From assembly GCA_946553045.1 (NCBI GenBank), contig CAMNRO010000026.1, positions 1-35,889 on the forward strand: 35,889 nucleotides of DNA, read 5' to 3'. This document shows positions 1 through 35,889 of this stretch, one piece after another (within the stretch, counting starts at the first letter, position 1; each line of letters starts with the position of its first letter). The notes under the pieces were generated by a model. The model was not told the DNA's origin. It ran no database searches and was given only the letters and a program-made list of their open reading frames with translations. This DNA comes from an uncultured Porphyromonadaceae bacterium. Its GTDB lineage: Bacteria > Bacteroidota > Bacteroidia > Bacteroidales > Muribaculaceae. The position numbers and the translations under genes are program-made.

Positions 1-74
1 GCCATTCGGCGGTTCGTGCCGCCCCACAATCGCAACCGTTCCGAATGCGTCGCAATCGCCATTCGGCGGTTAAT
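1..74 (+). repeat. Partial copies of the composite hairpin repeat
   Basis: Positions 1-14 hold the right half of a GCC-loop-GGCGGTT hairpin cut off by the window edge. Positions 51-74 hold a second lone hairpin (CAATCGCC, ATTC, GGCGGTTAAT). Both resemble hairpin 1 of the full repeat at 98-215 but lack the CCTATGG hairpin. The window beginning inside repeated sequence suggests that assembly broke here. I see no gene in 1-345. Confidence 0.6.
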
Positions 75-97
75 TTCGCGCCGTTGACGCTCTACGT

Positions 98-215
98 CGC
101 AACCGCCGCATGGCGGTTCAATATTCACACAGCCTATGGTATGGGCGTTCGCAGAACGCCCATACCATAGGTCTCCGCGTCACCCCGCGCACAGCAACCG
201 CATAGCGGTTGAATA
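98..215 (+). repeat. Composite three-hairpin repeat, copy R1
   Basis: This is a full copy of a roughly 118-bp element. It has hairpin 1 (AACCGCC-gcat-GGCGGTT), a linker AATATTCACACAG, hairpin 2 and hairpin 3 (AACCGC-ata-GCGGTT), ending in GAATA. Hairpin 2 is a perfect 18-bp inverted repeat at 133-150 and 154-171 around the loop GCA. Other full copies lie at 3001-3119, 3135-3251 (inverted), 31800-31916 (inverted) and 32010-32124. No ORF is carried, so this looks like a REP/BIME- or MITE-like non-coding element. I do not recognise a named family. Confidence 0.8.
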
Positions 216-287
216 ACTCTCCTCAAGCACCGTCCGGTGCGCGGTTTTTCGGGCTGGACGCGTTTTCAAACTTTAAGAGAAAATTTT

Positions 288-318
288 TTTGTGCGTTGAG
301 ATTTTTTGCTTACATTTG
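288..318 (+). promoter_or_regulatory. Bacteroidetes-type promoter
   Basis: TTTG at 288-291 is followed after 19 nt by TACATTTG at 311-318. This matches the Bacteroidetes -33/-7 pattern (TTTG, 19-21 nt, TAnnTTTG). It would start transcription about 25 nt before the ATG at 346. Confidence 0.7.
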
Positions 319-345
319 CGCTATCAGATACACCTTATCTCACAT

Positions 346-1395
346 ATGAAACACATCTCCGCTATTATAGCTGTCGTAATGACAGCTTTGGCAGTTTTGC
401 CCGTGAGTGCCGCCGACAACAACCGCAAGGTCCAGGTTGCCGGCATCGCTTTCTATAACTTCGAGAACCTCTTCGACACCATACCCAACAACCCCGAAGG
501 CCGCGACGTAGAGTTCACTCCCGGCGGTCCACGCCAGTGGGACACACGTAAATACAACGAAAAGGTACACAACCTCGCATATGCCATCTCCCAGTTCAAG
601 ACCAAGGTGACACCCCTCGGACCCGCCATCATCGGCGTCTCCGAAATCGAGAACCGCTCTGTGATGGAAGACGTGATAGCACAGCCCGAGCTCAAGCACC
701 TCGACCTCGGCATAGTGCACCACGACTCGCCCGACGCACGCGGCGTCGACGTTGGCATGATATACAACAAACGCTACTTCCGCGTCGAAAACGTAACCAA
801 CCACCGCCTCACCACAATCCCATACCGCACACGCGACCAGATGTGCGTCGTCGGCTCGCTCCTCGGACAGCGCATTGCCGTAATCGTAAACCACTGGCCA
901 TCACGCATCGGCGGACAGGAGCAGTCTTCGCCAAACCGCGAGGCCGCTGCTGCGCTCTCAAAGCAGATTGCCGACTCCCTCTGGAACGTCGACCCCGAAA
1001 TCGGAGTCATAATAATGGGCGACCTCAACGACGACCCCCAGGACAAGAGCTGTGCCGTTGTCCTCGGCGCTAAAAAGAAATCGAACGGCGTCGAAGCCCA
1101 CGGTTTCTTCAACCCCTGGTGGAGCAAACTCGACTCGGGCGTAGGCACCCTCGCATACAAAAGCCAGTGGAACCTCTTCGACCAGATTATAATATCAGGC
1201 AACCTCGTGAACGTGCCCGACGACCGCTGGCACTTCTACGAAGCCAAAGTCCTCAACTTCGACTTCCTCAAAGACACCGAAGGCTCTCGCCAGGGCTACC
1301 CCAAACGCACATACTCCGCCGGAAGCTACCTCGGAGGATACTCCGACCACTTCCCCACCGAAATATTCCTTCGCCGCTACGTAAAAAACAAATAA
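346..1395 (+). CDS. Secreted endonuclease/exonuclease/phosphatase (EEP) family protein
   Basis: The 349-aa product begins with a signal peptide (about residues 1-22, cleavage near VSAAD), so it is probably exported. EEP-fold motifs appear in order: YNFENLFDT near the mature N-terminus, SEIENR with the metal-binding Glu at 100 or 102, VNHWPSR, GDLND (Asp226, Asn228) and a C-terminal SDH (Asp334, His335). These are the metal and phosphate ligands of DNase I-like hydrolases, so it probably cleaves phosphodiester or phosphomonoester bonds. The substrate cannot be told from sequence; nuclease, sphingomyelinase and inositol phosphatase all share the fold. I chose the ATG at 346 over an in-frame ATG at 289 because 289 lies inside the promoter and only 346 begins a signal peptide. 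The next gene encodes a secreted modular protein. Confidence 0.85.
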   Translation: MKHISAIIAVVMTALAVLPVSAADNNRKVQVAGIAFYNFENLFDTIPNNPEGRDVEFTPGGPRQWDTRKYNEKVHNLAYAISQFKTKVTPLGPAIIGVSEIENRSVMEDVIAQPELKHLDLGIVHHDSPDARGVDVGMIYNKRYFRVENVTNHRLTTIPYRTRDQMCVVGSLLGQRIAVIVNHWPSRIGGQEQSSPNREAAAALSKQIADSLWNVDPEIGVIIMGDLNDDPQDKSCAVVLGAKKKSNGVEAHGFFNPWWSKLDSGVGTLAYKSQWNLFDQIIISGNLVNVPDDRWHFYEAKVLNFDFLKDTEGSRQGYPKRTYSAGSYLGGYSDHFPTEIFLRRYVKNK

Positions 1396-1408
1396 TCAAA
1401 TAGTTAGT

Positions 1409-1434
1409 AGAGAGGGGCAACGCAGTCCCTCTCT
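1409..1434 (+). terminator. Weak hairpin terminator candidate
   Basis: AGAGAGGG (1409-1416) pairs with CCCTCTCT (1427-1434) around a 10-nt loop, 14 nt after the stop of the EEP gene. There is no clear T tract, so intrinsic termination would be weak. The downstream gene has no visible TAnnTTTG box and may depend on read-through. Confidence 0.4.
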
Positions 1435-1469
1435 ATTGGCCTAATACTAACCAATCATAATTACTGCGT

Positions 1470-2939
1470 ATGAAAAAACTTTTACTCTCACTGCTCGCAG
1501 TCGCCGGCCTGTCCGCAAGCGCTGCTGAAGTAACCGATGTTCTTTCAGTTGCTTCGTTGCAAACAATGCCTAATTATAGTGCAACGGCAACAGCCTATGC
1601 TGAATATGTAGGCATTAAAGGCGAGTCTGGTGCCGAATACACACTTCAATGTGCACATAACAAAGGAACATGTATCCAGTTGAGATCTAGCAATAACAAC
1701 TCAGGAATCGTAGCTACCAGTTCGCCCGGTAAGGTTGTGAATGTAACAGTAGAATGGGCAAGCAACACCGCGGATAAACGTGTTCTTAATATCTATGGTG
1801 GTGAATCTGCTTTTACAATTGGCGGTTTATATGGTAGCTCAGCTCCTGCGGTTGCCGGAACTATTGTAAAAGGAACTTCTACTTCATTTGATTTTACAAG
1901 TTCTCCTGAGTATATCGGCATGCGCAGCAATAGCGGTGCAATGTATATTACCAAGATTTCTATTACATGGGATATTGCCGATTCGAGCAAAGAGCCTGCC
2001 GGTCTTAAATATGAGACTACAAGCTATAATGTAGAACTTGGAGACGCTTTCACAGCTCCCGAACTTATTAATCCCAACGGTCTCGTTGTTACTTATAGCT
2101 CAAGCAAGCCTGAAGTAGCTACTGTAGATGCTGCTGGTAAAGTTGAAATTATAGGTGCAGGTACAACTACAATTTCTGCAAAATCTGAAGAAACTGCTAC
2201 ATACAACGCCGGTTCGGCTTCTTACACCATTACAGTTACCGCTCCTGTACAGACTCTCGCTTCTATTGCCGCTACAAAAGAGCTTGCCGACAACACAGAA
2301 TTTAAAGTAGGCTATGAACTGACCGTAGGTTTCAAAAACAATAACAATGTTTTTGCATGCGATGCCGCCGGCGATTTCATTCAGATTTATGGCAGCAACA
2401 GCTATAATATCGGCGACAAGATTCCGGCAGGTTGGACCGGCAAATATATGCTTTATAATGGCAATACACCCGAAATCATGCCTGTAGGTAGTCTTCCTGT
2501 AGCCGAGGCCGGAACATTCACTCCTGCCGTGGTAGCTGCTACTGCTATTTCAAATGAGCTTGTAAACAGCGTTGTAACCATCAACAATGTAGAACTTGCA
2601 GAAGCAACTCCCGGTGAAGATGTTACAGACAAAGATGCTAAGAATTTCACCGGCACTGTAGACGGAACCACCCTTAATTTCCGTAACAACTATAAACTGG
2701 CCTCTGTAGATGCAGGTACATACAATATAACTGTGGTTGTTACTGTGTTTAACAATGCCCCCTCTCTCTATGTGACAAACTTCGAGAAGGTAACATCTAC
2801 CGGTATCGACGGTGTAATCGTTGACGAAAATGCTCCTGTTGAATACTACAACCTCCAGGGTGTACGCGTTGCCAACCCCGAAAACGGTCTCTATATCCGT
2901 CGTCAGGGCAACAAGGCAACCAAAGTCCTCGTAAAATAA
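1470..2939 (+). CDS. Secreted modular protein with Ig-like domain and T9SS-like C-terminal tail
   Basis: The product is 489 aa. Residues 1-18 form a signal peptide (cleavage near ASAAE). Residues 20-170 are a beta-rich domain I cannot assign. About 175-258 resembles a bacterial Ig-like (BIG2) domain, with VVTYSSSKPEVATVD and the following GAGTTTISA. About 260-440 is another beta-rich region, possibly OB-fold-like. The last 39 residues (VDENAPVEYYNLQGVRV, then NGLYIRRQGNKATKVLVK) resemble type A sorting tails of the type IX secretion system and match the tail of the 32194-33630 product at 37 of 39 positions. It is therefore probably surface-attached or released. No catalytic motif is recognised. 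Base composition is clearly more AT-rich than the neighbours. A strong terminator and a composite repeat follow. Confidence 0.75.
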   Translation: MKKLLLSLLAVAGLSASAAEVTDVLSVASLQTMPNYSATATAYAEYVGIKGESGAEYTLQCAHNKGTCIQLRSSNNNSGIVATSSPGKVVNVTVEWASNTADKRVLNIYGGESAFTIGGLYGSSAPAVAGTIVKGTSTSFDFTSSPEYIGMRSNSGAMYITKISITWDIADSSKEPAGLKYETTSYNVELGDAFTAPELINPNGLVVTYSSSKPEVATVDAAGKVEIIGAGTTTISAKSEETATYNAGSASYTITVTAPVQTLASIAATKELADNTEFKVGYELTVGFKNNNNVFACDAAGDFIQIYGSNSYNIGDKIPAGWTGKYMLYNGNTPEIMPVGSLPVAEAGTFTPAVVAATAISNELVNSVVTINNVELAEATPGEDVTDKDAKNFTGTVDGTTLNFRNNYKLASVDAGTYNITVVVTVFNNAPSLYVTNFEKVTSTGIDGVIVDENAPVEYYNLQGVRVANPENGLYIRRQGNKATKVLVK

Positions 2940-2964
2940 TCGCCCCCAATCCCCCCGCATAACC

Positions 2965-2992
2965 AAACGCCCGGCCCCCGCCGGGCGTTTTT
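2965..2992 (+). terminator. Intrinsic terminator after the tailed secreted protein
   Basis: AAACGCCCGGC, loop CCCC, GCCGGGCGTTT, followed by T residues. The stem is 11 bp and starts 26 nt after the stop codon. A near-identical stem follows the other tailed gene at 32139-32173. Confidence 0.85.
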
Positions 2993-3000
2993 TCGTGCAC

Positions 3001-3119
3001 CGCAACCGCCGTATGGCGGTTTAATATTCACACAGCCTATGGTTTGGGCGTTCGGTAGAACGACCATACCATAGGACATTGCGTCCGCCCGCGTCCCGCA
3101 ACCGCATAGCGGTTGAATA
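3001..3119 (+). repeat. Composite three-hairpin repeat, copy R2
   Basis: Same architecture as R1: hairpin 1 (AACCGCC-gtat-GGCGGTT), the AATATTCACACAG linker, hairpin 2 (CCTATGGTTTGGGCGTTC with GAACGACCATACCATAGG) and hairpin 3 (AACCGCATAGCGGTT) ending GAATA. Hairpin 2 has two mismatches. The same asymmetry recurs in copy R4 when both are read in the element's orientation. The 2940-3398 gap holds the terminator, R2, R3 and the GH3 promoter box, and no convincing gene. Confidence 0.8.
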
Positions 3120-3134
3120 CCGTCGTGGTCTTTT

Positions 3135-3251
3135 TATTCAACCGCTGTCCGCGGTTGATGTTTCTGAAAAAACGGATATTCCTATGGTATATCCGCCTGC
3201 GGCGTCTAAACCATAGGCTATGTGAATATAAAACCGCCGTTCGGCGGTTCG
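3135..3251 (-). repeat. Composite three-hairpin repeat, copy R3, inverted
   Basis: Reading the minus strand gives the same order of parts: ACCGCC-gaac-GGCGGT, ATATTCACATAG, a CCTATGG/CCATAGG hairpin with a diverged inner stem (TTTAGACGCC against GGCGGATATA) and AACCGC-ggaca-GCGGTT ending GAATA. It lies 15 nt from R2 in opposite orientation, so R2 and R3 form a tail-to-tail pair. Confidence 0.75.
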
Positions 3252-3386
3252 TCCGCGCGCATTTGCGGCGAAAGCGTTGGCTGCCAGCCGTTGACCCGCG
3301 GGTGTGCCGAATGCGCGCGCCTGCTGGGGCATTAATAAAAGCCACGGGACTTGTGGCTTATCGCTCCCGATTTCTAATTTTTTTCG

Positions 3387-3394
3387 TATTTTTG
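3387..3394 (+). promoter_or_regulatory. -7 promoter box directly before the GH3 gene
   Basis: TATTTTTG matches TAnnTTTG. It ends only 4 nt before the ATG at 3399, so the transcript would have almost no leader. No TTTG lies at the usual distance upstream, so the site is less certain than the others here. Confidence 0.45.
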
Positions 3395-3398
3395 TGCT

Positions 3399-4916
3399 AT
3401 GCTAAATCTTACGCCTATTGTGCGGCCGTTTTTCCGGCGCAGGGCTGCGTCAGCGGCTCTGTGGGCTGATCCTGAGGGTATGGAGCGCACGCAGCGCGCC
3501 GTGCTCGCATGGCTTTTGCGCCGCGCCTCCGCCACTGTCTACGGGCGCCGCTACGACTTCGGACGCCTCGGACGCTACGAAGATTTCGTCTCTGCCGTGC
3601 CCGCCGTGGTCTACGAAGATGTGCGCGCCGAGGTGATGCGCATGGTCGGCGGCGAGGCCGACGTGCTCTGGCCGGGCGTATGCCGCCGCTACGCGCAGTC
3701 GAGCGGCACCTCGGGCGGCAAGAGCAAGTATATACCCGTGACCGACGACTCTCTGCGCGCCAACCACTATGCCGGAGGCGCCTCGGCTGTGGCCCACTAC
3801 CTTGCGCTCTATCCGCAGAGCCGTCTTTTCGGCGGCAAGAGCTTCATTCTCGGCGGCAGTTTCGCCAACGAGCTCTCCGAGCTGCCACGGGGCGTGAAGG
3901 TGGGCGACCTTTCGGCTACGCTTATAGACCGTATCAACCCGGCGGTCAATCTGCTGCGTGTGCCTTCGAAAGCGACGGCTCTCATGAGCGACTGGCGCGA
4001 GAAACTGCCGCGTCTCATCGAAAATTCTATAAATCAGGATATTACCAATATTTCGGGGGTGCCGTCGTGGTTCATGACGGTGCTCCGCGGCGTGATGGAG
4101 CGCGCCGGCACCGACCGCATACACGACGTATGGCCCAATCTCGAGGTTTTCTTCCATGGCGGCATATCGTTTGCGCCATACCGGGGGCAGTACGAGACCT
4201 TCTGTGGCCCGGAGATGCGTTTTGTGGAGAACTACAACGCCTCCGAGGGCTTCTTCGCCGTGCAGGACACTCGCGAGGGCGGCCGCATGCGTCTGCTGCC
4301 CGACATCGGCGTGTTCTTCGAGTTCGAGCCGCTCGACGGCGGCGAGCCCGTGCCGGCATGGAGGGTAGAGCAGGGCAGGGTCTATTCGATGCTTATATCG
4401 GGGCCTAACGGTCTGTGGCGCTACGCCATAGGCGACACCGTGCGCATAGAGAGCACCGAGCCGCTGCGCATATCCATTGCCGGGCGCACGCAGAGTTTCA
4501 TCAACGCTTTCGGCGAGGAGCTGATGGTGTGGAACGCCGATGCCGCACTGGCCGAGGCGTGCCGCCGCACCGGCGCCACCGTAGCCAACTATACGGCGGC
4601 ACCGGTCTATGCCGAGTGCGGCCGCAAGGGCCATCACCAGTGGCTCGTGGAGTGGATGCGGCGCCCCGAGTGCGGTCCCGAGGCTTTCGCCGACATACTC
4701 GACGCCGAGCTGCAGCGCGTCAATTCCGACTACGAGGCCAAGCGCTCGGCCGACATCTTCCTCGCCCGCCTGGAGCTCACCGAGGTGCCTGCGGGCACTT
4801 TCGACCGCTGGCTGTCATCGACAGGCAAGCTCGGCGGCCAGCGCAAAATCCCCCGCCTGGCCAACGACCGCCGCATCGCCGACGCCATCGTTGAAATTAT
4901 GAATTATGGATTATGA
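3399..4916 (+). CDS. GH3 auxin-responsive promoter family protein (acyl-adenylating enzyme)
   Basis: The 505-aa length and motifs fit bacterial members of the GH3 family, which belongs to the ANL acyl-adenylating superfamily. The ATP-binding loop is SSGTSGGKSKYIP near residues 102-114, and YNASEGFF near 280 is the second nucleotide-binding motif. Plant GH3 enzymes join amino acids to acyl hormones. The role in Bacteroidales is unknown, so an amido synthetase acting on a cellular carboxylate is inference. There is no signal peptide, so it should be cytoplasmic. The start gives the family's typical N-terminus (MLNLTPIVR). The last residues, MNYGL, are encoded by an ATTATGAATTATGG spacer motif, so the original C-terminus may have been altered. 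It probably has its own promoter. Confidence 0.85.
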   Translation: MLNLTPIVRPFFRRRAASAALWADPEGMERTQRAVLAWLLRRASATVYGRRYDFGRLGRYEDFVSAVPAVVYEDVRAEVMRMVGGEADVLWPGVCRRYAQSSGTSGGKSKYIPVTDDSLRANHYAGGASAVAHYLALYPQSRLFGGKSFILGGSFANELSELPRGVKVGDLSATLIDRINPAVNLLRVPSKATALMSDWREKLPRLIENSINQDITNISGVPSWFMTVLRGVMERAGTDRIHDVWPNLEVFFHGGISFAPYRGQYETFCGPEMRFVENYNASEGFFAVQDTREGGRMRLLPDIGVFFEFEPLDGGEPVPAWRVEQGRVYSMLISGPNGLWRYAIGDTVRIESTEPLRISIAGRTQSFINAFGEELMVWNADAALAEACRRTGATVANYTAAPVYAECGRKGHHQWLVEWMRRPECGPEAFADILDAELQRVNSDYEAKRSADIFLARLELTEVPAGTFDRWLSSTGKLGGQRKIPRLANDRRIADAIVEIMNYGL

Positions 4917-4919
4917 ATT
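4894..4919 (+). repeat. 26-nt spacer motif, exact inverted copy of 8002-8027
   Basis: A 26-nt tract of iterated ATTATGAATTATGG units covers the final codons and stop of the GH3 gene. Its exact reverse complement lies at 8002-8027 before the LOG gene, and a related tract lies at 19798-19822 before metK. Confidence 0.8.
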
Positions 4920-4940
4920 GAGAGTTCCAGCCCTCATCTC

Positions 4941-5002
4941 TAACCCCTAACCACTCCCCTCTCCCACTAACCACTAACCACTAACCTATAACCCCCTAAC
5001 CC
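4941..5002 (+). repeat. Iterated CTAACC spacer
   Basis: Degenerate tandem units (TAACCCC, CACTAACC) fill the gap between the GH3 and alkaline phosphatase genes. The same motif recurs at 9003-9083 and, inverted, at 8604-8632 and 19731-19771. No promoter box is visible in this gap. Confidence 0.7.
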
Positions 5003-5008
5003 AATAAT

Positions 5009-6394
5009 ATGAAATTACGCAATTGTCTGTTCCTGCTGTTTTTAGCTGTGGCGCTCGGTGCTGCGGCCAAGGCGCCAAAATATATTTTCCTGTATATTGG
5101 CGACGGCATGGGTATGGGCCCCGTGATGGCGGCCCAGAATTACAACCGCAATGTCCTTCACAACGACAAGCCCCTCAACATGATGCAGTTTCCCGTGGTG
5201 GGCTGGGCGCAGACCTGGTCGGCAAGCTCCGATATCACCGACTCGGCCGCTGCCGGCACCGCGCTCTCGACAGGCCATAAGACCCGCAACTATATGCTCG
5301 GCATGAACGCCGACACCGTGGCAGTGAATTCTGTCGCCAAGATTCTGCACGACAAGGGTTTCGGCGTGGCCGTGGCGACCTCCGTGGCGCCCGACGACGC
5401 TACTCCCGGCGCTTTCTACACCCATGTGCCCAACCGCTCGATGTTCTATGAGATTGGCCGCGACATGGCCGAGTGCGGCTACGAGTTCGTAGCCGGAGCC
5501 GGGCTGCGTGGCACCATGACCGACGGCAAGCCCAACGACCTGCTCGACCGTTTCGCCGCTGCCGGCGTGCAGATTGTGCGCGGTCCCGAGGGTATCAAGG
5601 AGATGGCCTCCGAGCGCGTGCTGCTGCTTGGCCCCGAAGGCAGCTCCGAGCACAATATCGGCTATACCATCGACTCCATCGCCGGTGCCCTCACCCTGCC
5701 GATGATTACCGAAGCCGCTCTGACACAGCTCGAACGCACTTCGCCCCGCAAGTTCTTCATGATGGTAGAGGGCGGTAATATCGACCATGCCCTCCACGGC
5801 AACGACGCCGGCGCCTCCATCAAGGAAATACTCAATTTCGACCAGGCGATAGGCCTTGCCTTCGACTTCTACCGCGCCCACCCCGACGAGACCCTTATCA
5901 TCGTCACCGCCGACCACGACACCGGCGGCATGGCCATCGTGAAGCAGCGCGGCGGCAAGGGCGGCCTCGCCAACATCGACTGTCAGAAGGTGTCGAAAGA
6001 GGAATTCAGCAACTACTGCAAGGCTATGCTCAAGTCGCGCAATATCTACAAGTGGGAGGATATGAAAGAGTATCTTGCCGACAATCTCGGGTTCTTCTCC
6101 CGTATTCCTGTGAGCGATAAGGCCGAAGCCAAGCTGCGCAAGCTCTTCGACGATACTTTCGAGCAGCGCAATACCGCCGACCAGAAGACGCTCTACGCCA
6201 ATTTCAACGCTTTCGCCGTGGCCGTGTTCGACATGTTCAACGATGCTGCCGGCGTAGCCTTCTGCACCACCAGCCATTCGGGCAACGTCGTGCCGGTATT
6301 CGCCATCGGCCCCGGTTCCGACGCCCTCAAAGGCTTCAACAACAACATCGATATTCCCGCCGCTATCCTCCGCGCGGTAGGGCTTGTGAAGTGA
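5009..6394 (+). CDS. Alkaline phosphatase, exported
   Basis: The 461-aa protein has a signal peptide (about residues 1-20, LAVALGAAAKA) followed by the alkaline phosphatase superfamily core. IGDGMGMG is the first metal-binding motif. DSAAAGTALSTGHKT contains the probable nucleophile Ser79 next to Asp78. ADHDTGGM supplies metal ligands, and a late SHSGN carries the last His. It should release phosphate from phosphomonoesters in the periplasm or at the cell surface with two zinc ions. No Pho-box-like regulation can be shown. A 12-bp hairpin follows at 6422-6463. The start is the only ATG giving a signal peptide. The spacer upstream lacks a recognisable promoter. Confidence 0.9.
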   Translation: MKLRNCLFLLFLAVALGAAAKAPKYIFLYIGDGMGMGPVMAAQNYNRNVLHNDKPLNMMQFPVVGWAQTWSASSDITDSAAAGTALSTGHKTRNYMLGMNADTVAVNSVAKILHDKGFGVAVATSVAPDDATPGAFYTHVPNRSMFYEIGRDMAECGYEFVAGAGLRGTMTDGKPNDLLDRFAAAGVQIVRGPEGIKEMASERVLLLGPEGSSEHNIGYTIDSIAGALTLPMITEAALTQLERTSPRKFFMMVEGGNIDHALHGNDAGASIKEILNFDQAIGLAFDFYRAHPDETLIIVTADHDTGGMAIVKQRGGKGGLANIDCQKVSKEEFSNYCKAMLKSRNIYKWEDMKEYLADNLGFFSRIPVSDKAEAKLRKLFDDTFEQRNTADQKTLYANFNAFAVAVFDMFNDAAGVAFCTTSHSGNVVPVFAIGPGSDALKGFNNNIDIPAAILRAVGLVK

Positions 6395-6421
6395 TTGGTT
6401 TGAAGGGTAATAAGTTTAAAA

Positions 6422-6463
6422 AGTTAAGATAATGGTCCGGTCTCGGAAACTATTGTCTTAACT
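6422..6463 (+). terminator. Hairpin after alkaline phosphatase
   Basis: AGTTAAGATAAT (6422-6433) pairs with ATTGTCTTAACT (6452-6463) with one wobble pair and an 18-nt loop. There is only a short T stretch afterwards. It could be a weak terminator or a processing hairpin. Confidence 0.45.
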
Positions 6464-6504
6464 CTTTCAACTCAATACTCTGTAAACTCAAAAGAATAAA
6501 GAAG

Positions 6505-7947
6505 ATGAAAAAGATGATACTGGCGGCTGTAGCGGCTTCGATGGCCCTCGCTGCCACGGCGTCAAAGCCCGCTCTGCGCATATATGGCGACAAAGACCGC
6601 CCCGACACCGTGACGCGCAGCACATATTACCTCATCGGCATCACCGAGCCGGGCGCTCAGGCCTGGATAGACGGCAAGGAGGCCCATGTGTATAAAACCG
6701 GCTCTTTTGGCGCCGAAATCAAGCTCAAAGACGGCAAAAACACCATTCCCGTGAAGGTGAAGACCGCCAAGGGAACAAATACGGTCAAGCGCACTGTCGT
6801 GCTCACCGAGCCCAAGCCGGCCAAAGCCGCCGAGGCGCGCCACGATGTGATATACGACACTCCCCGCTATGCCCTCACCGACTCCGGCGCATATCTGCAG
6901 TATGGAAACGGCAACGACCGCCTCGGCGGCTCCAAGATGGGCTTTCTCGACGAGGGCATAGGCCTTGTGCTCGAGGGCGAGAACGGCTCGCTCTACAAGG
7001 TGCGCTTTGCCGAAAACAAGTTCGCCTATGTGCCCAAAAGCTACGTGCATGAGGGCGAGTTCGACCCCGCTGTCGTCAACTCGGGCTCGGCGACGCTCAG
7101 CAATGCCGGCAAGTGCGACCGTCTGAGCGTCGGGCTGCCCCGCCGTGTGGCCTACAGCAGCGTCACCGAAATCGAGCCCCAGGTGCTCAAGGTGTCGCTC
7201 TACGGGGTGACAAACAACACCAACTGGCTCGTGCGCAAGGGCACGCCCGGAATCGTCAGCTTCGTCGACATTCATCAGGACGCCGACGTGATGACGTTCT
7301 ATATCCGCCTCAAAGACAAGAACAACTGGGGCTACAGCATCTACTATCGCGGCAACACGCTCGTCATCGACGTGCGTCACCGCCCGGCCTCGCTCGCCCT
7401 CAGAGACCTCACCATCGGCCTCGACGCCGGTCACGGAGGCAAGTATCCCGGCGCCCGTTCACCCTCGGGCCTGCTCGAGAAGGACGTCAACCTCGACATC
7501 GTGCTCAAGGCCGCCGACATTCTGCGCTCCAAGGGCGCCAAAGTGGTGCTCACCCGCGACGGCGACACCGGCCCCGAAATGTCCGAGCGCAAGCGCATAT
7601 GGAAAGAGGCCGGAGTAGACCTGGCCGTGAGCGTGCACAACAACTCTTCGGGCAACCCGCTTGTTCCTATGGGTACGAGCGTCTACTACAAGCACATCTT
7701 CAACTTCGGGCTTGCCGAGGCTATCCATAGCTCCATGCTCAGCCTCGGCCTGGTGGACTTCGGTCTTACGGGCAACTTCAACTTCTCGCTCAATGGCCCC
7801 ACAGACTATCCCAACGCCCTCGTCGAAGGCCTCTTCATGTCCTCGCTCCCCGAAGAAGAAATGCTCGCCGACCCCGATTTCCGCCTCCGCATGGCCGAAA
7901 AAATCGTAGCCGGCATCGAGGCATATCTCAGCCAGGCCGGGAACTAA
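6505..7947 (+). CDS. N-acetylmuramoyl-L-alanine amidase (Amidase_3), exported
   Basis: The 480-aa protein starts with a signal peptide (about residues 1-19). Residues about 25-105 look like an Ig-like or FIVAR-type beta domain, about 120-200 like an SH3-like wall-binding domain, and the amidase domain runs from about 300 to the end. LDAGHGG (His310), LLEKDVNLD (Glu325) and SVHNNSSG (His378) give the three zinc ligands of AmiC/CwlC-type amidases. It should cut the bond between N-acetylmuramic acid and L-alanine of the stem peptide, as in cell separation or wall turnover. Substrate specificity and any activator are not visible. The gene stands alone between two short-motif spacers. Confidence 0.9.
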   Translation: MKKMILAAVAASMALAATASKPALRIYGDKDRPDTVTRSTYYLIGITEPGAQAWIDGKEAHVYKTGSFGAEIKLKDGKNTIPVKVKTAKGTNTVKRTVVLTEPKPAKAAEARHDVIYDTPRYALTDSGAYLQYGNGNDRLGGSKMGFLDEGIGLVLEGENGSLYKVRFAENKFAYVPKSYVHEGEFDPAVVNSGSATLSNAGKCDRLSVGLPRRVAYSSVTEIEPQVLKVSLYGVTNNTNWLVRKGTPGIVSFVDIHQDADVMTFYIRLKDKNNWGYSIYYRGNTLVIDVRHRPASLALRDLTIGLDAGHGGKYPGARSPSGLLEKDVNLDIVLKAADILRSKGAKVVLTRDGDTGPEMSERKRIWKEAGVDLAVSVHNNSSGNPLVPMGTSVYYKHIFNFGLAEAIHSSMLSLGLVDFGLTGNFNFSLNGPTDYPNALVEGLFMSSLPEEEMLADPDFRLRMAEKIVAGIEAYLSQAGN

Positions 7948-7949
7948 AT

Positions 7950-7975
7950 CCAATTAGTCCAATTAGTCTAATTGG
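7950..7975. repeat. Iterated CCAATTAG spacer with palindrome
   Basis: CCAATTAG at 7950-7957 and 7959-7966 is followed by its reverse complement CTAATTGG at 7968-7975. It begins 3 nt after the amidase stop. This is another family of short iterated and inverted spacer motif; it may act as a weak terminator. Confidence 0.5.
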
Positions 7976-8001
7976 TCTGATTAGAGTGGTATTAAATTCT
8001 T

Positions 8002-8027
8002 AATTCATAATCCATAATTCATAATTT
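8002..8027 (-). repeat. 26-nt spacer motif, exact inverted copy of 4894-4919
   Basis: The minus strand matches 4894-4919 over 26 nt without mismatch. The tract runs into the TTG start codon of the LOG-family gene (8026-8028). Confidence 0.8.
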
Positions 8028-8595
8028 GAAAGCAATAGCTGTTTACTGCGCATCATCGGCCACTCTCGCGCCGGTATATCATAGCGCCGCGGCCGCCCTC
8101 GGCCGCGAGATTGTCGTCGCCGGGGCATCGCTCGAGTGCGGCGGCGGCCGAACCGGCCTTATGGGCGAAGTTTCCGACGCCGTGCTTGCTGCCGGCGGCA
8201 TCGCCACGGGCGTCATTCCAGAATTTATGGAGCGCCGCGGCTGGCACCATACCGGCATGAGCGAGCTGCGCGTGGTCGGCACCATGCACGAGCGCAAAGC
8301 CCTCATGATGGAGCTTGCAACGGGTGTAGTGGCCCTTCCCGGAGGCATAGGCACCTTCGAAGAGCTCCTTGAAGCCATCACATGGCGCCAGCTCGGCCTT
8401 TTCGGAGGCAACATAGCCATCTACAACGTCGACGGCTACTACGACCCCCTCATCTCCATGCTCGAGACCGCCATAGAGCGCGGCTTCATGCGCCCCGACC
8501 ACCGCGACCTCTACCGCGTGGTCACCACCGCCCGCGAAGCCGTCGAATATGCCCTCGCCGCCCCCTCCGCCACCGACTTCTCACCCAAGTTCTAA
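8026..8595 (+). CDS. LOG-family protein (TIGR00730, nucleoside monophosphate phosphoribohydrolase)
   Basis: The 189-aa product has the LOG signature PGGIGTFEE (residues 105-113, catalytic Glu113) and an upstream MHERKAL segment with the conserved Arg. Family members remove ribose 5-phosphate from AMP or cytokinin nucleotides; in bacteria a general nucleotide-hydrolase or stress role is more likely than hormone synthesis. It is cytoplasmic with a Rossmann-like fold. No ATG fits, and the TTG at 8026 gives the expected start MKAIAVYCASS. The start codon lies inside the AATTCATAATT spacer motif, so the 5' end seems to have been reshaped by that spacer. Function is certain only at family level. 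Confidence 0.85.
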   Translation: MKAIAVYCASSATLAPVYHSAAAALGREIVVAGASLECGGGRTGLMGEVSDAVLAAGGIATGVIPEFMERRGWHHTGMSELRVVGTMHERKALMMELATGVVALPGGIGTFEELLEAITWRQLGLFGGNIAIYNVDGYYDPLISMLETAIERGFMRPDHRDLYRVVTTAREAVEYALAAPSATDFSPKF

Positions 8596-8603
8596 GATTA
8601 ATA

Positions 8604-9031
8604 GGTTAGTGATTATTGGTTAGTAGTTAGTGATGTTATGATGTTTTCATTTGAAAAACTCAATGCATATTCTGAAGCAAGGCTACTCGTAGCCAAGGTT
8701 TATGGCGTGTTGGCTGTATTTCCTAAAAATGAGCAATTTGCATTGACTGCGCAAATACAAAGGAGTATAGTGGCCGTTCCTTCAAACATAGCTGAGGGTA
8801 GCGGACGTCATTTCCTGAAAGAAAAAATACATTTTCTGGATATTGCTTATGGTTCTTTGATGGAAGCGTATTGTCAGTTGCAGATTGCGTTGGATTTGAA
8901 TTATATAGATATTGATACATTCGAAGATTTAAAAACTGGATTTTACTCGACGGCTCGACTGATTTCGGGCCTCAGTAGAAAATTCCAGAATGATCTAAAA
9001 TCCACTAACCCCTAACCACTAATCACTAACC
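8604..9031. mobile_element. Candidate small cassette: four-helix-bundle gene between 29-bp inverted repeats
   Basis: The left arm 8604-8632 (GGTTAGTGATTA, T, TGGTTAG, TA, GTTAGTG) and the reverse complement of the right arm 9003-9031 agree at 26 of 29 positions. Between them lies one AT-rich ORF (8638-9015) and little else. The layout recalls 23S rRNA intervening sequences, in which an ORF of this protein family sits between complementary ends. No transposase or target duplication is seen. The CTAACC motif also occurs in other spacers nearby, so the arms may be coincidental products of spacer growth. Confidence 0.4.
8638..9015 (+). CDS. Four-helix-bundle protein (23S rRNA intervening-sequence protein family, TIGR02436-like)
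   Basis: The 125-aa sequence matches the family pattern: FEKLNAYSEARLLVAKVY at the N-terminus, FALTAQIQRSIVAVPSNIAEG in the middle and FLDIAYGSLMEAYCQL afterwards, consistent with four amphipathic helices. Relatives are encoded inside 23S rRNA intervening sequences, and the Avd protein of diversity-generating retroelements shares the fold. Neither an rRNA gene nor a reverse transcriptase is nearby. The biochemical role of free-standing copies is unknown. The gene is much more AT-rich than its neighbours, which suggests transfer. ATG codons at 8638 and 8641 are both possible starts. Confidence 0.85.
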   Translation: MMFSFEKLNAYSEARLLVAKVYGVLAVFPKNEQFALTAQIQRSIVAVPSNIAEGSGRHFLKEKIHFLDIAYGSLMEAYCQLQIALDLNYIDIDTFEDLKTGFYSTARLISGLSRKFQNDLKSTNP

Positions 9032-9083
9032 CCTCCAAAGGATTTAAAATCCACTAACCCCTAACCCCTAACCACTAACCCCC
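9003..9083 (+). repeat. Iterated CTAACC spacer
   Basis: Degenerate CACTAACC and CCCTAACC units run from just inside the right inverted arm to 6 nt before the DUF4271 start. The block ATCCACTAACCCCTAACC appears twice, from 9000 and from 9049. Confidence 0.7.
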
Positions 9084-9088
9084 AAAAA

Positions 9089-10015
9089 ATGCCTCTTGCC
9101 GATAGCCTGCATGTGCGCACGCCGCATCAGTGGATAGACCCGCGGCTACCTTATCCTCCCGAATACGTCGAGGGGTCGGGGCCGCATATCGCCACCTCAA
9201 TGGTCGATTCCATCGCCGCCGACACCGTGGCGCCCCATATCCTTACCGCCGAGCAGGCCGAGCGGCTTGCCGAAGAACAGTGGGCCGACAGCGTTGTCGC
9301 CGCCCGAGAGTATGCCGAGGCGCACTCCGGCCATGCCGAAGGCCTCGCGCCGGCGGCGCTGCCCTCGTCGTTCGGCCAGATAGACCCCCTCGGCGCGCTT
9401 GTGATGGCTACGCTGGCCGTCGCCGGGCTCGGCTCGGCAGGCATACGGCGTGCGCTGCGTTCCTACCGTCCGGCCCTGTGGAGCGTCCGGCGCCGTCAGA
9501 ATGCCTTCGACGACGCTCACAAGGCTCCCCTGCGCGCCTCGCTCATTCTGATATTGATAACGGTAGTCTTCGGCGGCCTCGCCCTCTACTGCGCCACGCC
9601 CTGGAGTGCCGCCCCGACCTTCGCCGGCGCGCTCTGCGCAATCGGGGTGGCCGCGGCTTACTACGTCTTCCAGCTGTGCGCCTACGCCACCATCGGATAT
9701 GCCTTCGCCACACCGTCGGGCCGCACGATGTGGCTTGCCGGCTTCACCGCAACGCAGGCCTACACCGGCCTGACGCTGGTGGTGCCGGTGCTGCTGATGC
9801 TCTTCATGCCCCAGTGGCGCGAGCCGCTTCTGTGGCTGTGCGGAGCGCTCTTTCTGGCGGGCAAAATAGTATTTATCGGAAAGGGGTTTAGAATTTTTTA
9901 CCACAAAATCCGGTCTTTGCTTTATTTTATTTTGTACCTTTGCGCCTTAGAAATTATTCCTGTACTGGCGTTGTACGCGGTTCTAAGCTATTTTGAGACG
10001 CTTATTGCCGCGTGA
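9089..10015 (+). CDS. DUF4271 family membrane protein
   Basis: The 308-aa protein has a roughly 110-residue soluble, Ala/Glu-rich N-terminal part and then several hydrophobic helices: around residues 108-120, 155-172, 178-205, 215-240, 245-262 and 280-305. DUF4271 is a Bacteroidetes family with no established function and usually sits directly before hemD, as here (24 nt gap). The DUF4271 assignment rests on the membrane region, the length and this conserved neighbourhood. A -7-like box inside its 3' end (9935-9942) may drive the downstream genes separately. No signal peptide is evident. The start follows directly on the CTAACC spacer. Confidence 0.75.
   Translation: MPLADSLHVRTPHQWIDPRLPYPPEYVEGSGPHIATSMVDSIAADTVAPHILTAEQAERLAEEQWADSVVAAREYAEAHSGHAEGLAPAALPSSFGQIDPLGALVMATLAVAGLGSAGIRRALRSYRPALWSVRRRQNAFDDAHKAPLRASLILILITVVFGGLALYCATPWSAAPTFAGALCAIGVAAAYYVFQLCAYATIGYAFATPSGRTMWLAGFTATQAYTGLTLVVPVLLMLFMPQWREPLLWLCGALFLAGKIVFIGKGFRIFYHKIRSLLYFILYLCALEIIPVLALYAVLSYFETLIAA
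9935..9942 (+). promoter_or_regulatory. Possible internal -7 box for hemD-rnpA-yidD-tatD
   Basis: TACCTTTG fits TAnnTTTG. A TTTG lies at 9916-9919, but the spacing of 15 nt is shorter than usual. It sits inside the DUF4271 coding region about 100 nt before hemD. Confidence 0.35.
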
Positions 10016-10039
10016 AAATGAATTAAAACCCCTGACAAA

Positions 10040-10804
10040 GTGAAGGTTAATAAAATCCTGGTATCCCAGCCCAAACCGGCTTCCGATAAATCGCCCTATT
10101 TCGAGATTGCGCAGAAATATGGCGTCGAGATTGTATTCCGTCCTTTCATAAAGGTAGAAGGACTCAGCGCAAAGGAGTTCCGCGCCCAGAAAGTAAATAT
10201 AGCCGAGTTCACAGCTGTAATATTCACGGCCAAGACTGCCGTCGACAATTTCTTCCGTCTCTGCGAGGAGATGCGAATCACCATTCCTGTAACTATGAAG
10301 TATTTCTGTACCTCCGAGACGGTGGCAAACTATCTGCAGAAATACATTGTCTATCGCAAACGCAAGATTTTCGCTTCCAAGACCGGCAAGCTCGCCGATC
10401 TGGTGCCTTCCATGGTGAAGCACAAGACCGAGAAATTCCTCTTCGCCGTCAGCGACGTCAACAACGGCGCCGACAGCACCCTTCTTGCCGAAAACAAGCT
10501 TAACTGCACACCCGCGGTGATGTATCGCACCGTGAGCAACGATTTCACCCCCGAGGAGTCTTTCGACTACGACATGCTCATATTCTTCAGCCCTCAGGGT
10601 ATCGACTCGCTGCTCAAGAACTTCCCCAATCTCGAGCAGGGCAATCTCCAGATTGCAGCATTCGGCGCGGCCACTGCGAAGTCGGTGAAAGACGCCGGTC
10701 TCCGTCTCGACCTCGAGGCCCCCTCGCCCGAGGCTCCGTCGATGACCGCCGCTCTCGACCTCTATCTTTCCCGCCACAACGGCGAGGCTGCGGCAAACGC
10801 CTGA
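10040..10804 (+). CDS. hemD: Uroporphyrinogen-III synthase
   Basis: The 254-aa protein begins KVNKILVSQPKPASDKSPYF and continues with FRPFIKVEG, the pattern of Bacteroidetes HemD. Later IFFSPQGIDSLL and IAAFGAATAKSVKDAGL correspond to the second half of the two-lobed fold. HemD cyclises hydroxymethylbilane to uroporphyrinogen III in tetrapyrrole synthesis. No other heme genes are nearby, as is usual when this gene travels with DUF4271 and rnpA. The start is GTG at 10040, chosen because it gives the conserved N-terminus. HemD is weakly conserved, so part of the confidence comes from context. rnpA follows after 4 nt. Confidence 0.85.
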   Translation: MKVNKILVSQPKPASDKSPYFEIAQKYGVEIVFRPFIKVEGLSAKEFRAQKVNIAEFTAVIFTAKTAVDNFFRLCEEMRITIPVTMKYFCTSETVANYLQKYIVYRKRKIFASKTGKLADLVPSMVKHKTEKFLFAVSDVNNGADSTLLAENKLNCTPAVMYRTVSNDFTPEESFDYDMLIFFSPQGIDSLLKNFPNLEQGNLQIAAFGAATAKSVKDAGLRLDLEAPSPEAPSMTAALDLYLSRHNGEAAANA

Positions 10805-10808
10805 TTAC

Positions 10809-11222
10809 ATGAAAAAATACGGCCTCGGTAAAAAGGAAAAACTTTGTTCCGTCCGTGCCATCGAAATTCTCTTCGGGCCCGGCGGCGCTGAGTTCAGCAC
10901 CCTGGCTTATCCCCTTCGCGCGGTAGCGCGTGCCGACGAGGTGCGCGCTTCCGACGCTCCTGTTGCATTCCTCATATCCATACCCAAGAAGCGTCTGCGC
11001 CATGCCGTAGACCGCGTAGCCATGCGCCGTCGTGTGCGCGAGGCCTACCGCCTCAACCACGGCCGCTATCAGCTTCCCGAAGGTCTGCGTGTAGACCTCG
11101 GCTTTGTCTATGTCGCCGACAAGCTCATGAGCTACAGCGCCGTAGAGCGCGCCATGAACCGCATTCTCGCCGCTCTCGCGGCCAAATACTCCTCCTCTGT
11201 CGATGCTGAAAATCGTCAATAA
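10809..11222 (+). CDS. rnpA: Ribonuclease P protein component
   Basis: The 137-aa basic protein carries the RnpA signature [18 protein letters not shown] (the RNR-like motif, here with Asp at its second position) preceded by [13 protein letters not shown]. It binds the RNase P RNA and helps cut 5' leaders from pre-tRNA. The N-terminal [18 protein letters not shown] replaces the usual RLKKRSEF start, as in other Bacteroidetes. Its last 20 nt overlap the start of yidD, the same pairing seen in most bacteria. The ATG is 4 nt after the hemD stop. Confidence 0.9.
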
Positions 11223-11436
11223 GGCGCTCGTGTGGCTGCTGACGCTGCCCATACTCTTCTATCGCGCCTGCATTTCGCCGCTCACCCCGCCGGCATGCCG
11301 CTTCACGCCCACGTGCAGCCAGTATGCCCTCGAAGCGCTTCGTAAACACGGCCCCTTCCGCGGCACGTGGCTCGCTGTGAAGCGTATAGCCCGCTGTCAC
11401 CCCTGGGGAGGAAGCGGTTACGACCCCGTGCCATGA
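11203..11436 (+). CDS. yidD: Membrane protein insertion efficiency factor YidD
   Basis: The 77-aa product has the complete YidD signature: [20 protein letters not shown], then [11 protein letters not shown] and a C-terminal [17 protein letters not shown] with the conserved cysteines. YidD associates with the inner membrane and assists YidC-dependent insertion. It overlaps rnpA by 20 nt upstream and tatD by 4 nt (ATGA) downstream, which implies coupled translation. yidC is not in this window. Confidence 0.95.
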
Positions 11437-11990
11437 CCCCCGACCTGCACCGTTTCGCCGATATACACACCCACGGTCGCACAGGCCCCTCCATGGTGTG
11501 CTCCATCGAGCCCGACGAGCCCCTCGCGGGCGACTACGGCTCGGCGTGGTACTCTGTCGGCATACACCCCTGGAACACTGCCGGCGATGTGCCCGATGAG
11601 CTGTTCGACCGCCTCGAGGCCATGGTCGCCGATGCTCGCGTGGTAGCCGTCGGCGAGGCCGGTCTCGACGCCCTGCGCGGCGGTCCGGCAGAGCACCAGG
11701 AGGCCATATTCATGCGTCAGGCCGCGATAGCCGAAAAAGTGGGAAAACCATTGGTGGTGCACTGTGTGCGCCGCTACGGCCGTCTTATGGAGCTCCACAG
11801 GGCCTTTGGCCCGCGTCAGCTCTGGATTGTGCACGGTTTCCGAGGCAAGCCCGAACTCGCGCGCCAGCTCGCGGCCGCAGGCATGGGCATATCGCTCGGA
11901 GAGGCGCGCCCCGATATCGAGGCCGTCGTTCCGCCCGGACTCATCTTTCGCGAGACGGACGAGTGGAAGGATAAAGGGAGTGAAAGGTGA
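11433..11990 (+). CDS. TatD-family metal-dependent hydrolase, short
   Basis: The 185-aa product shows TatD motifs: DIHTHG (metal-binding His pair), [16 protein letters not shown] (Glu ligand), PLVVHCVR and IVHGFRG, and ETD near the end (RETDEW). Family members are phosphodiesterases or DNases with a TIM-barrel fold. TatD proteins are usually longer and continue past ETD with a final helix. Here the protein stops after KDKGSER, encoded by the GGTGAAAGG-type spacer, so the C-terminus looks truncated. The ATG at 11433 overlaps the yidD stop (ATGA). An earlier in-frame start would lie wholly inside yidD. Confidence 0.8.
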
Positions 11991-12084
11991 AGGGTGAAGG
12001 AGGTGAAAGGGAGTGACGGAGGGTGAAGTAAAGGCAAATTATTAAGCGTAGATACCAATCCCTTCACCTTTCACCCCTTTCACC
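11972..12084. repeat. Iterated GGTGAAAGG spacer with long inverted arms
   Basis: Short GGTGAAGG/GGTGAAAGG units begin in the last tatD codons. TGAAAGGTGAAGGG (11981-11994) is perfectly complementary to CCCTTCACCTTTCA (12060-12073), and GGTGAAAGGG (12003-12012) to CCCTTTCACC (12075-12084). The transcript could form a large hairpin between tatD and the Rel gene. Confidence 0.65.
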
Positions 12085-12107
12085 ATAACCGAACGAATGT
12101 TAAAAAA

Positions 12108-12138
12108 TTGCGGGGCTCGATGCTTTTTGCTATTTTTG
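12108..12138 (+). promoter_or_regulatory. Promoter of the Rel/PgpH/PorW operon
   Basis: TTG at 12108-12110, a 20-nt spacer and TATTTTTG at 12131-12138 match the Bacteroidetes consensus. The predicted start is about 20 nt before the ATG at 12162. Confidence 0.65.
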
Positions 12139-12161
12139 TATTTAATTGGCTTGTAAGCAAC

Positions 12162-14408
12162 ATGACTGGAAAAGCGATATACAGCCCCGAAGAAGACGAC
12201 CGCATGATCGAAGCGGCCTTCCGCGACCTTATGGATTGTTACCTCCGCAGCAATCACCGCAAAAAAGTGGAGATTATCGAGCGTGCCTATAAGTTCGCCA
12301 AGGAAGCCCACAAGGGCATTCGCAGGCGCAGCGGCGAGCCGTATATCATGCACCCGATAGCTGTTGCCCGCATTGTGCTGCAGGAGATAGGCCTCGGCTC
12401 CACGTCGATATGCGCGGCCCTGCTGCACGATGTTGTAGAAGACACCGAGTACAGTGTCGAGGACATCGAGCAGAACTTCGGCCCCAAGATAGCCCAGCTC
12501 GTCGAGGGCCTGACAAAGATTTCGGGCGGCATTTTCGGCGACCGCGCATCGGTGCAGGCCGAGAATTTCCGCAAGCTCCTGCTCACCATGAGCGAAGATA
12601 TACGCGTGGTGCTCATCAAGATGGCCGACCGTCTGCACAATATGCGCACCCTCGGCTCCATGGCGCCCAACAAGCGCTATAAAATCGCCGGCGAGACACT
12701 CTACATCTACGCCCCGCTCGCTCACCGCCTCGGCCTTTTCGCTATAAAGACCGAACTCGAAGACCTCAGCTTCAAGCACGAGCACCCCGACATCTACGCC
12801 GATATTCAGAAAAAAATAGAGGCGACCCGCCCGCACCGCACAGCCGTCTACACCGATTTTTCGCTTCCTATACAGGCCAAACTCGACGAACTCGGCATAA
12901 AATACGAGGCCAAGGCACGCCTCAAATCAATATATTCCATCTACAACAAGATGGAAAACAAGCATTTGCCCTTCGAGGAGGTCTACGACCTCTATGCAAT
13001 GCGAATAGTATTCGATTGCGACGACCAGAGCAAGGAGAAAAACATGTGCTGGAGCATATACTCGGCCATCACAGACCTCTACCAGCTCCACCCCAACCGC
13101 ACCCGCGACTGGGTGGTGACGCCGAAGGCAAACGGCTATCAGGCACTCCATCTCACCGTGATGGGCCCCGACGGCAACTGGATTGAGGTGCAGATACGCA
13201 GTCGCCGAATGGACGAGATAGCCGAAAAAGGCTTTGCCGCACACTGGAAGTACAAAATAGGCGAAGGCGATGAGGAATCGGAGTTAAATGCCTGGCTCAA
13301 AACCATCAAGGACATACTCGACAATCCCGAGCCGAGCGCTATCGACTTTCTGAGCACGCTCAAGCTCAATCTGTTCTCGTCGGAAATCGTGGTGTTCACA
13401 CCGGCCGGAGAGCCCGTGACGCTGCCTGCCGGAGCCACCGTACTCGACCTTGCCTTTGCCCTCCACACCGAAATCGGAATGCACTGCATTGCCGCTAAAG
13501 TCAACCACAAGCTCGTGCCGCTGCAGCATGAGCTCCACAGCGGCGACCAGGCCGAGGTGCTCACCTCCAAGACCCAGACTCCTCAGCCCGAGTGGGAAGG
13601 ATTCATGGTGACGGCCAAGGGCCGCACGCGTCTTCGCCAGGCTCTGCGGCGCTCCGTGCAGCCCCAGATAAGCCGAGGCAACGAAATGCTCACATCGTGG
13701 CTCGCCGAACACGATATACCCGATACAAACATGGTGATGACCAAGCTTCAGGGTATATTCCATATCGGCAACCGCGACGAACTGTGCCGGCAGCTTGCCG
13801 CCCAGGAGATAATGCTCGGCGAATTCCTCGTGAAGCCCCTCCGCAAGGCGGCCGCGCAGCCGCGTCAGACTCCGGGCCTCTTTTCCAAGCTTCTCAGCTT
13901 CGGCAAAAAGACAGAGACCGCACCCGAAGAGCCTGCAGCCGCCTTACAGCCCGTCAACCCCAAGCAGATATACCGCCTCTCGACCAGCGGCGCCAATCCC
14001 AACTTCAAGCTCGCGCCATGCTGCAGCCCCATTCCCGGCGACGACGTGATGGGCTATATCGACGACGACGGTCTCGTCGAAATCCATTCGATAGACTGCC
14101 CCCGCGCCCAGGTGCTCAAGGCCGGATTCGGCTCGCGCATAGTGGCGACAGAGTGGGATAAGGTCGACGACCGTTTCTCGGCCCACGTACACATCGAGGG
14201 CATAGACCGCCATGGAATCCTCCAGGAACTGACATATCTCATTTCTCAGACTCTCGGCATAGACCTGCGCAAGCTCGACATCGAGGCCAGCGGCGAGGTG
14301 TTCTCTTGCGACCTTTGGGTGCGTGTGCGCGATGTCGAGGTCGTAGAGCGCCTGTGCACAAGCGTCAAGAGCGTGCAGGGAGTGCGCTCGGCCACAAGAA
14401 TCCATTGA
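12162..14408 (+). CDS. rel: Bifunctional (p)ppGpp synthetase/hydrolase (RelA/SpoT homolog)
   Basis: The 748-aa protein has the full long-RSH layout. The HD hydrolase domain lies in about residues 45-200 (HDVVEDT with His89-Asp90, later MADRLHNMRT). The synthetase domain is at about 235-370 (YDLYAMRIVFD and NGYQALHLTV), followed by FAAHWKYK. The TGS domain is at about 405-465 (VVFTPAGEPVTLPAG) and a C-terminal ACT domain at about 670-748 (RHGILQELTYLISQ). Both catalytic sites look intact, so it should make and degrade (p)ppGpp during the stringent response. I chose the ATG at 12162, since an earlier in-frame ATG at 12108 lies within the promoter. A PgpH-like gene follows after 7 nt. Confidence 0.95.
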   Translation: MTGKAIYSPEEDDRMIEAAFRDLMDCYLRSNHRKKVEIIERAYKFAKEAHKGIRRRSGEPYIMHPIAVARIVLQEIGLGSTSICAALLHDVVEDTEYSVEDIEQNFGPKIAQLVEGLTKISGGIFGDRASVQAENFRKLLLTMSEDIRVVLIKMADRLHNMRTLGSMAPNKRYKIAGETLYIYAPLAHRLGLFAIKTELEDLSFKHEHPDIYADIQKKIEATRPHRTAVYTDFSLPIQAKLDELGIKYEAKARLKSIYSIYNKMENKHLPFEEVYDLYAMRIVFDCDDQSKEKNMCWSIYSAITDLYQLHPNRTRDWVVTPKANGYQALHLTVMGPDGNWIEVQIRSRRMDEIAEKGFAAHWKYKIGEGDEESELNAWLKTIKDILDNPEPSAIDFLSTLKLNLFSSEIVVFTPAGEPVTLPAGATVLDLAFALHTEIGMHCIAAKVNHKLVPLQHELHSGDQAEVLTSKTQTPQPEWEGFMVTAKGRTRLRQALRRSVQPQISRGNEMLTSWLAEHDIPDTNMVMTKLQGIFHIGNRDELCRQLAAQEIMLGEFLVKPLRKAAAQPRQTPGLFSKLLSFGKKTETAPEEPAAALQPVNPKQIYRLSTSGANPNFKLAPCCSPIPGDDVMGYIDDDGLVEIHSIDCPRAQVLKAGFGSRIVATEWDKVDDRFSAHVHIEGIDRHGILQELTYLISQTLGIDLRKLDIEASGEVFSCDLWVRVRDVEVVERLCTSVKSVQGVRSATRIH

Positions 14409-14415
14409 TACGACT

Positions 14416-16431
14416 ATGAAAAAGACAACGCTCAAGCATATACTAATAGCGCTGGCAGCCACCATAGTGATAGTGTATTTCTATCCCCACCCCGAGTCCA
14501 ACCGGTTCAACTATGAGGAGGGGCGCCCCTGGAACTACGCCAAGCTCATAGCGCCGTTCGACATTCCCGTGCACCCCGACTCGGCGACAATCGAGGCCGC
14601 CCGCGATACCCTCGACAAGCATTTCGTGCCTATCTACGAGCTTAACCAGCTGATGATAGACACAATCGTCGACAGGCTCCCGGCCGCTCCCGGCTCAAAC
14701 ATGAAAACACGCCTTGGCGCCGAACTGCGCAAGATATATGCGTCGGGTGTGGTAGACATGAGCACCAAGGACGAGATAGATGCAGGCCGTCTGCCCCATG
14801 TGAGGCTTCTTGAAAAGAATATCCTGTCGGAGATGAGCACTGCGGGCTTCAATTCGCCCCGCGATGTGTATATCTACCTCGATTCCGTCATCACCGACCC
14901 CGAGCTGCACAGCTATTTCACCCGTGCGAACCTCCAGAACCTGCTTCGCCCCAACTATACCCGCAACGACGAGGAAAGCCGTCGCCACTACGAATACGAC
15001 TATCTCACCCTCACGGCCGACCGCGGCATAATACTGCAGGGCCAGACTATCATCGACAAGGGCGCCGTAATAACCAGCCAGGACTTCACAAACCTGCAGA
15101 CATACGAAACCATGATGTCGCAGCTTAGCAGCCATGAAAACCAGAGCAAATACCTTATGCTTCTGGGTCAGTTCCTCTATGTGGCCGTGCTGATGAGCCT
15201 TCTCATGGTATATTTCTATTTCTTCAGCCCCGAGGTCTACGGCAACATACGCGCCATGTCGTTCATGCTTATCCTCGTGACGCTCTTCTTCCTGCTCTCG
15301 ATAGGACTCAACTATTTCATTGCACAGGGCATATATATCACTCCGATGATGATAGTGCCGATACTTGTGCTGGTGTTCTTCGACGGACGCACGGCTATCT
15401 TCGTGTCATATGTCCTGACGCTCATCTGCGCCGGTGTCACGGCCTTTGCCCTCGAATTCATCTTCCTGCAGTTCTGCGCCTCTACAGTGACCGTCTACAG
15501 CCTGCGCGAGCTCAGCCGCCGCTCGCAGCTGCTGCGCACCTCGGGCGTGGTCGCCATAGCCTACGTGGTGGCCTATGTGGCCCTCGAACTGCTCATGAAC
15601 GGCTCTATGGAGGCTTTCACATGGCGTATGGTCATATTCCTCGCCGTCAACTCGGCCCTTACATCGATGGCATACGTGCTCATGTTCGCCGCCGAGCGCC
15701 TTTTCGGCTTCATATCGGTAGTTACCCTTATAGAACTTGCCGATATCAACAACCCGCTCCTTCTGCGCCTCTCGAATGAATGCCCCGGCACTTTCAACCA
15801 CTCCATAGCCGTGAGCAACCTCGCCTCCGACGCCGCACAGCGCATCGGAGCCAACGTGCAGCTCGTCCGTGCCGGCGCTCTCTACCACGACATAGGCAAG
15901 CTCGCCAATCCGGCGTTCTTCACCGAAAACCAGCACGGCGTGAACCCCCACGACGCCCTGCCTTGCGAGCGCAGTGCCTCGATTGTGGTGAACCATGTGG
16001 CCGACGGCCTCAAACTTGCCGACAAGGCCGGCCTGCCGCAGGTTATCAAGGCCTTTATCCGCGAGCACCACGGCGCCGGCATGGCGAAATACTTCTATAT
16101 CACATGCTGCCGCGAGCATCCGGGCGAGGAAATCGACAAGACGCCATTCTCCTATCCCGGACCTAACCCGCAGACCTGCGAGACCTCGGTGATGATGATG
16201 GCCGACTCGGTCGAAGCCGCCAGCCGCTCGCTCAAGGAGCATACGCGCGAGGCCATAACCGACCTCGTCAACAAGATTGTTGACAGCCAGATTGCCGACG
16301 GTCTCCACAACGAGTCCACTCTGTCGTTCCGCGATGTCGCCATGGTCAAGGAAGCGTTTATCAAGCGCCTGATGACCATCTATCATTCGCGCATAGCCTA
16401 TCCGCCATCGCCCAAGGAGAATCCTGCATGA
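14416..16431 (+). CDS. pgpH: 7TM-HD family phosphohydrolase (PgpH/YqfF-like)
   Basis: The 671-aa protein has one N-terminal membrane helix (about residues 8-22) and an extracytoplasmic 7TMR-HDED-type region. A block of membrane helices (about 240-425) follows, and then a cytoplasmic HD domain whose motif YHDIGKLANP includes His491-Asp492. Family members such as Listeria PgpH hydrolyse cyclic di-AMP, and their activity is reported to be inhibited by (p)ppGpp. The position 7 nt behind a (p)ppGpp synthetase is therefore suggestive. The stop overlaps the next start (ATGA). c-di-AMP as substrate is inferred from family membership. Confidence 0.85.
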   Translation: MKKTTLKHILIALAATIVIVYFYPHPESNRFNYEEGRPWNYAKLIAPFDIPVHPDSATIEAARDTLDKHFVPIYELNQLMIDTIVDRLPAAPGSNMKTRLGAELRKIYASGVVDMSTKDEIDAGRLPHVRLLEKNILSEMSTAGFNSPRDVYIYLDSVITDPELHSYFTRANLQNLLRPNYTRNDEESRRHYEYDYLTLTADRGIILQGQTIIDKGAVITSQDFTNLQTYETMMSQLSSHENQSKYLMLLGQFLYVAVLMSLLMVYFYFFSPEVYGNIRAMSFMLILVTLFFLLSIGLNYFIAQGIYITPMMIVPILVLVFFDGRTAIFVSYVLTLICAGVTAFALEFIFLQFCASTVTVYSLRELSRRSQLLRTSGVVAIAYVVAYVALELLMNGSMEAFTWRMVIFLAVNSALTSMAYVLMFAAERLFGFISVVTLIELADINNPLLLRLSNECPGTFNHSIAVSNLASDAAQRIGANVQLVRAGALYHDIGKLANPAFFTENQHGVNPHDALPCERSASIVVNHVADGLKLADKAGLPQVIKAFIREHHGAGMAKYFYITCCREHPGEEIDKTPFSYPGPNPQTCETSVMMMADSVEAASRSLKEHTREAITDLVNKIVDSQIADGLHNESTLSFRDVAMVKEAFIKRLMTIYHSRIAYPPSPKENPA

Positions 16432-19400
16432 CATTGCGTCTGGGGCATATGATGCTGCGCCTTGCCGCTGCGGTGCTTGCCGTCGTGGCTCTCGGCTCAT
16501 GCTCGCCGCGTAAGAATACGGCCGCCACCCGCAAATATCAGGAGTTCATAACCCGCTACAATATCCACTACAACGGCGCGACTCACTTCGACGAGACTCT
16601 CGCCGATATGGAGAGCAAATACGAGGACGATTTCTCGCGTCTGCTCTTCGTGCACCCCGTCGAGGCAAAGACCGACGAGTCGGCGCCCCAGCCGTCGGGC
16701 GACTTCACCCGCTCCATCGAGAAGGCCCAGAAGGCAATCCAGGTGCGTTCTATCAAGAAAAAACCCGCCAAGAAGGCCGGAAAGAGCCGCGACCCCAAGT
16801 ACAAGGCATGGATGAAGCGCGAGGAGTACAATCCTTTTCTCCATAACTCGTGGATGCTCATGGCCGCGAGCCAGTATTACAACGGCGACTTCCTCGGCGC
16901 CGCCTCGACATATTTCTATATCAGCAAGCACTTCGGCTGGCTGCCGGCAACCGTGACCGAAGCCAGGCTCATGCAGGCCATGAGCTATATAGCCCTCGGC
17001 TGGCAGTTCGAGGCCGAAATGATACTCACACGCATAAAGGATACCGACCTTACATCGGGAAAGCTGCGCTCGCTCTACGACCGTGCCTATGCCGACTACT
17101 ATATCCATGCCGATGATTACGCCTCGGCGCTTCCATATCTCGAGCGGGCGGCAAAATCGGCCAAAGGAGCGCAGAAAACGCGTCTGAATTTCCTCCTGGG
17201 GCAGCTCTACGAGCGTCTGGGCGACCACGCGCGGGCCTACAGGGCATTCGGTGCGGCCGGCTCGGCGTCGTCGGCCTCGTACCGCACCAAGTTCAACGCC
17301 CGCATCAAGCAGAGCGAGGTCTTCGAGGGCGTCGACATAAGCTCGGAAGTAAAAGCTCTCCAGCGCATGACCCGCTACGACCGCAACAAGGAATATCTCG
17401 ACCAGATTTACTACGCCATCGGCAATCTCTATCTGTCGCGGGGCGACACCGCCAGAGCCATCGAAAACTATGTGCTCGCCAACGAGAAATCCACCCGAAA
17501 CGGCATCGACAAGGCCATGAACCAGCTGAAGCTTGGCGCTCTCTATTTCGACCGCCGCGACTACGACCTCGCCCAGCCGTGCTATTCCGAGGCTGTGCCG
17601 GCGCTGCCGAAGACATATCCGGGCTACGATTCGCTCAAACGGCGCAGCGACGTGCTCGACGAGCTTTCGGTCTATTCGCAGAACGTCAAGCTGCAGGACT
17701 CGCTCCTGCGACTTGCCGCCATGACGCCCGAGCAACAGCTCGCTGTGGTCGAAAAGATTATCGAGGCTCTGAAAAAGAAGGAAAAGGAGGAGGCCGAGCA
17801 GGCCCGCCGAGAGGAATATCTCGCCAATCAGCAAGGGCAGCCCAACGGTCTGCAGGACAACAGCACGCAGCAGTTCAATCTCAACACCGACAATTCCTGG
17901 TATTTCTACAATACATCGGTGAAAAACGCCGGACGGACCGACTTCCAGAAGCGCTGGGGCTCCCGCAAGCTCGAGGACGACTGGCGCCGCCGCAACAAGA
18001 CGACATTCAATACCGACGATTTCGACAGCGCCGAAGCCGCCGAGGCCGAAGGCGACAGTCCCGACGAGGCCGAGGACGCTCCCGAAGCGGCTGAAGGCAA
18101 GGAAGGAGAGCCCGACAAGGCAAACGACCCCCACTATCCCGAATATTACCTCGCCCAGATTCCGAAAACCGACGCCGAGAAAACCACGGCAAACGAGGTT
18201 ATTCAGGAAGGACTCTACAATATGGGCCTGATACTGAAGGATAAACTCGAGGACTACGGCGCGGCGCGCTCCGAGTTTGACCGCCTGCTCGAGCAATATC
18301 CCGACAATATCTACCGTCTCGACACCTACTATAACCTCTACCTCATGTATATGCGGCAGGGGCAGACGGCTCTCGCCGAACGCTACCGCAGGCTCATTCT
18401 CGACGATTTTTCAGAGTCGAAATACGGAATGGCCCTGCGCGACCCGAATTATATCGAGAATCTGCGCCGTATGGACGAGGTGCAGCTCGCGCTCTACGAA
18501 AATGCATACGATGCTTACCTCAATGACAGAAATGCCGAGGTGCATGCCGCCTACGAGAAGATGAACACCGACTACCCGATGAGCAAGCTCATGCCGAAGT
18601 TCATGTTTATCGACGCGCTCGCATACGTAACCGACCGCGAGCCCGAGAAATTCAACGCCGTGCTCCGCGACATGCTCGAACGCTATCCCGATACCGACCT
18701 CACGCCCTATGCCTCGGCATGGCTCAAGGGCATGGCCCAGGGCCGCAAGTTGCAGCAGGGAGGCTCTAACATGCGCTCAATGCTCTGGGATTTGCGACTT
18801 AGCAACGACAGCACCCTCACAGCCTCCGACGAGGCCGCGCAGTTCACCCTCGACCCCGAGCAGAAGCAGCTGCTGGTCTTCACATTCGCCACCGACGAGA
18901 TTGCCGCGCCTCAGCTCCTGTTCGAGATTGCACGCCACAACTTCCGCTCCTTCGTGGTAAAGGATTTCGACCTTGAGACCATGAATTTCGGACGCCTCGG
19001 CATGATTATCGTGCGCGGTTTCGACAATATGGAAGAGCTGAACCACTACCGCAAGGTCATGGCATCGTCTGCCGACTTCCGCCTGCCCCCCGGCGTTCGC
19101 CCGATAGCCATCAGCGACGACGATTTCCGTGTGCTGATAGAGCAGGGCCGCAGTTTCGACGAGTATTTCCGCTTCCGCGAGGAGCAGAACTACATCGACA
19201 CCCAGGCCGACCTCCTGCAGCCCGAAGACATCGAGACCCTTCCCGAAGCCGAGGCCGCAGTCTCTGCCGAAGAAACAGACAAATCAGACGAGCCTGCCCA
19301 GCCGAAGCCGGCCGAAGCACCCGAGGCAGCCCCGGTGTCGCCGGCAGCCCCTGTTCAGCCCTCCGCCAAGCCTCAGCCGAAACCCGCGCCAAAGCCGGCA

Positions 19401-19475
19401 GCCCCCAAACCGGCCCCCGCGCCAATCCTCCCGGGCTCGGAAGGCGACGACGACCCCCTCCTCAACGATTTCTGA
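16428..19475 (+). CDS. TPR-rich lipoprotein, PorW/SprE-like type IX secretion component
   Basis: The 1015-aa protein has a lipoprotein signal ending ALGSC with lipidated Cys25. The mature start SPRKNTAATRKYQEFITRYN strongly resembles SprE/PorW, a TPR lipoprotein needed for type IX secretion and gliding in Bacteroidetes. Helical TPR-like pairs fill residues about 120-450 and 590-760. A Lys/Glu-rich coiled segment lies near 440-470 and acidic low-complexity sequence near 535-565. The last about 100 residues are rich in Pro, Ala, Lys and Glu. It should face the periplasm from a membrane anchor. The start overlaps the pgpH stop. Other T9SS genes are not in the window, so a general TPR envelope role remains possible. 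Confidence 0.75.
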   Translation: MTLRLGHMMLRLAAAVLAVVALGSCSPRKNTAATRKYQEFITRYNIHYNGATHFDETLADMESKYEDDFSRLLFVHPVEAKTDESAPQPSGDFTRSIEKAQKAIQVRSIKKKPAKKAGKSRDPKYKAWMKREEYNPFLHNSWMLMAASQYYNGDFLGAASTYFYISKHFGWLPATVTEARLMQAMSYIALGWQFEAEMILTRIKDTDLTSGKLRSLYDRAYADYYIHADDYASALPYLERAAKSAKGAQKTRLNFLLGQLYERLGDHARAYRAFGAAGSASSASYRTKFNARIKQSEVFEGVDISSEVKALQRMTRYDRNKEYLDQIYYAIGNLYLSRGDTARAIENYVLANEKSTRNGIDKAMNQLKLGALYFDRRDYDLAQPCYSEAVPALPKTYPGYDSLKRRSDVLDELSVYSQNVKLQDSLLRLAAMTPEQQLAVVEKIIEALKKKEKEEAEQARREEYLANQQGQPNGLQDNSTQQFNLNTDNSWYFYNTSVKNAGRTDFQKRWGSRKLEDDWRRRNKTTFNTDDFDSAEAAEAEGDSPDEAEDAPEAAEGKEGEPDKANDPHYPEYYLAQIPKTDAEKTTANEVIQEGLYNMGLILKDKLEDYGAARSEFDRLLEQYPDNIYRLDTYYNLYLMYMRQGQTALAERYRRLILDDFSESKYGMALRDPNYIENLRRMDEVQLALYENAYDAYLNDRNAEVHAAYEKMNTDYPMSKLMPKFMFIDALAYVTDREPEKFNAVLRDMLERYPDTDLTPYASAWLKGMAQGRKLQQGGSNMRSMLWDLRLSNDSTLTASDEAAQFTLDPEQKQLLVFTFATDEIAAPQLLFEIARHNFRSFVVKDFDLETMNFGRLGMIIVRGFDNMEELNHYRKVMASSADFRLPPGVRPIAISDDDFRVLIEQGRSFDEYFRFREEQNYIDTQADLLQPEDIETLPEAEAAVSAEETDKSDEPAQPKPAEAPEAAPVSPAAPVQPSAKPQPKPAPKPAAPKPAPAPILPGSEGDDDPLLNDF

Positions 19476-19504
19476 CAAGCTGTGTTAAAAGCTTGTAAAA
19501 AGGC

Positions 19505-19533
19505 TTGTGTATGAGATTTTTTTTGTAATTTTG
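19505..19533 (+). promoter_or_regulatory. Promoter upstream of the metK leader
   Basis: TTG at 19505-19507, 18 nt, then TAATTTTG at 19526-19533. It is about 290 nt before the metK ATG, with a terminator in between, so its direct product may be a short RNA. Confidence 0.6.
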
Positions 19534-19537
19534 CGGC

Positions 19538-19701
19538 GCAATCAAGGAAACGCGATTGCATGTGGACAGATTTGGCTGCTTGCAACCACTCGAAAAAATG
19601 CTAAAATCGTTTCTCCGGCCTCCGTGCCGGGTCTATATATACACGGTTTTTAAGTTTTACCTGTGCTGCACCGCTCGCCCGACGAGTCCGGTGCATTTTT
19701 T
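19538..19701 (+). ncRNA. Candidate short RNA or terminated leader upstream of metK
   Basis: A promoter (19505-19533) and an intrinsic terminator (19667-19701) delimit a roughly 160-nt transcript without a solid gene. Hairpins visible along it are GCAATC/GATTGC (19539-19560 area), GTGG/CCAC, CCGGC/GCCGG near 19615-19630 and the terminator stem. I do not recognise it as a SAM riboswitch, SRP, 6S, tmRNA or RNase P RNA. It could be a free sRNA or an attenuation leader of metK. A 14-codon ORF inside (19560-19604) is probably chance. This accounts for most of the 19476-19825 gap. Confidence 0.4.
19667..19701 (+). terminator. Intrinsic terminator before metK
   Basis: TGCACCG pairs with CGGTGCA, an inner CTCG/CGAG stem closes over loop CCCGA, and six T residues follow. 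Its position between a promoter and metK suggests either the end of a small RNA or an attenuator. Confidence 0.75.
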
Positions 19702-19703
19702 AT

Positions 19704-19730
19704 TCATATCATGAAACTTTCATGATATGA
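19704..19730. promoter_or_regulatory. Perfect 27-nt palindrome upstream of metK
   Basis: TCATATCATGAAA, C, TTTCATGATATGA: 13-nt arms around one central C, with no mismatch. It lies about 95 nt before metK, right after the terminator. Such symmetry fits a dimeric repressor site, but no cognate regulator is known. Confidence 0.5.
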
Positions 19731-19822
19731 GGGTTAAAGGTTAAGGGTTAGTGGTTAATGAACCTTTAACCGGGTTTATTAGATAAATAAAATCATCATT
19801 CATAATTCATCATTCATAATTT
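19731..19822. repeat. Iterated GGTTAA and ATTCATAA spacer before metK
   Basis: GGTTAAAGG (19732-19740) is repeated in degenerate form and answered by CCTTTAACC (19763-19771), giving a possible hairpin. A tract related to the 26-nt motif of 8002-8027 (ATTCATAATTCATC, 19798-19822) then runs to 4 nt before the metK ATG. Confidence 0.65.
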
Positions 19823-19825
19823 AAT

Positions 19826-21109
19826 ATGAATTATCTGTTTACTTCCGAATCCGTTTCTGAAGGGCATCCCGATAAGGTTGCCGACCAGATTTCCGATGCT
19901 GTCCTCGACGAATTTCTCGCCCGCGACCCTCAGTCGAAGGTTGCATGCGAAACCCTTGTCACTACAGGCCAGGTAGTTGTAGCCGGCGAAATAAAGAGCG
20001 AGGCATATATCGATTTGCAGGAAACCGCCCGCCGCGTTATCAATGAGATTGGCTACGACCGTTCCGATCTCCGCTTCGACGGCAACAGCTGCGGCGTGCT
20101 CCTTGCCGTGCACGAGCAGAGCCCCGACATCAACCGCGGCGTTGACCGCGGCGACGCCGCAGAGCAGGGCGCCGGCGACCAGGGCATGATGTTCGGTTAC
20201 GCTACAAACGAGACCCCGCTCTATATCCCTCTCACACTTGCCCTTAGCCACGGTCTGCTGATGGCTCTCGCCGAAATCCGCCGCGAGGGTGTCGACATGA
20301 CCTATCTCCGCCCCGACGCAAAGAGCCAGGTGACAGTGGAGTATGACGATAACAACCGCCCGGTGCGTATCGACACCATCGTGGTATCGACCCAGCACGA
20401 CGAGTTTATCGACGCTGCCAAAGAGGGCATAAGCCAGGCCGAGGCAGACGAGAAAATGCTCGAAATCATTCGCCGCGACGTGCACGATATTCTCATTCCC
20501 CGTTTCCGCGCCAAGCTCGACAAAAATATCTCCGACATGTTCGAAACCGACTATAAGCTGTTTGTGAACCCAACAGGCAAGTTCGTAATCGGCGGCCCGC
20601 ACGGCGATACCGGTCTGACAGGCCGCAAGATAATTGTCGACACCTACGGTGGCCACGGCGCCCATGGCGGTGGTGCCTTCTCCGGCAAAGACCCCTCCAA
20701 GGTAGACCGCTCGGCAGCCTATGCCGCCCGTCATATCGCCAAGAACCTCGTGGCAGCCGGCGTTGCCGACCGTGTGCTTGTGCAGGTAGCCTATGCCATA
20801 GGCGTGGCCGCTCCCGTCAGCCTCAATGTAAATACTTACGGCACAGCTCATGTAGACCTTTCCGACGCCGAAATCGCCGCCCGCGTCTACGAGCTATTCG
20901 ACATGCGCCCAGGAGCCATCGAAGAACGTCTGAAACTGCGCAACCCCATCTATCGCGAGACCGCTTCCTACGGTCATGTAGGCCGCACCCCGCGCACCGT
21001 CACCAAGACCTTCTCTTCGCACTACGAAGCACCCTTCACACGCGAAGTCGAGCTCTTCACCTGGGAAAAACTCGACGCCGTCGACGCTATCCGCGCCGCA
21101 TTCTTTTAG
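19826..21109 (+). CDS. metK: S-adenosylmethionine synthase
   Basis: The 427-aa protein begins [20 protein letters not shown], with the ATP-binding GHPDK signature, and has the second signature [12 protein letters not shown] at about residues 112-123. A glycine-rich loop ([15 protein letters not shown]) lies near 275. It joins ATP and methionine into SAM in the cytoplasm. Length and motifs are normal for Bacteroidetes. The stop codon (TTTTAG) lies at the edge of a TAGGA-type spacer. Expression may be controlled by the leader at 19538-19730, but no known riboswitch class is visible. Confidence 0.97.
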
Positions 21110-21113
21110 GAAA

Positions 21114-21248
21114 TTAGGAAGTTAGGAGGGTAGGAATTTAGGAGATTAGGAGGATAGGATTTTAGGAAAATAGGACTTTAAGGTCCCTAAAGCCCCTAAA
21201 AAACCTACCCTCCTAATCTCCTAATTTCTTGCCCTCCTAACTTCCTAA
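21114..21248. repeat. Long inverted spacer of TAGGA units between convergent genes
   Basis: TTAGGAAGTTAGGAGGG (21114-21130) is perfectly complementary to 21232-21248. An inner pair (TTAGGAGATTAGGAGG near 21138-21153, with its complement near 21208-21223) extends the structure. The whole 135-nt region could fold as one long hairpin and act as a bidirectional terminator for metK and the convergent gene, whose TAG stop (21245-21247) lies inside the outer arm. Confidence 0.75.
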
Positions 21249-21730
21249 TCATCGTCATGATGATGATGGCGATGATGGTGCTTTTTATATTTCTTATAGG
21301 CCTTCTTGTATTTTTTGCGCATGTGCTTGTAGTAGTCTTCGTAGTCGTCGTCATCCCAGTCGTCATCGTAGTCGTAGCGGGCCGGAGTGCCCAGATAGAC
21401 TGTGCCGACGGGCGTTGATATCATGGCGCCGGTGCGGACCGGAGCCGGGCGTCCTACGGCCTTGCGGTAGTGCTCGGCAGCTTTGCGGGCATACTTGCGC
21501 GCTTTGTGCATGTGCTTGCTGTAGTGGTCGTGATACTCATATCCGGGCATGAGCGGAATCACTGCCGGAACCACCGCCGGAGCCGGCGGCACTATCACCG
21601 ACGGATATACCGGTGAGCCGATACTGAAGGCGAAACCATCGCCGACATAGCCCGCATTGATAAAGCCCTGGGCCGACGCCACGCCGGCGTACGCCAGTGC
21701 TATCAGTGCTGTTGAAATGCTTCTTTTCAT
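21245..21730 (-). CDS. Small exported protein with charged His-rich tail, function unknown
   Basis: The 161-aa product has a signal peptide (about residues 1-20, cleavage near ASAQG). Next comes a Gly/Pro/Val-rich stretch (about 22-65) and a HYSKHMHKARKYARKAAEHY helix-like segment. A strongly acidic DYDDDWDDDDYEDYY block follows near 128-142, then alternating Lys/Tyr and a final HHHRHHHHDDD. No family is recognised. The His/Asp tail could bind metal ions, and the basic and acidic blocks suggest surface or ionic interactions. Low complexity makes homology inference unreliable. The gene converges on metK through a long hairpin and diverges from the foldase gene at 21932. Confidence 0.65.
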   Translation of the reverse strand: MKRSISTALIALAYAGVASAQGFINAGYVGDGFAFSIGSPVYPSVIVPPAPAVVPAVIPLMPGYEYHDHYSKHMHKARKYARKAAEHYRKAVGRPAPVRTGAMISTPVGTVYLGTPARYDYDDDWDDDDYEDYYKHMRKKYKKAYKKYKKHHHRHHHHDDD

Positions 21731-21859
21731 GTCTTAAGTTTTTTATTTAAACACCTGGAAATGCAAGCCTGTTCGGGCGGCATTCCAGCTTTTATCGGGC
21801 GGCATATGCCCGATAATGGCTAAATAATGACTCAGGGCCGCTGTTTTCGGCCTTTTGGT

Positions 21860-21891
21860 TTTGATTTTTTGGCGGAAAAAGCGTATCTTTG
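21860..21891 (+). promoter_or_regulatory. Promoter of the PpiD-like gene
   Basis: TTTG at 21860-21863, 20 nt, then TATCTTTG at 21884-21891. The expected transcription start is about 35 nt before the ATG. The 21731-21931 gap shows no gene. Confidence 0.65.
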
Positions 21892-21931
21892 TGCGCTTTT
21901 ATCCGAAAATAATTAAACCACTTATCATACA

Positions 21932-24031
21932 ATGGCAACCTTAGAGAAAATCAGAAACAAGTCGGTGCTGCTGTTCATCATCATCATCGTGGCACTGCTT
22001 GCATTCATCCTGGGCGACTTCCTGACCTCAGGACGCACCTATTTCGGCTCTCCCACAACCGTGGCTAAAGCCGGCGGTGTGACAGTGGAATATCAGGACT
22101 ATCAGAACCGTCTCACCCAGACAGGCGAGCAGCTCCGCAACCAGGGCCGCGACTACAGCAACGATGTCCTCACCCAGACCGTTATCCAGGGTCTTCTGAC
22201 AGAGAAACTGCTCGAAAAAGAATATAACGACCTCGGTATCAACGTTACCGACAAGGAAATTTCCGAAGCCCTCACAGGCCCCAATATGCACCCCGCTGCC
22301 TACCAGATGATTATGTATCTCTCGCAGCAGCTTCAGCTCCCCGAAGTGAGCGGTGCCGCTGTCTACGACGCCATGATGAACCCCGCCAAGTACGGTCTCC
22401 GTCCTCAGGCCGGCGAAGAACTCCGTCGTATCTGGGCCAACCAGGAAAAGGAAATGGAGGCAGCCATGCTCAATCAGAAGTTCATGAGCCTCGTTTCCGG
22501 CCTCTACACCTACAATAAGCTCGACGCCAAGAGCTTCTACGACGACAACGCAACAACTCGCCACATCGAGTTCGTGACTGTCGACGCAGCTGCCGTAGGC
22601 GACGACCAGATTGAATTCTCCGACGCCGACGTGCAGGCTCTCTGGAACTCCCAGAAGCAGAACTACCGCCTCGACGAGGAAACCCGCGAGGTAAGCTACA
22701 TCTACGTTCCCGTCGAACCCTCGTCGGAAGACCGCATCGCTGCCCAGCAGACCGTAGAGAACGCCGTTGTGGCTCTCAACGAGACTGAAGGCACCCAGGG
22801 CGTGGCCAACAACGCCAACTTCGTCGTAAACACTGTCAACGTTCCCCGTTCGGCCGTGCGCGACAACCGTCTCAAGACCTTCCTCGACGAGCACACCGCC
22901 GGCCAGGCCGCAGTGATTGCCCAGGACGGTGACCTCTACACCATCGCAAAACTCAACGGCATAACCACCGGTATCGACTCCATCAACATCAGCATGGTTC
23001 AGGCCGCTCCCGGCACTAACCTCGACAGCATCGCCGCCCTCATCAACTCTGGCAAGAGCGCTGCAGAAGTCAGCGACGGCGCCACTGTGCAGGGTCAGGA
23101 CAGCGTATGGACTCCCCTCGAAGGCATCGGCCTCACCGACCGCATGAAGAACGCCCTCGCCACAGCAGCTCCCGGCAAGGCATTCGTAGTCAACGACACC
23201 GTGCAGGGCCAGCCCATCGAAGGTATCTACAAGGTCAACAAGCGTAACGCTCCTGTAAACTACTACGATATCTCAACTATCGAATATACCGTAGACCCCT
23301 CGCAGGCTACAATCGACAAGCTCACCGGCGACCTCCGCACATTCGTGAGCAACAACTCGTCGGCCGCCGACTTCGTAGCCAACGCCGAGGCTGCCGGATA
23401 CAACGTCCTCAACGACCAGGTGAGCGCTTCGTCGACAGGCGTAGGCAACGCCGCCGAATCGCGCCGCTTCGTGAAGTGGGCTCTCGACGCCAAGAAAGGC
23501 CAGGTATCGCCCATGCTTCAGGACGACAAGCAGAGCTACATCATCGCTCTCGCCGTTACCGACATCTACGACGACTACATGCCCTGGACCAGCGCAGCTG
23601 TCGTTAACCAGCTTCGCGCCCAGGCTCGCAACGCCAAGAAAGCCGACAAACTCGTGGCCGACTACACCGGCAAGGCAAGCGACATCGCCGGCTATGCAGG
23701 CGTGATGAACGCCGAGAAGCAGGAAGGCGACGTTGCCATCGCAGGCGTAATGCCCGTAAGCATCGGTTTTGCCGAAAGCGGAATCCAGGGTGCCATCGCT
23801 GCCGCTCCCAAGGGCAAGCTCGTAGGCCCCGTGAAAGGCAACCGCGCTGTCGTTGTATTCCAGGTTACCGACATCAACACCGACAACCGCCCCTTCACCG
23901 AGGCTGAATACGGCCAGCGCTTCAACCAGACATTCGGTATGAGCCGCCGCAACAACGCCCTTCCCCTCCTCCTGGGCGCCGACAAGGTCGACAACCGTTC
24001 GCTCAACTTCGTTCAGTCAGTAGGCGAATAA
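21932..24031 (+). CDS. Membrane-anchored peptidylprolyl isomerase (SurA_N/PpiD-like)
   Basis: The 699-aa protein has one N-terminal transmembrane helix (residues about 10-30, LLFIIIIVALLAFILG) and a large periplasmic part. Residues about 35-250 form a SurA_N-like chaperone region (VTVEYQDYQNRLTQT, TEKLLEKEYNDLGINVTDKE). Rotamase-like and further helical domains follow to the end. It resembles the Bacteroidetes PpiD-type foldase, expected to assist outer-membrane and secreted proteins. A clear PPIC motif is hard to see, so isomerase activity may be weak or absent. The gene has its own promoter and a strong terminator and appears monocistronic. Confidence 0.85.
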   Translation: MATLEKIRNKSVLLFIIIIVALLAFILGDFLTSGRTYFGSPTTVAKAGGVTVEYQDYQNRLTQTGEQLRNQGRDYSNDVLTQTVIQGLLTEKLLEKEYNDLGINVTDKEISEALTGPNMHPAAYQMIMYLSQQLQLPEVSGAAVYDAMMNPAKYGLRPQAGEELRRIWANQEKEMEAAMLNQKFMSLVSGLYTYNKLDAKSFYDDNATTRHIEFVTVDAAAVGDDQIEFSDADVQALWNSQKQNYRLDEETREVSYIYVPVEPSSEDRIAAQQTVENAVVALNETEGTQGVANNANFVVNTVNVPRSAVRDNRLKTFLDEHTAGQAAVIAQDGDLYTIAKLNGITTGIDSINISMVQAAPGTNLDSIAALINSGKSAAEVSDGATVQGQDSVWTPLEGIGLTDRMKNALATAAPGKAFVVNDTVQGQPIEGIYKVNKRNAPVNYYDISTIEYTVDPSQATIDKLTGDLRTFVSNNSSAADFVANAEAAGYNVLNDQVSASSTGVGNAAESRRFVKWALDAKKGQVSPMLQDDKQSYIIALAVTDIYDDYMPWTSAAVVNQLRAQARNAKKADKLVADYTGKASDIAGYAGVMNAEKQEGDVAIAGVMPVSIGFAESGIQGAIAAAPKGKLVGPVKGNRAVVVFQVTDINTDNRPFTEAEYGQRFNQTFGMSRRNNALPLLLGADKVDNRSLNFVQSVGE

Positions 24032-24060
24032 CAAGATATTTTTCCTTATCCTAATCAGAG

Positions 24061-24097
24061 CTTCGCATCGGCTTAACCGCCGGTGCGAAGTTTTTTT
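24061..24097 (+). terminator. Intrinsic terminator after the PpiD-like gene
   Basis: CTTCGCATCGGC, loop TTAACC, GCCGGTGCGAAG, then seven T residues. The 12-bp stem contains one wobble pair. Confidence 0.92.
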
Positions 24098-24156
24098 ATG
24101 CCTGCGAGGCGGCCCTACGAAAAATTTAGTTATATAGTGTAACATTTGGGTCGGAA

Positions 24157-26595
24157 ATGCGTCTAATGGATATGACACGTTTTAACTTTTTTCTGTTCTT
24201 CTCTCTTCTTCCGGCGGCGATGTGGGCGGCTGACTATAGGGTCAGCGCCGCCGCTGTCGACAGCCTCGGAAACCCCGAAAGTTTTGTGACCTGGCGTATA
24301 TTTGCCCTTCCCGACACGGTGAAGCCTGTAGCCGGAGCCGTGACTGGCGACGAGGGCTTCATAAACGCCTCTCTCGCCGCGCCGGGCGACTACAGGCTAT
24401 CGTTGGTCGGAATGACTTCGCAGCCCGCCGAGAGGCGTTTTACGCTGTCGGAAACGACTCCTTCTGCAGACCTCGGCCAGATTGTGCTCCGCCAGTCGTC
24501 GACGAGTCTCAACGAAATCACCGTTACGGCCCAGCGCCCTCTTGTGGTGAAGGAAATAGACCGCATAGGCTACGATGTGCAGGCCGACAGCGAGGCGCCG
24601 ACCTCGACCCTCAGCGAAATCCTGCAGAAGGTTCCGATGGTGACAGTCGAGGCCGACGGAACAATTCTCGTCAACGGTTCTTCGAACTTCAAGATATATA
24701 AGAACGGGCGCCCGAACAACGCATTCACCAATAATGCCAAGGATATTTTCAAGGCAATCCCGGCTTCGAGCATCAAGAAGGTGGAGGTGATTACCGACCC
24801 CGGCGCACGCGAGGACGCCGAGGGTGTCGGTGCGATTCTCAATATTGTCACCGACAGCCAGACGGCGGTCAAGGGTGTGATGGGTAATGCCAATGTGTCG
24901 TTCGACACCCGCAACGCCGTGCCGATGGCTAACCTCTGGCTGACCTCGCAGGTCGACAAGGTGGCTTTCTCTATGAACGGCGGCTACTATAATTTCTCGA
25001 AGCATGAATCGGAATATACCACATGGCAGAAGGGCACCTATCAGTCGAGCGGCAGGGAGCTTTATACCACCTCGGAAGGATACAGCAAGAACAATGCGGG
25101 ATACGGCGGTTTTGAGGCCAGTTACGAGCCCGACACGCTCAATCTGATAACTGTCGAGGGTAATTTCTATCTCTCGTCTTCCGACCCCTTCAGCGCCACT
25201 TATACAAGCCTGTCGGAGGCCGACGGTTCGCCTATCTACAGCTACGGCAGCCGCACGGGCTATCGCGAGAACCGCTACCTCGACTTCGGCGGCGTGGCAA
25301 ACTACCAGCGCAGCACCCGTCTCAAGGGCGAGACCATAACACTCTCTTACCAGATAAGCACCACGAACCAGAAGAGGGTAGAGGAGACCGAGTATTTCGA
25401 CCTCGTGAATCCGCCTATGATGTATTCGGGCATCGACGCCGACTCGCACCTTAAATATGCCGAGCATACCGTGCAGCTCGACTGGACGCGCCCTCTCGGC
25501 GACAAGCACAAGATTGATGTCGGCGGTAAATTCGTGCACCGAAACAATCACTCCAAAACACACCGCGACTATATCGGCGCCAACGAGACCGAAGACGATT
25601 TCATACACCGCACGTCTATCGGCGCAGCCTATTTCGACTACCGCCTCAAGCTCAAAAAATTTGGCGCGCGCGCCGGACTCCGCTATGAATTTTCGCGTCT
25701 GTCGGCTGAATATCTCACAGGCGATGCCCGCAAATTCGGCAGCAATCTCAACGATTTCGCACCCAACGTAGCCGTGAGCTACAATCCCGACGACGCCAAT
25801 ACAGTCAAACTTTCATACAACCGGCGCATATACCGCCCGGGCGTATATTACCTCGACCCGACCGTAAACGAGACGCCGCTTGTGACCAGCCAGGGCAATC
25901 CCGAGCTTAAGAGTTCGACGCAGAATCAGATAAATCTCAATTACAGTCTCATCAAGGCAAAATTCAATCTCGACTTCACTCTCGGAGCGAATTTCAGCAA
26001 CGACAATATCGGTCAGTTCAAGACCGTGGTCGACGAGCATACCTACTATACCTACGGCAACATCAACCACTCGCGCCAGTTCAACGTGAGCCTCTACTGC
26101 CAGTGGTCGCCCTTCTCGAAGACACAGGTGATGATGAATATCTGGGGCGGTCTCTTCAATTACAAATATCCGACGGTAGGGCTCAGCGAGACCCGCGGAA
26201 CCATCAATCCGTATATCAATATCTCGCAGCGACTGCCCTGGAAGCTGCAGCTCCGCGCCTACGGCAGCTGGTATAGCGGCAATATCGGCGGTGTGTATTC
26301 CTATTCCAAAATGGGCGCCGACGGCATTCACTATGGTCTGAGCCTGCAGCGCACATTCCTCAAGGAAGACCGCCTCACAGTCCGCGTAAGCGCCAACAGA
26401 CCCTTCGGCCCGAAGACCCGTCAGTACCGCAATTATGGCATAAACTCCGACCTCATATCGGAGCAGGTGCAGACCTCGCTCCGCCAGTCGTACTTTGGCC
26501 TGTCGTTCAGCTACCGCTTCGGTTCTCTCAATGTCGTTGTCAAGAAAACGGCTGCCCGTATCAACAACGACGACGTTTCCGGCCAGAAACTCTGA
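24157..26595 (+). CDS. TonB-dependent receptor / outer membrane beta-barrel family protein
   Basis: The 812-aa protein has a signal peptide (about residues 6-24, ending AMWAAD) and a carboxypeptidase-regulatory-like N-domain (about 30-115). A TonB plug follows at about 120-235 (LNEITVTAQRPLVVKEID, LSEILQKVPMV, VEVITDPGAREDAEG, AILNIVT) and then a beta-barrel of the OMP_b-brl type to the C-terminus. It should sit in the outer membrane and import or bind an unknown ligand with TonB energy. There is no SusD partner gene beside it, so polysaccharide import is not indicated. Starts at 24157 and 24172 are both possible. A double hairpin follows before the convergent gene. Confidence 0.88.
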   Translation: MRLMDMTRFNFFLFFSLLPAAMWAADYRVSAAAVDSLGNPESFVTWRIFALPDTVKPVAGAVTGDEGFINASLAAPGDYRLSLVGMTSQPAERRFTLSETTPSADLGQIVLRQSSTSLNEITVTAQRPLVVKEIDRIGYDVQADSEAPTSTLSEILQKVPMVTVEADGTILVNGSSNFKIYKNGRPNNAFTNNAKDIFKAIPASSIKKVEVITDPGAREDAEGVGAILNIVTDSQTAVKGVMGNANVSFDTRNAVPMANLWLTSQVDKVAFSMNGGYYNFSKHESEYTTWQKGTYQSSGRELYTTSEGYSKNNAGYGGFEASYEPDTLNLITVEGNFYLSSSDPFSATYTSLSEADGSPIYSYGSRTGYRENRYLDFGGVANYQRSTRLKGETITLSYQISTTNQKRVEETEYFDLVNPPMMYSGIDADSHLKYAEHTVQLDWTRPLGDKHKIDVGGKFVHRNNHSKTHRDYIGANETEDDFIHRTSIGAAYFDYRLKLKKFGARAGLRYEFSRLSAEYLTGDARKFGSNLNDFAPNVAVSYNPDDANTVKLSYNRRIYRPGVYYLDPTVNETPLVTSQGNPELKSSTQNQINLNYSLIKAKFNLDFTLGANFSNDNIGQFKTVVDEHTYYTYGNINHSRQFNVSLYCQWSPFSKTQVMMNIWGGLFNYKYPTVGLSETRGTINPYINISQRLPWKLQLRAYGSWYSGNIGGVYSYSKMGADGIHYGLSLQRTFLKEDRLTVRVSANRPFGPKTRQYRNYGINSDLISEQVQTSLRQSYFGLSFSYRFGSLNVVVKKTAARINNDDVSGQKL

Positions 26596-26611
26596 AAACA
26601 TAGTTAAGGCA

Positions 26612-26680
26612 GTAGGGGCGCGCCGAACGCGCGCCCCTACCGAGGGCAATGTAATTAATTACGACACGCCCTCGTTTTTT
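26612..26680. terminator. Double-hairpin terminator between convergent genes
   Basis: GTAGGGGCGCGC (26612-26623), loop CGAAC and GCGCGCCCCTAC (26629-26640) form a perfect 12-bp stem. CGAGGGC (26641-26647) with GCCCTCG (26668-26674) follows, then six T residues. The T tract touches the TAA stop of the minus-strand gene. The first stem resembles GTAGGGGC-type intergenic hairpins and could act in both directions. Confidence 0.75.
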
Positions 26681-27932
26681 ATTTCTCTTTATCTTTCTTT
26701 TCGTCCTCTTTTTCGTCGTCCGACACTTTCACGTCGGGGCGGTCGTCGATAGGGTCATGGGTCTTGAGATATTCTTCGTAAAGATTCAGTATTGTCGACG
26801 GATTGTCCTTGAGTTCGTTGCGGTGGCCTTTCCAGTCGGGGCTGTCTTCGTAGTATTCCTTGAGCATGGCGTGGAATTCAGGCGCCGCTTTCTTCATGTA
26901 ATTCAAGAGCAGGGCAATGCTCACGGAGCCGTTGGAGTAGAGCATGAACGCTCCTTTGGCGCCTTCGAAATACACGCTGACGATCGGCACGAGGCGGCTC
27001 ACAGGGTTTCTGCCGCCGCTTGTCTCCCACACTTCCCATTTCACAATACAGCCCGACGGGCGTCTGTCCCACAGCCAGGAGAAGCCGCGTGTATATTTGT
27101 TTACCTTGAACATTACCGGAGAATTCATCGACAAGGATACTCTTGTGTTCGGAGCGATGTTATTGTCGAACCATCGTATTTCGCTTATGTCGTCGGCGGA
27201 GTAGCGTGTTCTCTTGCCGTCGGGCTCTTCGCTGAAATTGATGTACTGCAGAAGAGTGCCCGATTTGGAGAATAGATTTTTGGCTATGGTCTTGGCGTCG
27301 TAGTGGAGATAGCCGAAGACAGTGTCGCCGTCCATCTTCACCATGCGCACGTAGTTTTCGGGGTATTCGCGGCCGAGGAGATACTTCAGCCGGGCTTCGA
27401 GAGCCGTGTCGCCGTCGGATATTTTGGCAACTTTCTCGGCGAATTTTTCGGGCGACTGGTCGTAGGGATTCTTCAGGTCTTTGTATTTGCCGTCGCGCTC
27501 CACTATCAGCTTCTGTGTGTCGTAGAACCACAGGCCGCCGTCGGGGCGGAGACGGAAGCCTCCGTCGGAGTAGACATAGCTGTTGGACTGCGGCGCCTTG
27601 TCGATGACGGTGCTCCAGCCGTATTTGGGCAGATAGACGAAAGTATAGCGCTTGTCGGGCACTGTCGGCAGCCACACCACTACCGAGTCGACCTTGGCCG
27701 GGGCGATCTCGTCGGTCTTCGTCTGTGCTTTGGTATATGCCTTTTCCACCGGCTGGAGGGCATCTTTCTTGCGCGGCATCGACAGCATTGAGTCGCCGCC
27801 GTATTCGCTTACTGTACCGTCTTTGTGGTAGACGCGCGCATTGGTTAACTGATAGATTTTGGCACCCTCCGCAATCGGTGCGCACATGGCTGATATAAGA
27901 ATCAGGCCTCCGGTCACTAAGTTTCTCATCAT
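26679..27932 (-). CDS. Exported protein of unknown function
   Basis: The product is 417 aa from the MMRNLV start (27932, or 27929). A longer frame to 28007 would run through the promoter box. Residues about 1-23 are a signal peptide (GGLILISAMCAPIAEGAK). The mature part is mixed alpha/beta with VVWLPTVPDKRYTFVYLP and TVFGYLHYDAKTIAKNLF segments and repeated short strands, then an acidic/basic tail (DDEKEDEKKDKEK). I do not recognise a family or catalytic motif. It lies downstream of, and on the same strand as, the Crp/Fnr gene, 91 nt away, and could be its target or simply a neighbour. It converges with the TonB receptor gene. Confidence 0.7.
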   Translation of the reverse strand: MMRNLVTGGLILISAMCAPIAEGAKIYQLTNARVYHKDGTVSEYGGDSMLSMPRKKDALQPVEKAYTKAQTKTDEIAPAKVDSVVVWLPTVPDKRYTFVYLPKYGWSTVIDKAPQSNSYVYSDGGFRLRPDGGLWFYDTQKLIVERDGKYKDLKNPYDQSPEKFAEKVAKISDGDTALEARLKYLLGREYPENYVRMVKMDGDTVFGYLHYDAKTIAKNLFSKSGTLLQYINFSEEPDGKRTRYSADDISEIRWFDNNIAPNTRVSLSMNSPVMFKVNKYTRGFSWLWDRRPSGCIVKWEVWETSGGRNPVSRLVPIVSVYFEGAKGAFMLYSNGSVSIALLLNYMKKAAPEFHAMLKEYYEDSPDWKGHRNELKDNPSTILNLYEEYLKTHDPIDDRPDVKVSDDEKEDEKKDKEK

Positions 27933-28004
27933 ATCCGTATCATTAAGGTTGAACAACGGCCTTGTGTGTTTTGGGATAAACACATGTGTGGCCGCTGTGA
28001 TACG

Positions 28005-28012
28005 CAAAAATA
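28005..28012 (-). promoter_or_regulatory. -7 promoter box of the exported-protein gene
   Basis: On the minus strand TATTTTTG lies about 73 nt before the ATG at 27932. It sits just past the stop codon of the Crp/Fnr gene. No well-spaced TTTG is seen upstream. Confidence 0.45.
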
Positions 28013-28023
28013 CGGTATATGTT

Positions 28024-28602
28024 TCATTTGTCGTGGGACAAATGTCCCGTCAGCCTGCGGATACGCTGGAATTGGCGGCGCGAGACCGAGAGATACGATG
28101 CCAGTTCCTGCATGGGCACAAGGTTCAGAAGTCCGGGCGCACGTTCTATTAGTTTCAGGTATCGCTGGGTCGGCGAAAACCTGTGCATGTCTATATAGCG
28201 CCTGTAGGCTTCATTTAGCAGAAGGGCTGTCGTTTTGGCGAGGTAATCGGGATATGTTTTTGCGAGGTATGTCCGCATTTCGGCGATTGGTACTCTTAGC
28301 ACTTCCGCATCGGCGCCTGCTATAATCGACGTCAGCGAGGGCTGCGAGTATAGAAATGAGCGCACATAGTCTGTCACGATGTCTCCTTCGAAAGAGAAGC
28401 CCGTGGTGCATTCGTCGCCATGCTCGTCGAAGACTACATATTTGAAATATCCCGACTGCACGATGGCTATGTAGCGGTCGACAGACCCTTCGCTGACAAA
28501 AGGCCGTCCTTTGTCATATTTCACTGCTTCGCCGTGGGCGCAGCAATAATCGTAGATGGGGGTCATTTCAGAATGCCCCATGAAGTCGTTGAGTCGGGCC
28601 AT
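28024..28602 (-). CDS. Crp/Fnr-family transcriptional regulator
   Basis: The 192-aa product (start ATG at 28602) has a cyclic-nucleotide-binding-like beta domain (about residues 15-115: KGRPFVSEGSVDRYIAIVQS, TTGFSFEGDIVTDY). A dimer helix follows, then a C-terminal helix-turn-helix (MQELASYLSVSRRQFQRIRR). Bacteroidetes Crp-like proteins of this size often lack clear cAMP ligands, and none are evident here; the Fnr cysteine cluster is also missing. Its signal and targets are unknown. A longer start at 28626 is possible but adds an unlikely MYFYHKKT leader. Confidence 0.85.
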   Translation of the reverse strand: MARLNDFMGHSEMTPIYDYCCAHGEAVKYDKGRPFVSEGSVDRYIAIVQSGYFKYVVFDEHGDECTTGFSFEGDIVTDYVRSFLYSQPSLTSIIAGADAEVLRVPIAEMRTYLAKTYPDYLAKTTALLLNEAYRRYIDMHRFSPTQRYLKLIERAPGLLNLVPMQELASYLSVSRRQFQRIRRLTGHLSHDK

Positions 28603-28800
28603 TGTTTTTTTGTGGTAAAAATACAAAAAAACGGACTGAGAATCGCATTTTTGACGTAGGGTAGGGCGGAAGATTCCGAAAAATCGATTCTCAAAGAGTT
28701 ATATATTGGTTTAAATGGTTGTAATTCAATGTTATGTCTTTGTGTTTTATATTCTTTATTTTTGGGCAATCTGTGAACGGTGTTTTTCCTTTTTTTTAAT

Positions 28801-28808
28801 TATCTTTG
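28801..28808 (+). promoter_or_regulatory. -7 promoter box upstream of ybeY
   Basis: TATCTTTG fits the consensus, and the start would lie just before the ATG at 28825. A second candidate, TATTTTTG, lies at 28757-28764. Neither has a well-placed TTTG upstream. The 28603-28824 gap otherwise holds only AT-rich sequence. Confidence 0.4.
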
Positions 28809-28824
28809 CATGCAATTAAATGAT

Positions 28825-29247
28825 ATGACGCCCGCATTTCAATGGATTACCTCGGGTGTTGACGCCCCGAGGCTTGATTATCAGCAACTTGAGCAATGGA
28901 TTGTCCAAGTTGCCGCTTCTTACAACCGAATTGTACGCTCCCTTAATTACATTTTTTGCTCCGACGAAGAGATTATCGATGTAAACCGTCGCTTCCTTAA
29001 TCACGACTATTACACCGACATCATCACCTTCGACGACTGCACCGCCGGCATGTTGCGCGGCGACATGTATATATCGCTCGACACCGTGCGCTCCAACGCC
29101 GAGATGCTTGGCGTGGGCTACGACCGCGAACTCCGACGCGTCATTATCCATGGCGTGCTCCATCTCTGCGGTATCAACGACAAAGGCCCGGGCGAGCGCG
29201 AGATTATGGAAGCGGCCGAAGACAAGGCCCTCGCCTTGCTGTCATAA
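28825..29247 (+). CDS. ybeY: Endoribonuclease YbeY (rRNA maturation)
   Basis: The 140-aa protein fits the YbeY/UPF0054 family: NRIVRSLNYIFCSDEEIIDV, then NHDYYTDIITFD and the metal-site segment HGVLHLCGIND. Two zinc-binding histidines (His109, His113) are present, but the third position of the H-x3-H-x5-H motif is Asp119, which I believe is common in Bacteroidetes. It acts in 16S rRNA 3' processing and ribosome quality control. I chose the ATG at 28825 because the upstream ATGs at 28780 and 28810 lie before or at the predicted transcript start. mnmG follows after 18 nt. Confidence 0.85.
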   Translation: MTPAFQWITSGVDAPRLDYQQLEQWIVQVAASYNRIVRSLNYIFCSDEEIIDVNRRFLNHDYYTDIITFDDCTAGMLRGDMYISLDTVRSNAEMLGVGYDRELRRVIIHGVLHLCGINDKGPGEREIMEAAEDKALALLS

Positions 29248-29265
29248 CTTAAACAACCACTTATT

Positions 29266-31143
29266 TTGCGATTCGATTTCGATATTATAGTAGTAGGCGC
29301 CGGCCATGCCGGTTGCGAGGCCGCTCATGCTGCGGCCCGACTCGGTGCGCGCACCCTCCTGGTGACGATGGATATGAATAAAATCGCCCAGATGAGCTGT
29401 AACCCCGCTGTAGGCGGTATCGCCAAGGGGCAGATTGTGCGCGAAATCGACGCTCTCGGCGGCATGATGGGAATTGTGGCCGACCGCACAAGCATACAGT
29501 TCCGCATGCTCAACCGAAGCAAGGGACCGGCCATGTGGAGTCCGCGCATTCAGGCCGACCGCAATAAATTCTCGGCGCTGTGGCGCGAAATTCTTGAGCA
29601 CACGCCTAACCTGTCGATGTGGCAGGGCAACGTCGATTCGCTCGTCTTCGACGACGGGCGCCTCGCCGGAGTCCACACGTCGGAGGGTGCGACTTTCCGG
29701 GCGGGTAGGGTAGTGCTGACCAACGGCACCTTCCTCGGAGGCCTCATGCACATAGGGCGAGTTTCGTTCGAAGGAGGCCGCATTTCCGAGCCGGCTTCGC
29801 ACGGTCTTACCGAGCAGCTGAGAGAACTCGGTTTCTCGGCCGCACGCATGAAGACCGGCACGCCAATGCGTATCGACGGTCGTACAATCGACTTCTCCAA
29901 GACAACACCGCAGCCCGGCGACACAGATTTCAATCATTTCTCGTATCTCCCGGAGGTGAAGAGCGAGTTGCGCCAGCGCGACTGCTACACCGTATATACA
30001 AGCGAGGAGACATGCGAGATTCTGCGTCGCGGCCTTCCCGATTCGCCCCTGTACAACGGACAGATTCAGAGTATCGGGCCGCGCTATTGCCCCTCTATCG
30101 AGACAAAAATAGTGACATTCGCCGACAAGACCGAGCACCAGCTCTTCCTCGAGCCCGAGGGCGAGACAACACAGGAATTCTATGTCAACGGCTTCTCCTC
30201 GTCCATGCCCATGGATATTCAGATAGCCGCCATATCTACTATTCCGGCCCTCAAGGACGCTCAGCTCTACCGCGCGGGCTATGCCATTGAATACGACTTT
30301 TTCGACCCCACACAGCTGCGTCATACCCTCGAGACACGCCTCGTGCCGGGATTGTTCTTTGCCGGACAGATAAACGGCACCACGGGCTATGAGGAGGCCG
30401 CAGGCCAGGGTCTGATTGCAGGCGCTAACGCGGCCCTGCAGTTCCTCGGAAAAGAACCTCTTGTGCTTGGCCGCGACCAGGCATATATCGGCGTGCTCAT
30501 AGACGACCTTGTGACAAAAGGCGTCGACGAGCCATACCGCATGTTCACCAGCCGTGCCGAATACCGCATCCTCCTGCGTCAGGACGACGCCGACATGCGC
30601 CTCACTCCTATCGCATACGAAATCGGGCTTGCCGACGACCACCGTTTCGCCCTCCTCGAAGAGAAACGACGCCTGCGCGACGCCATAATCGAACTGGCCG
30701 ATACTCTCACCGTGCGTCCGGCCGAGGTCGAAACGCTAATGGAGAAGTCGGGAACTTCGCCCCTGAAGCAGGGTGTGAAGCTGCGTTCGCTCATAGAGCG
30801 TCCACAGCTCACCATACTGTCGATAGCCCCGTTCGTCGAGCCTTTGTCCGCATTGGTCGATTCTTTGCCCGAAGACCGCCGTCTCGAGATTGTGGAGGCT
30901 GCCGAAATCCTCGTGAAATACGAGGGCTATATCGCACGCGAGCGTCTGGTGGCCGAAAAACTGCGCCGCCTCGAAGATGTCAAGCTTTCGCCCGATACCG
31001 ATTATTCACAGATTAAATCGCTTTCAACCGAAGCCCGCCAGAAGCTCGACCGCCACAAGCCCGCAAGCGTGGGCGAAGCCTCGCGCATTCCCGGCGTTTC
31101 TCCGAGTGATGTGAGTATACTTCTGCTCCTCATGAACCGGTGA
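29266..31143 (+). CDS. mnmG: tRNA uridine-34 carboxymethylaminomethyl modification enzyme MnmG (GidA)
   Basis: The 625-aa protein starts with an FAD-binding Rossmann motif (VVGAGHAGCEAA, residues about 9-20) and shows NPAVGGIAKGQIVREIDALG and AGQINGTTGYEEAAGQG, both diagnostic of MnmG. The C-terminal helical domain (LSPDTDYSQIKSLSTEAR, then GVSPSDVSILLL) binds MnmE. With MnmE it installs the cmnm5 group on wobble uridine of several tRNAs. The start codon is TTG at 29266; no ATG gives the conserved N-terminus. A parS site lies 3 nt after its stop. mnmG commonly lies near the replication origin in bacteria. Confidence 0.97.
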   Translation: MRFDFDIIVVGAGHAGCEAAHAAARLGARTLLVTMDMNKIAQMSCNPAVGGIAKGQIVREIDALGGMMGIVADRTSIQFRMLNRSKGPAMWSPRIQADRNKFSALWREILEHTPNLSMWQGNVDSLVFDDGRLAGVHTSEGATFRAGRVVLTNGTFLGGLMHIGRVSFEGGRISEPASHGLTEQLRELGFSAARMKTGTPMRIDGRTIDFSKTTPQPGDTDFNHFSYLPEVKSELRQRDCYTVYTSEETCEILRRGLPDSPLYNGQIQSIGPRYCPSIETKIVTFADKTEHQLFLEPEGETTQEFYVNGFSSSMPMDIQIAAISTIPALKDAQLYRAGYAIEYDFFDPTQLRHTLETRLVPGLFFAGQINGTTGYEEAAGQGLIAGANAALQFLGKEPLVLGRDQAYIGVLIDDLVTKGVDEPYRMFTSRAEYRILLRQDDADMRLTPIAYEIGLADDHRFALLEEKRRLRDAIIELADTLTVRPAEVETLMEKSGTSPLKQGVKLRSLIERPQLTILSIAPFVEPLSALVDSLPEDRRLEIVEAAEILVKYEGYIARERLVAEKLRRLEDVKLSPDTDYSQIKSLSTEARQKLDRHKPASVGEASRIPGVSPSDVSILLLLMNR

Positions 31144-31145
31144 AA

Positions 31146-31161
31146 TGTTCCACGTGAAACA
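31146..31161. promoter_or_regulatory. parS: parS, ParB-binding centromere site
   Basis: TGTTCCACGTGAAACA is a 16-nt match to the bacterial parS consensus TGTTnCACGTGAAACA, with CACGTG at its centre. It lies directly after mnmG. ParB (with CTP) loads at such sites and spreads, linking the origin region to SMC loading and chromosome segregation. No parA or parB gene is in the window. I noticed no second site here. Confidence 0.85.
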
Positions 31162-31209
31162 ATTTCGACTCAATTATTCGAAAATCAAATAATTATAAAA
31201 CTATATTTA

Positions 31210-31728
31210 ATGGAATACATCAAGTCTAAAATCCGCGATGTTCAGGATTTCCCCAGCAAGGGTGTCCTTTTCAAGGACCTCACTACTGCGTTTAAAGATC
31301 CGCGTGCTCTCCACATCATTGGCTGGGATCTCTCGCAGCTCTATCGCGACAAGGGCGTGACAAAAGTCGTAGGTATCGAATCGCGCGGCTTCATCGGCGG
31401 TTCTATCCTTGCGTTCGAACTTGGCGCAGGCTTCGTGCCCTGCCGCAAGCCCGGCAAACTGCCTGCCGACACAATCCGTGAGGAATATGCTAAAGAATAT
31501 GGCACAGACGTTATCGAGATTCACCGCGATGCCATCGGTCCTGATGATATCGTAGTGATTCACGACGATGTTCTTGCCACCGGCGGCACAATGGCTGCAG
31601 CCTACAAGCTTGTAAAAAGCCTCAATCCGAAGAAAATCTACATCAACTTCATCATCGAGCTTTCTGCCCTCAATGGCCGCGCAGCGCTGCCCGCAGACGC
31701 CGAAGTAACCTCTCTCATCAAATACTGA
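31210..31728 (+). CDS. apt: Adenine phosphoribosyltransferase
   Basis: The 172-aa protein begins with the APT pattern IRDVQDFPSKGVLFKDLTT and carries the PRPP-binding loop VVIHDDVLATGGTMAA (about residues 117-132). GIESRGFIGG lies near 55. It converts adenine and PRPP to AMP in purine salvage. Its start follows the parS site by about 50 nt, and a TATATTTA sequence just before the ATG may be a diverged -7 box. A perfect-stem terminator follows. Length is normal for the family. Confidence 0.96.
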   Translation: MEYIKSKIRDVQDFPSKGVLFKDLTTAFKDPRALHIIGWDLSQLYRDKGVTKVVGIESRGFIGGSILAFELGAGFVPCRKPGKLPADTIREEYAKEYGTDVIEIHRDAIGPDDIVVIHDDVLATGGTMAAAYKLVKSLNPKKIYINFIIELSALNGRAALPADAEVTSLIKY

Positions 31729-31750
31729 TCACTCTGAAACCAGTATAACA

Positions 31751-31780
31751 AAGGAGCCGTGGATTTCCACGGCTCCTTTT
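31751..31780 (+). terminator. Intrinsic terminator after apt
   Basis: AAGGAGCCGTGGA, a short ATTT-type turn, and TCCACGGCTCCTT form a perfect stem, followed by T residues. It begins 23 nt after the apt stop. Confidence 0.92.
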
Positions 31781-31799
31781 CTATTTCCACCCCGCCTGT

Positions 31800-31916
31800 T
31801 ATTCAACCGCAGTCCGCGGTTGGTCTTGTATGTGGTCGCTTAGACCTATGGTATGGTCGTTCGGCAGAACGCCCAAACCATAGGCTGTGTGAATATATAA
31901 CCGCCTATGGCGGTTT
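31800..31916 (-). repeat. Composite three-hairpin repeat, copy R4, inverted
   Basis: The minus strand reads hairpin 1 (ACCGCC-ata-GGCGGT), TATATTCACACAG, hairpin 2 with arms CCTATGGTTTGGGCGTTC and GAACGACCATACCATAGG, and hairpin 3 (AACCGC-ggact-GCGGTT) ending GAATA. The two arms of hairpin 2 equal those of copy R2. The 31729-32193 gap holds the apt terminator, R4, a stray hairpin, R5 and a second terminator, with no gene. Confidence 0.8.
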
Positions 31917-31951
31917 TTTGCGTGTCATGATGGCCGTGGGTTGTGCTGGAG

Positions 31952-31971
31952 TAACCGACCTATGGCGGTTT
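31952..31971 (+). repeat. Lone partial hairpin of the composite repeat
   Basis: TAACCGACCTATGGCGGTTT resembles hairpin 1 with one extra base in the left arm. It stands alone between R4 and R5, like the lone hairpin at 51-74. Confidence 0.45.
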
Positions 31972-32009
31972 CTACATATCAGAATGGCTGCAATGGTTTG
32001 TGCGAGAAG

Positions 32010-32124
32010 AACCGCCAAAGGCGGTTTCATATTCACAGAGCCTATGGTTTAGCCGCCGGGACGGTGGCTATACCATAGGTCATCGTAATTTCCGCATGGA
32101 ATGCAACCGCATGGCGGTTGAATA
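32010..32124 (+). repeat. Composite three-hairpin repeat, copy R5
   Basis: Hairpin 1 (AACCGCC-aaa-GGCGGTT), CATATTCACAGAG, hairpin 2 (CCTATGGTTTAGCCGCC with GGTGGCTATACCATAGG) and hairpin 3 (AACCGCATGGCGGTT) ending GAATA. The inner stem of hairpin 2 differs from R1 and R2, yet most positions still pair, including one G-T wobble. R4 and R5 are head to head. Confidence 0.78.
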
Positions 32125-32138
32125 TCGTGGTTTGGCCG

Positions 32139-32173
32139 TAAAAAAACGCCCGGCGGAAAGCGCCGGGCGTTTT
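32139..32173 (-). terminator. Terminator of the duplicated tailed protein gene
   Basis: On the minus strand ACGCCCGGCG, loop CTTTC, CGCCGGGCGT is followed by seven T residues. It starts about 20 nt after the stop of the 32194-33630 gene. Its stem is nearly the same as that at 2965-2992. Confidence 0.88.
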
Positions 32174-32193
32174 GAGCAAGATTTGGTCTAAGA

Positions 32194-33630
32194 TTATTTT
32201 ACGAGTACCTTGGTGGCTTTGTTGCCCTGACGGCGGATATAGAGGCCGTTTGCGGGGTTTTCTACGCGCACGCCCTGAAGATTGTAGTATTCCACGGGAG
32301 CATTTTCGTCAACGGTGATGTCTTCGATGCCGGTTACCTGATACATTTCGAAGTTATGGCTATAGGGCATTTTGTCGAATTTCAGGGTCACGGGTTTTGA
32401 CTGACCTTTGACATCAGCAGAGAATTTGTATTTGTTTTCCCAGTATGTCCAGGGCACGCGTTTGAGGTCGAAATATGCGGCGTCGCCGTTGGGAGCAGAA
32501 TCGAGGCCGCCGATAGTCGGACCCCAGTGCTGGTATTCGCCGTCGAGAACCATTTCGAAGCGGTAGCGCTCGTCGCCGTTGGGAATGTCAACGTTTGAAG
32601 ACCAAACGCCGCGTTCCTTGTATTCCAGGCTTTCGCTGATGGGACCGAAGCTCATAAGGTGGAAAATCTTTACAGATGTCACCTTCTTGAGAGTGGCTAC
32701 GTTGTTTGCGAAATTGACGTTAATGCAGTAAACACCATCTTCGGCAACAGCGGTCGAGCCGGCTTCTTTTTTCAGCTTGTATCCGTCGATTACATAGGTG
32801 TTCACGCCGTCGGTGATTGTGAGTTCGCCGGGTTTGAGCTTGGTGAAGAGTTCGTATGTGAAATCGCCGACCTTGTTGAAGCCGAAAGATTCGCCTTCAG
32901 CCAGAGCGCTGCCTGTTGCGCCGAGAGAGGCAGGAGCAGCCTCGCATTCTGCGAAAGAATGGGTGAAGTTTTCGCCGCGCATTGTAACGGTGCATACAAA
33001 CGGTCTGTTACCGGCCTTAATGTCGTCAGTCACCTTCCACCATACACGGTCTGCCCACTGGCCGAGTTCGATATCTGCGGGGTCGTCGTCGCGTTTATTG
33101 CGGACCTTGCCGGTATCTTTCATATAGAAGTAGTTGAGCTGGCCGTCGGGGGTCTTGTCTGTTTCGTTGACAGGAGCGAACATATATGCGCGCTGGTCGT
33201 CGCGTACGTAGTGGAGAGCTATCAGATAGCGGTTGTCGTCAGAGCTGAGGTCGCCCCAGTTGAATGTGCCGCTCCAGCTGCCGTTTCCGGCATAAGAAAG
33301 GATAAACTCTCTCTGTGTCCAGTTATGACGGATTGCCATATACTCAATCTTTCTGAGATTGACTTTGTTGTCTTCGATTATGACACGGTAGACACCCTTG
33401 CTGCCGGGAGTGGCATTGCCGATGGCGTTGCCGCTGCCGTCCTTCGCATCAAGAGCCACGCCTCCGTTAAGGAGCGCGAAAGCTTCGAAACGGCTGTCAG
33501 ACACCTTTGTACACTGCACAGATGCCTCTTCGGCGAGAGCGTCGCCGCTGAGGATTACGCTGGTCGGCGCAGCCGCCCAGGCTGAAGATGCCGCTAAAAT
33601 TGCGGCGCTGAAAAGTAAAGAATGCTTCAT
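32194..33630 (-). CDS. Secreted protein with two repeated domains and T9SS-like C-terminal tail
   Basis: The 478-aa product has a signal peptide (about residues 1-19, cleavage ASSAWAAA). Two related halves follow, about 22-225 and 228-435. Each starts SGDALAEE- or GSALAEGE-like, continues with KVSDSRFEAFALL or KVGDFTYELFTKL, then an NKVNLRKI or NNVATLKKV strand, GSWSGTFNW or GVWSSNVDI, and a late TYWENKYK/HNF-type end. This resembles the repeated domains of SusE/SusF-like surface glycan-binding proteins, which is only a loose comparison. The last 39 residues match the tail of the 1470-2939 product at 37 positions. It is probably surface-located. A TATCTTTG box lies upstream on the minus strand. 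Confidence 0.75.
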   Translation of the reverse strand: MKHSLLFSAAILAASSAWAAAPTSVILSGDALAEEASVQCTKVSDSRFEAFALLNGGVALDAKDGSGNAIGNATPGSKGVYRVIIEDNKVNLRKIEYMAIRHNWTQREFILSYAGNGSWSGTFNWGDLSSDDNRYLIALHYVRDDQRAYMFAPVNETDKTPDGQLNYFYMKDTGKVRNKRDDDPADIELGQWADRVWWKVTDDIKAGNRPFVCTVTMRGENFTHSFAECEAAPASLGATGSALAEGESFGFNKVGDFTYELFTKLKPGELTITDGVNTYVIDGYKLKKEAGSTAVAEDGVYCINVNFANNVATLKKVTSVKIFHLMSFGPISESLEYKERGVWSSNVDIPNGDERYRFEMVLDGEYQHWGPTIGGLDSAPNGDAAYFDLKRVPWTYWENKYKFSADVKGQSKPVTLKFDKMPYSHNFEMYQVTGIEDITVDENAPVEYYNLQGVRVENPANGLYIRRQGNKATKVLVK

Positions 33631-33658
33631 GATATATGAATTGGTTAAAACTATGATG

Positions 33659-33666
33659 CAAAGATA
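33659..33666 (-). promoter_or_regulatory. -7 promoter box of the duplicated tailed protein gene
   Basis: TATCTTTG on the minus strand lies 28 nt before the ATG at 33630. The expected TTTG at -33 is not clear. Confidence 0.5.
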
Positions 33667-33759
33667 AGTAAGTGTGCTTTCCGGCTCTGTGCGCTATCGT
33701 GACAAATGTGTATTCGGCGCGACTCGGCGATAAAAAAACGCTACTATTGCGTAAAAAAA

Positions 33760-33790
33760 TTGTTTGGAAAGAAAAAAATGCGTAACTTTG
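33760..33790 (+). promoter_or_regulatory. Promoter of tRNA-Ser
   Basis: TTG at 33760-33762, 20 nt, then TAACTTTG at 33783-33790, about 21 nt before the tRNA 5' end. This matches the Bacteroidetes consensus well. Confidence 0.7.
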
Positions 33791-33811
33791 CAGCGCAAAC
33801 CAATGCCAAGA

Positions 33812-33896
33812 GGAGAGATGGCAGAGTGGTCGATTGCGGCGGTCTTGAAAACCGTTGAGGGTAACACCTCCGGGGGTTCGAATCCCTCTCTCTCCG
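33812..33896 (+). tRNA. tRNA-Ser (anticodon UGA)
   Basis: An 85-nt class II tRNA. The acceptor stem GGAGAGA pairs with TCTCTCC apart from the last-base offset, G is the discriminator, the anticodon loop is CTTGAAA with TGA at 33846-33848, and the T arm contains GGTTCGAATCC. The long variable arm (TTGAGGGTAACACCTCC region) fits serine. No 3' CCA is encoded. A promoter and a terminator frame it. Confidence 0.95.
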
Positions 33897-33901
33897 CAAA
33901 G

Positions 33902-33925
33902 AGCAGCCCAAGAGGCTGCTTTTTT
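33902..33925 (+). terminator. Terminator of tRNA-Ser
   Basis: AGCAGCC, loop CAAGA, GGCTGCT and a T run, beginning 6 nt after the tRNA. Confidence 0.88.
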
Positions 33926-33985
33926 GCTATATGCGCGCAGGGTATGCCGCCACGGTCGATTTTTCCAAAATAATTATACAGACAC

Positions 33986-35065
33986 ATGAAAAAACTGATT
34001 GTTGCAGGCGCATGCGTGGCGCTGTCGATGCTTGCCGCAGTGCAGGCGCAGCACCGTGCCGACCGGCAGGCGCTGGTGAACGGCGATTCGTTCTCGATGA
34101 TTCTTCTTGGCGATCCGCAGGGATATGTGAAATATGACATCAACCAGCCCCTTTTCGAGCTTCAGACAGCCTGGATTGCCGACAATGTGGATAATCTGAA
34201 AATAAAGGCGGTGCTCTGCACGGGCGATCTGGTCGAACAGAACGATAATCTGGTGCCGAACCGCAGCATGCTCAACCAGACGTCAACACAGATGTGGGAA
34301 TCGGTGAGCCGCTCCTTTACACGCCTCGACAATGTGGTGCCCTACATCATTTCCACCGGCAACCACGACTATGGCTACCGCCATGCCGAAAACGGTATGA
34401 CCCGTTTCCCCGAGTATTTCCCCATCGAGCGCAACCGCACGTGGTTCGATTGTGCCGTTGCCGTGTTTCCGAACCGCAACGGCGTGGAGTCGCTCGAGAA
34501 TGCCGCTTTTGAGTTTGACGACCCCAACTGGGGCAAGCTTCTTGTGGTCTGCAACGAGTTCGCTCCGCGCGATGAAGTGCTCGACTGGACGCGCGCTCTC
34601 ATCTCCGGCGACCGTTTCCGCAATCATCGCGTGGTCTATATCACGCATTCGCTTATCGGTGAAGACAAGGCCGAGCGGACCGACAACGAGCCTTATGGAA
34701 TCACCCCGCGCAACTGGGGCCGGCAGGTATGGGAAAAACTCATCGAACCGTCCGAAAACATCGTGCTCGCGCTCTGCGGCCACATGGGCGAACTGGGCGG
34801 TTTTGAAAATTCCGTCGGCTATCGCGTAGACCCCAATGCGGCCGTAAAGCCGGTGCCGCAGATGATGTTCAACGTGCAGACCCTCGGTGGCGGCTGGGAA
34901 GGCAACGGCGGCGACGGCTGGCTCCGTATTCTTGAATTCTTGCCCGACGGCGTCACCGTGAAAGTGCGCACATATTCTCCCCTCTTCGGCATATCGCCCT
35001 CTACGCGCCATCTTGCGCACCGCCGGGGCGACATCGATGAATTCGAGATGAAGCTTGCCCGCTGA
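33986..35065 (+). CDS. Exported calcineurin-like metallophosphoesterase
   Basis: The 359-aa protein has a signal peptide (about residues 1-21, cleavage near AVQAQ). Metallophosphoesterase motifs follow in order: LLGDPQG (a D-x-Q variant of the usual DxH), [12 protein letters not shown] (GDxxE-type), [10 protein letters not shown] (GNHD), [10 protein letters not shown] and LALCGHMGE (GH). These supply the dinuclear metal site. It probably hydrolyses a phosphoester outside the cytoplasm; the substrate is unknown. Replacement of the first His by Gln is worth noting and occurs in some subfamilies. No promoter is visible between the tRNA terminator and the start. Confidence 0.88.
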
Positions 35066-35085
35066 GCTCCGTCCGGGGCAATATA

Positions 35086-35117
35086 TTGCCTGTTTCAGGA
35101 ATTTATTTGTAAATTTG
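35086..35117 (+). promoter_or_regulatory. Promoter of the NAD(P)H oxidoreductase gene
   Basis: TTG at 35086-35088, 21 nt, then TAAATTTG at 35110-35117, 23 nt before the ATG. Confidence 0.65.
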
Positions 35118-35140
35118 CAAATGCAGATATACAACATAAT

Positions 35141-35704
35141 ATGACAACAATTCTCTATGCCCATCCCTACGAGAAGAGCTTCAATCATGCCATTCTCGAG
35201 ACTGTAAAAGCCAAACTCGAAGCCGACGGACGCGAATACACCGTGCTCGACCTCTATGCCGACCGTTTCAACCCCGCGCTCGAGGCCGACAGCCTGCGCC
35301 TCTACAGCAACAGCGAGAGCGCCGACCCCCTGGTGAACCGCTATCTCGACACGCTCATCGCTTCCGACGAGTTCATCATGATTTTCCCCATCTGGTGGTC
35401 TACAATGCCCGCTATCGTCGACGGTTTCTTCGACAAGGTGATGCTCGGCGGAGGCAAGGCTTTCGGATATGACGAAAATGGCCGTCTGGTGCCCGCTCAG
35501 ATTCGAATGAAGCGTACGGTAATGATTTCTACCTCCGAAGCCCCTACCGACGTTTTTAAGCCCTTTTTCATGGGTTATTTCGCCGATAATGTACTCGCCA
35601 CCGTCGGCATGAACAATGTCGAGTGGTATAACTGCCCCCAGACCTCGCACGGTCCTGCCGAAAACCGCGAGAATTTCCTCGCCATGCTCCGCGACCAAAT
35701 CTGA
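35141..35704 (+). CDS. NAD(P)H-dependent oxidoreductase, flavodoxin-like fold (NQO1/Kef-type)
   Basis: The 187-aa protein begins TILYAHPYEKSFNHAILE, typical of the Flavodoxin_2 family, and has FPIWWSTMPAIVDGFFDKV with a GGGKAFGY loop after it. Such proteins bind FAD or FMN and reduce quinones or similar acceptors by two electrons. There is no signal peptide, so it should be cytoplasmic. It has its own promoter and a strong terminator. The physiological acceptor cannot be read from sequence. Confidence 0.88.
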   Translation: MTTILYAHPYEKSFNHAILETVKAKLEADGREYTVLDLYADRFNPALEADSLRLYSNSESADPLVNRYLDTLIASDEFIMIFPIWWSTMPAIVDGFFDKVMLGGGKAFGYDENGRLVPAQIRMKRTVMISTSEAPTDVFKPFFMGYFADNVLATVGMNNVEWYNCPQTSHGPAENRENFLAMLRDQI

Positions 35705-35732
35705 GGTAATTAGAAATTAGGAGTTAGAAGTT

Positions 35733-35770
35733 GCGCCCGGGCTGTTATCCAACCGCCCGGGCGTTTTTTT
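35733..35770 (+). terminator. Intrinsic terminator after the oxidoreductase gene
   Basis: CGCCCGGGC (35733-35741) pairs with GCCCGGGCG (35754-35762) and is followed by at least eight T residues. It is again a GCCCGGGC-type stem with a composite-repeat fragment behind it. Confidence 0.88.
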
Positions 35771-35776
35771 TCGCGT

Positions 35777-35800
35777 CGCAACCGCCGAAAGGCGTTTTTT
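35777..35800 (+). repeat. Partial composite repeat, fragment R6
   Basis: CGCAACCGCCGAAAGGCG followed by T residues corresponds to the first hairpin of the composite repeat with a shortened right arm. The remaining parts are missing or lost at the contig end. Confidence 0.5.
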
Positions 35801-35840
35801 TTTATATTGGAACGGCGGCAAGTCATAATCAGGAGGAGTA

Positions 35841-35889
<49 letters not shown>

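Follow-up and report, generated by a model that had tools for sequence, protein, structure and literature searches.

Three-hairpin repeats around a subclass 1.2-type HUH/Y1 transposase gene in a Muribaculaceae genome: a candidate REP-like system

Described palindromic repeats and Y1 transposases

The REP, BIME and REPIN repeats, with their TnpA_REP (RAYT) enzymes, are best known from the Proteobacteria. The repeat described here resembles them in its many intergenic palindromic copies, its inverted pairs, its position on the flanks of a low-copy HUH/Y1 gene and its imperfect hairpin with a tetranucleotide at the foot. It differs from them in comprising three hairpins within about 115 nt rather than one in 20-40 nt, in carrying A[C/T]AG, preceded by another hairpin at 10 nt, rather than GT[AG]G lying 0-2 nt to the 5' side of the foot, and in being accompanied by a Y---Q--HH enzyme rather than the class 2 enzyme with Y---NP. 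Porphyromonas gingivalis, the host of the BrickBuilt MITE, belongs to the Bacteroidales. BrickBuilt likewise consists of repeated units with predicted stem-loops, but is set apart by its description as 23-nt tandem repeats with a leader and a tail, and its main text does not contain IS200, tyrosine or REP as whole words (PMC4596501). The CGTC-tagged REPs are palindromic repeats of taxa including the Bacteroidetes, for which the transposase is not known in the available part of PMC3733652. These, however, each form one hairpin of 8-9 bp and carry CGTC as their tag, while CGTC does not occur at a fixed place beside a hairpin in the 28 present copies, a few of which have CGTC before hairpin 1. 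The IS200/IS605 elements (IS608, ISDra2) share the HUH/Y1 chemistry, presumed here from sequence, and subterminal hairpins read as single-stranded DNA (ssDNA; PMC6006769, available part). Their mobile units have a left end and a right end and usually occur in several copies, whereas here the one gene found lies among clusters of whole elements and is far outnumbered by the repeats. Among the TnpA_Y1 enzymes, subclass 1.2 is listed with 'no' for REP, and its genes generally lack the typical terminal IS200 structures, in the available part of PMC6006769; no report assigning REPs to subclass 1.2 was found in the open-licence literature.

The composite element in the window and the genome

The window, that is the whole stretch of 35,889 nucleotides analysed, contains five full copies of the element (Table 1), all of which had been proposed in the original prediction with the orientations found here, and for which exact borders could be set. 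The shorter fragments also proposed were read from the sequence as isolated hairpin-1-like stretches. A stretch near-identical to the second of these fragments also occurs near the end of contig C13. The elements share the order hairpin 1, 10 nt, A[C/T]AG, imperfect hairpin 2, a variable stretch, hairpin 3 and GAATA. Across the 28 copies in the genome, the four nucleotides at the foot of hairpin 2 are ACAG (16), ATAG (10), AGAG (1) or ATTG (1), with A[C/T]AG thus present in 26/28 copies, and situated 10 nt after hairpin 1 in 27/28. The element borders are sharp, since the columns beyond the edges of these copies carry 0.01 to 0.71 bits. The top flank values (17-18 nt past the tail) at least partly represent partner elements. 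Pairing of the terminal GAATA with the linker TATTC, as a guide and cleavage-site pair, was considered by eye but had no clear parallel in relatives, and remains an idea. The repeat had not been recognised as a described family, and the Rfam matches at gathering score in the window are SAM-II and tRNA only.

Table 1. Positions of the composite elements and hairpin-1-like fragments in the window
Feature	Position	Strand	Remark
Composite element, subtype A	101..215	+	hairpin 2 fully paired
Copy 1 hairpin 2	133..171	+	basal stem CCTATGGT/ACCATAGG
Composite element, subtype A	3004..3119	+	tail-to-tail with 3135-3249, gap 15 nt
Composite element, subtype B	3135..3249	-	
Composite element, subtype A	31800..31915	-	head-to-head with 32010-32124, gap 94 nt
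Composite element	32010..32124	+	hairpin 2 B-like
Hairpin-1 fragment	1..14	no strand	truncated by contig start; read from sequence
Hairpin-1-like isolated fragment	51..74	no strand	read from sequence
Hairpin-1-like isolated fragment	31952..31971	no strand	read from sequence
Hairpin-1-like isolated fragment	35777..35800	no strand	close to contig end; read from sequence

Far from being confined to this contig, about 28 elements are distributed across nine contigs of the draft genome, with 23/28 copies held in inverted pairs or clusters, as the original prediction had it for the window. The seven tail-to-tail gaps are each 15-17 nt long, while the seven head-to-head gaps span 28-100 nt. Thirteen of the fourteen element blocks overlap no ORF of at least 110 aa, the remaining block overlapping one that is possibly spurious, and five of the fourteen lie between convergent ORFs on a crude longest-ORF call. 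Two pairs on contig C18 resemble a local duplication.

The hairpin-2 pattern occurs at 27 sites in the genome, each found on both strands because the pattern is its own reverse complement, as opposed to none for the reversed-pattern control. When folded as ssDNA, the five window copies give z-scores of -6.5 to -9.9, with 0/200 shuffles equally stable for each copy, and on these two grounds chance can be excluded. The partly compensating arm changes suggested for the window copies hold across the genome. In helix 2, changes on both sides affect 7/17 pairs and 88.4 % of cells pair, while no pair in hairpins 1 and 3 is changed on both sides (28 copies). The covariation score of the whole structure is 0.132, against 0.070 for shuffled and at most 0.062 for slid alignments. 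Of the five measures one, further standard pair types, is contrary (13 against 15.3 in shuffles, with 500/500 shuffles equal to or above the observed value). The changed helix cells represent few independent events, namely two main subtypes, a C18 variant and the copy at C4:113308 (CCTGGGGT/ACCCCAGG). Columns 41/64 are T.T in 27/28 copies.

The Y1_Tnp enzyme and the repeats beside its relatives

A transposase of the REP-associated kind had been anticipated in the same genome, and a single Y1_Tnp match at E <=0.001 (E 5.6e-19; assembly 93 % complete) was obtained, for a 151-aa enzyme encoded at G000:C13:59546-60001 (strand -) within a cluster of five element copies, two on one side and three on the other. 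The fold is assigned on the basis of Pfam and of sequence matches to PDB transposase chains, and the NCBIfam IS200/IS605 model gives the enzyme 52.7 bits (cut-off 55). It carries the motifs ENHVH, WQ and YISHQYEHH, with H55, H57, W95, Y115, Q119, H122 and H123 invariant in 32 aligned sequences. On sequence, these motifs fit TnpA_Y1 subclass 1.2 (PMC6006769, available part), with a Y---Q--HH type motif at 44/44 sites in the family and 39/41 elsewhere in the phylum, and with WQ and the length (about 150 aa expected) matching in the own enzyme. The HuH motif, printed as DH[IV]H in the available part of the same source, is NHVH in this enzyme; [DN]H-hydrophobic-H occurs at 42/44 family sites, with both D and N represented and two sites differing. 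The class 2 Y---NP does not occur in the enzyme, and Y[IV]--NP was found at 0/44 family sites.

The enzyme group is associated with local hairpin repeats in the sampled genomes. Among 40 family and 40 out-of-family regions, which were the best-scoring entries of their lists rather than a random draw, repeats common to both gene flanks occur at 27/42 TnpA sites of the same family (5/294 control ORFs; p 3e-24), with two of 44 sites excluded as untestable at contig ends, and at 22/41 sites elsewhere in the phylum (8/405 control ORFs; p 1e-19), while 15/42 and 19/41 sites, respectively, have no flank repeat. Two of the 22 out-of-family cases look coding, both repeats at locus L231 resembling coding duplications by eye. 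Flank repeats at 49/83 testable sites contrast with the 'no' for REP entered against subclass 1.2 in the available part of PMC6006769. A TAG situated 9-10 nt after a hairpin is also enriched beside tnpA genes in both the family and the outside sets, counting both hairpin sides and with repeats near one gene being non-independent. In 26/28 own copies this place is taken by A[C/T]AG.

When a covariance model was derived from the own copies, as the original prediction had proposed, matches came up in 13/297 family genomes (12 candidates scored per genome, match counts being lower bounds). A TnpA relative is encoded in 10/12 of the matched genomes and in 118/284 others (p 0.006; own genome excluded), and the matches adjoin the gene in G015, G155 and G271. 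Three-hairpin units also flank two of the nearest homologues, which are 49-50 % identical and come from another genus; hairpin 2 of these units is likewise CCTATGG/CCATAGG, while hairpins 1 and 3 are different. GTAG stands at the hairpin-2 foot in units adjoining the genes of G155, G015 and G102. Flank repeats occur on several contigs or at distant positions in eight of ten genomes chosen among flank-repeat carriers; in G173, 16/16 matches are local, and in G113 the three seen of four matches in total are all on one contig. No Y1_Tnp match was obtained in G119 (24 pattern copies) or G165 (5 pattern copies). Under a rule set after seeing examples, the strict triple-hairpin layout occurs at 8/44 family sites and 0/159 controls.

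Probable mobilisation in trans and competing explanations

The leading idea of the original prediction, a REP/BIME- or MITE-like element mobilised in trans, is supported by the many copies, the inverted pairs, the covariation and the Y1_Tnp gene, all four of which were found. With a probability of roughly 0.72, the repeat is a REP/BIME-like, non-autonomous REPtron element served in trans by the subclass 1.2 HUH/Y1 enzyme. The enzyme, an ssDNA transposase, would probably recognise the folded strand by its hairpins and by the A[C/T]AG that stands unpaired at the hairpin-2 foot, and would cut and join the element via the tyrosine Y115 at times when it is single-stranded, e.g. on the lagging strand. 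Copies would in this way reach positions between genes, frequently in inverted pairs. For three insertion sites, 49 genomes of the same genus (own included) served as comparison. At 31800-32124, all 19 loci read retain the two left-hand genes, and neither right-hand gene was found there, some loci ending early. The left and right parts of the C58 site match different contigs in the genomes looked up (e.g. G128, G302 and G274), and for C4:76127 the right-hand side alone matched, among the matches listed. A pair of occupied and empty sites was thus not obtained at these three sites, and because no empty site was found, movement of the element is what we infer.

That the element is a shrunken IS200/IS605 remnant moved as such, with tnpA an ordinary IS copy, would agree with the NCBIfam score and the PDB matches of the enzyme, but appears unlikely, considering that a second gene copy was not found in the genome, that the gene has two whole elements clustered to one side and three to the other instead of one left and one right end, and that the Y motif and WQ differ from the Y[IV]ENQ and W[TS] of subclass 1.1 (PMC6006769, available part). 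The scarcity of ORF overlaps, the blocks between convergent ORFs and the arm covariation could alternatively reflect hairpins in transcripts, with pairing kept for terminators or mRNA stabilisers. Copies nevertheless occur in both orientations and in inverted pairs with tail gaps of 15-17 nt, surround the gene for a DNA-cutting enzyme and lack an Rfam match, and this RNA-level explanation has a very low probability, though an RNA role may be compatible with a mobile repeat. Just as improbable is passive spread without an enzyme, in which palindromes would prompt recombination or replication slippage and the gene position would be incidental; the repeat families of G119 and G165 and the C18 pairs point in its direction, while the flank association in the sampled regions and the sharp borders, with little common sequence outside, argue against it.

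The five copies around the only such gene found in the genome point to a little-known group of enzymes having small DNA repeats of its own. If true, a subclass described as without REPs and IS properties would gain a DNA partner, and Bacteroidales-type bacteria would have their own dispersed, probably mobile repeat family, of use in strain typing and in accounting for the places where assemblies break into contigs. The wider proposal stands at about even odds: subclass 1.2 of the Bacteroidota as a whole would be a second REP system, which arose separately out of the IS200-like side of the enzyme family and is marked by 'hairpin, 9-10 nt, [A/G]TAG'; this signal would have grown into genome-wide three-hairpin composites in the family of the window and have stayed in the form of local arrays beside the gene elsewhere. 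With a TAG-type tag on the two sides of the TnpA_Y1 tree alike, the origin of REP systems could be put to the test.

Outside the family, the repeats resemble local arrays. In 200 kb from each of four complete genomes, no dispersal was seen (1, 2, 11 and 8 units, against 4, 1, 4 and 12 in the reversed sequence), the exception being an array in one G609 segment (L307), where no TnpA relative was found. The strict triple-hairpin layout, by the same post hoc rule, is not significantly enriched there (2/41 against 1/166), and neither is NTAG at the foot of short (6/218 near against 30/480 far) or long hairpins (4/29 near against 13/235 far).

Anatomy, copy number and pairing of the element

The five copies of the element reported in the original prediction are all present in the window, with the borders tabulated below. 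In these copies, hairpin 1 (AACCGCC/GGCGGTT) is followed by a 10-nt linker and a tetranucleotide, A[C/T]AG in most copies, which precedes hairpin 2 (CCTATGGT/ACCATAGG; upper stem often imperfect). Approximately 20 variable nucleotides separate the latter from hairpin 3 (AACCGC/GCGGTT), after which the element terminates in GAATA. Single-stranded DNA folding of all five copies is far above that of shuffled sequences (z -6.5 to -9.9), and Rfam analysis of the window at gathering score yielded only SAM-II and tRNA, with no family for the element.

Features of the window and of contig C13, which carries the Y1_Tnp gene
Feature	Location	Strand	Remark
Element copy 1	window 101-215	+	
Element copy 2	window 3004-3119	+	
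Element copy 3	window 3135-3249	-	
Element copy 4	window 31800-31915	-	
Element copy 5	window 32010-32124	+	
Element by enzyme gene	C13:59273-59385	-	before gene in coordinates
Element by enzyme gene	C13:59414-59528	+	before gene in coordinates
PF01797 match	C13:59645-59989	-	enzyme
Element by enzyme gene	C13:60092-60206	-	past gene in coordinates
Element by enzyme gene	C13:60293-60407	+	past gene in coordinates
Element by enzyme gene	C13:60423-60535	-	past gene in coordinates
Shared C-terminal stretch of ORFs beside repeats	window 2799-2941, 32192-32334		YYNLQGVRV
CTAACC-type repeats	window 4933-4995, 8604-8632, 8989-9082, 19718-19778		low complexity, both orientations
SAM-II riboswitch	window 19556-19614		Rfam
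ORF	window 19826-21109		
G run	window 35841-35889		contig close

BLAST analysis of the genome assembly (2.93 Mb, 85 contigs, 93 % complete; the window is its contig C26) with copy 1 as query gave 37 matches, part of them palindromic self-matches, while the hairpin-2 pattern occurs at 27 sites and its reversed control at none. Including a diverged copy at C4:113308, 28 elements could be distinguished on nine contigs, a number which may be exceeded because contigs C13, C25, C26 and C28 break within or beside repeats; the many copies beyond the window's own contig that had been looked for are thus present. The tail is GAATA in 26 and GAAGA in one of the 28 aligned copies, and GAATT in the genome sequence of the C8 element, the aligned copy of which is one base too short. 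The originally described arrangement in inverted pairs extends across the genome, with seven tail-to-tail neighbours (gaps of 15, 15, 15, 15, 16, 17 and 17 nt) and seven head-to-head neighbours (28 to 100 nt), and five solitary elements. Thirteen of the fourteen element blocks are free of ORFs of at least 110 aa, the remaining block (C4:113308) overlapping one, possibly spurious, ORF; four blocks lie at contig ends, where the neighbour is known on one side only. The C4:113308 element adjoins a CCTAAT-type tract, similar to the CTAACC-type repeats of the window.

Covariation was computed on the 28 aligned copies against shuffled and slid controls, with 92.8 % of cells paired, compared to 89.6 % and at most 44.5 %, respectively. 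The partly compensating arm changes originally described were confirmed: seven pairs, all in helix 2 (the stem of hairpin 2), show changes on both sides, whereas the thirteen further pair types are fewer than in the shuffled control (15.3). Subtypes A and B are distinguished by G-C/A-T and T-A/C-G swaps; in the copy at C4:113308, compensation in the basal stem is double and hairpin 1 is a different one. As independent events are few, the covariation supports, but does not prove, selection on pairing.

The Y1_Tnp enzyme

A transposase of the REP-associated kind was expected in the same genome, and a single Y1_Tnp (PF01797) match was found (E 5.6e-19), in a gene for a protein of 151 aa located amid five elements, two on one side and three on the other. 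The enzyme scores 69.5 bits with Pfam and 52.7 bits against the NCBIfam IS200/IS605 model, the latter under the cut-off of 55, and its three PDB sequence matches (2xm3, 2xma and 2xo6; E 2.1e-4 to 7.5e-4) are all transposases, presumably ISDra2 TnpA. Its YISHQYEHH motif, WQ and length fit the description of TnpA_Y1 subclass 1.2 printed in PMC6006769, where Table 1 lists REP as 'no' for this subclass and E. coli W94 and Q95 are among the residues tied to the GTAG guide. Judging by the motif, W95 and Q96 of the enzyme probably correspond to these residues; W95 is shared by all 32 aligned sequences and Q96 by nearly all. No report of REPs for subclass 1.2 was found in a literature search covering mainly open-licence papers.

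The element anatomy is compatible with an HUH enzyme that would act on folded single strands, the elements spreading in the form of inverted pairs; its binding and cutting, like the movement of the elements, are putative. Comparison with same-genus genomes revealed no empty insertion sites among the sites compared. Tests for the two marks of classical REPs, a GT[AG]G foot and an enzyme with the class 2 motif, found neither, and the element is therefore called REP-like rather than a classical REP.

Repeats, hairpins and TAG signals at other TnpA genes

Forty regions from 39 family genomes at the top of the relatives list (44 TnpA sites, 42 testable) were screened for a common repeat (E <=1e-8) in the left and right 600 bp. 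Such flank repeats occur at 27/42 TnpA sites versus 5/294 other ORFs of the same regions, and in forty regions from phylum members outside the family at 22/41 sites (two, both in region L231, looking like coding duplications by eye) versus 8/405 ORFs; by this criterion 34/83 testable genes have none. The subclass Y motif is found at 44/44 family and 39/41 other sites. For ten genomes chosen among those having flank repeats, 4 to 41 matches are listed per genome, and among these the repeats recur on several contigs or at far positions in eight of the ten; all 16 matches listed for G173 are local, and four are listed for G113.

Family sites have 5.07 hairpins per kb within 700 bp of the TnpA gene versus 1.30 farther away, and sites outside the family 3.83 versus 0.68. 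TAG follows hairpin sides at 9 nt in the family (7.0 % near the gene, 0.9 % far) and at 10 nt outside it (12.8 and 1.3 %). A foot NTAG is carried by 16/72 near versus 15/322 far long hairpins, and by 22/331 versus 31/932 short hairpins, in the family, with no enrichment near the gene outside the family for either length. The window genome's own elements, which lie outside the tag-test set, have A[C/T]AG at the same place in 26/28 and a 10-nt spacing in 27/28. The strict triple-hairpin layout, a rule fixed post hoc from examples, was observed at 8/44 family sites versus 0/159 control windows, and at 2/41 versus 1/166 outside the family. In four genomes read outside the family, the units lying no more than 1.2 kb from the gene number 6, 0, 9 and 13, forming local arrays in three of the genomes; dispersal of units was demonstrated in none of the four. 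Regions L209, L216 and L222, by TnpA genes outside the family, contain arrays with spacers, in which short palindromes recur with ATAG placed 9 nt behind them; these could be mistaken for CRISPR arrays. An ACCGC-type hairpin array with the same spacing to ATAG occurs in region L307 (genome G609), the 20-kb segment of which is without a TnpA relative.

Related repeats in the family and other window features

Enzyme relatives (E <=1e-10) are encoded in 129/297 family genomes, the nearest (49-50 % identical) in genera other than the window's. In G155 and G092, three-hairpin units on both sides of the gene have the hairpin-2 stem of the window's element, with different hairpins 1 and 3. A looser pattern, CCTATGGN{17,32}CCATAGG, is present in 46/297 genomes, with at least three copies in nine: the window's own (33), G119 (24), G092 (22), G007 (9), G167 (7), G155 (6), G165 (5), G239 (3) and G278 (3). 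In each of the remaining 37 there are one or two copies, close to the control (0 or 1). Despite these copies, Y1_Tnp profile searches of G119 and G165 gave no match, and their repeats are either orphans or have had the gene lost in assembly. The covariance model of the element matches 13/297 genomes; leaving out the window's own, 10/12 have an enzyme relative versus 118/284 unmatched genomes (p 0.006). The two matched genomes without a relative are G263 (70 % complete), which has no Y1_Tnp match, and G273, which has two weak ones.

The two ORFs beside the window's repeats have a common conserved C-terminal stretch (YYNLQGVRV...), 84 % complementary in the form of an inverted repeat, which resembles a sorting tail and has similar stretches in many same-genus genomes. 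The terminal G run resembles an artefact, of sequencing or of assembly, at a contig end. The SAM-II riboswitch lies 0.2 kb upstream of an ORF which by eye looks like an S-adenosylmethionine synthetase.
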